Below are positions 1 to 64,000 of a stretch of DNA of 64,000 bases, piece by piece; position 1 is the stretch's first letter; every line of letters starts with the position of its first letter. The position numbers and the translations under genes were made by a program. The DNA comes from an uncultured Pelagibacteraceae bacterium (GTDB taxonomy: Bacteria > Pseudomonadota > Alphaproteobacteria > Pelagibacterales > Pelagibacteraceae). The stretch spans positions 248,001-312,000 of the forward strand of contig CACHOJ010000001.1 of NCBI GenBank assembly GCA_902581405.1, read 5' to 3'. Below the pieces are notes generated by a model. The model did no database searches and had not been told where the DNA came from. It saw only the letters and a program-made list of their open reading frames with translations.

Positions 1-225
1 ATTTTTGTAAATTATACTGTAGATCCAGAATTTATTGGTGCTCCAAAAACATTGTTTCAAGGTGAAAATACTAGCGAGTATCACAGGGATAATATTGATA
101 ATTATCCAATTAAAAAAAAATTTTTTAAGTTATGGACAAAAAAAATGGCACAAAAACATAGCTATCTTGAAAATCAACTAAAGGCATCAAATAAATTTAA
201 ATTAAATTTTTCAGATTTAGATTAA
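1..225 (+). CDS. C-terminal end of an unidentified protein (5' truncated)
   Basis: An open frame runs from the first base of the window to a TAA at 223-225 and gives 74 residues. The upstream part is outside the window. The visible part is soluble, Lys/Asn-rich and ends in Asp-Leu-Asp, with no membrane segment or recognisable motif. It lies 9 bases upstream of the secreted hydrolase gene on the same strand, so the two may be cotranscribed. I do not recognise the family. Confidence 0.6.
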   Translation: MFVNYTVDPEFIGAPKTLFQGENTSEYHRDNIDNYPIKKKFFKLWTKKMAQKHSYLENQLKASNKFKLNFSDLD

Positions 226-234
226 ATATAAAAT

Positions 235-1164
235 ATGAGAATTTTTATTTATTCAATCGTATTTAGCATGCTTTTGAACAGTTATTCTCTCTCAGATACA
301 AGATTAGAGAAAGATTTAAAAAAACTCTCAAAATATAATTTTTTTGTTGGTAATGAAGGCAATCGTTACGACTTAGATCATAACATTGATAAAGATAAAA
401 CAATAATATTAATTTATAGTCATGGCAGCGGAGGTTCAGAAAAAAAATTACAAAAATGTAATAAATCTTGGTGGCAGATACCACCAATAGTTTATCAGTT
501 AGATGGTGTAAAAATTAAAGATTTCACAATCAAAACTTATCAACTATGCAAGGGTGCAAGAGGATTCTCACAAAAAGACGGAGACTTATTTTGGGACACT
601 TATGATAAAAACAATCAAGATGTCAATAGTGTTCTAGATCTTAAGGACGAAAATGGCATATTATTAATTCAGAAATGGGAGGGACCAATACAAGAAAAAG
701 TTATAAAATTAAAAATTGATGAGTTTAAACAGAGAGGTTTTAATAATATTGTTCTTTCAGGTCATTCAGCTGGTGGGTGGGACTCACTAGTTTTAAAATC
801 AAATTTTCCATCAGAAATTGATGGTGTAATAGCATTCCATCCTGCAAGATCTGGAAAATTTGCTGGTACAAAAAAACCACACAAAGGTTGGATAAATTGG
901 AGAAATTATAAAATATCAATGATTAAAGTAGATAAATTGGAAAATGTTTTAGTTTTTAGTCATGAAAAAGATAAATATGAAAATCCTAAAACATCTAAAT
1001 TTTTATCTGATTCAAAAAATGTTAGATTTGTTGATGTAAGCGACACTAATTGTAAAAAAAAATTAAAAACTGGTGGATGGCATGGAATAACTCTTACCAA
1101 GTGTTTTGCAGATAAAGATCCAAAAAGAAAAGAAATAATTAAATATTTAGAAAAACTGTTTTAA
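235..1164 (+). CDS. Secreted alpha/beta-hydrolase-like protein
   Basis: The 309-residue product begins with a short charged end and a hydrophobic stretch ending near residue 20, which reads as a Sec signal peptide, so the protein is probably periplasmic. Around residue 180 is GHSAGGW, a serine-hydrolase nucleophile elbow (GxSxG). Near residue 56 is the strand IILIYSHGSGG, like the HG oxyanion region of alpha/beta hydrolases. A late histidine in GGWHGI (about residue 282) could complete the triad. Substrate is unknown. The gene meets the convergent TRAP permease gene tail to tail, with the stop codons overlapping. The fold call is inferred from motifs; no specific esterase or peptidase activity can be assigned. 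Confidence 0.7.
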   Translation: MRIFIYSIVFSMLLNSYSLSDTRLEKDLKKLSKYNFFVGNEGNRYDLDHNIDKDKTIILIYSHGSGGSEKKLQKCNKSWWQIPPIVYQLDGVKIKDFTIKTYQLCKGARGFSQKDGDLFWDTYDKNNQDVNSVLDLKDENGILLIQKWEGPIQEKVIKLKIDEFKQRGFNNIVLSGHSAGGWDSLVLKSNFPSEIDGVIAFHPARSGKFAGTKKPHKGWINWRNYKISMIKVDKLENVLVFSHEKDKYENPKTSKFLSDSKNVRFVDVSDTNCKKKLKTGGWHGITLTKCFADKDPKRKEIIKYLEKLF

Positions 1165-2426
1165 AGAAGGCTTGGTAGCCAAGTAGAAAATACAGGAAAT
1201 AATATCATCAATATTCCATAAATTATTCCAACTATTGTAAATAATGGAACTTCTTTAAATGCATTAGCTGGATTTTCTTTTATTACCCCAGCAGCTGTAT
1301 ATATGCCTACGCAAACAGGTGGAGTTATCATTCCAATTCCAGCAAAAGCTACAAAAACAACATATAAGTGGAGCAAACTTTGATCAAAAGATAATGTTAA
1401 TGCTGCAAATATTGGGACAGTTAAATAAAATACTGGAACTATTTCTATAAATGTTCCTAAAATTAAACATATTGTTCCTAACATTATCCAAAATAAATTT
1501 ACACTCACACCCATATCTGTGAAGTAAGTTATAATTTTCTGAGGTGCTTGTGTGTAGGTAAGCACAACACTTAAAAAAGTAGCTGTTGCAATTATTGAAA
1601 ATATAACAGCAGTAATTATTGCAGTATCTTTTAAACAACTTAATAAAGATGAAAAAGTTAATTCTCTATAAATTAAAAATCCTATTGCAACTGCATAAAC
1701 TCCTGCAATAGCTGCAGACTCTGATGGAGTTAAAAAACCTGCATATATTCCACCCAATATTATAACTGGGGTTATCAATGCTGGAAGAGCTGCAATGAAA
1801 GAACTTAATCTTTCTTTGAATGTAGCTTTTTTGTCTGCTCTTATATGTCTGCACTTAAATAAAACTAAAAGAACCATTAAAATTAGAAGAATAATTCCCG
1901 GTATAACTCCTGCAGCAAATGTTTTTGAGACAGGAACGTATGTAAGTGCACTAAACAAAATAGCTGCATTTGACGGAGGTATTAGAGCTTCAAGAAGTGC
2001 AGCAGACGCAGCAAGCACGACCACAAATGGAGTAGGGTAACCTTGCTCAATCATTTTGGGCATCATGATAGTTCCAACAGCAGTAATTGCAGCTAATATA
2101 GATCCACAAAATGCTGCAAAGAATCCCATCGCAATAACCATTGCCACACCTAGACCTCCAGGCCAATGTCCAACTAAAGTCGTTGCAAATCTTACAAGTC
2201 TAAGTGCTGCTCCACCTTTGAGCATAGCCATCCCACTAAAAATAAATAATGGCACAGCTATAAGTACATGTTTTGTTAGAGCCCCAAAAGATACTTGAAT
2301 TAAAACAGACCAAGGGAGATTAAGTCCACCAATAGCAGCTATAGAGCTACCTAAACCAAATACTAAAAAAATTGGAACAGAAATTATAAGAGCTAACAAA
2401 GATAATATGGATGCTAATGCAAACAT
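1161..2426 (-). CDS. dctM: TRAP transporter large permease (DctM family)
   Basis: The 421-residue, almost entirely hydrophobic protein has about a dozen membrane segments and the features of TRAP large subunits: an N-terminal PLFIFSGMAML region, LLEALIPPSN in the middle, and GMITPPVCVGIYTAAGV near the end. TRAP M subunits carry the sodium-coupled translocation path for organic acids. It is the third gene of a minus-strand dctP-dctQ-dctM operon; its start overlaps the dctQ stop by one base (TAATG type), which suggests translational coupling. The substrate cannot be told from the permease. Confidence 0.93.
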   Translation of the reverse strand: MFALASILSLLALIISVPIFLVFGLGSSIAAIGGLNLPWSVLIQVSFGALTKHVLIAVPLFIFSGMAMLKGGAALRLVRFATTLVGHWPGGLGVAMVIAMGFFAAFCGSILAAITAVGTIMMPKMIEQGYPTPFVVVLAASAALLEALIPPSNAAILFSALTYVPVSKTFAAGVIPGIILLILMVLLVLFKCRHIRADKKATFKERLSSFIAALPALITPVIILGGIYAGFLTPSESAAIAGVYAVAIGFLIYRELTFSSLLSCLKDTAIITAVIFSIIATATFLSVVLTYTQAPQKIITYFTDMGVSVNLFWIMLGTICLILGTFIEIVPVFYLTVPIFAALTLSFDQSLLHLYVVFVAFAGIGMITPPVCVGIYTAAGVIKENPANAFKEVPLFTIVGIIYGILMILFPVFSTWLPSLL

Positions 2427-2917
2427 TAATTTTTTATTAAATTTATAATGTTATCAAATAGTAATTCTAACGAGGTTAGAGCTAATATAATGAAACCAAC
2501 AGGGAAAGCTAAAAACATCCACCATATAGGAATGCTTATTTCGATCTCCATTACTTGACCTAAATTGAAATACATTATTGTTGCATCAAGACCTGCCTTA
2601 ATGAAAATACAAGCTGATATAAGTGCAATTGAATTAACAATTAAAAATAAAATTTCTTTATTTGTTTTTGATAACATGGGAGTTAGAAAATCTACTTTAA
2701 TGTGTTGTCCTTTTTTTAATAAAGGTCCTAGTAATGGAAAAACCAACCAACTTACTAAAACAGGTGGTAACTCTATAAACCAAGCAAATCCAGTACCAGT
2801 TATGAATCTTGTAGCTGCACTTAAAAATAATGCAGCAACCATAATAAAAATAATTAGCATTGCGAGAGCTAAAGAGGCTGAAGCCAAATAACTATTAACT
2901 GCTCGCAACGCTTTCAT
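2426..2917 (-). CDS. dctQ: TRAP transporter small permease (DctQ family)
   Basis: The 163-residue protein has four hydrophobic helices, the usual topology of DctQ subunits. The pattern WFIELPPVLVSWLVFPLLG followed by KKGQHIKVDF is typical of the family (a GxHIxVD-type segment after helix 2). It partners with DctM in the membrane. It lies between the binding-protein gene (27-base gap) and dctM (1-base overlap). Unlike most binding-protein/permease junctions in this window, that gap holds no strong hairpin. Confidence 0.9.
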   Translation of the reverse strand: MKALRAVNSYLASASLALAMLIIFIMVAALFLSAATRFITGTGFAWFIELPPVLVSWLVFPLLGPLLKKGQHIKVDFLTPMLSKTNKEILFLIVNSIALISACIFIKAGLDATIMYFNLGQVMEIEISIPIWWMFLAFPVGFIILALTSLELLFDNIINLIKN

Positions 2918-2944
2918 TATAATAGATTAAGCAAATAACTTATT

Positions 2945-3961
2945 CTAATTATTTTTTGCGTACTCTTGTGCTGCTTTTAAAGCATCAGCATCAATCATTT
3001 TTGCCATAGCAGGCATAACCTTGTCTTTCATTAACTTATCAAATTTTGCTTTCTCAGCTCCTGAAAGAGTAGTTACAACACCACCTCTGTCTTGGAATTC
3101 TTTAAGAACAGTTTCTCCATGATCCATAATTCTATCTGTTGAGAGAGTTCCTACTTCTTTTCCTACATCCATAATTATTTTTTGTAAGTCCGCAGGTAAA
3201 TTATTAAACCACGTCGAATTAGCCATAATATATGCATCAGCATAATATTGGTATGGTTTTTGAGCGTATTTTAAAAATTCCCACCAACTATATGCTTTAA
3301 TACTTCCTGGAGGACTATTAATAGTATCAATCATTCCAGACTGTAAAGCATTATAAACTTCTCCTGTTTTTAAAGATACACGATTTGCTCCAAGAGCATC
3401 CCACATAGGTTCTTCACTTTTTAAAAGCCTTCTAGCTTTAAGACCTTTCATAGCATCGATGCCTGTCAATTCTCTGGCACTTGAAATTGACATTACAGGT
3501 CCAACTGGATTGTACATTATTAAAGTCGAATTAGTTTTTTTTGTTAACTCTCCCCAAATTTCTTTTCCTTTAGGTGAATTTTGAAAAAAACTTCTTTGTT
3601 GTTCCCAAGAGTCGAATAATCCTGGAAATGATGCAACATTAAAGTTTTTATTTATTGGCGGAAAGCTTACTACACCAACAATACCTCCTAATTCAACAGC
3701 TCCAGAAGTTACTGCACCCATAACTTCTCTAATTCCAAATAGCTGCTTAGATGGATAAACCTCAATTTTGAGTTTTCCATTTGCTCTTTTATTTACTTCA
3801 TCTGCAAAAATTTGAGCATGTTTTGCACTGTGATGTTTTGGGCTCCAATGAACAGATAAACGCCCAACAATCTCAGCAAAAGCTGCAGTTGAAGAAACTA
3901 CAAATGAAATAACTAAAAAAAAGCTAACTAAACTTTTTGATAAAGTTTTAATTTTATTCAT
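2945..3961 (-). CDS. dctP: TRAP transporter periplasmic solute-binding protein (DctP family)
   Basis: The 338-residue protein has a clear signal peptide (cleavage near residue 29, after AAFAE), followed by the DctP fold. Landmarks are HSAKHAQIFADEVNKRANGKLKIEVYP early, a LKARR segment near residue 175 where TRAP proteins place the arginine that binds a ligand carboxylate, and TGEVYNALQSGMIDTINSP after it. This suggests a carboxylate ligand, but the exact compound is unknown. A purine-rich ribosome-binding site (GAGAGGGA) precedes the ATG. First gene of the minus-strand operon. Confidence 0.92.
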   Translation of the reverse strand: MNKIKTLSKSLVSFFLVISFVVSSTAAFAEIVGRLSVHWSPKHHSAKHAQIFADEVNKRANGKLKIEVYPSKQLFGIREVMGAVTSGAVELGGIVGVVSFPPINKNFNVASFPGLFDSWEQQRSFFQNSPKGKEIWGELTKKTNSTLIMYNPVGPVMSISSARELTGIDAMKGLKARRLLKSEEPMWDALGANRVSLKTGEVYNALQSGMIDTINSPPGSIKAYSWWEFLKYAQKPYQYYADAYIMANSTWFNNLPADLQKIIMDVGKEVGTLSTDRIMDHGETVLKEFQDRGGVVTTLSGAEKAKFDKLMKDKVMPAMAKMIDADALKAAQEYAKNN

Positions 3962-4075
3962 ATTTTCCCTCTCTTTTTTTTTTATTAATCTTATTATTTT
4001 GATTTAATTAAGACAATCAAAATAAAACTACATAAGTTTGAATAATAATTTCTAAATGATATATTAGGAAAAATC

Positions 4076-4534
4076 ATGATTTATAAATTATCAAAAAGCA
4101 TATTATTGCTTTTTTTTATACTTCTATTATCAAATCATTCATACGGTGAGACTAAAATAGATGAAGCTGTTGATAAAACTACTGACTTTTTAAAATCAGT
4201 GTCAAAAAGAGGGTTAAACAAAAACCAAACAGCTGAATTTTTAAATAATTATGCAATTACTCTTAAAGATGAAAGAACCGATGGAGAAGTAACATATATT
4301 TTTGATAGTGAGAGCTATAAAAGATATAGGGATGGCAATATTATATCCGAGGATGGGTGGAGATTTACAAAATTAGGAGCTTTAAGATTGTTTAATGGTG
4401 ATGTAAAACTTACATGGAAAATAAAAATTGGAAAAGATAATCTAATTGTTATTAAAACAAAATTTCAACCAATTGGGAAAGAATATCCATTTAATTATAA
4501 ATTAAAAAAATTATTTTTTGAGGAGATACAATGA
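4076..4534 (+). CDS. Putative secreted protein of unknown function
   Basis: The 152-residue product has a strong signal peptide (SILLLFFILLLSNHSYG, cleaved near residue 25), then a small soluble domain with alternating charged and hydrophobic strands. No family motif is recognised. It overlaps the next small membrane protein gene by four bases (ATGA), so the two are probably made together. A candidate promoter sits just upstream: TTGAAT at 4038-4043, 16 bases, TATATT at 4060-4065, leaving almost no 5' leader. Confidence 0.65.
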   Translation: MIYKLSKSILLLFFILLLSNHSYGETKIDEAVDKTTDFLKSVSKRGLNKNQTAEFLNNYAITLKDERTDGEVTYIFDSESYKRYRDGNIISEDGWRFTKLGALRLFNGDVKLTWKIKIGKDNLIVIKTKFQPIGKEYPFNYKLKKLFFEEIQ

Positions 4535-4713
4535 ACCCAACAGATATCTTGCTAAGTATTGCAATCGTTGGAATATACACAATTATTTATGTTTATCTAA
4601 AGTCTAAATATGATGATAATAAAACTATCATAAAGTTATTTGTGATTGGTTTCATTTATGCAACAATAATTACTGGTATCCTCTATTACTTAATAAAATT
4701 TATAGCTTCTTAA
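4531..4713 (+). CDS. Small two-helix membrane protein, unknown
   Basis: This 60-residue protein consists of two hydrophobic helices (about residues 6-24 and 35-58) joined by a short Lys/Asp-rich loop. The start codon lies inside the end of the preceding secreted-protein gene (ATGA overlap), which supports real translation. No function can be assigned; it may anchor or assist its secreted neighbour, but that is a guess. Confidence 0.55.
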   Translation: MNPTDILLSIAIVGIYTIIYVYLKSKYDDNKTIIKLFVIGFIYATIITGILYYLIKFIAS

Positions 4714-4722
4714 AAAATTTAC

Positions 4723-5409
4723 ATGAAACATAAATTGGAATTAATATATTTTAAAATGAGAGCACTAGCAGAGGCTCCCCGTTTATTATTTCATTATACC
4801 GAGATTGATTATGATGATGTTATGTCATGGGATTATTATGAAAAGGATTGGTCAGACGTAAAACCAAATATTCCTTTTAAACAACTTCCAATGTTGATGG
4901 TTGATAAAAAACATAAAATTTGTCAAAGCTTGGCAATTATGACATTTATAGAAAATATGGCTGGTATCAGCATTTCTGACCCAATATTAAATGCAAAAGC
5001 AAACGCAATCATGCAAAGTGCACAAGAACTTTTTATGCCACTCAATCCAACGGTAAACTTTGCAACGGGTGATAAGTTTAAAAAAAAAAGAGAAGATATG
5101 ATGCCATTTTTAATGTCAAGATTTGAAGATCTTGAAAAAATTATTAAAGAAAATGATAAAAAATTTTTTATTATTGATGAGCCTAGAGCATGTGATTTTG
5201 TTGCATTCCATCATTTAGATTTATCTAAAATGCTTGAACCTTCAATAATAAAAAAATTTCCTAGGTTAGAAAAATTTCTGGAAGATATAATGTCTTTTGA
5301 GAGGGTTAAATCTTATTTGGATAAACGACCTGAATTGATTGATGTTAGCGTTGAACCAAAACTATTAATTGATGGAGTTCCACATCCAACAGGAGTCAAA
5401 AAAACCTAA
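4723..5409 (+). CDS. Glutathione S-transferase-like protein
   Basis: The 228-residue protein has the two-domain GST layout. The N-terminal thioredoxin-like part includes ELIYFKMRALAEAPRLLFHY (alpha/sigma-type start with the catalytic-site Tyr), then FKQLPML with the cis-proline and CQSLAI in place of the usual ES.AI glutathione-binding turn. The C-terminal half is helical, with the N-capping-like DEPRACDFV segment near residue 160. Whether it still conjugates glutathione is not certain. It follows the small membrane protein by nine bases. Confidence 0.75.
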   Translation: MKHKLELIYFKMRALAEAPRLLFHYTEIDYDDVMSWDYYEKDWSDVKPNIPFKQLPMLMVDKKHKICQSLAIMTFIENMAGISISDPILNAKANAIMQSAQELFMPLNPTVNFATGDKFKKKREDMMPFLMSRFEDLEKIIKENDKKFFIIDEPRACDFVAFHHLDLSKMLEPSIIKKFPRLEKFLEDIMSFERVKSYLDKRPELIDVSVEPKLLIDGVPHPTGVKKT

Positions 5410-5420
5410 CTTTTAAATAG

Positions 5421-5449
5421 TTGATTGCGTTATATATAATTTCTATTAT
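5421..5449 (+). promoter_or_regulatory. Promoter of tRNA-Met
   Basis: TTGATT at 5421-5426 and TATTAT at 5444-5449 are separated by exactly 17 bases, a good sigma-70 match. Transcription would start about 12 bases before the tRNA. Called from sequence only. Confidence 0.5.
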
Positions 5450-5467
5450 AAGTCTTAGGAATTTAAT

Positions 5468-5544
5468 GGCGGGGTAGCTCAGTTGGTTAGAGCGCGGGAC
5501 TCATAAGCCCGAGGTCAGTGGTTCGATCCCACTTCCCGCTACCA
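5468..5544 (+). tRNA. tRNA-Met (anticodon CAT)
   Basis: A 77-base cloverleaf starts at GGCGGGG and ends in an encoded CCA (5542-5544). The acceptor stem pairs 5468-5474 with 5534-5540, including G-T pairs at both ends. The D arm is GCTCAGTTGGTTAGAGC, the anticodon CAT is at 5502-5504 in loop CTCATAA, and the T loop is TTCGATC. The D arm and acceptor resemble alphaproteobacterial elongator tRNA-Met. A lysidine-modified tRNA-Ile(CAT) is the alternative. The anticodon stem shows an A-G opposition next to the loop. The CCA directly abuts the stop codon of the convergent downstream gene. Confidence 0.93.
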
Positions 5545-5979
5545 TTAATCAAATCTTTTTATAAATTCAGGATCTATATGTATTACGTAATTTTCTAATG
5601 CTTCTGCAACTGCAGTTTCGTTTGTTAAAGACAAGAAAGCAATTTCTCCAAGTAGTTCAAAACCTTTGAGAAATGCTTCATCTCCCTCATATTTTAAAAC
5701 ATTTTTGGTTTCTTTAAAACAGACTGTGCCTAAAATATACTGTACATAATCAGCAACTGCAATTTCATGCTTTGTAAATTTACTTTTTGGAATATTAAAT
5801 TCATCTCTTAAAGCCGAGTGATGTGCTAAAGCAGAAAATGCCCATCTTACTAGAACAATTTTATCTCTATCAGTTGTTTTTTGCATTAAGCAATTCGCAA
5901 ATTCATTAGAGTATTGACCAGCTTGTGAACTTGTTTGGTAAAAAATGATTAAGATTATTATTGAAATTAATTTTTTCAT
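5545..5979 (-). CDS. Putative secreted protein of unknown function
   Basis: The 144-residue product has a signal peptide (KKLISIIILIIFYQTSSQAG, cleavage near residue 20) and a mostly helical mature part with two or three cysteines (CLMQKTTD and GTVCFKE), which might form a disulfide in the periplasm. No known family is recognised. It lies downstream of apt on the minus strand (16-base gap), and its stop codon touches the 3' end of the convergent tRNA gene. Confidence 0.6.
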   Translation of the reverse strand: MKKLISIIILIIFYQTSSQAGQYSNEFANCLMQKTTDRDKIVLVRWAFSALAHHSALRDEFNIPKSKFTKHEIAVADYVQYILGTVCFKETKNVLKYEGDEAFLKGFELLGEIAFLSLTNETAVAEALENYVIHIDPEFIKRFD

Positions 5980-5995
5980 TATAGCATCTTGTTCA

Positions 5996-6523
5996 TTAAT
6001 GACCTGGGAAGTCCATCAAATTTTCAACGTTATAACCTTTTTTTAGAAGATTATCACAACCACCTAAATCAAAAAGATTTATGACAAATATAAAGGCTGC
6101 AACTTTACCTTTTGATATTTCAACAAGCTTTGCCGCAGCTTCTGCCGTTCCTCCTGTTGCTATTAAATCATCTATTATAAGAACAGAGTCATTTTCTGAA
6201 ATTGAGTCTTTATGAACTTCTATTGTTGCCGTTCCATATTCAAGCTCAAAATCAACTGAATGCACGTCAGCAGGGAGTTTGTTTTTCTTTCTTAACATTA
6301 TAAAAGGTTTTTTTAATATGTAAGAAACAGCTGACGCAAACACAAAACCACGTGACTCAATTGCTGCTATCTTATCTACCTTAAATTTTTTGGATCTTTC
6401 AACAATTTGATTAATTGTTTCCTCAAAAGCAGACTCATCTTTTATTAAAGTAGTAATATCCCTAAATAAAATACCTTTTTTGGGATAATCCTTTATAGAA
6501 CGAATATAGTCTTTTAAATCCAT
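5996..6523 (-). CDS. apt: Adenine phosphoribosyltransferase
   Basis: Apt makes AMP from adenine and PRPP in the cytoplasm. The 175-residue length fits the family. The PRPP-binding motif VLIIDDLIATGGTAE is at residues 114-128, the ESRGF(V)FA hood segment is near 56-63, and IRSIKDYPKKGILFRDIT at the N-terminus is diagnostic of Apt. It is divergent from mtnP with only 36 bases between them. MtnP releases adenine from methylthioadenosine, so the pair makes a logical salvage unit. Confidence 0.97.
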   Translation of the reverse strand: MDLKDYIRSIKDYPKKGILFRDITTLIKDESAFEETINQIVERSKKFKVDKIAAIESRGFVFASAVSYILKKPFIMLRKKNKLPADVHSVDFELEYGTATIEVHKDSISENDSVLIIDDLIATGGTAEAAAKLVEISKGKVAAFIFVINLFDLGGCDNLLKKGYNVENLMDFPGH

Positions 6524-6559
6524 AATAGTTATTTATAAATACAATATAATTAGTTTTAC

Positions 6560-7432
6560 ATGGCAAATAATAAATTAGCAATAATTGGTGGAAGCGGTCT
6601 ATATGATGTTGAAGAGTTTAAAGATAGAGAATTAATAGATTTAAATACTCCTTGGGGAAAACCATCAGACAAGATTTTAAAAACTAAATACAATAATAAA
6701 GAGGTATATTTTTTACCAAGGCATGGGAGAGGACATTTTATTTCACCATCAAATATAAATTTTAGAGCAAATATTGCCTCATTAAAAAAACTGGGCGTCA
6801 CAGATGTTGTCTCCGTCTCTGCAGTTGGCTCGCTAAAAGAAGATTTGCCTCCTGGTAAATTTGTCATTATTGACCAATTTATAGATAGAACCTTTGAAAG
6901 AAATAAAACTTTTTTTGATGACGAAATAGTAGCCCATGTATCAATGGCTCATCCAACCTCTAAAGGTTTAATGAATGCTTGCGAGGATGCAATCAAAAAA
7001 GAAGGAATAGATTATCAAAAAGGAGGGACTTATGTAGTAATGGAAGGTCCTCAATTTTCAACTTTGGCTGAATCAAATCTTTACCGATCATGGAAAGCAG
7101 ATGTAATTGGAATGACTAATATGCCAGAGGCTAAATTAGCAAGAGAAGCAGAGATTAGATATGCCTCTGTTTCAATGGTGACGGATTATGATTGTTGGCA
7201 TCCTGATCATGAAAATGTAGATGTTCAACAAGTAATAAAAGTATTAATTGATAATGCTTCTAAGGCAAAAAGCATGATTAAAAATCTCATTGATAATTTT
7301 GAAAGTCATATTGATCCAGATGATCCAACAAATAATTGTTTAGATGTTGCTATAATTACTACCCCTGAAAAAAGAACACAAAAAACAATAGAAAAACTTA
7401 AAATAATAGCAGGAAGAATTTTAAATAAGTGA
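6560..7432 (+). CDS. mtnP: 5'-methylthioadenosine phosphorylase
   Basis: MtnP splits methylthioadenosine with phosphate into adenine and 5-methylthioribose-1-phosphate. The 290-residue protein shows the family landmarks: IIGGSGLYD at the start, the PRHGRGH phosphate/ribose segment near residue 54, YVVMEGPQFSTLAES near 155-170 and the base-pocket VTDYDCW near 210. It opens a plus-strand run mtnP-PhyH-mtnA-sulfatase in which each gene overlaps or touches the next. A TATAAT lies at 6545-6550, about ten bases before the ATG, so the mRNA may have almost no leader. Confidence 0.96.
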   Translation: MANNKLAIIGGSGLYDVEEFKDRELIDLNTPWGKPSDKILKTKYNNKEVYFLPRHGRGHFISPSNINFRANIASLKKLGVTDVVSVSAVGSLKEDLPPGKFVIIDQFIDRTFERNKTFFDDEIVAHVSMAHPTSKGLMNACEDAIKKEGIDYQKGGTYVVMEGPQFSTLAESNLYRSWKADVIGMTNMPEAKLAREAEIRYASVSMVTDYDCWHPDHENVDVQQVIKVLIDNASKAKSMIKNLIDNFESHIDPDDPTNNCLDVAIITTPEKRTQKTIEKLKIIAGRILNK

Positions 7433-8220
7433 CATTAAAATTATCAGATAAACAAATTTTAAATTATAAAAATGATGGGGTAATCTTAATAGAAAAAGTT
7501 TTTTTACCTTGGATTGGAAAACTTAAAAATGGATTTCAAAAAGTATTGAACAACCCTGGTCCATACGGAAGAGAAAATATTTCAAAAAAAGAAGAAGGAA
7601 GATTTTTTGAGGATTATTGTAATTGGGAAAGAATTGAAGAATTTAAAGATTTTATTTTTAATTCACCAGCAGCAGAAATTGTCGCTCAATCAACTCAATC
7701 TAATAAAATTCAGGTATTCCATGAGCACATTTTCTTAAAGGAACCTGGGACAAAAAAAGAAACTCCATGGCATCAAGATCTTCCATATTATTGTGTAGAT
7801 GGTGAGGATACCGGAAGTTTCTGGATACCGCTAGATGATGTATCAAAAGATAACTCTCTCAAGGTTTTAAAAGGATCTCATAGGTTGCCAATGCTAGTAA
7901 GACCTACTAAATGGTCAAATGATTCTTTTTGGTATAAAAATAATAAGAAATTTATGGACATGCCAAACATAGATAAAAATAATATTTTTAATGTAGAGAT
8001 GAATGTAGGAGACGCTATATTATTTAATTTTAAAGTTTTGCATTCATCTTCAGGAAATAATGACAAAAAAAGTCGTAAAGCTTTCTCTGCAAGATTTATT
8101 GGAGACGATGTAAGATATATTGATAGAGAAGGGGAAACTTCTCCGCCTTTTGTAGGAATAGATTTAAATCAAGGAGATAAAATGAGAAAAGATTGGTTTC
8201 CTGTGGTTTGGAGTAATTAA
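7429..8220 (+). CDS. Phytanoyl-CoA dioxygenase (PhyH) family Fe(II)/2-oxoglutarate enzyme
   Basis: The 263-residue protein carries the iron facial triad of PhyH enzymes: His115-x-Asp117 (WHQDLPYY) and His205 (VLHSSSGN), followed by an Arg-containing strand that usually binds 2-oxoglutarate. Such enzymes hydroxylate small organic substrates; this substrate is unknown. The GTG start overlaps the mtnP stop by four bases, and the TAA is immediately followed by mtnA. It is thus embedded in the methylthioadenosine salvage operon, where no PhyH enzyme has a standard role. Confidence 0.88.
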   Translation: MTLKLSDKQILNYKNDGVILIEKVFLPWIGKLKNGFQKVLNNPGPYGRENISKKEEGRFFEDYCNWERIEEFKDFIFNSPAAEIVAQSTQSNKIQVFHEHIFLKEPGTKKETPWHQDLPYYCVDGEDTGSFWIPLDDVSKDNSLKVLKGSHRLPMLVRPTKWSNDSFWYKNNKKFMDMPNIDKNNIFNVEMNVGDAILFNFKVLHSSSGNNDKKSRKAFSARFIGDDVRYIDREGETSPPFVGIDLNQGDKMRKDWFPVVWSN

Positions 8221-9294
8221 ATGAGAGTAAAAGGAAATAAATATAGAACAATTTGGTATGAAAATAATGTAGTTAAAATAATTGATCAAACCAAACTTCC
8301 ACATCTGTTTGTTGTTAAAGAATTGAAGTCAATAAAAGATGCAGTAAAAGCAATAAAAACTATGGAAGTAAGGGGAGCACCTCTTATTGGTGGTACTGCT
8401 GCTTATGGAATTGTATTAGCAATCCAAGAAAATAAAGATTTAGATTTTATTAAAAAAAGTTCAGAAGAATTAGTTAATTCAAGACCAACAGCTATAAACT
8501 TACAATGGGCAATTCATAGAATGAATAACAAATTATCATTTGTGAAGTCTAATGAATTATTAGAAGTGGCGTTAAAAGAAGCAAAATTAATATGTGATGA
8601 GGATGTAAAATTTTGTGAGAATATAGGTCTAAATGGATTAAAAATTATAGAGGAAATCTATAATAAAAATAATAAAACAGTAAATATTCTTACTCATTGT
8701 AATGCAGGATGGTTAGCAACTATAGATTGGGGAACAGCAACCTCACCAATTTATCATGCTCACAGAAAAGGAATTCCCGTTCATGTATGGGTTGATGAAA
8801 CAAGACCAAGAAATCAAGGTGCAAATTTAACTTCATTTGAACTAAATGAAGAAGGAATACCAAATACAATTATAACAGATAATACAGGTGGTATTTTAAT
8901 GCAAAGAGGTGAGGTTGATATGTGCATTGTCGGAACTGATAGAACTTTATCAACAGGAGATGTTTGTAATAAAATTGGCACTTATTTAAAAGCATTAGCA
9001 GCACATGATAATAATGTACCCTTTTATGTAGCCTTGCCAAGCTCCACGATTGATTGGGAGACAAAAGATTTTAATAATATCCCTATTGAGGAGAGGAACC
9101 CAGATGAATTATCTCATATTCAGGGAATGGATGACCAAAATAACATAAAGAGAGTTTTAATTTATCCTGAGAAAAGCAAATCTATGAATCTTGCATTTGA
9201 TATTACACCTGCAAAATATGTAACAGCTTTTATAACAGAGATGGGTGTGTGCGAAGCATCCACAAATGGTTTAAAGCAAATTTTTAAAAGGTAA
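8221..9294 (+). CDS. mtnA: S-methyl-5-thioribose-1-phosphate isomerase
   Basis: MtnA converts methylthioribose-1-phosphate to methylthioribulose-1-phosphate. The 357-residue sequence keeps the catalytic Cys160 (THCNAGWLAT) and Asp240 (GTDRTLSTGDV) at the same numbering as studied MtnA proteins, plus RGAPLIGGTAAYG near residue 51. These features separate it from the related eIF2B subunits. It starts directly after the PhyH stop and overlaps the sulfatase start by one base. Confidence 0.97.
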   Translation: MRVKGNKYRTIWYENNVVKIIDQTKLPHLFVVKELKSIKDAVKAIKTMEVRGAPLIGGTAAYGIVLAIQENKDLDFIKKSSEELVNSRPTAINLQWAIHRMNNKLSFVKSNELLEVALKEAKLICDEDVKFCENIGLNGLKIIEEIYNKNNKTVNILTHCNAGWLATIDWGTATSPIYHAHRKGIPVHVWVDETRPRNQGANLTSFELNEEGIPNTIITDNTGGILMQRGEVDMCIVGTDRTLSTGDVCNKIGTYLKALAAHDNNVPFYVALPSSTIDWETKDFNNIPIEERNPDELSHIQGMDDQNNIKRVLIYPEKSKSMNLAFDITPAKYVTAFITEMGVCEASTNGLKQIFKR

Positions 9295-10877
9295 TGAATA
9301 AAGTTAAAAATATATTATTCATAATGGCTGATCAGTTAAGATTTGACTATCTATCCTGTTATGGTCATCCACACTTAAAAACAACTCATATAGATGGTTT
9401 AGCAAAAAAAGGAATATTGTTTGAGTCAGCTTATGTTCAGGCGCCTGTTTGTGGGCCTTCAAGAGCATCATATTACACTGGAAGAACAGTATTTAGTCAT
9501 GGCTCAACATGGAATCAAATACCCTTGCCAATAGGAGAATTAACTATTGGGGATTATTTAAGACAATCTGGGATAAGAACTGGTGTTGTAGGCAAAACTC
9601 ATATGAGACCTGATTTAGATGGAATGAACAGACTTGGAATATCTAAAGATACAGAAATAGGTCTGACAGTTAGTGAACCAGGGTTTGAGCCTTATGAGAG
9701 AGATGATGGACTTCACCCAAATAACCATATTAAAAATTCAAACAAAAAATTATCTTACAATGAATGGTTAAATAAACTTGGATACGAAGGAGAAAATCCA
9801 TGGGATAGTTGGGCAAATTCATCTGAGGATGAAAATGGAAAAATTTTAAGTGGTTGGAGGTTAAGAAATTCAAATAAACCTTCAAGGGTTAAAGAAGAAC
9901 ACTCCGAAACTGCATTTATGACAAACCGTTCAATGGAATTCATTCAAGAAAGTGAAGATAAGCCTTGGTTTTTACATTTATCTTATATTAAACCTCATTG
10001 GCCATACATTGCTCCTGCACCTTATCATAATATGTATTCAGCAAATCAATTTTATCCAGTTCATCGAAGTAATACTGAAAAAGAAATAGATCATCCTGTT
10101 TACAAAGCATTTATGGAAAATAATATTTCAAAAACTTTTTCAAGAGAAGAGGTGAGAAACACTGTTCTTGCAGGATATATGGGATTGATAAAACAAATTG
10201 ATGACAATCTTGGAAGATTATTTAAATTTCTGGAAGATAAAGATTATATGAAAAATACCATGATAGTCTTTACCTCAGATCATGGTGACTACCAGGGCGA
10301 TCATTGGCTAGGTGAAAAAGAATTATTCCATGAACAAATTGTTAAGGTCCCAATGATTATTTATGACCCTAGTAATTTGTCAGACAATAATAGAGGAGTA
10401 AGAGAAAAGAGATTTGTTGAGGCTATTGATTTGCTCCCAACTTTCTTAGACTCAGTTGAAAGTAAAGTAAGCAGACATCGTCTAGAGGGACAGTCTTTAC
10501 TCCCAATTATAAGAGGCAAAAAAGTATTAAATTGGAAAGAAAGTGTATTTAGTGAAATTGATTATTCATTTAATGAGGCAAGAAAAATTTTAAATATTGG
10601 TGCATCTGATGCTAGGGCATATATGATTAGAAATAATAAGTGGAAGTATATTTACTATAAAGGATTTCCACCCCAATTATTTGACTTAACAAATGATCCT
10701 GATGAATTTAATGACCTTGGACAGTCTCCTAAATATTCAAAAATAGTTGATGAAATGAAAGATATTCTTCTCGATAGGATTACTAGTCGAAAAAATAGAG
10801 TTGCGGCAACAGATGAATTTGTTTTGAGAGATAGAGATTATACCAAAGACGATGGAATTATGATAGGTGTATGGTAA
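9294..10877 (+). CDS. Sulfatase-family hydrolase (Cys-type)
   Basis: The 527-residue protein has the alkaline-phosphatase-superfamily sulfatase layout. A metal-binding Asp lies in IMADQLRFD (residues 10-17), and CGPSRAS has Cys53 in the CxPSR motif that is normally oxidised to formylglycine. SDHGDYQGDH near residue 330 supplies further metal ligands. There is no signal peptide, so it acts in the cytoplasm. Choline-sulfatase-like and phosphonate-monoester-hydrolase-like enzymes both look like this, and I cannot choose between them. No formylglycine-generating enzyme is in the window. It shares an operon with mtnA. Confidence 0.9.
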   Translation: MNKVKNILFIMADQLRFDYLSCYGHPHLKTTHIDGLAKKGILFESAYVQAPVCGPSRASYYTGRTVFSHGSTWNQIPLPIGELTIGDYLRQSGIRTGVVGKTHMRPDLDGMNRLGISKDTEIGLTVSEPGFEPYERDDGLHPNNHIKNSNKKLSYNEWLNKLGYEGENPWDSWANSSEDENGKILSGWRLRNSNKPSRVKEEHSETAFMTNRSMEFIQESEDKPWFLHLSYIKPHWPYIAPAPYHNMYSANQFYPVHRSNTEKEIDHPVYKAFMENNISKTFSREEVRNTVLAGYMGLIKQIDDNLGRLFKFLEDKDYMKNTMIVFTSDHGDYQGDHWLGEKELFHEQIVKVPMIIYDPSNLSDNNRGVREKRFVEAIDLLPTFLDSVESKVSRHRLEGQSLLPIIRGKKVLNWKESVFSEIDYSFNEARKILNIGASDARAYMIRNNKWKYIYYKGFPPQLFDLTNDPDEFNDLGQSPKYSKIVDEMKDILLDRITSRKNRVAATDEFVLRDRDYTKDDGIMIGVW

Positions 10878-11215
10878 TGAATCCATTAATATTATCTTTA
10901 ATTGGTTTAGTATTAGTCGGCGTATCTGCAAATTTAATAAAATTAATTAAAAAAAATAAAATTTTTTTATTAATTTCAATGCTACCTTGCATTTATATTT
11001 TTATTTATGGTCTCTACGCAACTTTTGGACCGATTGATTTATACAAAGACGGTACAGATAATTTTATTGCTCAGAACCCCGGAAAAGATTTACCAGTAGT
11101 ATTTGTGCTTTTGAAGTTTTATCAATATATATTGATCCTCGTTGGAGCTATTTTTGGATTAATTTATTTTAATTATTTTCGAAATTTTAATAATTCTATG
11201 GAGTCATCAGACTAG
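10877..11215 (+). CDS. Small three-helix membrane protein, unknown
   Basis: This 112-residue protein starts with an ATG overlapping the sulfatase stop by one base (TAATG). A second ATG six bases upstream is also possible. It has three hydrophobic helices (about residues 3-22, 29-48 and 75-97) with a polar loop between helices 2 and 3, and no recognised motif. Its end overlaps the convergent TRAP permease gene by 20 bases. Translational coupling suggests a link to the sulfatase, but no function can be given. Confidence 0.6.
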   Translation: MNPLILSLIGLVLVGVSANLIKLIKKNKIFLLISMLPCIYIFIYGLYATFGPIDLYKDGTDNFIAQNPGKDLPVVFVLLKFYQYILILVGAIFGLIYFNYFRNFNNSMESSD

Positions 11216-12509
11216 GCAAATACAAACATATAGCTGGAAAAGCTATAATTAACGCAAGTCTAATTACATCAGTCATTAAAAAAGGAAGCGTACCAAACCA
11301 AATAGTTTGCAAGGGTGTTTTCTGCATAACACCTTTAATTACAAATAAATTCATACCAACTGGGGGTGAAATTAATCCAAATTCAACAACAATTACCGCA
11401 AATATTCCAAACCACACAGGATCTATTCCTGCATCAACTATTACTGGATAGAAAACTGGGATAGTTAAAAATAACATTGCTAAAGAGTCCATTACAGTTC
11501 CAAGAACTAAATATATTGCACAAATTACTAGAATCACTCCTAGCGGAGTAAGCTCAAGATAATTAATAAAATCAACTACTGCAAAAGGCAATTGAGTAAC
11601 AGTTATTAGATAATTAAATATACTTGCTCCTATTACAATTAAATATAATGATCCAACCGTTTTGATAGTTGTCCAAACCGCATCTTTTAAAAGATTTAAT
11701 TTTAATTGACCTCTAAAAAATATAAAAATTAATACTAATATTACTCCTACAGCTGCACTTTCAGTTGCTGTAAAAAAACCTAAGTAAAGTCCACCCATCA
11801 TGATTATAAAAATTAAGAAGATAGGAAAAACTTTTGATAGAGCAGAAATTCTCTCTTTTAATGGCATCTTAATTCCATATCCACCTTGTGACGGATAAAT
11901 TAAAAGATAAACCCTTATTGCAATCATATAAAGTACAACAGCAATTATCCCAGGAATTAATGCAGCAAAAAAAAGTTCCTGAACAGATTGTTCTGTTAAA
12001 TATGCATATATGACCAATATTACGCTTGGAGGAATAATAATACCTAGTGTTCCACCTGATGCGATAGAACCACTTATTAGCGCATCACTATATCCATGTC
12101 TTCTCATTTCTGGACCGGCCATTTGAGACATTGTAGCAGCTGTAGCAATTGATGATCCACAAATCATTCCAAAACCAGCACAGGCACCTACAGTTGACAT
12201 TGCTAGTCCACCTTTATAATGACCTACAACTGCATAAGCTGCATCATAAAGATTTCTTGATAGATTGGAGCTATTTGCAAGATTTCCCATCAAAACAAAG
12301 AGTGGTAAAACCGATAATGTATATTTAGATACAGCGTCAAATGGGGCGGTTCCTAGTACAAATATCGCTGGATCAAAACCTGATATAATTGCAAAACCTG
12401 TAAAGCCAACTACTAACATTGCAATACCTATTGGAACGTTTAACACCATTAAAATTAAGACCGCAGCGAAAGCTAAGCCACCGTTAATTACAGCCTCAAT
12501 ACCCATCAA
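11196..12509 (-). CDS. dctM: TRAP transporter large permease (DctM family)
   Basis: The 437-residue polytopic protein has typical DctM motifs: LFVLMGNLANSS, GGTLGIIIPPSVILVIYAYLTEQS near residue 150-175, and GLISPPVGMNLFVIKGV in the C-terminal half. It overlaps the upstream dctQ by four bases. The matching binding protein is probably the DctP encoded at 13962-14975 on the opposite strand, since the permease pair has no other nearby partner. Confidence 0.94.
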   Translation of the reverse strand: MMGIEAVINGGLAFAAVLILMVLNVPIGIAMLVVGFTGFAIISGFDPAIFVLGTAPFDAVSKYTLSVLPLFVLMGNLANSSNLSRNLYDAAYAVVGHYKGGLAMSTVGACAGFGMICGSSIATAATMSQMAGPEMRRHGYSDALISGSIASGGTLGIIIPPSVILVIYAYLTEQSVQELFFAALIPGIIAVVLYMIAIRVYLLIYPSQGGYGIKMPLKERISALSKVFPIFLIFIIMMGGLYLGFFTATESAAVGVILVLIFIFFRGQLKLNLLKDAVWTTIKTVGSLYLIVIGASIFNYLITVTQLPFAVVDFINYLELTPLGVILVICAIYLVLGTVMDSLAMLFLTIPVFYPVIVDAGIDPVWFGIFAVIVVEFGLISPPVGMNLFVIKGVMQKTPLQTIWFGTLPFLMTDVIRLALIIAFPAICLYLPSLMTP

Positions 12510-12994
12510 GCTTGTTTATCTAAATTGTTTATTAAAAGAGTTTTTACAAACCAAACTAGAATAGCAAGTACACTTAACCACATCCCAATAGAGCATATGA
12601 AATAAAATGGATAAAAATAAAGTTCTAGATCAATAGTTACTCTTTGATTATTCATAAATTTGTAAGAAGTTAAAGTTGTCGAGTATGCCATTAATGACAT
12701 TATTGAGATCATTAAAATAAACTTTAAAATCACTAAATAAGTTTTAAATATCCCTAAATTTAAATTATTAATAAAGTCTGCTGATACATTGGCATTCAAG
12801 AAAAAAGCTCTTGGCATAGCAAGAAACGCAACTAAAGCCATGCCTATCTCAACTAGCTCAATTGTGCCTGTAACTGGAGAGTTTAAAAAACGTCTTCCAA
12901 AAACATCACAAAAAGTTAATACAGCTAATAAAAATAATACAATACCCGAGGCCATAGCTGAATAATCAAAAACTCTACTGACTTTAGAAATCAT
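12506..12994 (-). CDS. dctQ: TRAP transporter small permease (DctQ family)
   Basis: The 162-residue protein has four transmembrane helices and the family segments FCDVFGRRFLNSPVTGTIELVEIGMALVAF and NANVSADFI (the GxHxxVD-like position). It starts the minus-strand dctQM pair and is transcribed away from the FAH-family gene at 13062; 67 bases separate the two starts and must hold both promoters. Confidence 0.9.
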   Translation of the reverse strand: MISKVSRVFDYSAMASGIVLFLLAVLTFCDVFGRRFLNSPVTGTIELVEIGMALVAFLAMPRAFFLNANVSADFINNLNLGIFKTYLVILKFILMISIMSLMAYSTTLTSYKFMNNQRVTIDLELYFYPFYFICSIGMWLSVLAILVWFVKTLLINNLDKQA

Positions 12995-13061
12995 AAAAAT
13001 GTTGCTTCAAATTCTTTAAACATTACCATATAAACTGTACCAAAAATAGAAAGTATTACTT

Positions 13062-13913
13062 ATGAAATTTATTTCCTTTGCGCATAACGGACAAAAAAAA
13101 TTCGGCATTATCAACAATAATAAAATAACAGATTTGACTGGAAAAATTTCTAATTCAAACACGTTAAAAGATTTAATTTCAAACAAAGGAATCCATGAAG
13201 CAAAAATTTATGCAAAAAATAATCCAGGAGATTTAAATGTTTCAGATGTTGAATATTTACCATTAATACCAAATCCAGGAAAAATTATATGTGTTGGTTT
13301 AAATTATAGTGAACACGTAAAAGAAACTAATAGGACAGTAGAGGAAAATCCTGTTATATTTCATAGATTTCCAGAAAGTCAGACAGCACACTTGCAATCT
13401 ATTCAAAGACCAGTTGTCTCACAAAGTTTAGACTTTGAGGGTGAGATGGCGGTAATTATGGGTGAGGGTGGAAAACACATAAAACCAGATGATGCACTAA
13501 ATCACATAGTTGGATATTCTTGTTATAACGAAAGTACTGTTAGAGAATGGCAAAGACATACAAGACAATTTGGAATGGGAAAAAATTTTGAAAAGACAGG
13601 AAGCTTTGGTCCACACATGGTCCTAGCAGAAGATATAAAAGATTATAAAAATCTAACTATTGAAACTAGATTAAATGGTAAGGTCATGCAGAATGCAAAA
13701 TTAAGTCAACTCATATTTGATATACCCATCTTAATTTCTTATGTTTCTAAAGCTATGGCTTGGAGAGCAGGAGATGTTCTTGTAACTGGAACCCCAGGAG
13801 GAGTAGGTTTTAAAAGAAACCCTCCAATATTTATGAAACCTGGTGATAAAGTTGAGATAGAAATTACTGAAATTGGTATTTTATCTAACACAATTAAGGA
13901 TGAAATCATCTAG
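13062..13913 (+). CDS. Fumarylacetoacetate hydrolase (FAH) family protein
   Basis: The 283-residue protein has the FAH catalytic fold: CVGLNYSEHVKET near residue 77-90, metal-binding acidic residues in LDFEGEMAVIMG near 126-137, GYSCYNESTVREWQRH, and GKNFEKTGSFGPHMV near 170-184. The final part GDVLVTGTPGGVGF is also typical. Members hydrolyse or decarboxylate 2-keto products of aromatic ring cleavage (for example acylpyruvates). The neighbouring extradiol dioxygenase and monooxygenase support such a role. The exact reaction cannot be told from sequence. Confidence 0.9.
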   Translation: MKFISFAHNGQKKFGIINNNKITDLTGKISNSNTLKDLISNKGIHEAKIYAKNNPGDLNVSDVEYLPLIPNPGKIICVGLNYSEHVKETNRTVEENPVIFHRFPESQTAHLQSIQRPVVSQSLDFEGEMAVIMGEGGKHIKPDDALNHIVGYSCYNESTVREWQRHTRQFGMGKNFEKTGSFGPHMVLAEDIKDYKNLTIETRLNGKVMQNAKLSQLIFDIPILISYVSKAMAWRAGDVLVTGTPGGVGFKRNPPIFMKPGDKVEIEITEIGILSNTIKDEII

Positions 13914-13961
13914 ATTTCACTATAGACTTTCCTAAATTATTTTTAACAGAGGGAAATTAAT

Positions 13962-14975
13962 ATGAAAAAAAAATTAATTGGAATTGTTTTAGGAATCTTT
14001 TCCTTAGGCATTATTAGTTCAGCTTCTGCTACTGAATTAAAGTTGGCAACTTTTGAACCACCAAAAGCATTCATAGCAAGCAAGATTTTAGCTGCTTGGG
14101 CAGATAAGGTAAATAAATGCTCAAATGGTGCTTTAAATGTAAAAATGTATGCAGGTGGAGTTTTAGGAAGTCCTCCTAAACAATATGATATTGTAACATC
14201 AGGTGTAGCAGATATCTCTTGGACAGTATTAGGATACATTGGTGGTCAATTCCCACTAAGTTCTGTTGTTGAATTACCATTTTTAACAAAAACTTCAAAA
14301 GCAGGATCTAGAGCTTTGAACACTCTTTATGAGGAAGGTTACCTTGATAAAGAAATGGCTGGAATTAAACTTATAGGTTTACATTCCAACCCTGGATATC
14401 AAATCCATATGAAGGATACAAAAGTAGTTAAACCTGCAGATTTCAAAGGTAAAAAAATGAGAGTACCAAGCAAAATAGCTGGAACTATACTTAAAACTTT
14501 AGGAGCAACAGGGGTAAAAGTACCCGCGCCGGGAACTTCTGAAGCATTAAACAAAGGTGTTATAGATGGAACTCCTTTTCCTTATACAGCTATTGGTTCA
14601 TTTAGATTATTCGATGTAACAAAATATCATACAGAGGTTAACATTACTAATGCAACATTTGGATTAATAATGAATGAAGGAAAGTATAATGGCCTTTCTT
14701 CAGCAGCAAAAGGATGCATTGATAAACATTCAGGTCAGTGGTTCGGAGACTGGGCTTCTAATCTGATTGATACTCAGAATGCTAAAATGAAGGTACAGGT
14801 TGAAAACACACCAGGTCATGAGATCACTATTGCATCAGATTCAGTTTTAGCTGAATACAAAAAAATATTAGCTCCAATCGAAGCAGACTGGTTAGCAGAA
14901 ATGAAAGGCAAAGGCCTTGATGGAGATGCTGTTTTAAAAAGAGCAAGAGAAGTAATTTCTAAAATAGACGGTTAA
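13962..14975 (+). CDS. dctP: TRAP transporter periplasmic solute-binding protein (DctP family)
   Basis: The 337-residue protein has a signal peptide (cleavage after SSASATE, near residue 24) and the DctP fold, including FKGKKMRVPSKIAG near residue 160-173 with the Arg expected to hold a substrate carboxylate. The mature protein has a possible disulfide pair (Cys47 region and the GCIDKH cysteine). A GAGGGA ribosome-binding site precedes the ATG. A perfect hairpin follows the stop. It lies between the FAH and dioxygenase genes and opposite the dctQM pair, so it probably serves an aromatic or related acid. Confidence 0.92.
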   Translation: MKKKLIGIVLGIFSLGIISSASATELKLATFEPPKAFIASKILAAWADKVNKCSNGALNVKMYAGGVLGSPPKQYDIVTSGVADISWTVLGYIGGQFPLSSVVELPFLTKTSKAGSRALNTLYEEGYLDKEMAGIKLIGLHSNPGYQIHMKDTKVVKPADFKGKKMRVPSKIAGTILKTLGATGVKVPAPGTSEALNKGVIDGTPFPYTAIGSFRLFDVTKYHTEVNITNATFGLIMNEGKYNGLSSAAKGCIDKHSGQWFGDWASNLIDTQNAKMKVQVENTPGHEITIASDSVLAEYKKILAPIEADWLAEMKGKGLDGDAVLKRAREVISKIDG

Positions 14976-14987
14976 TGGTTTAATTCC

Positions 14988-15013
14988 GAGCCCGCTAATT
15001 TCATAGCGGGCTC
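14988..15013 (+). terminator. Hairpin after the DctP gene (terminator or mRNA stabiliser)
   Basis: GAGCCCGCTA (14988-14997) and TAGCGGGCTC (15004-15013) form a perfect 10-bp stem with a six-base loop. It is exceptionally GC-rich for this sequence. Only a short TT follows, so it may act as a processing or stability barrier rather than a full intrinsic terminator. Confidence 0.7.
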
Positions 15014-15038
15014 TTCCAAAATCTAGTATATTAGTAAA

Positions 15039-16016
15039 ATGGCAGTTAAAGCACTTAGTTATATTGGAGTTAATTCTGATAAATTTGAGGATTGGTCTAT
15101 TTATTCACAAAAGTACTTAGGCATGCAAAAGATAGATCGTGGAAAAGATATTTTATCTTTTCGTATGGATGATCAAAAACAAAGATTAACTATCACAGGT
15201 GAAAATGGTGATGACCTTGGTTTTTTAGGGTGGGAAGTTGAAACTAAAGAAGATCTTCAAATTTTTGCATCAAAACTTGAAAAAAATAAAACAGTTGTTC
15301 AACAAGGTAAATCTTCTTTAGCAGATAAACGTTTTGTTGAAGATTTAATTTATTTTGATGATCCACAAGGGAACCGTATAGAACTTGTTTATAAACCAAT
15401 GTTAGATACTGATTCTTTTAAGCCTGGAAGACCTATTTCTGGATTTAAGACAGGAGCTTTAGGAATGGGCCACGCTGTTGTTCATGTAAAGAAAATTGAC
15501 GATTTAATACCTTTTTATAGAGATATAATGGGCTTTAAAATTAGTGATTATAGCCATACACCTATATCATTATGTTTTTTTCATGTTAATGGAAGGCACC
15601 ATAGTTTAGCGTTGTTTGGTTCTGGAAGAACAGGCTTTCACCATTTTATGGTTGAATATAATAATCTTGATGATGTTGGCCAAGGTTATGACTTATTACA
15701 GTATAAAGATAATGCAATCGCTTACACAATGGGAAGACATACAAATGATTACATGACATCTTTTTATTCAATAACCCCATCTGGTTTTTTTATTGAAAAT
15801 GGCTGGGGAGGGCGAATTATTGATCCAGCAACTTGGCAACCTATAGAAACATTTGAGGGACCTAGTTTTTGGGGGCATGAAAGACTTTATTTGCCAGATG
15901 AAGAAAGAATGAAATTTAGAAATAAAAGACTTGAGACTGCATCTAAAGGAAAACAAGCGCCATTGTTAATCGATTGTCCTTGGTTATATTCTAACTTAAA
16001 TAAAAAAAATAAATAA
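15039..16016 (+). CDS. Type I extradiol ring-cleavage dioxygenase (VOC superfamily)
   Basis: The 325-residue, two-module VOC protein resembles BphC-type catechol dioxygenases. Expected Fe(II) ligands are His145 (MGHAVVHV), His202 (FHHFMVE) and Glu253 (FFIENGWGG), with supporting His187/His188, His234 and a Tyr near 242, all in the right order. The length fits a roughly 300-residue two-domain enzyme. It would open a catechol-like ring by meta cleavage in the cytoplasm. It is nine bases upstream of an aromatic hydroxylase, which fits a hydroxylate-then-cleave pathway. Confidence 0.88.
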   Translation: MAVKALSYIGVNSDKFEDWSIYSQKYLGMQKIDRGKDILSFRMDDQKQRLTITGENGDDLGFLGWEVETKEDLQIFASKLEKNKTVVQQGKSSLADKRFVEDLIYFDDPQGNRIELVYKPMLDTDSFKPGRPISGFKTGALGMGHAVVHVKKIDDLIPFYRDIMGFKISDYSHTPISLCFFHVNGRHHSLALFGSGRTGFHHFMVEYNNLDDVGQGYDLLQYKDNAIAYTMGRHTNDYMTSFYSITPSGFFIENGWGGRIIDPATWQPIETFEGPSFWGHERLYLPDEERMKFRNKRLETASKGKQAPLLIDCPWLYSNLNKKNK

Positions 16017-16024
16017 AAATATCA

Positions 16025-17485
16025 ATGAGAGAATTTGATATAGTAATTGTAGGACTAGGTCCTACAGGGGGAACATTAGCAAATCTTTTTGCTATGCATG
16101 GTTTTTCAATTTTAATACTTGATAAAGAAGAAAGTTTTTACCCATTACCCAGAGCTGTTCATTTTGATGACGAAATAATGAGGGTATTTCAAACTATAGG
16201 GATAACAAAAAATTTTTTGAAATATACTATTATAAACAAAGGTACAAAATTTGTTAATTCGAATCAAAAAGTAATATTAGATTGGCCTAGACCAAAAAAA
16301 ATTACAGATAATGGTTGGTACCCAAGTTATAGATTCCATCAACCAGATTTGGAAAAACAGCTCAGAAAAAGATTAAAAAGTTATAAAAAAGTATTAATAG
16401 AGCAAAATGCTAATGTATTAAAAATTAAAAATTCTAAAAATAATGTAAATATCAAATATATAAATTCCAAAAGCAAAAAAATTTTTCATATAAAGTCAAA
16501 ATATTTAGTTGGATGTGATGGAGCTAATTCAGTTACCAGAAGACAAATGAAAACAAAGATGAATAACTTAGGTTTTACACAGAAATGGGCAGTTGTAGAT
16601 CTAATTTTAAAAAAGAATAAAAAAAATTTACCGGATAGGACAATTCAGTATTCAAATCCTAAACAACCCGCAACTTACTGTAGAAATGTCGGCAAAAGAA
16701 GAAGATGGGAATTTGCAATTAAAAAAAATCTTAGCGATAAAAAAGTTTTATCTGAAAATTATATTTGGAATTTTTTAAAACCCTGGATTAAGAAAAGTGA
16801 AGCTATACTTGAAAGGAAGACTGTTTATACCTTTAAATCAGGAATGGCGAGAAAATGGCGTAAAGGTAGAATATTTATTGCTGGAGATGCGGCTCATTTA
16901 ATGCCTCCATTTATGGGACAAGGAATGTGTGCTGGAATAAGAGATGCATCAAATCTAGCATGGAAAATTTCATTATGCTTAAGGGTTAAACATAATGAGG
17001 CTCTTTTAAATTCATATCAATCTGAAAGGTCGCTTAATGTTAAAGAATATATTGAAACAACTATGAGAATGGGAGAGTTTGTAAATGCAGTAGAATCAAT
17101 ACAAATAACTAAAAATATAAGTTCTAACGATAAAGGCATTAAAAGTATGCAATCAATTAAACCAAAATTAGGAGACGGTATAGGACATGTGAAAGATAAA
17201 AATAGAGGAAAAGTTTTTCCTCAATTTAAATTAAAAAAAAATAAAAATTTGGATGATTATTTTTCAAAAAAAGGAATTATAATATTGTCATCTGAAATAA
17301 GAGCAAAAAATATAAAAAATTGTTCTTTACTAAAAGTGAAAAACTTAAAAAGTATATCAGCCTATTTAAAAAATATTAATTCAAAAGCTATTTTAGTAAG
17401 ACCAGATAGATTTATTTTGGGTTCTGCTAATTCAAATCAAGAATTTAATTCGATTTTAAAAAAATATTCAAATATTTTAAGATAA
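16025..17485 (+). CDS. FAD-dependent aromatic-ring monooxygenase (PHBH/MhpA-like)
   Basis: The 486-residue protein has the three FAD/NAD(P)H signatures of class A flavoprotein hydroxylases: GLGPTGG at residues 10-16, GCDGANSVTR at 163-172 and FIAGDAAHLMPPFMGQGM at 284-301. The C-terminal part is a shorter version of the thioredoxin-like tail seen in MhpA-type enzymes. It probably hydroxylates a phenolic acid using NAD(P)H and O2. The gene overlaps the end of the convergent BKACE gene by nine bases and follows the dioxygenase gene, so the two likely act in sequence. Confidence 0.9.
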   Translation: MREFDIVIVGLGPTGGTLANLFAMHGFSILILDKEESFYPLPRAVHFDDEIMRVFQTIGITKNFLKYTIINKGTKFVNSNQKVILDWPRPKKITDNGWYPSYRFHQPDLEKQLRKRLKSYKKVLIEQNANVLKIKNSKNNVNIKYINSKSKKIFHIKSKYLVGCDGANSVTRRQMKTKMNNLGFTQKWAVVDLILKKNKKNLPDRTIQYSNPKQPATYCRNVGKRRRWEFAIKKNLSDKKVLSENYIWNFLKPWIKKSEAILERKTVYTFKSGMARKWRKGRIFIAGDAAHLMPPFMGQGMCAGIRDASNLAWKISLCLRVKHNEALLNSYQSERSLNVKEYIETTMRMGEFVNAVESIQITKNISSNDKGIKSMQSIKPKLGDGIGHVKDKNRGKVFPQFKLKKNKNLDDYFSKKGIIILSSEIRAKNIKNCSLLKVKNLKSISAYLKNINSKAILVRPDRFILGSANSNQEFNSILKKYSNILR

Positions 17486-18262
17486 ATTAAAAAGCTTATT
17501 TACTGCTTTTATCTTTGAATGATTATCAGGTGCAATTTCTCCATCCGGCATAAATAAAGAGTTTTCAAATCCTACTCTTATCTTGCCACCCAGACTAACT
17601 GCCTTTTCTAGACAACTCATTTCTTCTTTTCCAAATGCACATATAGACCAGTCAAAATTAACACTATTTGCTCTCATTTTTTCAATGAACTCAGGAATTT
17701 TTTTTGGATAACTGATTTTGCCACTATAATGACCAATTACAAATAAACACCATACTCCATCTACAGGAATTTCTGATTTCTTCAAAAGATCAATTAATAA
17801 ATCTATATCATCTGGGTTATACAAAATATGTTGAATTTTTGTTCCAGCTTCAGTCAAATATCTATACAATTTAATATCTTCGATTGTGGGTTTTCTGGAG
17901 GGTATTAATTCAGATGTGCCAATAGAAGTTCCAGGTGGGGTAACGTCATAAGCAAGTTTCCTCATATCATCTGGGGAATATTTTCCTATTGCTTCAGTTG
18001 TAACTTGTATGTGCATGTTTGGAACTTGAAATTCTAACTCTTTTAAAGCTTCTTTGTACAAGCCGGCATCAAGCACATGTTCTCCTTTATCATTTCTTAC
18101 ATGTAAATGGATTGCTTTAGCACCTGCTTCAAAGCAGTTTTTAGCTACTTCAACAGTCTCTTTTATTGTTAAAGGTACCTCAGGGTGATCTTTCTTTACT
18201 TTTCTAGCTCCATTTGGAGCAACCATCAAACTCGGTAATTTATCTGGTTGAAAAAAAGCCAT
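17477..18262 (-). CDS. BKACE-family beta-keto acid cleavage enzyme
   Basis: The 261-residue TIM-barrel protein matches the DUF849/BKACE family: VAPNGARKVKKDHPEVPLT near residue 14-32, zinc-binding His52 and His54 in IHLHVRND, and VRVGFENSLF-type ending (here RVGFENSLFM). The family condenses a beta-keto acid with acetyl-CoA to give a CoA ester and acetoacetate; the founding member acts in lysine fermentation. The true beta-keto substrate is unknown. It is convergent with the monooxygenase and divergent from the class II aldolase. Confidence 0.92.
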   Translation of the reverse strand: MAFFQPDKLPSLMVAPNGARKVKKDHPEVPLTIKETVEVAKNCFEAGAKAIHLHVRNDKGEHVLDAGLYKEALKELEFQVPNMHIQVTTEAIGKYSPDDMRKLAYDVTPPGTSIGTSELIPSRKPTIEDIKLYRYLTEAGTKIQHILYNPDDIDLLIDLLKKSEIPVDGVWCLFVIGHYSGKISYPKKIPEFIEKMRANSVNFDWSICAFGKEEMSCLEKAVSLGGKIRVGFENSLFMPDGEIAPDNHSKIKAVNKLFNLS

Positions 18263-18306
18263 ATATTGATTCTAATCAAAATTTAGAATTATTATATATA
18301 AATAAA

Positions 18307-18936
18307 ATGAAACTACAAAAAAAAGAAATTATTAAATTTGCTAAAATGCTTAATGATAAAAAATTATCAGCATTAAGATCAGGTAATATTTCAATAAGAT
18401 ATAAAAATGGATTTCTAATAACACCTTCAGGTCAAAAATATTCATCTTTAAAAGTAAAAGATATTGTTTTTGTAAATCTAAAAGGTGAGTTTAATAATAA
18501 ACAAAAACCTTCTTCTGAATGGAGATTCCATCAAGATATATATATTTCAAAGACAAATGCTAAAGCGATAGTTCATTCTCATTCTACAAATGCTACAGCT
18601 CTATCAACACATAATAAAAAAATACCTTCATTTCATTACATGGTGGCCTTAGCCGGCGGATCAGATATTAAATGTGCAAAATATGCAACTTATGGAACGA
18701 GAGAATTATCAAAAAATATTCTTAAAGCTTTAAAAAACAGATTTGCATGTTTAATCGCTAATCATGGACAGATTACATTTGGATCTAGTCTTGCAGAAGC
18801 ATTTGAATTAGCAGAGGAAGTAGACAATCTTGCCAAACATTACATCAAAGCTCTCTTATTGGGACGACCTAAACTTTTAAGTTTAAATGAAATGAAAAAA
18901 GTTTTAAATAAGAGCAAAACATATAAAAAAAATTAG
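18307..18936 (+). CDS. Class II aldolase, L-fuculose-phosphate-aldolase-like
   Basis: The 209-residue enzyme has the zinc and catalytic residues of class II aldolases in FucA order: Glu71 (PSSEWRFH), His90 and His92 (VHSHSTNATAL) and His153 (ANHGQ). IPSFHYMVALAGG and YATYGTRELS are close to FucA and unlike MtnB dehydratases. The ATG at 18307 is chosen because longer frames run into the divergent BKACE gene. Two bases separate it from the SpeD-SpeE fusion. In the DHAP shunt, such aldolases split methylthioribulose-1-phosphate to DHAP and methylthioacetaldehyde, which fits mtnP and mtnA in this window. The specific substrate is inferred. Confidence 0.85.
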   Translation: MKLQKKEIIKFAKMLNDKKLSALRSGNISIRYKNGFLITPSGQKYSSLKVKDIVFVNLKGEFNNKQKPSSEWRFHQDIYISKTNAKAIVHSHSTNATALSTHNKKIPSFHYMVALAGGSDIKCAKYATYGTRELSKNILKALKNRFACLIANHGQITFGSSLAEAFELAEEVDNLAKHYIKALLLGRPKLLSLNEMKKVLNKSKTYKKN

Positions 18937-18937
18937 A

Positions 18938-19981
18938 ATGACAACAAAAGTTGGAGAACATATTACACTTGATATTTTAGGAACAAAGAAAGAATACGAT
19001 CCAACTTTTTATGAAAAATTAGTCTATAAAATTGCAAAAATTGCAAAAGTAACAGTATTAGAAATAACAAAATATAAGTTTGAACCACAAGGATTTACTC
19101 TTGTAGCTTTACTTGCAGAAAGCCATATAAGCTTTCATACATTTCCTGAAAAAGGCATAATAAGTTTTGATTTTTTTACATGTGCAAAAGTATCCCCTTC
19201 AGTAGCTTTGGATGTTATTAAAGAGGAAATTGATCATACAAATATAATTATTAAAAAATTTAATAGGGATACTATAGACCATTATCATGACAATTATAGC
19301 TCGCCGGGTCTGAAGAAGTCGTACATAGTTAAAAAAGTTTTAGAAAAATTTAAATCTGAGGTTGGGCAGCAAATAGAAATTTTAGAATTAGAACAGTTTG
19401 GTAAAGCACTATTCATAGATAACGAAATTCAGGTGGCTGAGAGTGATGAGCACTTATATAGCTCAACATTTGTTAACTCTGGACTTTATCTAAATTCAAA
19501 TAAAGAAAAAGCCGCAATAATTGGTGGAGGTGACGGAGGTGTTGCAAGAGAGTGTATTTCAAAAAATTTTGGTTTTATTGATTGGTTTGAATTAGATCCA
19601 GAGGTTGTAAATGTTTGCGACAAACACTTAGCAAAAATTGGAAACAAAGCTACAGAAAAAAATTCAGTAAATTGTGTGTGGGGGGATGCTTTTGAAAGTA
19701 TTAAAACAATTAACGATAATACTTATGATCAAATATTTGTTGATTTAAATGATGATCAGTACTGCATCGATTTAGCTGCTAAAAATATGAATGCCTTAGA
19801 AAGAATATTAAAACCAAAAGGTGTAATAACAACTCAAGTAGGCAGTCAGGATAAAAAACCTGACCAAGTAAATAATTGGCTTAATGTATTTAATAAAAAT
19901 TTTGGTAATACAAAATTGTCGAGAGTTTACATACCTAGTTTTGACTGCTCTTGGAACTTTTCATCATCTATAAATCATTAG
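18938..19981 (+). CDS. SpeD-SpeE fusion: S-adenosylmethionine decarboxylase plus aminopropyltransferase
   Basis: The 347-residue protein joins two enzymes. Residues 1-120 are bacterial SpeD: ESHISFHTFPE gives pyruvoyl-forming Ser62, processing His67 and FFTCAK gives Cys82, spaced as in Thermotoga SpeD. Residues 125-347 are an aminopropyltransferase with IIGGGDGGVARE (near 195) and ELDPEVVNV. The usual DSSDP-like catalytic motif is DLNDDQYC here: both aspartates are kept but Pro is lost. Expected role: decarboxylate AdoMet and transfer aminopropyl to a diamine, releasing methylthioadenosine. The altered motif may change acceptor choice. Confidence 0.92.
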   Translation: MTTKVGEHITLDILGTKKEYDPTFYEKLVYKIAKIAKVTVLEITKYKFEPQGFTLVALLAESHISFHTFPEKGIISFDFFTCAKVSPSVALDVIKEEIDHTNIIIKKFNRDTIDHYHDNYSSPGLKKSYIVKKVLEKFKSEVGQQIEILELEQFGKALFIDNEIQVAESDEHLYSSTFVNSGLYLNSNKEKAAIIGGGDGGVARECISKNFGFIDWFELDPEVVNVCDKHLAKIGNKATEKNSVNCVWGDAFESIKTINDNTYDQIFVDLNDDQYCIDLAAKNMNALERILKPKGVITTQVGSQDKKPDQVNNWLNVFNKNFGNTKLSRVYIPSFDCSWNFSSSINH

Positions 19982-20038
19982 AATTTTCTTTTTTATTCTA
20001 TCAATTTATGAAATAATTAAATTTTAACGGAGGAAATA

Positions 20039-20866
20039 ATGAATATATTAAAAAAAACTTTTTTTTCGATTATAATTTCTTTATTTTTAATCAGCAGTTC
20101 AAATGCTGATAAAATAAGAATTGGAACGGAGGGCGCTTATCCTCCCTGGAATTCAAAAGATGCTTCAGGGAAATTAATTGGTTTTGAAGTAGAACTAGCT
20201 TGGCAGTTATGCAGATATATCGGTCAACAATGTGAAATAGTTGAACAAGATTGGGACGGAATGATACCGGCATTAACATCTAAAAAATTTGATGCAATCA
20301 TGGCCGGAATGTCAATCACTGAGGAAAGAATGAAAACAATTAATTTTTCACAAGGATATGCAGATGAAGTTGCATCTTTAGCAGTTATGAAAGGTTCAGA
20401 CCTTGAAGGAATAGACACTCCTGATGCTGTAAACTTAAACCTTGGCGGATCAGCTGTTAATAAAGCAATGAAAACATTAACATCTGCTTTATCGGGAAAA
20501 ACAGTTTGTACTCAAATTGGTACAATTCACCAAAACTTTCTTGAGTCTGGAGATGTAGGAAAAGTAAATTTAAAAACTTACAAGACACAAGATGAGGTTA
20601 ACCTTGATTTATCTAACGGAAGATGTGATGTAGCATTAGCTGCTGCGGTTGCATTTACCGATTATGCTGAAAAGTCTGGTGAAGCTGTTGTACTTGTGGG
20701 ACCAACTTTTTCAGGTGGTGCATTTGGTAATGGTGTTGGAGTAGGTATTAGAAAAGATGACACTAAACTTTTAAAAGCCTTTAATAAAGCTATAGATAAA
20801 GCAAGAAAAGACGGCCATATTAGTAGAATTGCTATTAAATGGTTTGGTTTTGACGCTTCTATGTAA
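20039..20866 (+). CDS. Polar amino-acid ABC transporter substrate-binding protein
   Basis: The 275-residue protein has a signal peptide (cleavage after SSSNA, about residue 23) and the SBP family 3 fold: IRIGTEGAYPPWN at the start of the mature protein, GFEVELAWQLC, DWDGMIPALTSKKFDAIMAGMSIT and a C-terminal KARKDGHISRIAIKWFG. These features match lysine/arginine/ornithine/octopine-type binders. It is preceded by a strong ribosome-binding site (CGGAGG) and followed by a hairpin and two permease genes. Confidence 0.93.
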   Translation: MNILKKTFFSIIISLFLISSSNADKIRIGTEGAYPPWNSKDASGKLIGFEVELAWQLCRYIGQQCEIVEQDWDGMIPALTSKKFDAIMAGMSITEERMKTINFSQGYADEVASLAVMKGSDLEGIDTPDAVNLNLGGSAVNKAMKTLTSALSGKTVCTQIGTIHQNFLESGDVGKVNLKTYKTQDEVNLDLSNGRCDVALAAAVAFTDYAEKSGEAVVLVGPTFSGGAFGNGVGVGIRKDDTKLLKAFNKAIDKARKDGHISRIAIKWFGFDASM

Positions 20867-20880
20867 TTAATTTTAGATGT

Positions 20881-20903
20881 GGCGACTATAATATATAGTC
20901 GCC
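20881..20903 (+). terminator. Hairpin between binding-protein and permease genes
   Basis: GGCGACTATA (20881-20890) pairs perfectly with TATAGTCGCC (20894-20903) around a three-base loop. There is no T tract, so it is more likely a 3' stability or processing element than a classical terminator. The permease ATG follows seven bases later without a clear ribosome-binding site. Confidence 0.65.
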
Positions 20904-20910
20904 AATCTAT

Positions 20911-21603
20911 ATGGAACTTCTATCATTTGGAGACACTGGTTGGGGAGACGAACTATTTTTCGCAACCCTAATGACAATCGCTGTATCAATTGCTGCAATG
21001 GCAATTGGATTTGTGTTTGCATTAATATTTACTCCTTTAAAATTATCTAAAAATAAAACACTTAATGTAATTGGAAATTGTTACACTACAATTATTAGAG
21101 GTGTTCCAGAACTATTAGTAATTTATTTATTATTTTTTGGTGGCACAGGAGCTGTAATGTATGTTGCCTCAATTTTTGGATATGATGGTTATATTGAGAT
21201 TAATGCATTTATAACTGGTGCTCTTGCCATAGGGATTATATCAGGAGCATATTCAACAGAAGTTTTTAGAGGAGCAATATTGTCAATTGATAAAGGTCAA
21301 TTCGAAGCGTCTCAGGTTTTAGGAATAAAGAAAAGTATTCAATTTTATAAAGTTATTTTACCCCAGATGTTGAGACTATCTATTCCGAACCTAAGTAACG
21401 TTTGGCAAATAACATTAAAAGATACATCTTTAATATCTGTAACTGGATTGGTAGAAATTATGAGACAGTCCTATATCGCAGCAGGATCTACAAGAGATCC
21501 ATTATTTTTTTATTCTGTTGCTGCAGTTCTATATTTAGTTCTCACATTTTTAAGCATGAAAATAATAAATAAATTAGAAGCTAGGTTTAACAAAGGTTAC
21601 TAA
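20911..21603 (+). CDS. Amino-acid ABC transporter permease (HisQ-like)
   Basis: The 230-residue membrane protein has about five helices and the HisMQ-type EAA loop (QFEASQVLGIKKSIQFYKVILPQ, near residue 130-152) that contacts the ATPase. The IIRGVPELLVIYLLFF segment near 67-83 is standard for polar amino-acid importers. It overlaps the second permease by one base. No ATP-binding subunit is encoded in the cluster. Confidence 0.93.
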   Translation: MELLSFGDTGWGDELFFATLMTIAVSIAAMAIGFVFALIFTPLKLSKNKTLNVIGNCYTTIIRGVPELLVIYLLFFGGTGAVMYVASIFGYDGYIEINAFITGALAIGIISGAYSTEVFRGAILSIDKGQFEASQVLGIKKSIQFYKVILPQMLRLSIPNLSNVWQITLKDTSLISVTGLVEIMRQSYIAAGSTRDPLFFYSVAAVLYLVLTFLSMKIINKLEARFNKGY

Positions 21604-22280
21604 TGGATATAAATTTAATGATCAGTATTTTTCCCAGCCTGTTAAACGGGACAGTTATAACTCTAAAACTTTTAATATCCTCTATGTTTTTTGGACTGTT
21701 AATTGGTCTATTTTTTGCAATTTTAAGAATTAACAATAATCCTCTAATTAATAAGTTTGCCTACGGATATTCTTATTTTTTCAGAGGCACACCATTGCTT
21801 GTTCAATTATATTTAATCTATTATGGTTTAGCTAATATTGAATTTCTAAGAAATTCATTTTTATGGGTGGTTATTAGAGAACCTTATTGGTGTGCAATTA
21901 TTGCATTTTCACTAAATACTGGAGCATACACATCTGAAATTTTAAGATCGGCTTTCCAAACAATAAAAGAGGGTTATATAGAGGCTGCACAAAGTTTAGG
22001 TGTCTCAAAGAAAATTACTTTTTATAAGATACAAATTCCAATAGCAATAAAACAATCACTACCTGCTTATGGAAATGAGATAATTTTAATGCTAAAAGGT
22101 ACATCTTTGGCAAGTGTAATAACAATTATGGATTTAATGGGGGAAGCTAGAAAAGTAAACGTTTTAACTTTTAAGCCATTCGAAGCTTTTATTACTGCAG
22201 GAATAATATATTTATTTTTAACTTTTATAATTCACAATATTGTAAAGTATCTAGAAAAAAAATACGGATTTCAAACATGA
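21603..22280 (+). CDS. Amino-acid ABC transporter permease (HisM-like)
   Basis: The 225-residue partner permease has the matching EAA loop (GYIEAAQSLGVSKKITFYKIQIP) and FFRGTPLLVQLYLIYYG near residue 60-75. The two permeases would form a heterodimer in the inner membrane. It overlaps the nitrilase gene by four bases where an ATPase gene would normally come. Confidence 0.93.
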   Translation: MDINLMISIFPSLLNGTVITLKLLISSMFFGLLIGLFFAILRINNNPLINKFAYGYSYFFRGTPLLVQLYLIYYGLANIEFLRNSFLWVVIREPYWCAIIAFSLNTGAYTSEILRSAFQTIKEGYIEAAQSLGVSKKITFYKIQIPIAIKQSLPAYGNEIILMLKGTSLASVITIMDLMGEARKVNVLTFKPFEAFITAGIIYLFLTFIIHNIVKYLEKKYGFQT

Positions 22281-23062
22281 AAGTAGCTTGTATTCAATTA
22301 TCTAGTGGGGAAGATTATACTAAAAATTTTAAAGATATTATAAAATATGTAAATCAAGCGATAAAGAACCAAGCAGACCTAATAATTACACCAGAAACTT
22401 CCTCATTAATGTCAGCTGATAAAAAAAATTTATTTAAATATTCATATGAAATGAAGAATGATCCAATAATAAAAAAAGTAAAACTAACAGCTAAATCAAA
22501 GAAAAAATGGATACTCCTTGGCTCAATGTGTATTAAAGAAAAAAACAAATTAAGAAATAGATCTATTCTTATTGGACCAAATGGAAAAATAAATACTTAT
22601 TACGATAAAATAAATATGTTTGATGTTAAAGTTTCAAAAAAAGAACAACACAAAGAAAGTAAAGTCTTTAAGGCAGGTAAAAAATTAGTATCAGCTACGT
22701 TGCCTTGGGGAAAAATAGGTCTTTCAATTTGTTATGATTTAAGATTTCCAGAACTTTACAGAAACTTATCAAAAAGAAATTTAAGTTTTATAACTGTTCC
22801 GTCGGCATTTACCAAAACAACTGGCCAAAGACATTGGTTAGCTTTGTTAAAAGCTAGAGCTATTGAAAACTTTTGCTATATTTTCGCTCCTAATCAAACT
22901 GGAAAAAATACGATTAAAAGAGAAACTTTTGGACATACGGTAATTATTTCACCCGATGGCAAAATAATGGCTCTCAAGAAATTTGGAAAAGGAATTATAT
23001 ATTCAAATATAAAACCAAAAATAGCTATGGATTTAAGAAAAATTATTCCAAGCATTAAATAA
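22277..23062 (+). CDS. Nitrilase-superfamily amidase (Nit1/deaminated-glutathione-amidase-like)
   Basis: The 261-residue cytoplasmic protein has the nitrilase triad Glu40 (ITPETS), Lys111 (YYDKINMFDV) and Cys152 (ICYDLRFPELYR). The latter segment, together with VPSAFTKTTGQRHWLALLKARAIEN, is characteristic of the Nit1/Nit2 branch that hydrolyses omega-amides such as deaminated glutathione. Its position after an amino-acid importer is unusual; a role in degrading an imported amide is possible but not shown. It ends five bases from the convergent MATE gene. Confidence 0.9.
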   Translation: MKVACIQLSSGEDYTKNFKDIIKYVNQAIKNQADLIITPETSSLMSADKKNLFKYSYEMKNDPIIKKVKLTAKSKKKWILLGSMCIKEKNKLRNRSILIGPNGKINTYYDKINMFDVKVSKKEQHKESKVFKAGKKLVSATLPWGKIGLSICYDLRFPELYRNLSKRNLSFITVPSAFTKTTGQRHWLALLKARAIENFCYIFAPNQTGKNTIKRETFGHTVIISPDGKIMALKKFGKGIIYSNIKPKIAMDLRKIIPSIK

Positions 23063-23067
23063 TTAAT

Positions 23068-24378
23068 TTAAATTTTAAAGTAAATTCTATTAAAATAAAA
23101 AGTTAATGTGAGTGCTCGTAAAATCAAAAATATAGTCAAAGAAATCCATAGACCTTGATTACCAAAACCTTCAACAAGCATAAATGAACTTATTAAGTGA
23201 ATAATAACAGAGACAAACATGGCATTTCTCAACTCTTGGGTTTGAGAAGCTCCGATAAATATTCCATCTAATTGGTAACAAAATGATGAAACAAAAGGTA
23301 ATAACACTACCCAAAAAGAATACTGGTAACTAATATCTCTTATATTCTCTATGTCGGTCATAAAATCTATAAATGAATTTTTGAAAAATAAGTAAAATAA
23401 AGAAATCAATATCCCAGTTAAAGAACTCAAAATAAATGAATTTTTAACAATTTTAATAAAAAGAAGTTTATTTTTTCTACCAATAGAATATCCAACTATA
23501 CCTTCTGTTGAAAAGGCATAAGCATCTAAGATAAATGCAGACAAAAATATAAGATTTATTAAAATTGTATTAGCTGCAATAAATTCTTCACCAATTCTTC
23601 CACCAAGATAAGTAAACCAAAAAAAAGAAAAAGTTAGTAATATAGTTCTTAAAAATATATTTAAATTTATCTCTAATAAATTTTTTAATTTTGAGGTATT
23701 TATAATTTCCTCTAAATTAAAGTTAAAAGGGACGTATTTTCTTAAATAATAGAAAATATAAAATAAAAATAAAAATGATGTTATTCCTGTGGCAAGTAAA
23801 GTCCCATAAGCGACACCTTTAATATTTAAATTGAATTTTAATACTAAAATAGTGCTAAATAAGATATTTAGAATAGATAATAAACCAATTGCAAGGCTTG
23901 AAATTTTTGTCTTTTGTAATCCAATAAATAATCCTACTACAATATAAATTGTTAATTCAAAAAGAGATGAGTAAATTCTTATATTAAAATATTCATTAAA
24001 TTTATTTTTTGTATCAATTGATAAATCAAAAAATATTAGACATAAATTTAATAATTGTTTTTGGAATAGTATCAATAAAATTGATATTGAAATTACAAAT
24101 AGTAGATTTCTAAAAACTATATTTAAGATGCTTTTATAATCATTTCTTCCAAATGATTGACTTACTAGTCCCACAGTACCCATTCTTAAAAAACCAAAAC
24201 TCCAAAATACTAATGAAAAAAAACTAGATGCTATACTCGTTGCAGTCAGATAACTTTGATCACTCATATTTCCCATTAATGCTGTATCAACAATTCCAAC
24301 CAGGGGAATTGCAAGGTTGGCAAAAAATATCGGTATAGATAGAGTTAATATGTATCTGATTGACGATTTATCGCTCAC
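23068..24378 (-). CDS. MATE-family multidrug/metabolite exporter
   Basis: The 436-residue protein has about twelve membrane helices in two related halves. The opening IPLVGIVDTALMGNMSD, FLRMGTVGLVSQSFGRND near residue 62-80 and QLDGIFIGASQT near 365 are typical of the DinF-like MATE branch. Such proteins export organic cations or metabolites using a Na+ or H+ gradient. Substrate unknown. It is seven bases downstream of the DUF6165-like gene. Confidence 0.93.
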   Translation of the reverse strand: MSDKSSIRYILTLSIPIFFANLAIPLVGIVDTALMGNMSDQSYLTATSIASSFFSLVFWSFGFLRMGTVGLVSQSFGRNDYKSILNIVFRNLLFVISISILLILFQKQLLNLCLIFFDLSIDTKNKFNEYFNIRIYSSLFELTIYIVVGLFIGLQKTKISSLAIGLLSILNILFSTILVLKFNLNIKGVAYGTLLATGITSFLFLFYIFYYLRKYVPFNFNLEEIINTSKLKNLLEINLNIFLRTILLTFSFFWFTYLGGRIGEEFIAANTILINLIFLSAFILDAYAFSTEGIVGYSIGRKNKLLFIKIVKNSFILSSLTGILISLFYLFFKNSFIDFMTDIENIRDISYQYSFWVVLLPFVSSFCYQLDGIFIGASQTQELRNAMFVSVIIHLISSFMLVEGFGNQGLWISLTIFLILRALTLTFYFNRIYFKI

Positions 24379-24385
24379 TTATTGA

Positions 24386-24775
24386 TTAATAGCTTGTATA
24401 TTCTTTAATTTCTTTGATTTTAGAACCTGTATGATTATTCATTTCCAGTTTAAGTTTTGCTCTGTCATCATTTAAAAAATGTACGTCTCTTGAAAGTTTT
24501 ATAAATTTTTCACCAAAATCAGAATTTTTTTCACATAATCTTTTATCATCTTCAATAACCCAGAGTTTTGAATTAATTTCTTTTAATGAATTGAATAATT
24601 CAAGTAATTTTTCATCTGATTCAACATTTTGATTAAATTGATCTTTAAGTAAACTATATTCATCGTTTATAAATTTTAGTTTCTCAAGATCCTTAATTTT
24701 TTCTTTTTTTATTTCCAGAATAGAGATTTTATCTAAAAGTTCACCAACTGATACTTCGACTAGTATTTTATTCAT
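24386..24775 (-). CDS. Coiled-coil-rich small protein, DUF6165-like
   Basis: The 129-residue protein starts with VEVSVGELLDKISILEIKKEKI, a conserved opening I associate with the DUF6165 family found near sugar-transfer genes, and continues with long charged helices likely to form a coiled coil. Function unknown. It is divergent from a family 9 glycosyltransferase gene with 32 bases between, so a role beside envelope glycan synthesis is plausible. Confidence 0.75.
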   Translation of the reverse strand: MNKILVEVSVGELLDKISILEIKKEKIKDLEKLKFINDEYSLLKDQFNQNVESDEKLLELFNSLKEINSKLWVIEDDKRLCEKNSDFGEKFIKLSRDVHFLNDDRAKLKLEMNNHTGSKIKEIKEYTSY

Positions 24776-24807
24776 AATTTTTTATAGTGTGTTAAGTTGT
24801 TTAAAAT

Positions 24808-25749
24808 ATGTCTAATATTCTCATAATTAAACATGGTTCTTTAGGTGATATAGCTCAGGCAAGTGGTGCAATTCAAGATATTTCTGATTTTCATAAAGAT
24901 GATAAAATCTATTTATTAACATCAAAGCCTTACATTGATCTTTTTAAGCAAAACCCTCATCTAGAGGGCACAATTTTAGATAAGAGATTATCAAGATTTA
25001 ATTTGATTTATTTATTCAATCTTATGAGAAAATTGAAAAAATACAAATTTATAAAAGTTTTTGATTTACAAAATTCTTCTCGTTCAAGTTTCTATAAAAA
25101 AATATTATTTCCTAATGCCGGCAATCTTGTTTGGTCATCTTCTGAAACTACATTACCAAATGATAAGTCTAAAGTTGAATTTGATAAAAATCCTGTTCTA
25201 GATAGATTTAAACATCAATTAGAAGCTTCAGGTGTAAAAACTATCAAAACTATGTTTCCTGATTTTAAGTGGGCTTGCTCAAATATAGATAATATAAAAA
25301 AAAAATTTTATTTAAATAAATATATAGTTTTATTCCCTTTCTGTTCACCACATTTAACAATTAAAAAATGGCCTTATTACAACGAACTCATAGAGTTAAT
25401 AAAAAAAAAATTTGAAGATGAATATCAAATTGTTGTTGCTCCAGGTCCAAAAGAGATTGATATGACAAAAGAGATTAATGCAATTACAATTTTAAACCAA
25501 AAAAATTCATTAAATATACAGGAACTTGCATCTTTAATAAAAGGAAGTAGTTTTGTTATATCAAATGATACAGGACCAGCACATATTTCTTCACACCTTG
25601 GTGTTAAAGGAGTAGCATTATTTGGATCACATACAACAGCATACAAAGTAAGTATAGAAAGAGAAAATTTTAAAGCAATCCAAGTAACAGATCTTAATAA
25701 ACTTTCACCAGAAAAAGTTTTTGAATATTTTTTACAATCTTTAAATTAA
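24808..25749 (+). CDS. Family 9 glycosyltransferase (heptosyltransferase-like)
   Basis: The 313-residue GT-B protein shows GT9 features: ILIIKHGSLGDIAQASGAIQDI at the start (acceptor domain loop with the conserved GDxxxA pattern), FPFCSPHLTIKKWPYYNELI near residue 176-195, and SFVISNDTGPAHISSHLGV near 248-266 (nucleotide-sugar site). Such enzymes add heptose or related sugars to the lipopolysaccharide core at the inner membrane. Start is at ATG 24808. It overlaps the following TSUP gene by one base. Confidence 0.9.
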   Translation: MSNILIIKHGSLGDIAQASGAIQDISDFHKDDKIYLLTSKPYIDLFKQNPHLEGTILDKRLSRFNLIYLFNLMRKLKKYKFIKVFDLQNSSRSSFYKKILFPNAGNLVWSSSETTLPNDKSKVEFDKNPVLDRFKHQLEASGVKTIKTMFPDFKWACSNIDNIKKKFYLNKYIVLFPFCSPHLTIKKWPYYNELIELIKKKFEDEYQIVVAPGPKEIDMTKEINAITILNQKNSLNIQELASLIKGSSFVISNDTGPAHISSHLGVKGVALFGSHTTAYKVSIERENFKAIQVTDLNKLSPEKVFEYFLQSLN

Positions 25750-26492
25750 TGGAAATAAATTCGCTTTTTTTTATAAGTGTTGTTCCTGCTATTGTTTTAT
25801 ATGGGATTGCAAAATCTGGTTTAGGAGGTTCAATATCGTTGATATCTGTTCCTTTAATGACTGTTGTGATGCCATTACAACAAGCACTTGCTATAATTTT
25901 ACCAATTTTAATTTTCTCAGACATGATAGCTGTTTATCGATTTAGAAAGGAATTTAATCTAAATATCCTAAAGTTAATAGTGCCCTTTGCAGCTGTTGGA
26001 ATTATAATTGGTTCACTTACTTTTAGTTTTTTTTCTGAAAATTTATTAAAATTTATTGTTGGAATAATGGGTTTTTTATTTGCAGGACATTATTTTTTAT
26101 TTAAAAAAGAAAAAACAACCCCAGCAAAGCAAAATTTTTTAAAAGGTGCTATATGCTCAGCAATAGCAGGATTTTCAAGTTTTTGTGTACATGCAGGTGG
26201 AACTCCTACGAGTCTTTATTTATTACCATTAAGATTGAAAAAAGAAGTTTACGTTGGAACAAGAATTATTTTTTTTAGCTGTGTTAATCTGATAAAATTA
26301 CCCTTGTACATTTATTTATCTATGATGAATTTTGATACTCTGTATCAATCTATTTCTCTTTTTCCCTTAGCTATAATTGGGATATTTATTGGATATAAAT
26401 TATTAAAAATTATAGAAGAAAATTTATTTTATAATATCCTTTATGCATTAATTCTTTTAAGTAGCACTAAACTCATTATAGACTTTATTTAA
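25749..26492 (+). CDS. TSUP-family (TauE/SafE) membrane transporter
   Basis: The 247-residue polytopic protein has the TSUP opening AIVLYGIAKSGLGGSISLISVPLM and a second glycine-rich repeat AGFSSFCVHAGGTPTSLYLLP, giving the two-repeat, roughly eight-helix architecture. Members move sulfite, sulfonates, sulfoacetate or other organic anions. No sulfur gene is adjacent, so the substrate is open. It ends five bases from the convergent AbrB-family gene. Confidence 0.88.
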   Translation: MEINSLFFISVVPAIVLYGIAKSGLGGSISLISVPLMTVVMPLQQALAIILPILIFSDMIAVYRFRKEFNLNILKLIVPFAAVGIIIGSLTFSFFSENLLKFIVGIMGFLFAGHYFLFKKEKTTPAKQNFLKGAICSAIAGFSSFCVHAGGTPTSLYLLPLRLKKEVYVGTRIIFFSCVNLIKLPLYIYLSMMNFDTLYQSISLFPLAIIGIFIGYKLLKIIEENLFYNILYALILLSSTKLIIDFI

Positions 26493-26497
26493 ATACT

Positions 26498-27568
26498 TTA
26501 AAAATTATCACTAAATTTTTTAAGTATAATTGGAAGAAAAGCTACAATTATTAATATTCTCAAAAAATGGTGATAGCTCACAAAAATTGGATCAATATTA
26601 TAAGCTACACTTATTACTACCATCTCATGTATGCCTCCTGGAGCAAAACTTAAAAATGTAGGAATGAAATCAAAGCCAAGAAATTGTAAAAAATAAGCCG
26701 TTACCATTGCAACAATTACAAGAATAGAACTCACCATAACCCCATGAAATATATAAAAAAATAATTCTTTCAATTTTAAACCATTCAATCTACTTCCAAG
26801 CGCTGTTCCTAAAAAAATAAAAGCAATATTTATTATAAAATCAGGAAATCTAGCATTTACAATTTCAAAAGTATAAAATAATCCCGACAAAGCCATTGCA
26901 CCCACAAGAATAGGAGACGGAATTTTAAGTTTCTTTAAAAATAGCGAAAATAAATAGCAAATAAAAATTAAAAATATTATTTCAAAATAATATCTAAGAT
27001 TGTAGATGTTATCGTAATTATATCCTTCGATTTCTGAAAAACCTAAATTACTTATAAATAAAATTGGCACAAAACTAACGATAAAAATTACTCTTGTTGC
27101 TTGTGGTATTAATACTTGCTTATGATTATCTTTTTTACCATATTCTAGGAGTGCTGCTGCAATTGGAACAAATGCACCTGGCAGAGCTGCTAAAGTAGCA
27201 ATAAATTTATCAAATTTACAAACTTTAACAAAATATAAACCAGCCAATATTGTACTTACAATTGTACATACCAACATTGCTACAGATGAAAATACCCACA
27301 AATGTATTTTGTATAATAAAGATACATTTAGTGTCCCGCCAAGAATTATTCCAACCATTAAAAAAATAGGATTTAATAATTTTGTGGGAAACTTTATGTC
27401 AAATTTTGTAAAAGCCACACAAAGATTCAAACCAAGAGAACCTAATAACCATGGCAAAGGTAGTCCAATTATAGTTCCAATATAACCACCAATAATACCA
27501 ATAGCGAGAGCTTTATAGCTGGCACCCAAATCTTTAAAAAAATTTTGAAATGATAAAGTATTTAACAT
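26498..27568 (-). CDS. AbrB-family membrane protein
   Basis: The 356-residue protein is a membrane protein of the AbrB duplication family (often annotated 'ammonia monooxygenase'), with IIGLPLPWLLGSLGLN near residue 35 repeated as IPSPILVGAMALSGLF near 215 and the late FAPGGIHEMVVIS. It has about ten helices. Function is poorly known in the whole family; it is not a DNA-binding AbrB nor an ammonia monooxygenase. It is divergent from the tctC gene. Confidence 0.85.
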   Translation of the reverse strand: MLNTLSFQNFFKDLGASYKALAIGIIGGYIGTIIGLPLPWLLGSLGLNLCVAFTKFDIKFPTKLLNPIFLMVGIILGGTLNVSLLYKIHLWVFSSVAMLVCTIVSTILAGLYFVKVCKFDKFIATLAALPGAFVPIAAALLEYGKKDNHKQVLIPQATRVIFIVSFVPILFISNLGFSEIEGYNYDNIYNLRYYFEIIFLIFICYLFSLFLKKLKIPSPILVGAMALSGLFYTFEIVNARFPDFIINIAFIFLGTALGSRLNGLKLKELFFYIFHGVMVSSILVIVAMVTAYFLQFLGFDFIPTFLSFAPGGIHEMVVISVAYNIDPIFVSYHHFLRILIIVAFLPIILKKFSDNF

Positions 27569-27582
27569 TTACGTAATCATTA

Positions 27583-27611
27583 TTGACACTAAATATAAAT
27601 CTATGTTTAAT
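27583..27611 (+). promoter_or_regulatory. Promoter of tctCBA operon
   Basis: A perfect TTGACA (27583-27588) is 17 bases from TTTAAT (27606-27611). Predicted start near 27618 gives a leader of about 28 bases ending in the ribosome-binding site AGAGAGGA before ATG 27646. Confidence 0.55.
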
Positions 27612-27645
27612 ATCGGGTATTATAATTATAATAAGAGAGGAAATA

Positions 27646-28626
27646 ATGAAACTAATTAAATCTTTAATTACAGTTTTATTCTCAACTTTGCTTTTAATTT
27701 CAGCAACAACTTCAAGCTCAGTAGCAATGGATAAATTGCACTTTGTAATCGGTGGTGGTGCTGGAGGTGGTTGGGATGGAACTGCTAGAGGAACAGGAGA
27801 AGCTTTAACAAAAGCTGGAATGTTAAAAAGTGCATCATTTGAAAATATGTCAGGTGGTGGAGGTGGAAAAGCTTTAGCTTATATGATTAACACAAAGCCA
27901 GCTAATACAATTCTAGTTCAATCAACACCATTGGTCTTAAGATCAATCACAAGACACAAAGGTTATGTAAAAGGTAATGGTACTTTATCTTATAAAGATG
28001 TTGTGCCAATTGCTGGAGTTATTGGTGATTATGGGGCTATTGCAGTAGCAAAAAGTTCACCTTTTAAAAACTTTAAAGATGTAGTTGATGCTTACAATAA
28101 AGATCCTAATTCAGTTAAGATGGCTGGTGGTTCTGTAAGAGGAAGCATGGACCATTTAATTGGCGCTTTAGCATTTCAAGCTGCAGGAGCTGACCCGAAT
28201 GCAGTTGCATACATACCATATGATGCTGGAGGAAAAGCATTAGCTGGACTTTTATCTGGGGAAACTCAAATTATATCAACAGGCTTAGGTGAATTGATGG
28301 GTGCAAGAGACCAAGTAAGAATTATTGGTATTACTGCTCCATCAAGAGTATCTGATGCTCCAGATGCGCCAACATTAAAAGAACAAGGATATGATGTTCA
28401 ATTCGTGAACTGGAGAGGTTTTTTTGGACCTCCAGGAATGAGCAATTCTGATAAATCAAAAATTGCTAAAATGTTAGGTGACGTACAAAAAACTCCTGAG
28501 TGGGAAACTGTAAGAGCAAGAAATGCATGGGTAAATATTTATAACCCAGAAGGAAAGTTTGTTTCTTTCTTAGAAAAACAAACTGAAGAAATGACAGCTC
28601 TTATGAAAAAACTAGGAGTAATTTAA
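27646..28626 (+). CDS. tctC: Tripartite tricarboxylate transporter substrate-binding protein (TctC/Bug family)
   Basis: The 326-residue binding protein has a signal peptide ending near residue 27 (SSSVAMD) and the Bug fold: LHFVIGGGAGGGWDGTARGTGEAL near residue 29-52 and, later, GGSVRGSMDHLIGALAFQAAGADP. ATG 27646 is chosen over one 63 bases upstream because it follows a strong AGAGAGGA site and begins the signal peptide. Bug proteins bind carboxylic acids and hand them to TctAB. First gene of tctC-tctB-tctA-amine oxidase. Confidence 0.93.
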   Translation: MKLIKSLITVLFSTLLLISATTSSSVAMDKLHFVIGGGAGGGWDGTARGTGEALTKAGMLKSASFENMSGGGGGKALAYMINTKPANTILVQSTPLVLRSITRHKGYVKGNGTLSYKDVVPIAGVIGDYGAIAVAKSSPFKNFKDVVDAYNKDPNSVKMAGGSVRGSMDHLIGALAFQAAGADPNAVAYIPYDAGGKALAGLLSGETQIISTGLGELMGARDQVRIIGITAPSRVSDAPDAPTLKEQGYDVQFVNWRGFFGPPGMSNSDKSKIAKMLGDVQKTPEWETVRARNAWVNIYNPEGKFVSFLEKQTEEMTALMKKLGVI

Positions 28627-28642
28627 TCTTTAAGATTATTTA

Positions 28643-28695
28643 AAAAAAGAGCAGTGAATATAAACACCACAAAAATTATATCACTGCTCTTTTTT
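28643..28695 (+). terminator. Terminator-like hairpin spanning the tctB start
   Basis: Bases 28643-28657 pair with 28681-28695 in a perfect 15-bp stem (core GAGCAGTGA/TCACTGCTC, flanked by A6/T6) with a 23-base loop and a terminal T run. The GTG start of tctB (28654) lies within the 5' arm. It can act as an attenuator between tctC and tctBA, and can also hide the start codon. Confidence 0.75.
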
Positions 28696-29124
28696 ATTTT
28701 CTCAGCATTCTATTTATATACTGCATACCAAATTCAAGTTTTTGCATTTGATGAAAATGCACCATTTAATGCTAGAACATTTCCAATTTATTTAGGCTAT
28801 GCAGGATTATTTTTTTCTGGGTTAAAGCTTATTCTACCTGAGCCTAACACCATAAAAGTAGACCATAAAAATCTAGAGTATAAAAAAACAGGGATACTTA
28901 TAGTAATTGCAATTATTTATGGGGCTACAATTTTAAAAGTTGGATACTTTTTAACAACATCTTTATTTTTATTTTCATCTTATTATTTTTTAGGTGAGAG
29001 AAGGTGGGTCTTAATGTTTTTATTATCTTTTCCCTTCGTGGCAGCTTTTATGTACCTTCTTCATGGTATTCTTGATATTTATTTAAGAGATCCATTTTTA
29101 CAATCAATCGGAGTTATGGGATGA
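28654..29124 (+). CDS. tctB: Tripartite tricarboxylate transporter small membrane subunit (TctB)
   Basis: The 156-residue protein has four membrane helices, the TctB architecture, with FNARTFPIYLGYAGLF near residue 38-53. It starts at GTG 28654; no other start would include the whole first helix. There is no good ribosome-binding site, and the start is buried in the stem of a terminator-like hairpin. It overlaps tctA by four bases. Confidence 0.88.
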   Translation: MNINTTKIISLLFFIFSAFYLYTAYQIQVFAFDENAPFNARTFPIYLGYAGLFFSGLKLILPEPNTIKVDHKNLEYKKTGILIVIAIIYGATILKVGYFLTTSLFLFSSYYFLGERRWVLMFLLSFPFVAAFMYLLHGILDIYLRDPFLQSIGVMG

Positions 29125-30617
29125 TCGAAGGAATTTTAATTGGATTAACCACAGCTCTTACACTCCAAAATATTTTAATGGTAATGGTAGGTTGTTTTTT
29201 TGGAACTATTATTGGAATGTTGCCTGGACTGGGTCCAATGACTGCCATTGCTTTAATGATACCAATTACTTATGGTTTTGACCCAGCAACTGGCTTAATT
29301 TTAATGGCTGGTGTTTATTATGGTGCAGTATTCGGAGGCTCTACATCATCAATATTGTTAAACGCTCCTGGCGTTCCTGGAACGGTTGCAACATCATTTG
29401 ATGGCTATCCAATGGCACAACAAGGAAAGGCAGGGAAAGCTTTAGCCATAGCCGCCTGGAGTTCATTTGCTGGTGGAACTTTGTCAGCAATTTATTTGTT
29501 ATTTATGGCTCCAAGTTTATCTAAAGTAAGTTTGTCATTCAGATCGCCAGATTATTTCGCTTTAATGATTTTAGGTTTAACTGCTATTGCTGCTTTTTCT
29601 TCTAAAGGTCAATTTTTAAAAGCAATGATGATGGTAGTATTAGGTTTAATGTTGGCTTCAGTTGGTCAAGATAGCTTATCAGATATTACAAGATTTACAT
29701 TTGACAACATGAACTTAACAGATGGAATAAGTTTTGTTCTTGTTGTAATGGCAACCTTTGCAATGAGTGAGGCGCTTACGATAATATTAAAAAGAAATGA
29801 TCCTACAAGCGCCGCAAAACAAGTTTCATTAACAGAACTTGGTTCGATTAAAATCAACAAAGAAGAAAGATCAAAAATGTACAAAACCATCCCTAGATCA
29901 TCAATAATTGGATTTTTAATTGGCGTATTACCAGGTGCTGGAGCAACAATTGCATCTTTCTTAGCTTATGGAATGGAAAGAAATGTAGTTAACGACGAAG
30001 AAAAAGAAAAATTTGGTAAAGGAAGTGTAAATGGTTTGTCAGCTCCTGAAACTGCAAATAATGCAGCTTGTTCTGGTTCATTTGTACCCATGTTGACACT
30101 AGGTATACCAGGAAGTGGAACTACAGCGGTTATGTTAGGTGCACTATTAGGTTTTGGAGTTCAGCCTGGACCAAGATTATATATGACAAATCCAGAAATT
30201 TTTTGGTCAATAATAATGTCAATGTATATAGGTATGGTTATATTATTGATTTTAAATCTTCCTTTAATTCCATATATTGCAAGAATTCTAGCTGTCCCTA
30301 AAAATTATTTAATACCTTTAATATTATTTTTCTCAGTTACAGGAATTTATGTAATGTCCTTCAATAACTTCGATATTTATTTAATGATTGGAATTGCAGT
30401 TGTCGCAACATTTCTAAGATTATATGATTTTCCTATGCCACCTTTAATACTCGCTTTTGTTCTAGGAGGTCTTATGGAGGAAAATTTAAGACGATCTTTG
30501 CTATTAAGTAACGGATCATGGGAGTTTCTATGGGACAGAACACTTACATTGTGTATTCTTTTAACGACAATTTTAATAGTTGCCTGGCATTTTTATAAAT
30601 CTATAATAAGAAAATGA
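29121..30617 (+). CDS. tctA: Tripartite tricarboxylate transporter large permease (TctA)
   Basis: The 498-residue permease has about twelve helices and strong TctA motifs: GTIIGMLPGLGPMTAIALMIPITYG near residue 28-52, YYGAVFGGSTSSILLNAPGVPGTVATSFDGYPMAQQGKAGKAL near 66-108, and IGVLPGAGATIASFLAYGMER and PMLTLGIPGSGTTAVMLGALL in the second repeat. It carries the solute across the inner membrane. The last codons overlap the amine-oxidase start by four bases. Confidence 0.97.
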   Translation: MIEGILIGLTTALTLQNILMVMVGCFFGTIIGMLPGLGPMTAIALMIPITYGFDPATGLILMAGVYYGAVFGGSTSSILLNAPGVPGTVATSFDGYPMAQQGKAGKALAIAAWSSFAGGTLSAIYLLFMAPSLSKVSLSFRSPDYFALMILGLTAIAAFSSKGQFLKAMMMVVLGLMLASVGQDSLSDITRFTFDNMNLTDGISFVLVVMATFAMSEALTIILKRNDPTSAAKQVSLTELGSIKINKEERSKMYKTIPRSSIIGFLIGVLPGAGATIASFLAYGMERNVVNDEEKEKFGKGSVNGLSAPETANNAACSGSFVPMLTLGIPGSGTTAVMLGALLGFGVQPGPRLYMTNPEIFWSIIMSMYIGMVILLILNLPLIPYIARILAVPKNYLIPLILFFSVTGIYVMSFNNFDIYLMIGIAVVATFLRLYDFPMPPLILAFVLGGLMEENLRRSLLLSNGSWEFLWDRTLTLCILLTTILIVAWHFYKSIIRK

Positions 30618-31963
30618 TAAACAGAAGAAAATTTCTAAAAACATCTTTATCGTCATTAGCATTATTAAGCCTACCTAAAATATCCCTTGCACAAAATAAT
30701 TACGATGTTGTAGTAATTGGTGCTGGAGCATCTGGATTAGCTGCAACTTCAAATTTAATGGCATCGGGCAAATCTGTACTATGTATTGAAGCAATGAGTA
30801 GAAAAGGGGGAAGATGCCACACTGATAATTCTATTTTTGGCGTTCCATATGATATGGGTGCTCACTGGTTACATCAATACAGTAAAAACCAAATAGCAGA
30901 ATTTGGCAAAAAACATAAAGATAAATTTAATATCTACAAAGCTAAAGAGCCTTTGATGATTTATGATGGAGAAAAGAAAATTAAGGGCTTTAAGCTTGGT
31001 TCACTGTATTCAAAAGTTGAAAAGAAACAATGGAAAAAAAATGATATTCCATCAAAAGATGAGCCTTTTATGAGCCAAATTCCAGAAAAATGGAAAAAGA
31101 ATAAATGGTTTCATTCTGTCCATCAATTGCTTGGTCCGTGTCAGCCAGCTGTGGACTTTGATGATTATACTTTAAACGATGGTCATACTAATGGGACACA
31201 TCAAGGCGAGGGAGATGGATATGTAAAAGAGGGATATGGAACTTTACTTGCCTATTATAGAAGAGATGTACCGGTTAAATTAAAAACTGTGGTAAATGAA
31301 ATTAAATGGGGCGGTAAAGGTGTGCAAATAGAGACAAATCAAGGAACAATAAGTGCAAAAACATGTGTAGTAACTGTTTCAGTAGCAGTATTAAACTCTG
31401 GAAAAATAAAATTTAGTCCTGCACTACCCCTAGGAAAATATGAAGCATTTGATGGCATAAGACTAGGAACTTACAATCACATTACATTTCAGCTAAAAGA
31501 TGATTTTTATAAAGAATACAAAGTGAAAAATGATACATATTTTGTAAACAGAATTGAAAATACAATAAATGGATCTCCTGCTGGTTCGTGTGCAACGCTT
31601 AAAATTTCAGGAACTAATATTTCATATTTTGATGTAGGAGGAAAATTTGCTCAGCATTTAGAGGCTGAAGGTAAAGATGCTTCTATTGATTTTGTATTAA
31701 ATAGGCTTCGATCAGCATTTGGGTCTAAAATTGATAAATATTTCATAAAAGCACATGTAACAGCATGGGGAAAAAACCCATTTACACTTGGATCATATTC
31801 AAGCGCCATACCTGGAAAGTCTCATTTAAGAAAAAAATTAAAAATACCAGTTGCAAACAAATTATTCTTTGCTGGTGAAGCAACTACAGGGGTTTTTGCA
31901 ACATGTCATGGAGCAGATCTAAGTGGTGAAAGAGCTGCGAAACAAGTTTTAAATTTTATTTAA
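30614..31963 (+). CDS. Tat-exported flavin-containing amine oxidase family protein
   Basis: The 449-residue protein begins with a twin-arginine signal (INRRKFLKTSLSSLALLSLP, cleaved near LAQ27), so it should reach the periplasm folded with FAD. VVVIGAGASGLAATSNL near residue 32 is the dinucleotide fold, GGRCHTD and DMGAHWLH follow, and LFFAGEATTG near the end is the conserved FAD contact of monoamine/polyamine oxidases. It overlaps tctA by four bases, placing it in the transporter operon. Substrate unknown; an amine converted outside to a product imported by TctABC is one reading. Confidence 0.9.
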   Translation: MINRRKFLKTSLSSLALLSLPKISLAQNNYDVVVIGAGASGLAATSNLMASGKSVLCIEAMSRKGGRCHTDNSIFGVPYDMGAHWLHQYSKNQIAEFGKKHKDKFNIYKAKEPLMIYDGEKKIKGFKLGSLYSKVEKKQWKKNDIPSKDEPFMSQIPEKWKKNKWFHSVHQLLGPCQPAVDFDDYTLNDGHTNGTHQGEGDGYVKEGYGTLLAYYRRDVPVKLKTVVNEIKWGGKGVQIETNQGTISAKTCVVTVSVAVLNSGKIKFSPALPLGKYEAFDGIRLGTYNHITFQLKDDFYKEYKVKNDTYFVNRIENTINGSPAGSCATLKISGTNISYFDVGGKFAQHLEAEGKDASIDFVLNRLRSAFGSKIDKYFIKAHVTAWGKNPFTLGSYSSAIPGKSHLRKKLKIPVANKLFFAGEATTGVFATCHGADLSGERAAKQVLNFI

Positions 31964-32379
31964 GTAATATAAATTTTATCTGATAAACCGTAACAAAGTA
32001 TAGCCATCATAATTAAAAAGACTGTGGGTGCTATAATGCCTTCATTTGTAACTTTTTCATTAAGACCAGTTTTATCAATTTTAAGCGAGTAGAAATTTGT
32101 TCCTAAAACACATGCATGTATAATAAATATTAAATTAAAAAATGCCCAAGTACCTTCAACTCCATTTGGTCTTACAAACATTATATAAATAGCCATTATT
32201 ACCCAACCAAGCATTAGTGCTCCAACAAATCTAACCATTACAGCTGCACTATGATCTATACCAAACTTATCCATAAATTTTTTGGTTCCAGCAATTGTTT
32301 GAAAACAATATGCAGCTATTCCTATAAAATGTGCAAGAAAGATAAGTAAGTAAAAAATGTTATTAAACTTCGCAATCAT
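31960..32379 (-). CDS. Four-helix membrane protein, unknown
   Basis: The 139-residue protein has four hydrophobic helices (roughly residues 7-28, 45-67, 75-97 and 115-134). FVRPNGVEGTWAFFNLIFI between helices 2 and 3 has no family I recognise. It lies 10 bases downstream of the glycosyltransferase gene on the minus strand and overlaps the amine-oxidase stop by four bases tail to tail. Confidence 0.65.
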   Translation of the reverse strand: MIAKFNNIFYLLIFLAHFIGIAAYCFQTIAGTKKFMDKFGIDHSAAVMVRFVGALMLGWVIMAIYIMFVRPNGVEGTWAFFNLIFIIHACVLGTNFYSLKIDKTGLNEKVTNEGIIAPTVFLIMMAILCYGLSDKIYIT

Positions 32380-32388
32380 ATTTCTATT

Positions 32389-33471
32389 TTATAAGATTCT
32401 CTTATATTTTTCAATTATCTTATCCCATAGAAAGTTTGTAGAATTAATTTTTGCTTCTTTGCCATACTCTAGATATTTATTTTCTTTAAAAAGAGTATCT
32501 ATACTTGCGTAAATATCTTCTAGTTTGTTACCATCGCATATTAAACCAGTTTTTTCATGAATTATTGCATCTGAAGCTCCTCCATCTTTACCTCCAATAG
32601 ACGGAATACCATATTGGGCAGCTTCAACATAGGCTATACCAAAACCTTCAACTGATTTTTTATAAATTATAGATGGCATTACGAAAATATTTGACTTAGC
32701 TAAAAGAGCATTTTTCAAATCTGATGGAATATCTTGTAAAAAAGTTACCTGATTATTAAGATTAAGTTCTATAACTAATTTTTTTAATTTTTCTTCCTCA
32801 TCTCCATACCCGATGCATGTATAAATTATATCTGGATAAATTTCTTTTAGGTTTCTAACAGCCATAATTACTTTTTCATGATTTTTTCTTTTATCAAATC
32901 TTGAAACTGTAATTAGTCTATTTTTCTTACCCTTTAATATTTCTTCAGCTTCATCTAAATATTTTTTTGGAACTTCAATTACTGGATCAATTCCAGGATT
33001 TATAACAACTATTTTTTTTTCATCTATGCCTAAGTCTATTGCTAAGTTTTTTGTATAATTTGAATTAGCAACAACATGATCCACGTTGTTTAAAACTGAT
33101 AAAACTTTTTTATTTAATCCAGACCCTCTAGGGTGATTTATTTCTTTAGAATGAATTAAACAAATTTTTTTTTTATTTGTTTTAATTAGTTCTAAACTTT
33201 TCCAATGATCAGCAATCAAACATTCTACATATTTATTATTTTCAAGATAATCGTTTATTAAATAAGATTTTCGATATTTTCTTATTAGCTTCATTCCACT
33301 TACTCTTTCAATAGAAAATGAAACAGAACTATCAAATTCTTCATGATTTTCGTGATAATCTGCAAATACTTTTATTAAATTAAGTTTTGCAAGAGATCTT
33401 GCCAATCCCCACATGAGATTTTGCATACCCCCTAACTCTGGTGGAAAAGTTCTAGTAATTAATAAATACAT
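32389..33471 (-). CDS. Family 4 glycosyltransferase
   Basis: The 360-residue GT-B enzyme opens with YLLITRTFPPELGGMQNLMWGLARSL, the N-terminal loop of GT4 retaining transferases. VVANSNYTKNLAIDLG and VVINPGIDP are in the middle, LITVSRFDKRKNHEKVI near residue 186 starts the nucleotide-sugar domain, and VEGFGIAYVEAAQYGIPSIG near 274-293 is the E-x7-E region. It probably builds envelope polysaccharide or a glycolipid. It follows the redoxin gene by six bases. Confidence 0.92.
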   Translation of the reverse strand: MYLLITRTFPPELGGMQNLMWGLARSLAKLNLIKVFADYHENHEEFDSSVSFSIERVSGMKLIRKYRKSYLINDYLENNKYVECLIADHWKSLELIKTNKKKICLIHSKEINHPRGSGLNKKVLSVLNNVDHVVANSNYTKNLAIDLGIDEKKIVVINPGIDPVIEVPKKYLDEAEEILKGKKNRLITVSRFDKRKNHEKVIMAVRNLKEIYPDIIYTCIGYGDEEEKLKKLVIELNLNNQVTFLQDIPSDLKNALLAKSNIFVMPSIIYKKSVEGFGIAYVEAAQYGIPSIGGKDGGASDAIIHEKTGLICDGNKLEDIYASIDTLFKENKYLEYGKEAKINSTNFLWDKIIEKYKRIL

Positions 33472-33477
33472 TATTTA

Positions 33478-34029
33478 TTAAAACCACTTGATACTGCAGC
33501 CCATACTTGGAAATTGTTCTTTTGGACCATTGTTTGATTTTGCAATCATTTTCATTGCATTTTTAAGTTCACTATCTCCACTTTCTATTGGTTTCAAATT
33601 TTTTAACTCTCTTATTCTTCCTCTATATTGAAGTTCAAGATTTTTATTGTAACCAAAAAAATCTGGTGTGCAGACAGCACCATAATTTTTTGCCACATCT
33701 TGAGTTTCATCAATTACATATGGAAAATTAAAATTATGATTTTTTGAAAATTTAACCATATTATCAAATGAGTCTTCTTCATATCTTTTTGGATCATTTG
33801 ACATTATTGCTATGGATTTAATTCCATCATTTTCTAATTCTTTACAGTCTTCTACAACATTTTTAATTACAGCTAGAACATAAGGACAGTGATTACAGAT
33901 AAACATAATTAAAGTTCCATTTTCACCTTTAGCGTCATTTAGTGAAATTATTTTATTTTCTATAGATTTAAGTTCAAAGTTGTTAGCTTTTTTACCGAAG
34001 TCACATATTGGTGTTTTAGTTAATGCCAT
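33478..34029 (-). CDS. Thioredoxin-fold redoxin (AhpC/TSA-like)
   Basis: The 183-residue protein has a peroxiredoxin/TlpA-like thioredoxin fold with Cys45-Asn-His-Cys48 (MFICNHCPYVLAV), a CxxC active site, a cis-proline-like CTPDFFGY segment near residue 120 and a final Cys in GCSIKWF. It has no signal peptide and is cytoplasmic. Such proteins are common thiol oxidoreductases with no defined partner. It is divergent from the gamma carbonic anhydrase with 20 bases between. Confidence 0.88.
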   Translation of the reverse strand: MALTKTPICDFGKKANNFELKSIENKIISLNDAKGENGTLIMFICNHCPYVLAVIKNVVEDCKELENDGIKSIAIMSNDPKRYEEDSFDNMVKFSKNHNFNFPYVIDETQDVAKNYGAVCTPDFFGYNKNLELQYRGRIRELKNLKPIESGDSELKNAMKMIAKSNNGPKEQFPSMGCSIKWF

Positions 34030-34049
34030 GATAAAAGACTATATAATTT

Positions 34050-34562
34050 ATGTTTTATGATTTAAAAGATAAAAAACCAAAAAACCTTGGCGAAAATTGG
34101 GTAGCGCCTAACGCTGTTATAATTGGAGATGTAACATTAGAAAAAAACTCAAGTGTCTGGTTTAATGCAACTCTTAGAGGTGATATCGAAAATATACATA
34201 TTGGAGAAGGTTCAAATGTACAAGATGGAAGTGTTTTACATACAGATCCAGGTTATCCATTAAAAATTGGAAAGAATGTAACCATAGGTCATTTAGTAAT
34301 GCTCCATGGTTGTACAATTGATGACAACTCTTTAATTGGAATAGGGGCTGTTGTACTTAATAAAGCCAAAATAGGAAAGAATTGTATTATTGGTGCAAAA
34401 TCATTAATTACAGAGAATAAGGAAATTCCTGATAACTCGTTAGTAATGGGTTCGCCTGGAAAAATTATTCGTCAGTTAACTGATGATGAAATTGAAGCAG
34501 TAAAACAAAATGCTATTAGATACCAAGAAAACTGGAAAAAATATTCAAAATCTATATTTTAA
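34050..34562 (+). CDS. Gamma-class carbonic anhydrase-like protein
   Basis: The 170-residue left-handed beta-helix protein has repeated hexapeptides (IIGDVTLEKNSSVWFNATLRGD, IHIGEGSNVQDGSVLH) and the three metal-binding histidines expected for the family: VLHTDPG, IGHLVMLHGC. MGSPGKIIRQLTDDEI near the end is a standard terminus of this branch. It may interconvert CO2 and bicarbonate, although many members bind metal without shown activity. It is five bases upstream of the secreted metalloprotease-like gene. Confidence 0.92.
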   Translation: MFYDLKDKKPKNLGENWVAPNAVIIGDVTLEKNSSVWFNATLRGDIENIHIGEGSNVQDGSVLHTDPGYPLKIGKNVTIGHLVMLHGCTIDDNSLIGIGAVVLNKAKIGKNCIIGAKSLITENKEIPDNSLVMGSPGKIIRQLTDDEIEAVKQNAIRYQENWKKYSKSIF

Positions 34563-34566
34563 AAAA

Positions 34567-35436
34567 ATGAAAAAAATAATTATATTTTTTATAATATTTT
34601 TATATTCATCCTTCTCTTTTGCCTTAGACGAAAAACCTGGAAGATATTTTAAAGATCAACCAGATGTAACTGATGAACCTCAAGTTCATTTTATTTATAT
34701 ATTAAACAAAGATAGCGAGGATAGAGAATGGGATATCAATGGAAAAATGGAGAAGGAATTATTGGAGGCCAATGAAAAAATGCTCGAAATGACAAAGGGT
34801 AATCAGAAGTTTAGGTATGACTTAAGGGAAGATGGCAAATTGGATATTTCTTTTGTTAGATTGGATAAACAATATAAAGGAAATTATAATATGGAATACC
34901 CTGATGCATATTTGACAAAATTAGGTTTTAACAATCCTAATAAATTGTACTTTTCATGGGTTGATGTAGGACATAGAGATGGGGGACAAGGAGCTGTTCA
35001 CCATGGATATATTTTTTTAAAAAGTAAATATAACACAAACAAAAATAAAAGAATTTTAATTACCTTACATGAATTAATGCATGTAAATGGATTTGCTTGG
35101 CCATGCACAAAAGGAGCTAAAAAATCACACAAGTTTGGGACAATAATTGGAGGGCCTGACGGGGGAGACAAGTATAATTTGGGCTCATCATTGTATAATC
35201 TTAAAGATCCTACTTGTCCTGATTTTAAAGATTCTGTTTTTTTAGAACCAACTTCTAGCACACCATTTAACCCTGTTTACTTAAAATGTGCAATGGCTGC
35301 AGAGGTTGGTCGAGGTATTTCTCCTGATATTAATTATGAATGGAGAGATAGATATTCTCATAAAAAACTAAAAAAAATTAAAAAGAAAAGAACTTGGTGC
35401 ACATATAATTTATATAAAAATTTCAATAATTTCTAG
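34567..35436 (+). CDS. Secreted protein with HExxH motif, unknown
   Basis: The 289-residue protein starts at ATG 34567, directly before its signal peptide (KKIIIFFIIFLYSSFSFA, cleaved near residue 19); a longer frame starts inside the carbonic anhydrase gene and is rejected. His168-Glu169-x-x-His172 (LHELMHVNG) looks like a zinc-protease site; the third metzincin ligand position (+10) is Trp178, so another residue must serve or activity is lost. Several cysteines could form disulfides. It is the first of three consecutive secreted-protein genes with 2-base and overlapping junctions. Confidence 0.75.
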   Translation: MKKIIIFFIIFLYSSFSFALDEKPGRYFKDQPDVTDEPQVHFIYILNKDSEDREWDINGKMEKELLEANEKMLEMTKGNQKFRYDLREDGKLDISFVRLDKQYKGNYNMEYPDAYLTKLGFNNPNKLYFSWVDVGHRDGGQGAVHHGYIFLKSKYNTNKNKRILITLHELMHVNGFAWPCTKGAKKSHKFGTIIGGPDGGDKYNLGSSLYNLKDPTCPDFKDSVFLEPTSSTPFNPVYLKCAMAAEVGRGISPDINYEWRDRYSHKKLKKIKKKRTWCTYNLYKNFNNF

Positions 35437-35438
35437 AG

Positions 35439-36023
35439 ATGAAAATATTGCTGATAATTTTAATAGCTTTATTTCCACAATTCTCCCAAGCTTTTGAAAG
35501 ATTTATACCTTTAGAGCTTTTCACAGGTGGAAAGATTAGAAATGATACAGAAATTAAATTTACAAATGCTAATTTAATATTTGGCGAAAAGAAAAAAAAG
35601 GAAATTATAGGTCCTGAAGATTGGCACCATCCAGAAACTGGAGAAAAAATAAAAGTTTATAAAAGAACAAGAAAAGGGCAAAGTGGCCTCAAAACTCAGC
35701 TATTTACTATAACTAACAATGGACAATGTATAGGAAGAATTTGGGACAGTAGACGTGGAGGAAGAATAATTGAAAATGGATGTAAATTCCCCCTGGGAAT
35801 TTGGAAAGAGGGAGAAACCAGATCTTTTGAAGGGTCTTCTGGAGGGAAACCTAGAAAAATTGAATTAACAATTTTAAAATTAGGAAAAAAACAAAATAGC
35901 AATATTAAATTTAATTGGAAATTATATAATATGAAAAATGGAAAATTAATGGATGATAATGATTATACTTTTGCTCCAGAAAAAGCCATGATAGAATTAA
36001 TTGACAAAAAAATATCTAAATGA
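35439..36023 (+). CDS. Secreted protein of unknown function
   Basis: The 194-residue product has a signal peptide (KILLIILIALFPQFSQAF, about 18 residues) and a mature domain of likely beta strands with two cysteines (GQCIGR and NGCKFP) that could pair. GLKTQLFTITNNGQ, then a Gly/Ser-rich GSSGGKPRK stretch. No family recognised. It is two bases from the preceding HExxH gene and overlaps the next by four bases, so the three are probably one unit. Confidence 0.7.
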   Translation: MKILLIILIALFPQFSQAFERFIPLELFTGGKIRNDTEIKFTNANLIFGEKKKKEIIGPEDWHHPETGEKIKVYKRTRKGQSGLKTQLFTITNNGQCIGRIWDSRRGGRIIENGCKFPLGIWKEGETRSFEGSSGGKPRKIELTILKLGKKQNSNIKFNWKLYNMKNGKLMDDNDYTFAPEKAMIELIDKKISK

Positions 36024-36889
36024 GAAGAGTATTTATAATTTTTATCGCTTTATTAATATCTCTGAATACTGCAGTAGCTAATGAAAAATTTGAGTTTAGA
36101 TACAATATTCATGAAAATTTACCCAAAAAATGGGTAACTGAATTCAAGAATATAATGGATGTTTTACAAGAAGTTCTACCTATTCAAGATAATATGAATG
36201 ATTATCTCAAAAGTCCAGGAATGGATATCTATGCTTGGAAAAGTACAAAAAATCCTTTTCCAGAAGTTAAGAATAATATGAAAGGTTCATGTATTTGTGG
36301 TGATGGTTCAACTAGATGGATGCAGATAGAAATACCAAGTAAAGAATTAGCAAAAAAATATATACACCGTTATTCTGTGATTGCTCATGAATATTTTCAT
36401 GTTTATCAAATATCACTTTCAGAAAATAAACTATCAGATAGAGACTCACCAAAATGGTTAACCGAAGGAGGAGCAAAAGTTTTTGAAGAAATGTATGTGA
36501 AACAATATTATGGAAAAGACAGTTTAAAAAATGATCTTCAAAGAAAAGAAATGTGGAGTAAAAAGGTTTTAAAAGAACCTAGCCTTTACGAAAAACACAA
36601 AACATCAAATAAAAGAGGAATGGATGGCAATTATACAGGTTCTGCCTTCATGGTGCTAGTATTAGTAAATGAACTGAAGAAAAATAATATTTCTGAACAA
36701 CAAGCTTTTCAATTAGTTTTTAAAGATTTTTGGATTGAGAGAGCAAAGCACAGAAAATGGGAAAAAGCATTTGAGCAGACTTTTAAAATGAGTGCTGGAG
36801 AATTTTATGAAAGATTAAGTAAATATAAAAGAGTCGTAAAAAAAATATTACCGAGTAAGAACTTAAAAATTCAAGATATTTTTAGTTAA
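36020..36889 (+). CDS. Secreted gluzincin-like metallopeptidase (HExxH...E)
   Basis: The 289-residue protein has a signal peptide (cleavage after TAVA, residue 20). His123-Glu124-x-x-His127 (IAHEYFHVYQ) is followed 22 residues later by Glu149 in PKWLTEGGAKVFEE, the spacing and sequence of gluzincin or 'peptidase MA-like' proteases. Two close cysteines (CIC, residues 91-93) precede it. It should be a periplasmic zinc protease; substrate unknown. It overlaps the upstream secreted-protein gene by four bases. Confidence 0.8.
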   Translation: MRRVFIIFIALLISLNTAVANEKFEFRYNIHENLPKKWVTEFKNIMDVLQEVLPIQDNMNDYLKSPGMDIYAWKSTKNPFPEVKNNMKGSCICGDGSTRWMQIEIPSKELAKKYIHRYSVIAHEYFHVYQISLSENKLSDRDSPKWLTEGGAKVFEEMYVKQYYGKDSLKNDLQRKEMWSKKVLKEPSLYEKHKTSNKRGMDGNYTGSAFMVLVLVNELKKNNISEQQAFQLVFKDFWIERAKHRKWEKAFEQTFKMSAGEFYERLSKYKRVVKKILPSKNLKIQDIFS

Positions 36890-36903
36890 TCCTTAACTGA
36901 TCT

Positions 36904-37104
36904 TCAGAAAAGAAGGTCATTAACTGAGTAAATAATTAATCCTAAAATAATTAGAAAAAATATTATAAAAGCTATTTGCTCACTAATTTTTTTAGTAACT
37001 TTGGTTTCACCTTTTTTAAATTTTCTGATTTGAAATATTCCAAACCTCATAACAGCCAATCCACCTAAAACAAGTGCTACAGCAATAATAAATCCACTTA
37101 GCAT
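36904..37104 (-). CDS. Small two-helix membrane protein, unknown
   Basis: From ATG 37104 the product is 66 residues with two membrane helices (about 2-21 and 44-62) and a basic Lys-rich loop between them. A longer frame begins at 37176, inside the PNPOx gene. I prefer 37104 because it begins one base after that gene's stop codon and directly at the first helix. No function is recognised. Confidence 0.55.
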   Translation of the reverse strand: MLSGFIIAVALVLGGLAVMRFGIFQIRKFKKGETKVTKKISEQIAFIIFFLIILGLIIYSVNDLLF

Positions 37105-37105
37105 T

Positions 37106-37711
37106 TTATGGGACAAGCCAGTTTTGTTTATTATTTGAGATATCAAATCTTGCTCTTCTATGACCTTTTGCTGCAAGATATAACCATTCTATACTCTCAA
37201 TATTGCATTGAATTACAGTAAAGTTTTTATAGCCTTCTTCACTTTGTTCCATTGTAAAACCAGATTTTTCAATTTCCTCACTTAAACCAGAACTAGGCTC
37301 ATCAATTTCAGTGCCAGGACCATTATTTACTAAATAGCATTTTCTACTTACATGGGCTGTTTTTGACCATGATAGTTCTGTAATTTCATTATCATGATTA
37401 ACAACACAATTCACTTTAACTCTAAGTTGAATCTTTTCTTCTTTGTCATAGAATATTAATACTGCACTGCTATTTTTTTTTAATTTTGGAATTTTGTTAG
37501 ATCGTATATCGCTATGAAACTGAAGAAGATTATTTGATTGGTCAGATTTTCTAAGAACTACTATCCTTCCATCAAAGTCTGATTGATCACCGCAAACAAA
37601 AACTGGAATTCTAAAAGGAGATGATCTATTAGTCACTGCATCATCAAGCATTGACCATATTTTTTTCTTTATTTCGGAAAAGTCCTCATAGTATGGGACG
37701 GTATTTGACAT
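37106..37711 (-). CDS. Pyridoxamine-phosphate-oxidase-family flavin protein
   Basis: The 201-residue protein (start taken at ATG 37711, just after the preceding dehydrogenase stop; another ATG lies 30 bases earlier inside that gene) has a PNPOx-like split beta-barrel. It shows FRIPVFVCGDQSDFDGRIVVLRKSD, then LQFHSDIRSNKIPKLKKN where flavin phosphate binds in PdxH relatives, and a C-terminal EWLYLAAKGHRRARFD that fits PdxH-like ends. It is not PdxH itself (motifs are diverged). The exact role is unknown. Confidence 0.8.
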   Translation of the reverse strand: MSNTVPYYEDFSEIKKKIWSMLDDAVTNRSSPFRIPVFVCGDQSDFDGRIVVLRKSDQSNNLLQFHSDIRSNKIPKLKKNSSAVLIFYDKEEKIQLRVKVNCVVNHDNEITELSWSKTAHVSRKCYLVNNGPGTEIDEPSSGLSEEIEKSGFTMEQSEEGYKNFTVIQCNIESIEWLYLAAKGHRRARFDISNNKQNWLVP

Positions 37712-37715
37712 TGGT

Positions 37716-38591
37716 TTATTTCTTTTTTTTAAGTCTAGCAATCAGACTAGAGCTATCCCAACGGTTACCACCCATTTTTTGAACATCAGCATAATATTCA
37801 TCAACTATTTCAGTAATTGGGACCGGTGAACCATTTCGTTTCGCTTCTTCAATTACAATTTTTAAATCTTTTCTCATCCAATCTACTGCAAAACCGTAAT
37901 CAAATTTATCTTCAACCATAGTTTTATATCTATTTTCCATTTGCCAAGATTGAGCTGCGCCTTTTGAAATTGTTTCCATCACTTTATCAATATCTAAACC
38001 TGCATTTATTCCAAAATTAATAGCTTCTGATAGACCTTGTACAACGCCTGCAATACACATTTGGTTCATCATTTTTGTAAGTTGACCACTTCCTGATGGA
38101 CCAATTAATTTTACTTTTTTACTATAGCAATCAATTACTGGTTCTGCTTTTTTGAAAACTTCTTCATCACCACCAACCATAACTGTAAGAATTCCGCCTT
38201 CAGCACCTGATTGACCTCCAGAAATTGGTGCATCTAAAAATGCAAATCCTTTTTCTTTCGCTTTATTATAAAGTTCTCTCGATACTTCTGCTGATACAGT
38301 TGAATTATCTACGTAGATTGAACCCTTTTTAGCGCTATGAAATAATCCGTTTTCACCTAAAGTAACTTGTTTCAAATCCTCATCGTTACCCACACAAGTA
38401 AAAATAAAATCAGCACCTTCCGCAGCTTCTTTTGGTGTTGAAGCCATTTTACCTTTATATTCAGTAATCCATTTTTCAGCTTTAGCAGTTGTTCTATTAA
38501 AAACAGTTACATTGTGCCCAGCTTTTGATATATAACCAGCCATCGGATAACCCATTACCCCGAGACCTATGAAAGCAACATTACAAGTCAT
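37716..38591 (-). CDS. 3-hydroxyisobutyrate/tartronate-semialdehyde-reductase family dehydrogenase
   Basis: The 291-residue beta-hydroxyacid dehydrogenase has the NAD(P) site GLGVMGYPMAG at residues 8-18, the FLDAPISGGQSGAEGGILTVMVGG substrate region near 117-140, and Lys in GQLTKMMNQMC (near residue 170), the catalytic lysine position. Members act on 3-hydroxyisobutyrate, tartronate semialdehyde or similar short hydroxyacids, and sequence alone does not separate these. It is divergent from the MFS gene with 11 bases between. Confidence 0.93.
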   Translation of the reverse strand: MTCNVAFIGLGVMGYPMAGYISKAGHNVTVFNRTTAKAEKWITEYKGKMASTPKEAAEGADFIFTCVGNDEDLKQVTLGENGLFHSAKKGSIYVDNSTVSAEVSRELYNKAKEKGFAFLDAPISGGQSGAEGGILTVMVGGDEEVFKKAEPVIDCYSKKVKLIGPSGSGQLTKMMNQMCIAGVVQGLSEAINFGINAGLDIDKVMETISKGAAQSWQMENRYKTMVEDKFDYGFAVDWMRKDLKIVIEEAKRNGSPVPITEIVDEYYADVQKMGGNRWDSSSLIARLKKKK

Positions 38592-38602
38592 AAATTATTT
38601 AT

Positions 38603-39811
38603 ATGTTTAAAAGTTTAAGTTTAAAAGTAATTATTTTCGGATTTATTTTTACATTTTTTTCATGTTTTGGACAGAGTTTTTTTATAGGTTTATTTAATTC
38701 AAGCATCAGAGAAACACTTTCTATTACACATGGACAATTTGGCACGATTTATGCATCAGCTACTCTATTTAGTAGTTTACTTCTAATATGGATTGGAAAA
38801 AAAATTGATGATGTAAACGTGCTTAAATTTGCAATTTTTGTTACTATACTTTTATCATTTTCTTCTTTTTTCTTTTCCAAAACATCTTCAGTAGCTTTTC
38901 TATTTGTTGCAATTTTTTTAATGAGGTTTTCTGGACAAGGATTAATGTCTCATACAGCTTCAACTACTATTTCAAGATATTTTACAAAATCTAGAGGCAA
39001 AGCATTAAGCATTATTTGGTTTGGTTTATCCTCTGCAGAGTTCATAATGCCTGTATTAATCGTTTATCTTTTAACACTAATTGTTTGGCAGAATTTATGG
39101 GTAATCTTTTCTTTAATTGTTTTAATTTGCTTGCCCTTGGCATCTTATATTTTAGTTAAAGATGTCAAATTAGATACTAGAGAGGGTGGTCAAAACAAAA
39201 TTTTGAAAGAAGAAAATATTAAAAACTGGAAAAGAATAGAGGTTCTTGGAGATTATAGATTTTACATTGTCTCCTTAAATATGTTGGCAATGCCTTGGAT
39301 AGCTACAGGAGTATTTGTATATCAATCATTCGTCACTAATTCAAAAGGGTGGGGTGAATATACAATTGCGCAATCTTTTATGTCTTACTCAATTTTTTCT
39401 GTAATTACTTTAATTGTTGCTGGTTATTTGATTGATAAGTTTACAAGTAGAAAATTACTAATCTATATGAATATTCCATTATTCTTAGGAACTTTAGTAA
39501 TCATATATTTTGATGCTCCACAGACTGCTTTTTTATTTCTTGGATTGGTAGGAATATCAAACGGTCTAGCAAACTTATTAGGATCATCAACGTGGGCAGA
39601 AATTTACGGGGTAAAATATATTGGATCTATTAAAGCTTTGACTACTGCTTTAATGGTATTCGCAACTGCTTTTGGTACAGCATTATTTGGCTTTTTTATA
39701 GATGCTGGATTTTCAATTGAAAAAATCGCATTTATTGCAGCAATTGCTATAGCATGCTCTATAGCCTTACTTTTCACTATAAGAAAAAAATTAAATCCAG
39801 TTTATCTCTAA
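38603..39811 (+). CDS. MFS-type permease
   Basis: The 402-residue protein has twelve predicted helices, with IRETLSITHGQFGTIYASATLF near residue 32 and SRGKALSIIWFGLSSAEFIMP (near 130), the MFS loop and helix-4/5 pattern of monocarboxylate or sugar-acid carriers. GYLIDKFTSRKLL near 270 is the second-half loop. Substrate unknown. The neighbour 3-hydroxyacid dehydrogenase is on the other strand, so a shared organic-acid theme is only a suggestion. Confidence 0.88.
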   Translation: MFKSLSLKVIIFGFIFTFFSCFGQSFFIGLFNSSIRETLSITHGQFGTIYASATLFSSLLLIWIGKKIDDVNVLKFAIFVTILLSFSSFFFSKTSSVAFLFVAIFLMRFSGQGLMSHTASTTISRYFTKSRGKALSIIWFGLSSAEFIMPVLIVYLLTLIVWQNLWVIFSLIVLICLPLASYILVKDVKLDTREGGQNKILKEENIKNWKRIEVLGDYRFYIVSLNMLAMPWIATGVFVYQSFVTNSKGWGEYTIAQSFMSYSIFSVITLIVAGYLIDKFTSRKLLIYMNIPLFLGTLVIIYFDAPQTAFLFLGLVGISNGLANLLGSSTWAEIYGVKYIGSIKALTTALMVFATAFGTALFGFFIDAGFSIEKIAFIAAIAIACSIALLFTIRKKLNPVYL

Positions 39812-39817
39812 TACTGC

Positions 39818-39846
39818 TTGATTTTTTTATGATCGAGGTGTATCTA
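39818..39846 (+). promoter_or_regulatory. Promoter of rpoZ
   Basis: TTGATT (39818-39823), 17 bases, then TATCTA (39841-39846). The expected start near 39853 would coincide with the rpoZ ATG at 39854, giving a leaderless or nearly leaderless mRNA. The -35 begins 7 bases after the MFS stop. Confidence 0.45.
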
Positions 39847-39853
39847 ACCGACC

Positions 39854-40372
39854 ATGGCAAGAGTTACTGTTGAAGATTGTATAGATAAAGTTGATAGTCC
39901 TTACGAATTAGTATTAGTTGCAAAGGAGAGAGCAACGCAACTTAATTCAGGTTTGGAACCTACTTTAGATAGAGATAATGATAAAAATACTGTCATAGCA
40001 TTAAGAGAAATAGCTGAAGAAACAATCAAAGTTCCTGATTTAACAGATGCTGCAGTTTATAAGTTAAGAAAACATGTCGAGCAAATTGATGATACTTCAG
40101 AGGACGAAGATGATATTGGCGATGATTTTGAAAATCTTTACAAAGGTGAAATTTCAAAAAGTGGTGTACCAATTCTTCCATCTAAGAGAGCTAGAAAAAT
40201 TCCAGAAAAAATTCAAGTTTCCAAAGATGATTTAGCCGAGTTACAAAATACAGCTGAACAACCTTCATCTGAAACTGTTGAAGAAGTACAAGATGAAGAG
40301 GCTGATGTTTCATTAGACGAAATGAAAGATCAAGAAGAGACTGTATCTGACGAAACAGAAAATCAAGAATAA
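39854..40372 (+). CDS. rpoZ: RNA polymerase omega subunit with acidic C-terminal extension
   Basis: The first 80 residues are a standard omega subunit: [27 protein letters not shown], then [18 protein letters not shown]. Omega helps assemble and stabilise RNA polymerase. The protein is 172 residues, much longer than the roughly 90 of E. coli, because of a highly acidic Glu/Asp/Gln tail from about residue 90. Alphaproteobacterial omegas often carry shorter tails. It ends one base from the convergent CoA-transferase stop. Confidence 0.95.
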
Positions 40373-40373
40373 A

Positions 40374-41516
40374 TTAACTAAATTCCTTAATTATTTTTTC
40401 CCTGTGCTCATCTAAATCAGGAATATCACCTCTTGTATTTTCATCTTTATAGGTAGACATTTTAATTGGGTTTCCAGCAGATTTAAATTCACCAATAATT
40501 TTATGATATGATTTTACAATCATATTTCTCTCTTTAATTTGAGGATTTTCTACAGCTTGTTTTATGTTAAAAATTGGTCCACATGGAATTTTTAATGCTT
40601 CCATTTCTTTTACCCATTCATTTGTAGATTTCGAATGTAATTGTTTTTCAAAAATTTCTTTTAATTGATCCATGTTTTCACATCTTAATGAATTAGAATT
40701 AAATCTTTCATCATTTGCAGTTTCAGGGATTTTTAATACATCACAAAGTTTTGTAAAAAGTTTATCATTTCCTGCAGCAATAATTATATAACTATCTTTA
40801 GTTTTAAAAGCTTCAAAGGGCGCAATAGATGGATGTCTGGAACCCATTGGTCCTGGAATTTCATTTTTGGAAAGATATCTTGCAATTGCATTTTCTAAAA
40901 TTGCTATTTGGCAATCTAACATAGACACATCTATAAAAGCTCCTTTTCCAGTTTTTTGTCTATCGTATAAAGCTGCATTAATTCCAATTGCTGTAAACAG
41001 ACCTGCTGTGATATCACCAATAGAAGTTCCAACTCTTGTTGGCTCAGAATTAGGATGACCAGTTACACTCATCAAACCCCCCATGCCTTGAACGACCATG
41101 TCATAAGCAGGTAATTCTTTTAAAGGTCCAGTTTGACCAAACCCTGATGCCGATGCATAAATTAATTTAGGATATTTTTTACTTACATCTTTCCAGCCAA
41201 AACCCCACTTTTCTAATGTTCCAGGTTTAAAGTTTTCTACTAAAATATCTGCCTTAGATAAAATTTTGTCAAAAATTTTTTTATCCTCTTCATTCTTTAA
41301 ATTTAAAGCGATACTTTCTTTTCCTCTATTTAAAGACATAAAGTATGCAGAATAATCTTTAACAAAAGGTCCAAATTTTCGAGAGTCATCACCTGTTTCA
41401 GGTGCTTCAATTTTTATAACTCTCGCACCTAAATCTGAGAGTATCATAGTGCAATAAGGTCCTACTAAAACCCTTGTTAAATCAACAACTAATAAATTTT
41501 TTAGTGGTCCATCCAT
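40374..41516 (-). CDS. Family III CoA-transferase (CaiB/BaiF)
   Basis: The 380-residue enzyme has the family III hallmarks: VVDLTRVLVGPYCTMILSDLGARVIKIE at the start, SLNRGKESIALNLK near residue 61, and the catalytic Asp168 in VGTSIGDITAGLFTAIGI, which carries the acyl-aspartyl/CoA intermediates. It moves CoA between organic acids. It is divergent from a TRAP system followed by malonyl-CoA decarboxylase, so activation of an imported dicarboxylate is likely. Confidence 0.93.
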   Translation of the reverse strand: MDGPLKNLLVVDLTRVLVGPYCTMILSDLGARVIKIEAPETGDDSRKFGPFVKDYSAYFMSLNRGKESIALNLKNEEDKKIFDKILSKADILVENFKPGTLEKWGFGWKDVSKKYPKLIYASASGFGQTGPLKELPAYDMVVQGMGGLMSVTGHPNSEPTRVGTSIGDITAGLFTAIGINAALYDRQKTGKGAFIDVSMLDCQIAILENAIARYLSKNEIPGPMGSRHPSIAPFEAFKTKDSYIIIAAGNDKLFTKLCDVLKIPETANDERFNSNSLRCENMDQLKEIFEKQLHSKSTNEWVKEMEALKIPCGPIFNIKQAVENPQIKERNMIVKSYHKIIGEFKSAGNPIKMSTYKDENTRGDIPDLDEHREKIIKEFS

Positions 41517-41542
41517 AATAAAATATACGACATTTCCTTATA

Positions 41543-41571
41543 TTGACTCTTACTCATAAGTTCAATTTAAT
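41543..41571 (+). promoter_or_regulatory. Promoter of third TRAP operon
   Basis: TTGACT (41543-41548), 17 bases, TTTAAT (41566-41571). This repeats the tctC promoter almost exactly (both have TATTGACwCT around the -35). Leader of about 27 bases ends in an AGAGGGGA ribosome-binding site. Confidence 0.55.
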
Positions 41572-41604
41572 ATACTTATTAAATTAATATAAAGAGGGGA
41601 AAAC

Positions 41605-42615
41605 ATGTTAAAAAAAATAAGTTTTTATTTCACAACATTATTTTTAGCTTTTTCATTAATTGGATCAGCATATGCTGTAACACTAAAAGCAAGTCACCAA
41701 TGGCCTGGAACACCTAGAGCTGATGGTTCTTATGATCCAAGACATGAAATGGTTCAAATAATTGCAGATGAAGTTAAAAAAGCAGGAGTAGATTTAGATA
41801 TTAGAATTTATCCAGCAAAATCATTATATAAACCAAAAGAACAATGGAAACCAATGACAACTGGTCAGTTGGATATTTCAGCATTTCCATTAGCGTACGC
41901 ATCAAAATTCCATCCAGAATTTGATGCAACTTTAATGCCAGGAACTGTTAAGAACCACAACCATGCATTAAGATTTAATAAAGGTCCAATGATGACTGAA
42001 ATTAAGAGAATTATAAATGATGCTGGTGTTGTTGTTCTATCTGATGCTTGGCTTGGTGGCGGTTTTGCATCTAAGTCAAAATGTATTAAAAATCCATCAG
42101 ATGCTAAAGGACAAGTAATGAGAGCAGCCGGTAAAGCTTTTAACCAAATGTTAGAGGCAGCTGGTGCGGGTATTCAAAGTATGCCTTCATCCGAAATTTA
42201 TACTGGATTGCAAACTGGAGTATTAACGGGTGCAAATACTAGTTCAGGAAGTTTTGTTAGTTACAAAATTTATGAGCAAGTAACATGCGCAACACCTCCA
42301 GGAAAATTTGGATTGTGGTTTATGTATGAGCCAATTTTGATGTCAAAAATGAGCTTTGATAAATTAAATTCAAAACAACAAGATGCTTTAATGAAGGCTG
42401 GTAAAGTTGCTGAAAAATATATGACTGCGCAAGTTGAAAATTTAGATAAAAAATTTGAAGACGCTTATAAAGCAGCAGGAGTAAAGCTAGTATATATGGA
42501 TGCAAACGACCATGCGGCTTGGGTAGAGATTGCTAAACAATCTTCACACAAAGCATTTGCTGAAAAAGTTCCAGGTGGCGATAAGCTAATGGAAATGGCT
42601 TTAGCAGTTAAATAA
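41605..42615 (+). CDS. dctP: TRAP transporter periplasmic solute-binding protein (DctP family)
   Basis: The 336-residue protein has a signal peptide (cleavage after GSAYA, residue 24) and DctP-type features: ASHQWPGTPRADGSYDPRHEMVQIIADEV, then KGQVMRAAGKAFNQML near residue 171-186 with the ligand-binding Arg region, and a Cys pair (SKCIKNP, QVTCATPP). It likely binds a dicarboxylate; the adjacent CoA-transferase and malonyl-CoA decarboxylase suggest malonate or a close relative. A terminator hairpin separates it from dctQ. Confidence 0.93.
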   Translation: MLKKISFYFTTLFLAFSLIGSAYAVTLKASHQWPGTPRADGSYDPRHEMVQIIADEVKKAGVDLDIRIYPAKSLYKPKEQWKPMTTGQLDISAFPLAYASKFHPEFDATLMPGTVKNHNHALRFNKGPMMTEIKRIINDAGVVVLSDAWLGGGFASKSKCIKNPSDAKGQVMRAAGKAFNQMLEAAGAGIQSMPSSEIYTGLQTGVLTGANTSSGSFVSYKIYEQVTCATPPGKFGLWFMYEPILMSKMSFDKLNSKQQDALMKAGKVAEKYMTAQVENLDKKFEDAYKAAGVKLVYMDANDHAAWVEIAKQSSHKAFAEKVPGGDKLMEMALAVK

Positions 42616-42630
42616 AAAAATATATTAAAG

Positions 42631-42664
42631 AACCCCTATTTAAAATATTAAATAGGGGTTTTTT
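42631..42664 (+). terminator. Intrinsic terminator between dctP and dctQ
   Basis: Bases 42631-42643 pair with 42648-42660 in a perfect 13-bp stem (core ACCCCTATTTA/TAAATAGGGGT) with a four-base loop, ending in six T residues (42659-42664). Three bases later is the dctQ ATG. The only ribosome-binding-like run, AGGGG, sits in the 3' arm. Confidence 0.85.
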
Positions 42665-42667
42665 ATC

Positions 42668-43162
42668 ATGAAACAAAAATATTTAAAATTCTGTAATTAT
42701 AGTTCACAAGCATGTGGTGGTTTTGCTGTCTTAGCTCTACTTCTGTCAATCTTGGTTATTGTAGAGTTAGTTTTTGAAAGATATTTCTTTCAAAGAGCAA
42801 TCACTTGGCAAACAGAGCTAGTGACGATGCTCTTAGTTGCTTCAACATTTATAGGAAGTGCTTATGTTTTAAGCGAAAAGGCTCATGTGAGCATGGAATG
42901 GATTTATGATTTTTTATCAAAGAAAAATATTCTGAGACTCAAAATTTTTACATCACTAATTAGTCTATTATTTTTTTTAATCTTATTTTATTTTGGGTAT
43001 TTAATGGTGGAGGAAGCATTTACAAAAAACTATTCAACAGGAACTGTTTGGGATCCTCCCTTATGGATACCTTATTCATCAATGTTGATAGGGGCAGCCT
43101 TAATGATCCTTCAATATATTGCTGAAATAATTAAACTTATAGACGAAGAGGATAGTTACTAA
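42668..43162 (+). CDS. dctQ: TRAP transporter small permease (DctQ family)
   Basis: The 164-residue protein has four membrane helices and the DctQ landmarks ITWQTELVTMLLVASTFIGSAYVLSEKAHVSMEWIYDFL (GxHVxxE-type region after helix 2). It begins just after the terminator T tract and overlaps dctM by one base. Confidence 0.92.
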   Translation: MKQKYLKFCNYSSQACGGFAVLALLLSILVIVELVFERYFFQRAITWQTELVTMLLVASTFIGSAYVLSEKAHVSMEWIYDFLSKKNILRLKIFTSLISLLFFLILFYFGYLMVEEAFTKNYSTGTVWDPPLWIPYSSMLIGAALMILQYIAEIIKLIDEEDSY

Positions 43163-44493
43163 TGGATCCATTAATAATAGCAATCATCGTTGCGGTTTTC
43201 ACTTTAGTAGTTTTATTTTCTGGAATACCAATTGCATTTGGTTTGAGCTTTGTCTCTATAACATTGTTGGTTGCATTTGAAGGTTTTCAAATGTTAGATG
43301 TTTTTGCAGAAACTTTTTATGCAGGACTAAACTCGTTTGTTTTGCTTTCAATTCCTATGTTTATTTTAATGGGAATGGCAGTTGCCAACTCACCAGCAGG
43401 AAAAGATCTTTATACAGGATTAGATAGATGGCTTTGGAGAGTACCAGGTGGATTAGTAATTTCTAATATTGGTGCTTGTTCAATATTTGCAGCCTTAAGT
43501 GGATCAAGTCCTGCAACATGTGCAGCAATCGGAACTATGGGAATACCTGAGATGAGAAAAAGAGGGTATTCAGATCAAATTGCAACGGGGACAATAGCGG
43601 CTGGTGGTACGCTAGGGGTTTTAATTCCTCCCAGTATTGTTTTGATTGTATATGGAATTGCTACAGGAACATCAATTGGAAGATTATTCTTAAGTGGTTT
43701 GATACCTGGATTTATGTTAGCAGGAATGTTTGCTATATGGGCTCTCATACATAGTTATTTTATTGATAAAGACTCAGCAAAAGCTTTAAAGAACAGAACA
43801 CCTCCAACTTTTAAAGAGAAAATTGAAGTCTTACCAAGAATTTTACCTTTCTTAGCAATCATAGCTGGTGTTCTTTATGTTTTGTATGGTGGAGTAGCCA
43901 CACCTTCAGAAGCATCTGGTGTTGGAGCTTTTTTAGTTTTTGTATTAATCGCCGTTGTTTACAAAATTTATCAACCAAAAAAAATCTGGAACATTGTCAA
44001 AGTATCTATGAAAGAAAGTGTGATGATAATGTTTATCATCGCCGCATCTTATCTATTCGCATTCACATTATCACAGCTTTACGTAACTCAATCATTAGCA
44101 CAAAGCATGGTAGAATTAAGTTCAAATAAATGGGTTGTATTTATTTTAATTAATATTTTTCTTTTAATTGCAGGTTTCTTTTTACCACCAGTAGCAGTAA
44201 TTGTGATGACTTCAGCAATATTGCTTCCAGTTATAACTACTTTGGGCTTTGACCCTTATTGGTTTGCAATTGTATTTACCATAAATATGGAAATTGGTCT
44301 TATTACCCCACCTGTTGGATTAAACCTTTATATAATCAAAGGCATTACACCAGACGTAAGTCTGTCAGAAATATTAAAGGGGTCTATACCATTTATGATA
44401 ATCATGGCTCTAGCTATATTAATTTTGTGTATTTTTCCTGAAATAGTGACTTGGTTACCAGATAAAATAATGGGTAAAAGTTTAGGTTTTTAA
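43162..44493 (+). CDS. dctM: TRAP transporter large permease (DctM family)
   Basis: The 443-residue permease has the DctM pattern: SIPMFILMGMAVANSPAGKDLY, SGSSPATCAAIGTMGIPEMRKRGYSDQIATGTIAAGGTLGVLIPPSIVLIVYG near residue 112-165, and GLITPPVGLNLYIIKGI near 377-393. It provides the transport path of the third TRAP system and is followed 15 bases later by malonyl-CoA decarboxylase. Confidence 0.96.
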   Translation: MDPLIIAIIVAVFTLVVLFSGIPIAFGLSFVSITLLVAFEGFQMLDVFAETFYAGLNSFVLLSIPMFILMGMAVANSPAGKDLYTGLDRWLWRVPGGLVISNIGACSIFAALSGSSPATCAAIGTMGIPEMRKRGYSDQIATGTIAAGGTLGVLIPPSIVLIVYGIATGTSIGRLFLSGLIPGFMLAGMFAIWALIHSYFIDKDSAKALKNRTPPTFKEKIEVLPRILPFLAIIAGVLYVLYGGVATPSEASGVGAFLVFVLIAVVYKIYQPKKIWNIVKVSMKESVMIMFIIAASYLFAFTLSQLYVTQSLAQSMVELSSNKWVVFILINIFLLIAGFFLPPVAVIVMTSAILLPVITTLGFDPYWFAIVFTINMEIGLITPPVGLNLYIIKGITPDVSLSEILKGSIPFMIIMALAILILCIFPEIVTWLPDKIMGKSLGF

Positions 44494-44508
44494 TATATAA
44501 AAAACACA

Positions 44509-45816
44509 ATGCTAAATATAAAAAGAATTTTTGAAACTATTGCTGATGCTGGACAAAAGATTTTAGAAAAAAAATCGTTCAAAAGCATTACAAAGAAAAG
44601 AGATTTATTAGATCTTTGCGATGACTTATTGTCTACTAAAGGTGCAGCATTTGGGATTACTTTGGCAAGAGATATATTATTTAGATATCAAAACTTATCT
44701 ATAGATGAAAAAAATAAGTTTTTAATTCAAGTTAACCAAAAATATAAACCCGATCCATTAAAAATAGATGAAGCGATTAAGAAATACAGTAATGATCAAG
44801 ATGATTACTCAATCTTGAACTTATCAAGAGTAGCCTCTGGGATTAGAAAAGAGCTGTTTGTAAGATTAAACATGGCTCCAAACGGAACCTCAGAAATTGT
44901 ATCACTTAGAGAAGACCTTCTTAGATTATTGAAAGAAAATCCAGAATTAAAAAGTTTAGATTATGATTTGATAGATATATTTAAAAATTGGTTCAATCCA
45001 GGTTTTTTAAAACTAAGAAAAATTACTTGGGATACCAAAGCAGCAATTCTAGAAAAATTATTAAAATACGAAAAAGTTCATTCTATGAAAGATATGAACG
45101 AGTTAAAAAGAAGACTTGGGAAAGATAGAAGATTTTTTGCATATTTTCATCCCGCTTTAGAGGATGAGCCAATTATTTTTGTTGAAATAGCTTTGACTAA
45201 AGGACTTAGTCAGTCGATACAAGAATTAACAAGGCCCTCAGATGAAAAAATCAAAAACTATGATACTGCAACATTTTATTCAATCAGCAACTGTCAAGAA
45301 GGACTCTCTAGAGTAACACTGGGAAACTTCCTAATAAAAAGAGTTGTATATGAACTTCAAGAAGAACTGCCAGATGTAAAATATTTTGGAACATTATCTC
45401 CAATGGTTGGCTTTGCAGATTGGTTTAAAAATATGGAAATTACTGAAGCAGCTGAAATACTTGGTGAGGCAAATAAAAAAAGTTTAGACTTTTTAAAGTC
45501 TTCTGATTTAAAAATAGGTGACAAAAGAATTGCTGATAACAAAGCTTTGATAAGTAAATTAGCTTTAAATTATTTAGCAAAACAAAAAAATGATTTTGGA
45601 TTTCCAATTAATGATGTATGCAGATTTCACCTAAAAAATGGAGCTGATATAGATGATATAGCAATCAACGCAAATGTTTCTGAAATTGGCTTTAAAAGGT
45701 CTTTTGGTGTGATGGTAAATTATCGATATGAGTTAGCTAAAATTGAAAAGAATCACCAAGAATATGTAAACGAAAAGAAAGTAAATATATCTAATAAATT
45801 AAAAAAATATGTCTAA
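44509..45816 (+). CDS. Malonyl-CoA decarboxylase
   Basis: This enzyme turns malonyl-CoA into acetyl-CoA and CO2. The 435-residue protein has the helical N-terminal domain (to about residue 190) and the GNAT-like catalytic domain: FAYFHPALEDEPIIFVEIALTKG near 210, the Ser pair 258/260 in ATFYSISNCQEGL, LGNFLIKRVVYELQ, and His374 in CRFHLKNGAD, matching the Ser/His pair of known MCDs. It sits in the TRAP operon, suggesting malonate use. Its end overlaps dusA by eight bases. Confidence 0.95.
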   Translation: MLNIKRIFETIADAGQKILEKKSFKSITKKRDLLDLCDDLLSTKGAAFGITLARDILFRYQNLSIDEKNKFLIQVNQKYKPDPLKIDEAIKKYSNDQDDYSILNLSRVASGIRKELFVRLNMAPNGTSEIVSLREDLLRLLKENPELKSLDYDLIDIFKNWFNPGFLKLRKITWDTKAAILEKLLKYEKVHSMKDMNELKRRLGKDRRFFAYFHPALEDEPIIFVEIALTKGLSQSIQELTRPSDEKIKNYDTATFYSISNCQEGLSRVTLGNFLIKRVVYELQEELPDVKYFGTLSPMVGFADWFKNMEITEAAEILGEANKKSLDFLKSSDLKIGDKRIADNKALISKLALNYLAKQKNDFGFPINDVCRFHLKNGADIDDIAINANVSEIGFKRSFGVMVNYRYELAKIEKNHQEYVNEKKVNISNKLKKYV

Positions 45817-46810
45817 AATTAACAGAATAGTATCGGTGGCTCCAATGATGGATTGCACTGATAGACATGAGAGATTTTTTTTAAGATTAATAAGTAAAAA
45901 TGTTCTTCTCTATACAGAAATGGTAGTTTCAGAAGCAATTGATAGAGGGGATAAACAAAAATTACTATCTTTTGATATTCGTGAAAAACCTGTAGCTCTT
46001 CAATTAGGTGGATCTACACCAAAATTATTAGCAAATTCTGCAAAAATTGGTGAAGAATTTGGTTATGATGAAATTAATTTAAACTTAGGATGTCCTAGTA
46101 AAAAAGTCCAAAAAAATAAATTTGGGGCCTGTTTAATTAAAGAACCAAATCTTGTGGCAGATTGTTTATCAGAAATGATAAATTCTACATCGTTACCCGT
46201 AACTGTTAAGACAAGAATTGGTTACGATGATGTTGAAGATTATGAAAATTTTTATAATTTTATAAATACACTTAAAGCAACCGGTGTTAGGACTTTTATT
46301 ATTCATGCAAGAAAAGCAATGTTAGGAAAATTTACACCAAAACAAAATCTTAATATACCTCCTTTGAAGTATGACTATGTTTATAGACTAAAAAAAGATT
46401 TTAAAGATTTAGAAATAATAATTAACGGAGGAATTACATCAACAGATCAGGTTAAAAATCATTTAGATAAAGTTGATGGAGTTATGATTGGCAGGTCAGT
46501 TTATCATTCTCCATATCTTTTGGCAGAAATTGAAAATGAAATATTTGACAATCATGATATTAAGAATAGAGAAGAAATTGTAGAAGAATTAATTAATTAT
46601 GTTAAAGTTGAAGTTAAAAAAGGTACTAGAGTAAATCAGGTGATGAGACATACTCTCGGTTTATTTCATGGCAAAACCGGTTCAAGTCATTGGAAAAGAT
46701 ATTTAAGTGAAAATATGTGTGTAAGAGATGCGGATGTAAAAAAAATTGATCATATTATGGATAAAGTTAAACTTTCTCCAAAATTACATTCGGCAGGTCA
46801 AATTGATTAA
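45809..46810 (+). CDS. dusA: tRNA-dihydrouridine synthase A
   Basis: The 333-residue FMN enzyme reduces uridines in the tRNA D loop. VAPMMDCTDRHERFFLRLI is the DusA-type start, Cys95 in NLNLGCPSKKVQ is the catalytic acid, VKTRIGYDD and IIHARKAMLGKFTPKQN follow, and INGGITS and GVMIGRSVYHSPYLL bind FMN phosphate. These segments place it in DusA rather than DusB or DusC. It overlaps the malonyl-CoA decarboxylase gene by eight bases, an arrangement probably driven by compactness. Confidence 0.95.
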   Translation: MSKINRIVSVAPMMDCTDRHERFFLRLISKNVLLYTEMVVSEAIDRGDKQKLLSFDIREKPVALQLGGSTPKLLANSAKIGEEFGYDEINLNLGCPSKKVQKNKFGACLIKEPNLVADCLSEMINSTSLPVTVKTRIGYDDVEDYENFYNFINTLKATGVRTFIIHARKAMLGKFTPKQNLNIPPLKYDYVYRLKKDFKDLEIIINGGITSTDQVKNHLDKVDGVMIGRSVYHSPYLLAEIENEIFDNHDIKNREEIVEELINYVKVEVKKGTRVNQVMRHTLGLFHGKTGSSHWKRYLSENMCVRDADVKKIDHIMDKVKLSPKLHSAGQID

Positions 46811-47633
46811 TACAATTCTTTCTAATCAGTACTACTTGCTAATTTTGTTAATGATACTAACTGCATTCCCTGTTGGTTTTTTTGCAGGTTATTTTGGTAT
46901 TGGCGGTGGATTAATTTCAGTACCAGTACTTTTTTTTATTTTCGAGACTGCAGATATTGATAAATCATATTTAATGCACCTATCAGTCGGTACAGCTTTT
47001 TCTATAACTATCTTTACATCTTTTGTTTCAGTAATGACTCACAAAAAACATAAAGCCGTAGATATAAATATTTTAAAAACTTATGGTCTATTTGTAATAT
47101 TTGGAGTTTTGCTAGGCACTTATATGGCAGCATTATTAAATACAAAGTCTTTAGTTTTGTTTTTTGCTGTTGTTGTCTATTTTTTTGGTGGATATTTATT
47201 GTTAGTTAAACAGGAATTGAAAAAAAATAAAAAATTTAAGTTTTTTCCAAAAGCAACTTTTGGTTTTTTATCTGGCTTTATATCTGCACCCATGGGGATA
47301 ACAGGTGCAATGATGAATGTACCAATTTTAAGGTATTTTGGATATCCAATTAGCAGGGCAATAGGAAGTTCAGCTGCAATAGGATTTGTTATAGCTTCTA
47401 TTGGTTCTATTGGTTTTTTAACTTCTGGTTTTTTATTGAATGCAAATCTTCCTTTAAGTCTTGGCTTTGTAAATATTCCTGCTTTTCTTATATTTATTCC
47501 AATTACATCTTTTATGGCCAGTATTGGCGCTAACATGGTTCATACTACTGATAAAAATAAAACTCAGAGGATGTTTGGGGTATTTTTATATGTTATTGGA
47601 ACTTTATTTTTAATTAGGTTTCTAGATCTTTAA
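46803..47633 (+). CDS. TSUP-family (TauE/SafE) membrane transporter
   Basis: This polytopic protein has the TSUP signature twice: GFFAGYFGIGGGLISVPVLFF in the first helix pair and GFISAPMGITGAMMNVPILRYFGYP in the second. I place the start at TTG 46803, which overlaps the end of dusA by eight bases and leaves a full first helix (276 residues); ATG 46746 lies deep inside dusA and ATG 46851 would cut the helix. Anion specificity unknown. It ends next to the convergent phosphohexomutase gene with no gap. Confidence 0.88.
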   Translation: MINTILSNQYYLLILLMILTAFPVGFFAGYFGIGGGLISVPVLFFIFETADIDKSYLMHLSVGTAFSITIFTSFVSVMTHKKHKAVDINILKTYGLFVIFGVLLGTYMAALLNTKSLVLFFAVVVYFFGGYLLLVKQELKKNKKFKFFPKATFGFLSGFISAPMGITGAMMNVPILRYFGYPISRAIGSSAAIGFVIASIGSIGFLTSGFLLNANLPLSLGFVNIPAFLIFIPITSFMASIGANMVHTTDKNKTQRMFGVFLYVIGTLFLIRFLDL

Positions 47634-49088
47634 TTAAATCTTTTGATCGTATTCACCAATTTTGCCAGTTTTTTGAAGTAGATCATCAATAAAATCGAAG
47701 ATTTTTTTCTTTCTTTCATTTGAGGTAGGACTCTCAGTTACCACTACTAATGAGGGTTTATTTGACGAAGCTCTTATTAAACCCCATGAACCATCATTAA
47801 AAGTAAATCTTATTCCATTTACTGTAAGAATATTTTCAATTTCTTGATTATCGATTTTAATATTATTTATTTTTAACCCTTCTATCTGTTTAATTAAATC
47901 ATCAACAACTTGATATTTTTCATCATCTTTACAAAATGGAGCCATTGTTGGAGATTGATAAGTGTTAGGTAGTTCATTGATTATCTCATTCATTTTTTTA
48001 TTGTTGTTATCTAGTAAATGACAAACTTGTATTGCTGAATTTATTCCATCGTCGTATCCGTAACCTAAAGGTTGATTAAAAAAGAAATGACCACTCTTTT
48101 CAAAACCTGCAAGGGCCTTTTCTTGGTTTACTTTCCTTTTAATATGAGAATGACCTGTTTTCCAATACAACGTTTCACAGGAGTTTTTTTTTAAAACTTC
48201 ATCAGTTGAATATAAACCAGTTGATTTTACATCCACTATAAATTTTGAATTTTTGTGATTATTAGATAAATTTCTAGCAATTAATAAACCGATTTTATCT
48301 GAGAATATTTCATTTCCTTTATCATCAATAACTCCAACACGATCACCATCACCATCAAAACCAAAACCTATATCAGCATTATTTTCTAAAACACATTTGC
48401 TTATGGCATGTAGCATTTCTAAATCCTCTGGATTTGGATTATATTTAGGAAATGTATAATCTAAGTTACAATCTAACTCTATAACTTCACAACCGATACC
48501 TCTTAATATATCAGGTGCAAATATTCCTGCTGTTCCGTTTCCACAAGCAACAACGGCTTTGATTTTTTTATTAATTTTATTTTTATTTATTAGATCACCT
48601 TTATAAATACTTTGAAAATTGTTTATTTCTTTCTCACTACCAACTCCTTCAATAAATTTGTTATTTAATGTTATTTCTTTTAGTTCTTTCATTTCCTCTG
48701 GAGCATGAGTTAATCCTTTTTGAATTCCCATTTTTACACCAGTCCATCCGTTTTCATTATGACTTGCTGTTACCATTGCTACTGCATCACTTTCTAAATT
48801 AAATTGTGCAAAATAAACCATGGGTGACAAAGACAACCCTATGTCTTCAACATAACAACCAGTTGATAGGAGACCTTTTTTAAGTGCTGTTTTTATTTCC
48901 TCACTATAAGATCTGTAATCATGACCAACTATGATTCTTGGATTTTTTCTGTTTGTGTGATTAACTATTTGAGTTCCCAAACCTTTTCCCAAATTTGTCA
49001 CACCCTCTAAATTGATGTCATCAGGATACAACCATCGAGCGTCGTACTCTCTAAAGCCAAAAGGATCAATTTTTATTGAATTTTCCAT
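47634..49088 (-). CDS. Phosphomannomutase/phosphoglucomutase
   Basis: The 484-residue alpha-D-phosphohexomutase has the phosphoserine loop TASHNENGWTG (Ser109), the metal loop GFDGDGDRVG (Asp245, Asp247, Asp249), the sugar-binding GFEKSGHFFF segment near residue 338, and a C-terminal phosphate-binding SSNKPSLVVVTES. This fits the AlgC/ManB type, which makes mannose-1-P or glucose-1-P for envelope sugars. GlmM is less likely given the sequence of the sugar loop. Confidence 0.92.
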   Translation of the reverse strand: MENSIKIDPFGFREYDARWLYPDDINLEGVTNLGKGLGTQIVNHTNRKNPRIIVGHDYRSYSEEIKTALKKGLLSTGCYVEDIGLSLSPMVYFAQFNLESDAVAMVTASHNENGWTGVKMGIQKGLTHAPEEMKELKEITLNNKFIEGVGSEKEINNFQSIYKGDLINKNKINKKIKAVVACGNGTAGIFAPDILRGIGCEVIELDCNLDYTFPKYNPNPEDLEMLHAISKCVLENNADIGFGFDGDGDRVGVIDDKGNEIFSDKIGLLIARNLSNNHKNSKFIVDVKSTGLYSTDEVLKKNSCETLYWKTGHSHIKRKVNQEKALAGFEKSGHFFFNQPLGYGYDDGINSAIQVCHLLDNNNKKMNEIINELPNTYQSPTMAPFCKDDEKYQVVDDLIKQIEGLKINNIKIDNQEIENILTVNGIRFTFNDGSWGLIRASSNKPSLVVVTESPTSNERKKKIFDFIDDLLQKTGKIGEYDQKI

Positions 49089-49120
49089 GTTGATATTTTT
49101 ATATTTTTTTTATTTTTCTA

Positions 49121-49149
49121 TTGATAATCTTTTTTGTAAGTTCTATAAA
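49121..49149 (+). promoter_or_regulatory. Candidate promoter of nrdAB
   Basis: TTGATA (49121-49126), 17 bases, TATAAA (49144-49149). It predicts a roughly 90-base leader that includes two copies of TTCTATTGAT flanking the -10 (49116-49125 and 49152-49161) and ATATAGTGT (49171-49179), one half of an NrdR-type box. Confidence 0.4.
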
Positions 49150-49247
49150 TGTTCTATTGATTTGTTGGTTATATAGTGTAATTACCAAACCATCATACAA
49201 CATCTAGTTGTTTTAATTAATTAAGTATAGTACAAAAAAGGGGCTAA

Positions 49248-51185
49248 ATGAACAAGATTTTATCACAAGCTATTAGGAAAGCTGTCTCCGATTATACACC
49301 AAATGTGAATCAAGAACCTAAAGATAAAAGATTAGATTTATTTTCTCTAAATAGCGAAACAGAATTATTTCAAAATTCAAAAGGCATAACAATCAAAATT
49401 GATAGAAGCAAAGATGATAACTTAACAGATTTCGGCAAAGCCACTCTTAAAGATAGATATTTAGGTGCAAACGAGTCTTTTCAAGATTTATTTGCAAGAG
49501 TTGCGAGTCATTATGCAGATGACAATTTACATGCTCAAAGGCTATATAACTACATCAGCAATTTGTGGTTTATGCCAGCAACACCAGTTTTATCAAACGG
49601 AGGAACAACTAGAGGACTACCAATATCTTGCTTTTTAAATGAAGCTAGTGACAGCCTTAACGGTATTCTTGATCTGTGGAGTGAGAACGTTTGGCTAGCT
49701 GCAAGAGGAGGTGGCATAGGAAGTTACTGGGGTAATCTTAGATCAATAGGTGAAAAAATTGGAAGAGTTGGCAAGACATCAGGTATAATTCCATTTATTA
49801 AAGTAATGGACTCATTAACAATGGCAATCAGCCAAGGCTCACTAAGAAGAGGTTCTGCAGCTTGTTATATCCCAATAGACCACCCTGAAATTGAGGAATT
49901 TATTGAAATGAGAAGACCAACAGGAGGAGATCCAAACAGAAAATCATTAAATCTACACCACGGTGTTTTAGTTTCAGATGCATTTATGAGAGCTGTTGAA
50001 CTAGATGAACAATGGGGTCTAAAAAGTCCAAAAGATGGAGCGGTTCAAGCAACAGTTTCTGCTAGAAATTTATGGATAAGATTATTAACAGCAAGAATTG
50101 AAACAGGAGAACCATACATTGTTTTCATCGATACTGTTAACAGACAAATTCCTCAACACCATAAACTTGCTGGTCTTAATGTTAAAACTTCAAACCTTTG
50201 TAGTGAGATTACACTTCCAACAGGAATTGATAAAGATGGAAGAGACAGAACTGCTGTATGTTGTTTATCATCTTTAAATGTAGAGAAGTATGATGAATGG
50301 AAAGACGATGAAAACTTTATTCAAGATGTTATGAGATTTTTAGATAATGTTATGACGGACTTTATAGAAAATGCACCTGAACAATTTAGTGATGCTACAT
50401 ACTCAGCTATGAGAGAGCGAAGTGTGGGATTGGGTGTAATGGGACTTCATTCTTATTATCAAAAGAAAATGATCCCAATCGAATCTGTAATGAGCAAAGC
50501 TTGGAACAAAAAGATCTTTGAACACATTCATAAAAATGTGGATAAAGCATCTAAAGATTTAGCTGAAGAAAGAGGACCATGTCCAGATGCTGCAGATTAT
50601 GGAATTATGGAGAGGTTCTCTAACAAAACTGCAATAGCACCCACAGCATCTATATCTATTATATGTGGTGGAACTTCACCTGGTGTTGAGCCGATTGCTG
50701 CAAATAGTTTCACGCATAAAACGCTTTCAGGATCTTTCAATGTACGTAACAAATATTTAAGAAAACTATTAGAAAAACATGGAAAAGACACAGATGAAGT
50801 TTGGTCAAGTATCACAACCAACCAAGGATCAGTCTCACATTTAGATTTTTTAACTCAAGATGAAAAAGACGTTTTTAAAACAGCTTTTGAGTTAGACCAA
50901 AGATGGCTTATTGATTTGAGTGCAGACAGAACACCTCATATTTCTCAAGCTCAATCTATTAACCTATTTTTACCTGCAGACGTACACAAACGGGACTTAC
51001 ATCAAATCCACTTCCAAGCCTGGAAGAAAGGTTTGAAGAGTCTTTATTACTGTAGGTCTAAATCAATACAACGTGCTGAAAATGTTAATGATGCAAATTC
51101 AACTGACATTGCAGCAAACGTTTATAAATCAAAAGAAGAAAATAATAACCAACAAGATTATGAGGAGTGTTTATCGTGTCAGTAG
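49248..51185 (+). CDS. nrdA: Ribonucleotide reductase alpha subunit (class I)
   Basis: NrdA reduces ribonucleotides to deoxyribonucleotides. The 645-residue protein has the Asn-x-Cys-x-Glu active-site loop (SNLCSEITL), the partner Cys in TAVCCLSSLN, a Tyr pair in LYYCRS for radical transfer, and the C-terminal swinging cysteines ECLSCQ. It is shorter than the 760-residue E. coli enzyme: no N-terminal ATP-cone of the usual kind is visible before residue 60, so dATP overall control may be absent. GGGG four to eight bases before the ATG is the ribosome-binding site. It overlaps nrdB by ten bases. Confidence 0.96.
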   Translation: MNKILSQAIRKAVSDYTPNVNQEPKDKRLDLFSLNSETELFQNSKGITIKIDRSKDDNLTDFGKATLKDRYLGANESFQDLFARVASHYADDNLHAQRLYNYISNLWFMPATPVLSNGGTTRGLPISCFLNEASDSLNGILDLWSENVWLAARGGGIGSYWGNLRSIGEKIGRVGKTSGIIPFIKVMDSLTMAISQGSLRRGSAACYIPIDHPEIEEFIEMRRPTGGDPNRKSLNLHHGVLVSDAFMRAVELDEQWGLKSPKDGAVQATVSARNLWIRLLTARIETGEPYIVFIDTVNRQIPQHHKLAGLNVKTSNLCSEITLPTGIDKDGRDRTAVCCLSSLNVEKYDEWKDDENFIQDVMRFLDNVMTDFIENAPEQFSDATYSAMRERSVGLGVMGLHSYYQKKMIPIESVMSKAWNKKIFEHIHKNVDKASKDLAEERGPCPDAADYGIMERFSNKTAIAPTASISIICGGTSPGVEPIAANSFTHKTLSGSFNVRNKYLRKLLEKHGKDTDEVWSSITTNQGSVSHLDFLTQDEKDVFKTAFELDQRWLIDLSADRTPHISQAQSINLFLPADVHKRDLHQIHFQAWKKGLKSLYYCRSKSIQRAENVNDANSTDIAANVYKSKEENNNQQDYEECLSCQ

Positions 51186-52183
51186 CAGAAAAAATAAATA
51201 AAGAAATAGTTCAACCAAAAAAGATGGGTTTACTAGTTGAAAACCCTGTTTACAAACCTTTTAGATATCCATGGTGTTATGATGCTTGGTTAACGCAACA
51301 GAGAATTCATTGGTTGCCCGAAGAAGTTCCATTAGGAGATGATGTAAGAGATTGGCAAAAAAACTTATCACAACCAGAAAAAAATTTATTAACTCAAATT
51401 TTTAGATTTTTTACTCAAGCTGATGTTGAAGTTAACAACTGTTACCTAAGACACTACACGACTGTATTTAAACCAACTGAAGTACTAATGATGATGACTG
51501 CATTTGCATCTATGGAGACCGTTCATGTTGCAGCTTACTCACATCTTTTAGATACTATTGGAATGCCAGAGTCAGAATATTCAGCTTTCATGAAGTATAA
51601 AGAAATGAAAGATAAATATGATTATATGCAAGGTTTCAATGTAAACTCAAAAGAAGATATTGCAAAAACAGTTGCAGTATTTAGTGCATTCACAGAGGGT
51701 CTTCAATTATTTGCAAGCTTTGCAATCTTACTTAACTTTCCAAGACATAATAAGATGAAGGGCATGGGCCAAATTGTTACTTGGTCAGTAAGAGATGAAA
51801 CACTTCACTGTAATTCAATGATTAGAGTTTTTAAAGAGTTTATTAAAGAAAATCCTGAAATATGGACACCAAAACTTAAAAAAGAACTCTATGAAGCATG
51901 TAGAACTATTGTTGAGCATGAAGATTCTTTTATTGATTTAGCTTTTGAAATGGGACCTATGGAAGGTTTAACAGCAAAAGAAGTTAAAGAATATATAAGG
52001 TTTATTGCGAATAGAAGATTAGATCAGCTAGGTTTAGAACCTATTTATGATGTTCAAAAAAATCCATTAACTTGGCTTGATACCATGTTGAATGCGGTAG
52101 AACATATGAACTTCTTTGAGGGTAGAGCGACCGAATATTCTAAAGCGTCTACAAGAGGATCTTGGACAGAGGCATTTAGTTAA
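51176..52183 (+). CDS. nrdB: Ribonucleotide reductase beta subunit (class I)
   Basis: NrdB makes the tyrosyl radical needed by NrdA. With start GTG 51176 (335 residues) the iron ligands are Asp83, Glu114 and His117 (MASMETVHVAAY-type segment), then Glu in FTEGLQ and the Glu/His in RDETLHCNS. Tyr121 is the radical tyrosine, so this looks like a standard Fe2-Tyr subunit. GTG 51176 is chosen because AGGAG lies nine bases upstream; a GTG nine bases earlier lies on top of that site. Confidence 0.96.
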   Translation: MSVAEKINKEIVQPKKMGLLVENPVYKPFRYPWCYDAWLTQQRIHWLPEEVPLGDDVRDWQKNLSQPEKNLLTQIFRFFTQADVEVNNCYLRHYTTVFKPTEVLMMMTAFASMETVHVAAYSHLLDTIGMPESEYSAFMKYKEMKDKYDYMQGFNVNSKEDIAKTVAVFSAFTEGLQLFASFAILLNFPRHNKMKGMGQIVTWSVRDETLHCNSMIRVFKEFIKENPEIWTPKLKKELYEACRTIVEHEDSFIDLAFEMGPMEGLTAKEVKEYIRFIANRRLDQLGLEPIYDVQKNPLTWLDTMLNAVEHMNFFEGRATEYSKASTRGSWTEAFS

Positions 52184-52201
52184 AATACTTTAAAATTAAA
52201 A

Positions 52202-52384
52202 ATGAAAATCTTAAAAGAATTAGATGATGCCAAATTAGTTATTGTTGATTTGGAGGTTAATTTAGGCAATGAGATTAGAAACGCACCTACATTATGCGCA
52301 AAATATAAAGGAAAAATTATACCTCTTAACACTGCTCATGATGGCAGACCAATCCTCATGAGAGAAGAAAACTCGATAGAGTAA
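52202..52384 (+). CDS. Small soluble protein, unknown
   Basis: The 60-residue product starts 18 bases after nrdB. It has a compact alternating hydrophobic/charged pattern (AKLVIVDLEVN, APTLCAKYKGKIIPLN) with one cysteine and no membrane segment. Its stop directly abuts the convergent prpC stop, so it fills the gap exactly. I recognise no family. It may be cotranscribed with nrdAB. Confidence 0.55.
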   Translation: MKILKELDDAKLVIVDLEVNLGNEIRNAPTLCAKYKGKIIPLNTAHDGRPILMREENSIE

Positions 52385-53509
52385 TTATCTTTGATTTAAT
52401 TGAAGAACTCTTCTGTGTTTATTTCCTTTGTAACTCGCAAGAGGTCTTATTAATTTATTGGCAGCGTGTTGTTCAATTATATGTGCTGACCAACCAGTAA
52501 TTCTTGAAATTACAAATATTGGTGTGAAGAAATCAGTATCAAATCCCATCAAATGATAAGTTGGACCAGTAGGGTAGTCTACGTTTGGATGAATATTCTT
52601 TCTATCAATCATTACCTTTTCTATAATGTCATAAATTTTTTCAAACTTTTTATCTTTTTTTATTTTTGCAACCTTTCCAAAATATTCTCTCATTGTCGGA
52701 ACTCTCGAGTCTCCACTTTTATAAACTCTGTGACCAAAACCCATAACAACATCTTTATTGTCTAATGCTTTATTTATCCATTTTAGTGCGTTCTCAGGTT
52801 TTTTAATTTTATTCATCATGTGCATAACTTCTTCGTTAGCACCTCCATGAAGAGGTCCTTTTAAACTTGCTATTGCACCAGTTATTGCACCGTGAATATC
52901 TGATAAACTGCTAGTAATTGTTCTTGCAGTAAAAGTTGAAACATTAAAACTATGCTCTGCATACAGAATAAGAGATACATCAAAAGCTTTTACTATATCT
53001 TTATTTGGAACTTTCCCAAAACACATGTGAAAAAAGTTTTCAGAAAATGAGAGTTTACTTTTTGGTGGTATAATTTTTTTTCCTTTTCTTGCTCTATAAA
53101 ATGCAGCAAGTGCAACTGGCATTTTTGCAAAAATTCTCATAACTTTTCTCATATTGGCTTTAGGAGAATTGTCCTTAGTCTCTTTATCTTCAAGGCCCAT
53201 AATGCTCACTGCTGTTCTTGCTACATCCATAGGATGAGCTTTTCTTGGAAATTTCTTGATATCATCTAACAATGTTTTAGATAGTTTTCTCTCTTTTCTT
53301 TCTTCTTTTTCAAATTTTTTTAATTGTTTTTTGGTTGGTAGTTCACCATTTAGTATAAGGTAAGCGACTTCTTCAAATTTACATTTTGCACATAAATCTT
53401 GAGCAGCATATCCTCTATAAGTCAAAGAATTTATCTCTGGCATTACTTTAGAAACTTCTGTTTCGTCAACAACTATCCCAAGTAATCCTTTTTTGATTTC
53501 ATCACTCAT
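52385..53509 (-). CDS. prpC: 2-methylcitrate synthase / citrate synthase
   Basis: PrpC condenses propionyl-CoA with oxaloacetate. The 374-residue protein has citrate-synthase family landmarks: LKGPLHGGANEEVMHMM near residue 217, VMGFGHRVYKSGDSRVP near 255, and a terminal active-site NKLIRPLASYKG. Length and the YRGYAAQDLC opening fit the 2-methylcitrate branch. The prpD-prpB-prpC order supports this over a Krebs-cycle citrate synthase. It overlaps prpB by one base. Confidence 0.94.
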   Translation of the reverse strand: MSDEIKKGLLGIVVDETEVSKVMPEINSLTYRGYAAQDLCAKCKFEEVAYLILNGELPTKKQLKKFEKEERKERKLSKTLLDDIKKFPRKAHPMDVARTAVSIMGLEDKETKDNSPKANMRKVMRIFAKMPVALAAFYRARKGKKIIPPKSKLSFSENFFHMCFGKVPNKDIVKAFDVSLILYAEHSFNVSTFTARTITSSLSDIHGAITGAIASLKGPLHGGANEEVMHMMNKIKKPENALKWINKALDNKDVVMGFGHRVYKSGDSRVPTMREYFGKVAKIKKDKKFEKIYDIIEKVMIDRKNIHPNVDYPTGPTYHLMGFDTDFFTPIFVISRITGWSAHIIEQHAANKLIRPLASYKGNKHRRVLQLNQR

Positions 53510-54405
53510 TATTCGTGTCCATCTGTATTAAAATTATAAATCTTTTCATCTAAAGCATTATATTTTTCGTATTCAACTAAATCATACAATCTTTTCCGCG
53601 TCTGCATTTTATCAATAATATTATTTTGATGTCCATCAGCAAAAATGGCACGTAAACCGTCCTCAACATTTTTCATTGCTAATCTTTGAGTTGAAACTGG
53701 ATAAATAACAATATTGTATCCCAAGTTTTCAAGTTGTTTATAATTTAGTAATTTTGATTTTCCAAATTCTGTCATATTGGCTAAAAGATAACAATCAAGC
53801 GATTTTCTTACTAATTCAAACTCTTTTTCATCTTTTAAAGCTTCTGGAAAAATTACTTCAGCGCCCGCATCAACATATGCTTTACATCTATCAATCATGC
53901 TAACTATCCCTTCAACATTTTTTGCATCCGATCTAGCAATGATTTTAAAATTTTTATCTTTTCTAGCGCTTACGCACTCTTTTATTTTATCAATCATCTT
54001 TTCTTTAGAGATAAGTTCTTTATTATCTAAATGACCACATCTTTTTTGTTCTATTTGATCCTCTAAATGAACAGCGGCAACTCCAAATTCTTCAAAAGTT
54101 TCAATTGTTTCTTTGCAGGATTTAAATCCAGTATCTATATCAACAATTGTTGGAAGATTTGTTACTCTAGAAATTAAATAAGATCTGGTACTAACATCTT
54201 GAAGGGTTGTTAAACCTATATCTGGAAAGCCTAAATCGTTAGCCATTACACCACCAGACACATAGACTGCGTCATAACCAATTTCTTCTATCAATTTAGC
54301 TGTTAAAGGATTGTACGCACCAGGTACTCTTAGAATTTTATTGGATTTAAGTTTGGTATCTAGATCAATTCTTTTTTGTGTTAAATCTTTTTCAACAAAA
54401 TGCAT
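53509..54405 (-). CDS. prpB: 2-methylisocitrate lyase
   Basis: PrpB splits 2-methylisocitrate into pyruvate and succinate. The 298-residue PEP-mutase-fold protein has VYVSGGVMANDLGFPDIGL near residue 48, the Mg-binding VDIDTGF near 87, HLEDQIEQKRCGHLDNK near 113-129 with the family's catalytic Cys in KRCGH, and IARSDAKN for isocitrate-lyase-type substrate binding. It lies between prpD and prpC with no gap. Confidence 0.96.
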   Translation of the reverse strand: MHFVEKDLTQKRIDLDTKLKSNKILRVPGAYNPLTAKLIEEIGYDAVYVSGGVMANDLGFPDIGLTTLQDVSTRSYLISRVTNLPTIVDIDTGFKSCKETIETFEEFGVAAVHLEDQIEQKRCGHLDNKELISKEKMIDKIKECVSARKDKNFKIIARSDAKNVEGIVSMIDRCKAYVDAGAEVIFPEALKDEKEFELVRKSLDCYLLANMTEFGKSKLLNYKQLENLGYNIVIYPVSTQRLAMKNVEDGLRAIFADGHQNNIIDKMQTRKRLYDLVEYEKYNALDEKIYNFNTDGHE

Positions 54406-55908
54406 TTAAAAAATACCCTTTTTATTATTTTTCTTTAAATATTTTCTACTTACCTCGATATTTAATTTATTAAGACTTCCTTTTTTTAATTTTTTAAGAT
54501 TTTGAACATTTTTTATAAATCTATCACTTTCTTTTTTAGATAATATTTTACCAGTTAAAGTTAAAAATTTCTTAATATAATCTTTTCTTTGAAAAGGTCT
54601 TGCTCCATATGGATGTGCATCTGCTCTTTCTAACTCCTCAGATATTTTTTTACCATTATTTAAAGTTATAACAACTTTTGCTCCAAATGATTTCTTTTTT
54701 GGATCTGGATGATGATATTTTTGAGTCCATTTTTTATCTTCATGAGTTTTTATAGATTTCCATATTTTTAAAGTACTTTTTTTGTTAGCTCTTGACTTTG
54801 TATAAGATTTAACATGATGCCAATCAGCATCTTCTAAAGCTACAGCAAATATATACATAATCGAATGATCTAAGGTTTCTCTGGATGCATTCGGGTCCAT
54901 TTTTTGTGGATCATTGGCACCAGTACCAATTACATAATGCGTGTGATGACTTGTATAAATATCTATTTTTTTAATATTTCTTAAATCTGAAATTTTTTTA
55001 TTTAATTTTTTACCTATGTCTATTAATGCCTGAGCCTGGTATTCAGCTGAATATTCTTTTGTGTACGTTTCTAGAATAGCTTTTTTTGGCTGATTTTTCT
55101 TTGGTAATGGAACATAATATTTTACTTTTTTTCCGTCTAATATTCTTGCGATAACACTGTCCTCTCCCTCATAAATAGGACTAGGTGCTCCTTCACCTCT
55201 CATAGCTCTATCCACTGCTTCAATAGCTAATTTACCCGCATGGGCCGGAGCATATGCTTTCCAGCTTGAAATTTCACCTTTTCTAGATTGACGAGTTGAA
55301 ATACTTACATGAACAGCCTGTTGTACTGCTTGATAAATGGTTTCTGTATTAAGTTTTAACATTGACCCTATTCCAGCAGCAACACTTGGTCCTAAATGTG
55401 CAATGTGATCAATTTTATGTTTATGCAGACAAATTCCTTTAACCAGGTTTACTTGAACTTCATATGCTGTGATAATTCCTCTTAAAAGATCTAATCCACT
55501 TTTTTTAAGTTTTTCTCCAACTGCTAAGATTGGAGGAATATTGTCACCAGGGTGACTGTAATCCGCTGCTAAAAAGGTATCATGAAAATCCAATTCTCTT
55601 ACAGCTGTCCCATTTGCCCATGCAGCCCATTCAGCATCAAACGTTAATTTAGAATTAATCCCAAAAATTGTTGACCCTGATTTTCTAAGATGACCTTTGG
55701 CCATTTCTCTTGCTGATACAACTGGTTTTCTATTTAATGAGGCTATTGCTACAGACGCATTATCAATTATTCTATTGATCACCATATCTACTGAATCTTT
55801 ATCTAATTTTGCATTGTCGCTTGCTATCTCTGCTATTTTCCACGCGAGTTGTCTCTTCTTTGGAAGGTTTATTTTTGACGGGTATACTTTTACAGTGTTT
55901 AACAACAA
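54406..55908 (-). CDS. prpD: 2-methylcitrate dehydratase
   Basis: PrpD dehydrates 2-methylcitrate without an iron-sulfur cluster. The 500-residue protein has the MmgE/PrpD fold, with [26 protein letters not shown] near residue 92-117, [33 protein letters not shown] near 190-222, and the late [18 protein letters not shown] segment. It is upstream of prpB (no gap) and starts the minus-strand prpDBC operon. The separate aconitase step is presumably supplied from elsewhere. Confidence 0.95.
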
Positions 55909-55961
55909 AATAATTCCTAGTTTGTAATTTTGTTTTAATAGTTAAATTAAATTTATCAATA

Positions 55962-56627
55962 TTAAATATATTCAGCTATAATTTTTTCAATTCCTACAAA
56001 GTTTTTTACTAAGTGATTATGATAAATTTCATTAGATTTTTTTTCTGTATATCCATATTTAAGTAAAATTATTGGTATTTCTGCTGCTTTAGCTGCATTT
56101 GCATCTGTTTCACTATCTCCAATCATAATTGATTTTTTTATTTCACCATTTAAAATTTCAATAGTTTTAGTTAAGTGTCTAGGATCTGGTTTGCAATATT
56201 CAAAAGTATTGTATCCCGCAACATATTCAAAATAATCATAAATCCCAATTTTTTTCAAAAGATCAACAGCAAGATGTTCAGTTTTATTAGTACATACTGC
56301 CATAGAAATATTTTCTTTTTTACACCAATTTAAGAATTCTTTTACCCCTTTTATCAATTTGCTTTCTAGATAGATATTCTTTCCATAAAAAGATAAAAAT
56401 TCATCTGTCATTTCATTTTGAATCTTTTCGTCAAACCATTTCCACTGACCATTAGCCTTGGCCATCATAGCTTTTGCACCTTTTCCGACAGCATTTTTTA
56501 ACTCACCTAAGGTTTTTGTTGGATAACCAAATTTTTTCATTACGTGATTATGAGCGCGTATTAAATCAGGAGCAGTGTCAATTAACGTCCCATCTAAATC
56601 AAAGAGAATTGTAAATTTTTGGGTCAT
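55962..56627 (-). CDS. gph: HAD hydrolase, phosphoglycolate-phosphatase-like
   Basis: With start ATG 56627 the protein is 221 residues. FDLDGTLIDTAPDL near residue 9 is HAD motif I (Asp nucleophile), VCTNKTEH is motif II, the Lys in YCKPDPRHL is motif III, and MIGDSETDANAAK is motif IV. The helical cap matches Gph. A longer frame (56705) adds a hydrophobic, unlikely tail and runs over the glmU start. It is divergent from the glmU-like gene; gph-glmU-glmS is a common alphaproteobacterial neighbourhood. Confidence 0.9.
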   Translation of the reverse strand: MTQKFTILFDLDGTLIDTAPDLIRAHNHVMKKFGYPTKTLGELKNAVGKGAKAMMAKANGQWKWFDEKIQNEMTDEFLSFYGKNIYLESKLIKGVKEFLNWCKKENISMAVCTNKTEHLAVDLLKKIGIYDYFEYVAGYNTFEYCKPDPRHLTKTIEILNGEIKKSIMIGDSETDANAAKAAEIPIILLKYGYTEKKSNEIYHNHLVKNFVGIEKIIAEYI

Positions 56628-56696
56628 AGATAAAGTATTATTAAGAAATATATTGTGAATTAATTTATTTAATACCCAAATATATAAAAATATCAA

Positions 56697-57317
56697 ATGA
56701 AACAAAAAAAAATTAAAGAGGAGCAGTTAAAACTAAGAAATAAATTTCTAAAAAATGGAGTTAAAATGATGGCTCCAGATACTGTATTCTTTTCAAAAAA
56801 TACAAAAATTGGTAAAAATGTAACTATTGATCCATATGTTGTAATTTCAAAAAATGTTTCTTTAGGTAACAATGTTAGAATTTTATCTTTTTCTCACTTA
56901 GAAGGTGTTACAATAGAAAATAATGTAAGTGTTGGTCCATACGCAAGATTAAGACCAGGTACAATACTTAAATCTGGGTCAAAAATTGGAAACTTTGTTG
57001 AGGTAAAAAAAAGTTTAATTGGAAAAAAATCAAAATTAAATCATCTATCTTATATTGGTGATACCAAACTAGGCAAAGAAGTTAATATTGGTGCAGGAAC
57101 AATTACATGTAATTACGATGGCGTTAAAAAAAGTAAAACGATAATTGATGATAGTGTTTTTGTTGGATCAAATTCATCTCTTGTTGCACCAGTAAAACTT
57201 GAAAAAAAAAGTGTAATTGGCGCTGGATCAGTTATAACTAAAAATGTTTCAAAAAACTCTTTAGCACTTACAAGGTCAAAACAAACCGAGATTAAAAACT
57301 ATAAAAGAAAAAAATAA
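56697..57317 (+). CDS. glmU: GlmU acetyltransferase domain only (N-terminal domain missing)
   Basis: GlmU normally has about 450 residues: an N-terminal uridylyltransferase and a C-terminal left-handed beta-helix acetyltransferase. Only the second is here (206 residues). It starts in the linker helix (LKNGVKMMAPDTVFFS) and keeps YARLRPGT, NFVEVKKS, catalytic His116 in LNHLSYIGD and NIGAGTITCNYDG. The protein should acetylate glucosamine-1-phosphate. No remnant of the missing half lies in the 69 bases upstream. It is followed by glmS with no gap. Confidence 0.85.
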   Translation: MKQKKIKEEQLKLRNKFLKNGVKMMAPDTVFFSKNTKIGKNVTIDPYVVISKNVSLGNNVRILSFSHLEGVTIENNVSVGPYARLRPGTILKSGSKIGNFVEVKKSLIGKKSKLNHLSYIGDTKLGKEVNIGAGTITCNYDGVKKSKTIIDDSVFVGSNSSLVAPVKLEKKSVIGAGSVITKNVSKNSLALTRSKQTEIKNYKRKK

Positions 57318-59138
57318 ATGTGTGGAATAGTCGGAATAATAAGTTCAAAAGAAGTTTCAAGTAGAATAATAAACTCATTGAAAAAATTAGAGTACAGGGG
57401 ATATGATTCTGCAGGAATTGCAACTTTGGTAAATGGAAATATCAATGAAGTTAAATGCGAAGGAAGGGTAGATGTATTAGAACAAGATATATCTAAATTT
57501 AATCTCAAAGGCGATATAGGTATTGGGCATGTAAGATGGGCAACACATGGCAAACCAAGTAAGGTGAATGCTCATCCTCATTCATCAGATGAGGTTTCAG
57601 TTGTGCATAATGGTATTATTGAAAATTCAACAATATTAAAAAAGCTCTTAGAAAAAAAAGGCTATACTTTCAAATCACAAACAGATACTGAGGTAATAGC
57701 TCATTTAGTTACAGATTATTTGAAAAAAAATTCACTAAAAGACGCCATAATTAAAGTTCTCAAAAAACTTCACGGTAGTTTTGCTCTTGGTATAATTTTT
57801 AAGAAACAAAATAACTTGATTGTAGGCGCAAGAAGAGGATCCCCCTTAGCAGTTGGTTATGGTCCAAATGAAAATTATCTTGGCTCAGATTCTTATGCTT
57901 TAAAATCTATGACAAATAAAATTTCATACCTGGATGATGGAGAGTTTTGTTTTGTAAAAAAAGATCAAATAGAATTTTTTAATAGCGATGGTTCAAAAAT
58001 TAATAAGAAAGTAATGAATTTATCTAAAGATGAGGTTAATTATGATAAAGGTGATTATAAATATTTTATGGAAAAAGAAATTGATGAACAGCCAACAACA
58101 ATTAATGCTTGTATAAATGAATATGTAGATAAACTTAACAATCAAATTAATATCTATAATTTTCCTTGGAAAATTAGTTCTTTTAAGTCTGCTATGCTAA
58201 TTGGATGTGGAACTGCCTTCCACTCTTGCTTAATTGCAAAATATTGGATGGAACAAAATACTAATTTAGAAGTGAGTGTTGATATAGCTTCTGAATTTAG
58301 ATATCGAAAAATTAAATTTAAAAAAGATTGTATATACATTTTTGTTTCACAATCAGGTGAAACAGCTGATACTTATGCAGCTTTAGATTTATGTAAAAAA
58401 AATAAAGTGAAAACTTGCGCAGTAGTAAATGTTATAGAGAGCTCGATTGCAAGAGATGCTGATTTAGTATTACCTATTTATTGTGGACAAGAAATTGGAG
58501 TAGCATCGACTAAAGCGTTTATTGGTCAAATGTTGGTATTATATATTTTATCTACAAAAATTTCCTTTGATCAAAAATGTATTGATAGAAAAGAATATCA
58601 ATCCAAGATAAAAAATTTATTATGTTTATCTACATCAGCCAAAAAAACACTAAAACAAGATCAAAAAATCTTAAATATAGGTAAAGTTTTTGCTGAAGCT
58701 AAAGGTTCTATGTTTTTGGGAAGAGGTTTTTCTTTTCCTATTGCCTTAGAAGGTGCATTGAAGCTTAAAGAATTAGCGTATGTACACGCTGAGGGATATC
58801 CGGCTGGCGAAATGAAACATGGACCATTAGCATTAATAGAGGAAGGTATGCCGGTTGTCGTTTTAGCTCCAAGAGATGAACATTACAAAAAAACAATTTC
58901 CAATATGCAAGAAGTTATTGCAAGAGGAGCAAAAGTTTTATTAATAACAAATAAAAATAAAGATGAAATAATTTCAGAAAATATCTGGGAAAAAATTGAA
59001 GTTGATCAATTAGATGATGAATTAATACCTTTTTTAATTACAATACCTTTACAAAAGCTTGCTTTTTATTCGGCACTAGAAAAGGGCTATGACATTGATA
59101 AACCAAGAAATTTAGCAAAATCTGTTACAGTTGAATAA
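57318..59138 (+). CDS. glmS: Glucosamine-fructose-6-phosphate aminotransferase
   Basis: GlmS makes glucosamine-6-phosphate from fructose-6-phosphate and glutamine, the first step to peptidoglycan and lipopolysaccharide amino sugars. The 606-residue enzyme starts with Cys2 (MCGIVGII), the N-terminal nucleophile of the glutaminase domain; HVRWATHGKPS follows. The isomerase part has two SIS domains (VSQSGETADTYAAL; GRGFSFPIALEGALKLKEL) and ends in the standard DKPRNLAKSVTVE. It overlaps the next gene by eight bases. Confidence 0.98.
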   Translation: MCGIVGIISSKEVSSRIINSLKKLEYRGYDSAGIATLVNGNINEVKCEGRVDVLEQDISKFNLKGDIGIGHVRWATHGKPSKVNAHPHSSDEVSVVHNGIIENSTILKKLLEKKGYTFKSQTDTEVIAHLVTDYLKKNSLKDAIIKVLKKLHGSFALGIIFKKQNNLIVGARRGSPLAVGYGPNENYLGSDSYALKSMTNKISYLDDGEFCFVKKDQIEFFNSDGSKINKKVMNLSKDEVNYDKGDYKYFMEKEIDEQPTTINACINEYVDKLNNQINIYNFPWKISSFKSAMLIGCGTAFHSCLIAKYWMEQNTNLEVSVDIASEFRYRKIKFKKDCIYIFVSQSGETADTYAALDLCKKNKVKTCAVVNVIESSIARDADLVLPIYCGQEIGVASTKAFIGQMLVLYILSTKISFDQKCIDRKEYQSKIKNLLCLSTSAKKTLKQDQKILNIGKVFAEAKGSMFLGRGFSFPIALEGALKLKELAYVHAEGYPAGEMKHGPLALIEEGMPVVVLAPRDEHYKKTISNMQEVIARGAKVLLITNKNKDEIISENIWEKIEVDQLDDELIPFLITIPLQKLAFYSALEKGYDIDKPRNLAKSVTVE

Positions 59139-59856
59139 TTTGTATTTTTTATTTTCAAAAGCAATATCTCCTATAATAAATCCAATAAATTTTTTATTCG
59201 TATTTTTATTAATTATTTTTTTTCTTTATTTAAAATCAAATAAAAAAATTTTTTTAAAAATCTTTACAATTATTTTTTCTAGTCTTGCAATAATTGCTTT
59301 TTTACCAATTGGGAAACTAGGTATTTTTTATCTTGAAAAAAATTATAATAATAATCAAGAGTTTCAAAACATAAAAAATATTATTGTTCTATCAGGTTCA
59401 GATAAAAGAATTATTTCATCCATAAAACTAGCAACTGAATTAAAGGGTTCAAAAATATTTTATGTTGGTGGCGACTCAAATATCATAAATAAGAACACCA
59501 GTTACGAATATGAAAGAGCTAAAAAATTTTATAAAAATTTAAATTTTGATATTAATAGAATTAAATTTATATCCAATCCAAGAAATACCATAGAAAGCTT
59601 CCAAGAAATAAAAAAACTTAATTTCAGATCTAATGAAACTTTATTAATTACTTCAGCTTATCACATGAAAAGAGCCATGATTATTTCAAATAAATTAGGA
59701 TTATCATTTATTCCTCATGCTGTAGATTTTAAATATAAATCGCAGAATTCGTTGATAAATAAATATCAGCATTTTAATGTCAGTTCTAATTTTACACTAT
59801 TTAACTTATTTTTTAGAGAAATGCTTGGTATAGCGAGTTTTAAAATTCTTAGCTAA
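59131..59856 (+). CDS. YdcF/DUF218-family membrane-anchored protein
   Basis: The 241-residue protein starts at TTG 59131, overlapping the glmS stop. Two hydrophobic helices occupy residues 12-33 and 39-60, followed by the DUF218 domain: IIVLSGSDKR near residue 84, FYVGGDSN and LITSAYHMKRAMIISNKLGL near 170-190. The family (SanA/ElyC/YdcF) is tied to envelope biogenesis. Proximity to glmS and glmU supports an envelope role here; the reaction is unknown. Confidence 0.85.
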   Translation: MNNLYFLFSKAISPIINPINFLFVFLLIIFFLYLKSNKKIFLKIFTIIFSSLAIIAFLPIGKLGIFYLEKNYNNNQEFQNIKNIIVLSGSDKRIISSIKLATELKGSKIFYVGGDSNIINKNTSYEYERAKKFYKNLNFDINRIKFISNPRNTIESFQEIKKLNFRSNETLLITSAYHMKRAMIISNKLGLSFIPHAVDFKYKSQNSLINKYQHFNVSSNFTLFNLFFREMLGIASFKILS

Positions 59857-59899
59857 TTCTTTAAATTTTTTAAAAAATCAGTATATATTCCAGGTTGTA

Positions 59900-61279
59900 A
59901 TGAAAAAATGGAAAATTAACAGTTGGAGAAACTATCCAGTAAAACACATTCCTGAATACAAGGATCAGGATGAATTGAATTTAGTCTTAGGTAAACTAAA
60001 AAATTTTCCTCCATTGGTTTTTGCAGGTGAAACAAGACATTTAAAGGATCAACTTGCAAACGTTGTTGATGGAAAAGCTTTCTTACTTCAAGGTGGTGAT
60101 TGTGCTGAAAGTTTTGCAGAGTTTAACCCTGATAATATTAGAGATTATTTTAAACTAATGCTTCAAATGTCATTAGTTTTAACTTACTCAGCATCTTTAC
60201 CTGTTGTAAAACTAGGAAGAATTGCTGGTCAATTTTCTAAACCAAGAAGCGCTCCTACAGAAAAGCAAGGAGATAAAGAGTTGCCAAGTTATCTAGGAGA
60301 TAATATCAATGGAATAGAATTTACTGAGTCCGCTAGAACACCGGACCCAAAAAGATTATTTAGAGCATATTCTCAATCAGCCTCTACATTAAATTTGATA
60401 AGAGCATTTTCAAATGGTGGATTTGCTGATTTAAAAAAAGTTCATTTATGGAATTTAGGATATATAAAATCAGCTGCTCAAGCTAAAAAATTTAAAGAAT
60501 TAGAAGATAAAATTGCTGATGCTTTAGCATTTATGGAAGCCTGTGGAATAACATCTGACTTTAATAGAAGGCTTTATACAGTTAATTTCTGGACATCTCA
60601 CGAAGCTTTACATTTGCCTTTTGAAGAAATGATGACCAGAGTTGACTCAACAACTGGTGAGTATCATGATACTTCTGCACATTTTGTCTGGATAGGTGAT
60701 AGAACAAGACAAATTGATGGTGGTCACGTAGAATTTTGTAGAGGAATTGAAAATCCAATTGGTATTAAATGTGGACCAACCTCAAAACCAGAGGAGATAG
60801 CGAAAATTTGTGAGATGATAAATCCAAAAAACGAAAAAGGAAAAATTACTCTAATATCTAGATTCGGTCACGATCAAGTAGAAAAATATCTTCCAAAACT
60901 TATTAGAGGTATAAAAAAAGAAGGTCTTAATGTTATTTGGTCGTGTGACCCAATGCATGGAAATACAATTAAATCAACAACAGGATTTAAGACAAGACCA
61001 TTTAACAATGTTTTAAATGAAGTTAAAAATGTATTTGCAGTTCACCAGAGTGAAGGATCTTATGCAGGAGGTCTTCATATAGAAATGACAGGACAAAATG
61101 TAACAGAATGTACTGGTGGAGCACAAAAAATTTCAGATACAGATCTATCAAGTAGATATCACACTCAATGTGACCCAAGATTAAATGCTAATCAAGCATT
61201 GGAACTAGCCTTTTTAATTTCAGATGAGATAAAAAAGAATACCTTGTATGCCAAAAATGGTATTAGAGCGGCATCTTAA
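59900..61279 (+). CDS. Class II 3-deoxy-7-phosphoheptulonate synthase (DAHP synthase)
   Basis: This enzyme condenses PEP and erythrose-4-phosphate, the first step of aromatic amino-acid synthesis. The 459-residue protein is a class II (plant/Mycobacterium-like) form: WRNYPVKHIPEY at the start, AFLLQGGDCAESFAEF near residue 60-75, VKLGRIAGQFSKPRS near 112-126, WSCDPMHGNTI near 350 with the metal site, and AVHQSEGSYAGGLHIEMTGQNVTEC. No microbial class I type features are present. Confidence 0.96.
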   Translation: MKKWKINSWRNYPVKHIPEYKDQDELNLVLGKLKNFPPLVFAGETRHLKDQLANVVDGKAFLLQGGDCAESFAEFNPDNIRDYFKLMLQMSLVLTYSASLPVVKLGRIAGQFSKPRSAPTEKQGDKELPSYLGDNINGIEFTESARTPDPKRLFRAYSQSASTLNLIRAFSNGGFADLKKVHLWNLGYIKSAAQAKKFKELEDKIADALAFMEACGITSDFNRRLYTVNFWTSHEALHLPFEEMMTRVDSTTGEYHDTSAHFVWIGDRTRQIDGGHVEFCRGIENPIGIKCGPTSKPEEIAKICEMINPKNEKGKITLISRFGHDQVEKYLPKLIRGIKKEGLNVIWSCDPMHGNTIKSTTGFKTRPFNNVLNEVKNVFAVHQSEGSYAGGLHIEMTGQNVTECTGGAQKISDTDLSSRYHTQCDPRLNANQALELAFLISDEIKKNTLYAKNGIRAAS

Positions 61280-61316
61280 TCGTTTAATTTTATAAAAAAA
61301 TTATTATATTTTATTT

Positions 61317-62054
61317 ATGTCTCCAAGAGAAAAAGTCAGATTTATTAAAGATTGGATATTTGATTATGTAAATTCAATGCCAAAAAAAGCGGAATCTCTA
61401 GTAATAGGAATTTCTGGTGGAGTAGATTCCTCGGTCTCAAGTACTTTAAGTGCGATGACTGGTCTAAAAACTATTGTTTTATCAATGCCTATAAAACAAA
61501 AAAGCGCCCAACATGATTTAAGCCTAAAACATCAAGAATGGCTTAAACAAAACTTTGAAAATGTAGAGGGTATAACAGTTGAATTAGATAGTCTTTTTTC
61601 CTCATTTGAAAATACTTTAAAAAATTTTAATAGTTTACATGGTATGGCTAATTCAAGAGCCAGATTGAGAATGACTACACTCTATCAGGTTGCAGCGGCT
61701 AATAATGGAATAGTTGTTGGTACGGGGAACAAGGTTGAGGATTTTGGTGTAGGTTTCTACACAAAGTATGGTGATGGTGGAGTAGATATATCGCCAATTG
61801 CAGATTGTAATAAAACAGAAGTATGGGAATTAGGAAAAGAGTTAAAAATTTTACAAGAAATAATCGATGCTCCTCCAACAGATGGACTATGGGATGATGG
61901 CAGAACCGATGAAGGTCAGCTTGGTTTAAGCTATAAAGAATTAGAAGAAGCTATGGAAAATGTAAATTCCAAAAATAGAGAAAAATATATCCAAATAAGA
62001 AACGCAAATTTGCATAAAATGCAGCCAATTCCAGTTTGCAAAATCCCTAGCTAA
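61317..62054 (+). CDS. nadE: NH3-dependent NAD+ synthetase
   Basis: NadE converts deamido-NAD to NAD using ATP and ammonia. The 245-residue protein has the N-type ATP pyrophosphatase P-loop SLVIGISGGVDSSVSS near residue 22-37, RARLRMTTLYQVAAANNGIVVGTGNKVEDFGVGFYTKYGDGGVDISPIADCNKTEV in the middle and a C-terminal substrate loop. It lacks the N-terminal glutaminase domain of long NadE forms, so it must take free ammonia. Confidence 0.95.
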   Translation: MSPREKVRFIKDWIFDYVNSMPKKAESLVIGISGGVDSSVSSTLSAMTGLKTIVLSMPIKQKSAQHDLSLKHQEWLKQNFENVEGITVELDSLFSSFENTLKNFNSLHGMANSRARLRMTTLYQVAAANNGIVVGTGNKVEDFGVGFYTKYGDGGVDISPIADCNKTEVWELGKELKILQEIIDAPPTDGLWDDGRTDEGQLGLSYKELEEAMENVNSKNREKYIQIRNANLHKMQPIPVCKIPS

Positions 62055-62099
62055 TCAATTAGATTCACAAATCTAAAATTTAAGTATATTCCTAGATAA

Positions 62100-63461
62100 A
62101 TGAATAAAGATATTTTTTTAACAAATAGCTATGGTAGTAAAAAAGAAAAATTCCTACCAATTGATGAAAATAATATCAAAATGTATGTTTGCGGTCCCAC
62201 AGTTTATGATGATCCACATATAGGCAATGCAAGACCACTGGTTATTTTTGATTTACTTTTCAAAGTCTTAAAGTGCAAATATGGTAATGATAAAGTTACA
62301 TATATAAGAAATATTACAGATATAGATGATAAAATAATCCAATCTGCGAAAGATAAAAAAATTACAATCAAAGATTTAACTACGAAAATAAATAAAAATT
62401 TTCAAGAGGATTGTAATTATCTTAATTGTGAAAAACCTAGTTTTCAACCTAAAGCGACTGAAAACATTAATGAGATGATTCAGATGATAAAAAATTTAAT
62501 TGAAAAAGGTTTTGCATATGTAAACAAGAACCACGTTTATTTTGAAGTTAGAAAATTTAAAGGCTATGGAAAATTATCTAACAAAAAAATAGATGATTTA
62601 ATATCTGGATCAAGAGTAGAAGTCTCCAGTAATAAGAAGAATGCTGAAGATTTTGTATTATGGAAACCCTCAAACGAAAGTGAACCTAGCTGGACATCAC
62701 CTTGGGGGGAGGGTAGACCTGGCTGGCATTTAGAATGTTCTGCAATGTCAAAAAAGTACCTTGGTGATAAGTTTGATATTCACGGGGGTGGTAGAGATTT
62801 ATTATTTCCACATCACGAAAATGAAATTGCACAATCATGTTGCTCAAATGGGACAGAAGTTTTTGCTAATTATTGGGTTCACAATGGATTTATAACCCAA
62901 TCAAATGAAAAAATGTCAAAATCACAAGGTAATATTTTAAAAATAAGTAGTTTTAGAGAAAATGTTAATGGTCAAGCTGTAAGATTAGCTTTACTAAGTG
63001 CACATTATAGACAACCGTTAGATTGGAATGATAAACTTTTAGAAGAAAGCCGTAAAACTATCGATAAATGGTACAAAAGCTACATTGAATTAGATAAACT
63101 TAAATTAATCTCTGACGATGACCTTTATCCTCTTTATGATGATTTAAATACACCAAAGTATATAGCAAACCTTCATAAACTTTACGAAAAATCTCTATCA
63201 GGAAATTTAGAAGATAAAAAAGAATTTGTATCTGCATGTAATTTTGTAGGACTACTGAATGAAACTAAAGAAGAATGGAATAATTTTAAGAAAAACAAAT
63301 CCGCATTAAGCAATGATTTAATTGAAATAAAAATTAAAGAGCGAAATAAGGCTAGAGACGATAAAAACTATGAATTAGCAGACAAAATCCGTAATGAACT
63401 TTTGGAAAAAGGAGTTCAAATAGAAGATAAAGATGGTAAAACCTCGTGGAAATTTAAATAA
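62100..63461 (+). CDS. cysS: Cysteinyl-tRNA synthetase
   Basis: CysRS charges tRNA-Cys. The 453-residue class I synthetase has the zinc-site Cys of MYVCGPTVYDDPHIGNARP with the HIGN motif (near residue 28-46), SPWGEGRPGWHLECSAMS near 204-222, the His pair in GGGRDLLFPHHENEIAQS, and KMSKSQGN near 272-279. It overlaps the cimA start by one base (TAATG). Confidence 0.98.
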   Translation: MNKDIFLTNSYGSKKEKFLPIDENNIKMYVCGPTVYDDPHIGNARPLVIFDLLFKVLKCKYGNDKVTYIRNITDIDDKIIQSAKDKKITIKDLTTKINKNFQEDCNYLNCEKPSFQPKATENINEMIQMIKNLIEKGFAYVNKNHVYFEVRKFKGYGKLSNKKIDDLISGSRVEVSSNKKNAEDFVLWKPSNESEPSWTSPWGEGRPGWHLECSAMSKKYLGDKFDIHGGGRDLLFPHHENEIAQSCCSNGTEVFANYWVHNGFITQSNEKMSKSQGNILKISSFRENVNGQAVRLALLSAHYRQPLDWNDKLLEESRKTIDKWYKSYIELDKLKLISDDDLYPLYDDLNTPKYIANLHKLYEKSLSGNLEDKKEFVSACNFVGLLNETKEEWNNFKKNKSALSNDLIEIKIKERNKARDDKNYELADKIRNELLEKGVQIEDKDGKTSWKFK

Positions 63462-64000
63462 TGTCTGACAAAATATACATTTTCGATACTACTTTGCGTG
63501 ATGGTGCGCAGACACAAGGAGTTGATTTTTCACTTGATGACAAAGATAAAATATCAGTAGCATTAGATAACCTGGGAGTAGATTATATAGAGGGTGGTTG
63601 GCCAGGAGCAAATCCTACAGATACAGAATTTTTCAATAAAAAGCATACTTTTAATAATTCCAAATTAACAGCTTTTGGGATGACTAAAAAAACTGATCAT
63701 AGCGCTGAAAATGACCCAATGATATCATCTTTAATAAATTCTAAAGCAAATTCGATTTGTGTGTTTGGAAAATCTTGGGATTTCCATGTTGATGTTGCTT
63801 TGGGCATATCAAAAGAGCAAAATTTGAAAAATATAAGCGAAAGCGCAAAACACATAATTAATTCAGGAAAAGAGTTCATGTTTGACGCTGAACATTTTTT
63901 TGATGGTTATAAATCAAACAAAGAATACGCGTTAAGTTGTATCAAATCTGCATATGACCAAGGCGCTAGATGGATTGTTTTATGCGATACTAACGGTGGA
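63461..64000 (+). CDS. cimA: (R)-citramalate synthase, N-terminal part (runs off the window)
   Basis: The first 180 residues of a LeuA/CimA-family enzyme: IYIFDTTLRDGAQTQGVDFSLDDK is the catalytic opening, and YIEGGWPGANPTDTEFF is typical of CimA rather than isopropylmalate synthase (which has a FPASS-like segment here). VLCDTNGG at the window edge begins the next metal-binding part. Citramalate synthase makes an isoleucine precursor from pyruvate and acetyl-CoA. The C-terminal regulatory domain lies outside the window. Confidence 0.9.
   Translation, partial: MSDKIYIFDTTLRDGAQTQGVDFSLDDKDKISVALDNLGVDYIEGGWPGANPTDTEFFNKKHTFNNSKLTAFGMTKKTDHSAENDPMISSLINSKANSICVFGKSWDFHVDVALGISKEQNLKNISESAKHIINSGKEFMFDAEHFFDGYKSNKEYALSCIKSAYDQGARWIVLCDTNGG

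Follow-up and report, generated by a model that had tools for sequence, protein, structure and literature searches.

Stem-loops located 3' of solute-binding protein (SBP) genes give partial termination in Clostridia (PMC9045158). In the ABC importers of cellulolytic Clostridia, a single GC-rich stem-loop lies between the SBP and translocator genes; these internal terminators carry a variable U-tract and have folding energies of -38.3 to -10.1 kcal/mol (Wu et al. 2022, PMC9045158). In each of the five ABC operons found in E. coli, it is the SBP gene that is stabilised (PMC5927463), and the decay-regulated operons of the malE-malF type hold a stable structure after the gene of the SBP, the favoured subunit (Dar and Sorek 2018, PMC5927463). 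The gltIJKL operon undergoes early Rho-independent termination between its SBP and permease genes, yielding SroC (review PMC9438474). For SAR11, a high ratio of binding protein to transporter is predicted by a model, which accounts for the high uptake affinity by a large binding-protein excess (PMC8168909), and PotD often ranks among the most abundant proteins (PMC8437039). The mechanism considered below is already described for ABC operons in Clostridia and in E. coli.

The SAR11 hairpins share with these systems the position after the SBP gene. With the Clostridia they have in common the single GC-rich stem-loop, an overlapping range of energies and apparently the variable U-tract, and with the malE-malF type a stable structure behind the gene of an SBP that is probably the favoured subunit. 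Relative to the Clostridia work (PMC9045158), they also occur in TRAP and TTT operons, are near-universal among the sampled SBPs and sometimes lie inside the start of the next gene, and their termination is predicted from sequence. Relative to the malE-malF operons (PMC5927463), they show no clear REP-type repeat, many have U-tracts, and their role in decay is a putative one. In the literature searched, near-universality across three transporter classes and scarcity of such hairpins after other sampled genes were not found.

Binding-protein genes and hairpins of the window

The window, a stretch of 64,000 nucleotides from an uncultured Pelagibacteraceae bacterium, contains five SBP genes with the following surroundings.

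2945..3961, minus strand: TRAP solute-binding protein gene (DctP; Pfam PF03480, E 3.5e-44)
2857..2911, minus strand: hairpin in codons 1-20 of dctQ, with a stem of 10 bp, GCGTTGCGAG/CTCGCAATGC, -25.0 kcal/mol
2426..2917, minus strand: dctQ, small TRAP membrane subunit (PF04290)
1161..2426, minus strand: dctM, large TRAP membrane subunit (PF06808)
13962..14975, plus strand: TRAP solute-binding protein gene (DctP; PF03480)
14988..15013, plus strand: hairpin after the 13962 gene, GAGCCCGCTA/TAGCGGGCTC, without U-tract, -21.3 kcal/mol
15039..16016, plus strand: extradiol ring-cleavage dioxygenase-like gene 3' of the 14988 hairpin (PF00903, PF22632)
20039..20866, plus strand: ABC amino-acid binding-protein gene (PF00497)
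20880..20904, plus strand: hairpin after the 20039 gene, TGGCGACTATA/TATAGTCGCCA, without U-tract, -22.0 kcal/mol
20911..21603, plus strand: ABC permease gene (PF00528)
27646..28626, plus strand: TTT solute-binding protein gene (TctC; PF03401, matched on the longer frame 27583-28626)
28642..28695, plus strand: long hairpin resembling a terminator, with an A-tract and a U-tract, -21.4 kcal/mol
28654..29124, plus strand: tctB, start uncertain (PF07331)
41605..42615, plus strand: TRAP solute-binding protein gene (DctP; PF03480)
42627..42664, plus strand: intrinsic-terminator-like hairpin with terminal T run, -21.5 kcal/mol
42668..43162, plus strand: dctQ (PF04290)
43162..44493, plus strand: dctM (PF06808)

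An earlier note on this DNA had placed hairpins directly after the SBP genes at 13962, 20039, 27646 and 41605, and all four are present there, with energies of -21.3 to -22.0 kcal/mol. The one after 27646 is not wholly intergenic, however, since the annotated tctB GTG start (28654) sits in its 5' arm. The TRAP operon at 1161-3961, which had been set apart as an exception, is none: its conserved hairpin of -25 kcal/mol (2857-2911) lies inside the start of dctQ. After the 13962 gene no TRAP permease follows; the next genes downstream are catabolic, and the nearby dctQ and dctM lie divergently upstream on the minus strand (11196-12994). The 20880..20904 hairpin ends 6 nt before the permease ATG, and the 42627..42664 hairpin ends 3 nt ahead of the dctQ ATG. 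The 15039..16016 gene matches NCBIfam TIGR03213 under its cut-off, and the 20039..20866 gene matches TIGR01096 slightly under its cut-off. Rfam models at gathering scores match only a tRNA in the whole window, with no riboswitch or leader. REP-type repeats were considered and rejected, the 13-mers of the window hairpins showing no clear recurrence in 286,748 bp of genome G000 (0, 0, 4 and 5 raw extra matches beyond expected self-hits).

Enrichment, spread and conservation

Across the 45 same-strand junctions of the window (5 SBP, 40 others; threshold -17 kcal/mol), the threshold is reached within 77 nt at 4/5 SBP and 0/40 other junctions (Fisher p = 3.4e-5), and within 117 nt at 5/5 and 1/40 (p = 4.9e-6). 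In stretches of three genomes (same-strand junctions, gaps 20-160 nt), hairpins of -17 kcal/mol or below occur at 43/49 SBP versus 6/191 other junctions (p = 2e-34); a stem-loop placed as in the Clostridia, ahead of the following gene of the operon, is found at 43 of the 49. The scan that had been proposed, for stems of 9 bp or longer inside the first 60 nt after the gene, gives 37/49 versus 5/191 for such junctions (p = 1.3e-27). Non-SBP junctions have a hairpin of this kind in 16 of 1102 cases. The SBP class is homology-derived and was cleared of ABC ATPases with a Walker-motif filter and manual correction. Three 'PBP6weak' genes, which match the LpoA-like loci L112-L115 mentioned below, are counted as non-SBP, whereas five junctions with a tRNA as hairpin are left out of the counts. 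When SBPs are set by five Pfam searches only, independent of hairpins, the hairpin is present at 37/42 same-strand and 4/4 convergent junctions. Chance was rejected as a source (when the 80-nt stretch behind SBP genes is dinucleotide-shuffled, only 2/280 shuffles fold to -17 kcal/mol), and a gap-length artefact is excluded by gap-matched comparison. The observation on SBP hairpins is real, and stronger than first claimed.

The hairpin rule spans TRAP, TTT and ABC systems. SBPs of nine Pfam families have 3' hairpins of -17 kcal/mol or below, and a tenth, Peripla_BP_4, reaches -16.1. From a set of 270 short loci, three that offer no usable ORF or downstream sequence are left out (L108, L204 and L207); L112-L115, which we take to be LpoA-like, are also left out, and the genus count therefore covers 173 of 177 loci. 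The SBP genes at L037, L133 and L219 have hairpins of -20.2, -20.8 and -19.5. In a second family of Pelagibacterales the rule holds at 48/60 loci. Because 24/30 GC-rich class DctP loci pass -17 on raw energy, a z-score was chosen for the class comparison. A z of -3 or below is found at 9/30 DctP loci from the alphaproteobacterial class search versus 35/37 DctP loci of the genus, 27/28 OpuAC-set loci (genus) and 29/30 SBP_bac_8-set loci (second family). A common alphaproteobacterial feature is thus rejected, the hairpin being rarer by z-score in other Alphaproteobacteria.

Two-sided base-pair changes are found in 25/29 ortholog groups. Variable cells are paired in 612/739 cases with their own arms versus 4312/6686 with swapped arms. 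The mapping of stems between orthologs takes the stem predicted for each member as its reference, which leans towards pairing; even so, it is poor in some groups (own cells paired: L060 18/36, L190 8/15, L191 39/66). A1 and A2, whose shifted arms MAFFT misaligned, are left out of pair counts. In the window, the 14988-15013 hairpin has two pairs altered on both sides among 5 orthologs, with 33/500 shuffles equally high, and the 20880-20904 hairpin has three such pairs and is 100% paired; hairpins of the 20039 group are at -15 or below at 80/80 named loci, a sample made up of the 80 best among 505 relatives. One pair of the 28642-28695 hairpin changes from G-C to A-U in 2/9 orthologs, which is weak alone. 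The core of the dctQ hairpin, TTGCGAG/CTCGCAA with the rare codons CGA and CTC, is kept in 5/5 ortholog sequences, which by our reading represent about three lineages. As in malE-type protective structures, the SBP segment here ends in a stable hairpin that selection has maintained. Because unrelated hairpins follow nine SBP Pfam families and their stems show two-sided compensatory changes, repeated selection, as the earlier note had suggested, is the best reading.

Probable termination and decay blocking, and alternatives

By a simple rule, a U-tract is present at 144/220 loci, which makes termination plausible for most SBP hairpins, not for all. All members carry it in 25/42 groups and none in 11/42 (ten without the miscalled L078 group of 11 loci, whose long-loop stems the stem finder missed), and it is nearly absent from the 20039 (1/18) and 13962 (1/4) groups; termination would for this reason not be a uniform mechanism. 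The spacing between the end of the stem and the following start codon, taken as the median over all group medians, is 21 nt, which probably leaves too little room for most promoters. Rho and RNase E/G are both found in 11/11 genomes searched.

Taken together, it is likely that the SBP hairpins combine partial termination with decay blocking and thereby yield an excess of SBP over permease or downstream genes. Nearly every SAR11 SBP gene would bear its own strong 3' hairpin, at which RNA polymerase would halt in part. The hairpin would shield terminated or RNase E-cut transcripts from 3'-to-5' exonucleases, SBP mRNA would build up well above the read-through mRNA of permease or other downstream genes, and a high SBP-to-transporter ratio would be fixed without a regulator. 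Partial termination, decay protection and the resulting protein ratio are all three what we infer from these features. Against this reading stand the 255-aa SBP_bac_3 group described below, the catabolic genes in place of a TRAP permease after 13962, the uneven U-tracts and the 16 of 1102 non-SBP junctions that have such a hairpin.

A purely post-transcriptional course, in which transcription reads through, RNase E cuts within the permease portion and the hairpin does no more than shield the SBP segment in a malE-malF-like manner, is unlikely: the termination-typical U-tract at 144/220 loci speaks against it, although groups with little or no U-tract (11/42 with none, and those of 20039 and 13962) fit it, as do the strong conservation of the U-poor 20039 hairpin and the presence of RNase E/G in all 11 genomes. 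Many hairpins resemble standard intrinsic terminators, and each of the four sampled SBP genes that face a convergent gene carries one, as expected of ordinary operon-end terminators behind monocistronic SBP genes whose downstream genes have their own promoters. With a median of only 21 nt to the next start, and with such a hairpin at just 7/61 non-SBP convergent junctions (gaps of at least 20 nt), so that operons in the sampled stretches rarely end this way, this explanation is quite improbable. Slightly less probable still is that the hairpins mainly bury the start region of the next gene and block its translation start. The tctB GTG inside the stem at the 27646 locus, the dctQ hairpin almost directly after the ATG and several group medians of 2-10 nt between stem end and start would suit it, but many groups leave 20-110 nt between the stem and the next start, and hairpins also follow SBP genes with convergent next genes.

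Under partial termination with decay blocking, the cell probably makes many binding proteins per membrane transporter from one operon, and a mechanism known from Clostridia and E. coli ABC operons would now reach TRAP and TTT systems. The hairpin is a sequence element that could set SBP excess in almost all transport operons, and one can measure and swap its strength and compare it between ecotypes. When SAR11 genomes and metatranscriptomes are read, SBP read depth need not mirror that of the remaining operon genes, and a strong 3' hairpin may mark genes meant to be super-abundant. With a little less than even confidence, we propose that strong 3' hairpins in SAR11 may belong almost exclusively to SBP genes and the genes of a few super-abundant proteins, most other genes, including operon ends, being without them, and may act as a hard-wired gain control that needs no regulator and sets SBP excess for oligotrophic uptake in all three SBP-dependent transporter classes.

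Exceptions and other carriers

The SBP_bac_3 group of about 255 aa is a true exception to the hairpin rule, -17 being reached at 1/19 loci. In G012, a permease gene comes next after such a gene, yet without a hairpin. That hairpins stand only before a cognate permease was rejected on this case and on the SBPs with convergent neighbours, which have hairpins too. Similar hairpins also follow a few non-SBP genes, those of proteorhodopsin, HU and AmtB, which are probably highly expressed.

Hairpins behind binding-protein genes

The window belongs to a genome (G000) of 1.117 Mb in 33 contigs, 78% complete, and its five solute-binding-protein (SBP) genes are assigned by Pfam to three DctP (TRAP), one SBP_bac_3 (ABC) and one TctC (TTT). 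The four hairpins that the earlier note had placed after SBP genes are all found at their positions. Local hairpins at or below -17 kcal/mol lie no more than 77 nt past the stop at 4/5 SBP junctions versus 0/40 other same-strand junctions of the window, counts that rest on a home-made gene caller. The best 80 named relatives of the 20039 binding protein, out of 505, come from Pelagibacteraceae or Pelagibacterales single cells or MAGs, so the SAR11 label holds. The window observation is confirmed, and it extends to further genomes.

Pfam searches over 25 genomes of the genus covered five SBP families, then OpuAC as a sixth. The first sample comprised 40 stretches of three genomes (G000, G004 and G012), window included. 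With SBPs defined from the first five families alone, a hairpin follows at 37/42 same-strand and 4/4 convergent junctions; these figures are given too because hairpins led to the recognition of some curated SBPs. At same-strand junctions without an SBP label (gaps of 20-160 nt) hairpins number 8/138. Four of these eight adjoin SBPs of other Pfam families (SBP_bac_1, OpuAC, SBP_bac_5, NMT1), a fifth follows an ortholog of one of these four newly identified SBPs, and two sit 3' of a small ORF downstream of an SBP gene.

The background was enlarged by twenty more G012 stretches, spaced genome-wide. In the curated set, 49/56 SBPs carry a hairpin, and at same-strand gaps of 20-160 nt the counts are 43/49 for SBPs versus 6/191 for other genes (p = 2.4e-34). 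The check proposed in the earlier note, a 9-bp stem within 60 nt, also separates the two classes, 37/49 versus 5/191 (p = 1.3e-27); both p-values overstate the evidence because G000 and G004 orthologs are not independent. Hairpins occur at 8/771 of all other same-strand junctions, at 7/61 convergent non-SBP junctions whose gap is 20 nt or more, and at 16/1102 other junctions of both orientations together. Among eight hairpin-less signal-peptide candidates, Pfam identifies one as an SBP (Peripla_BP_4).

Exceptions and breadth

Seven of the 56 curated SBPs fail the threshold. Two Peripla_BP_4 genes reach -16.1 kcal/mol with U-tracts present; two TRAP genes carry the hairpin within dctQ, the small membrane subunit gene (-21.1 and -25.0 kcal/mol inside 117 nt); and two SBP_bac_8 genes, whose products we take to be iron-type, are followed by a 49-56-codon ORF and then by the hairpin (-18.1 and -19.2 kcal/mol). 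The seventh, a 255-aa SBP_bac_3 with a permease gene next, is a true exception. In its group of 254-256 aa (L056-L058, L061-L066, L255-L264; 19 loci), L264 alone reaches -17 kcal/mol. The G012 gene of this group has sarcosine oxidase genes on one side and a permease gene on the other. The small ORF (L162:2047-2217 and G004:C4:79956-80105) encodes a CxxC motif and lies between the iron-type SBP and membrane protein genes, with the hairpin 3' of it.

The TRAP SBP gene at 2945-3961, formerly regarded as the sole exception, does not lack a hairpin: a long-looped stem of 10 bp lies within the first 20 codons of dctQ. This stem folds at -22 to -27 kcal/mol in five ortholog sequences (about three lineages in our reading), in which its codons TTG CGA and CTC are unchanged; in the window, CGA encodes 3.5% of arginines and CTC 3.0% of leucines. 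The conserved stem and rare codons suggest selection at the RNA level, short of proof since the encoded residues are also conserved.

Genus-wide, a hairpin is present at 156/173 short SBP loci. Fifteen loci stay above -15 kcal/mol: nine belong to the 255-aa SBP_bac_3 group, one is a TRAP gene of the dctQ-internal type, one is iron-type (L144), one (L111) has a convergent gene 7 nt off, and three are wrong ORF picks whose true SBPs carry hairpins. In a second family of the order, with two Pfam families tested, 48/60 loci have the hairpin, and 9/12 misses are again the SBP_bac_3 group. Among 20039 orthologs (best 80 of 505), 80 reach -15 and 79 reach -17 kcal/mol. Against shuffles, z <= -3 is obtained at 35/37 genus DctP loci and at 9/30 class-wide DctP loci, the latter taken from 57 genomes searched across the class.

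Clustering at 50% identity places 237 proteins, a few misassigned ORFs among them, in 49 groups, and hairpin sequence varies from one group to another. In a second TctC group (L071-L077, L080, L081), a terminator-like hairpin with two-sided changes lies within the annotated first codons of tctB.

Covariation and possible roles of the stems

The reference stem of each group was mapped onto the group members. At least one pair is changed on both sides in 25/29 groups, and in doubly variable columns pairing holds in 612/739 cells for a member's own arms versus 4312/6686 for arms swapped between members. The 20039 stem, counted on eight representative stems of our choosing (one row N-padded), is 100% paired with three two-sided changes, and its covariation score is reached by 0/500 shuffles. 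The 13962 stem has two two-sided pairs among five sequences, with 33/500 shuffles as high. The 27646 stem has one among nine sequences, weak alone because one slid control scored higher.

A simple rule detects a U-tract at 144/220 loci, always in 25/42 groups and never in 11/42, one of the 11 being miscalled. What the groups share is a stable 3' structure rather than a U-tract, in keeping with a mixture of partial termination and exonuclease protection. The next start codon lies 21 nt past the stem end (median of group medians), a distance in which a promoter would hardly fit. Both Rho and RNase E/G occur in 11/11 genomes searched.

In the spaced G012 sample, 3 of 8 non-tRNA hairpins at -17 kcal/mol or lower adjoin SBPs. 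The others follow genes for HU, proteorhodopsin, AmtB and CarD, plus one largely coding stretch, which hints at the hairpin being a general mark of super-abundant products. Those located on G012:C1, with HU and AmtB presumptive names from sequence, are:

210099-210866, proteorhodopsin gene, then a strong hairpin
437587-437862, presumed HU gene, then a strong hairpin
438001-439302, presumed AmtB gene, then a strong hairpin

Precedents and neighbouring genes

In eight Clostridia, 191 stem-loops 3' of ABC-importer SBP genes are described as internal terminators, and at least 15 such stem-loops are noted in E. coli (PMC9045158); in five E. coli ABC operons the stabilised part is the SBP segment (PMC5927463). 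The rule does not appear in the portions seen of SAR11 RNA-motif work (PMC2704228, PMC6429828), nor for SAR11/Pelagibacter among the best-ranked open-licence matches listed. The arrangement is of a known kind, here near-universal and cross-family, a form not found described for SAR11 in the papers covered.

At 11196-17485 of the window, the 13962 TRAP SBP gene lies between genes for an FAA hydrolase (13062) and for a ring-cleavage dioxygenase (15039) and FAD hydroxylase (16025), with dctQ and dctM (the large membrane subunit gene) divergent from it; this region is possibly a cluster for aromatic uptake and breakdown. At 18938-19981, a single 347-aa gene fuses S-adenosylmethionine decarboxylase and spermidine synthase domains.
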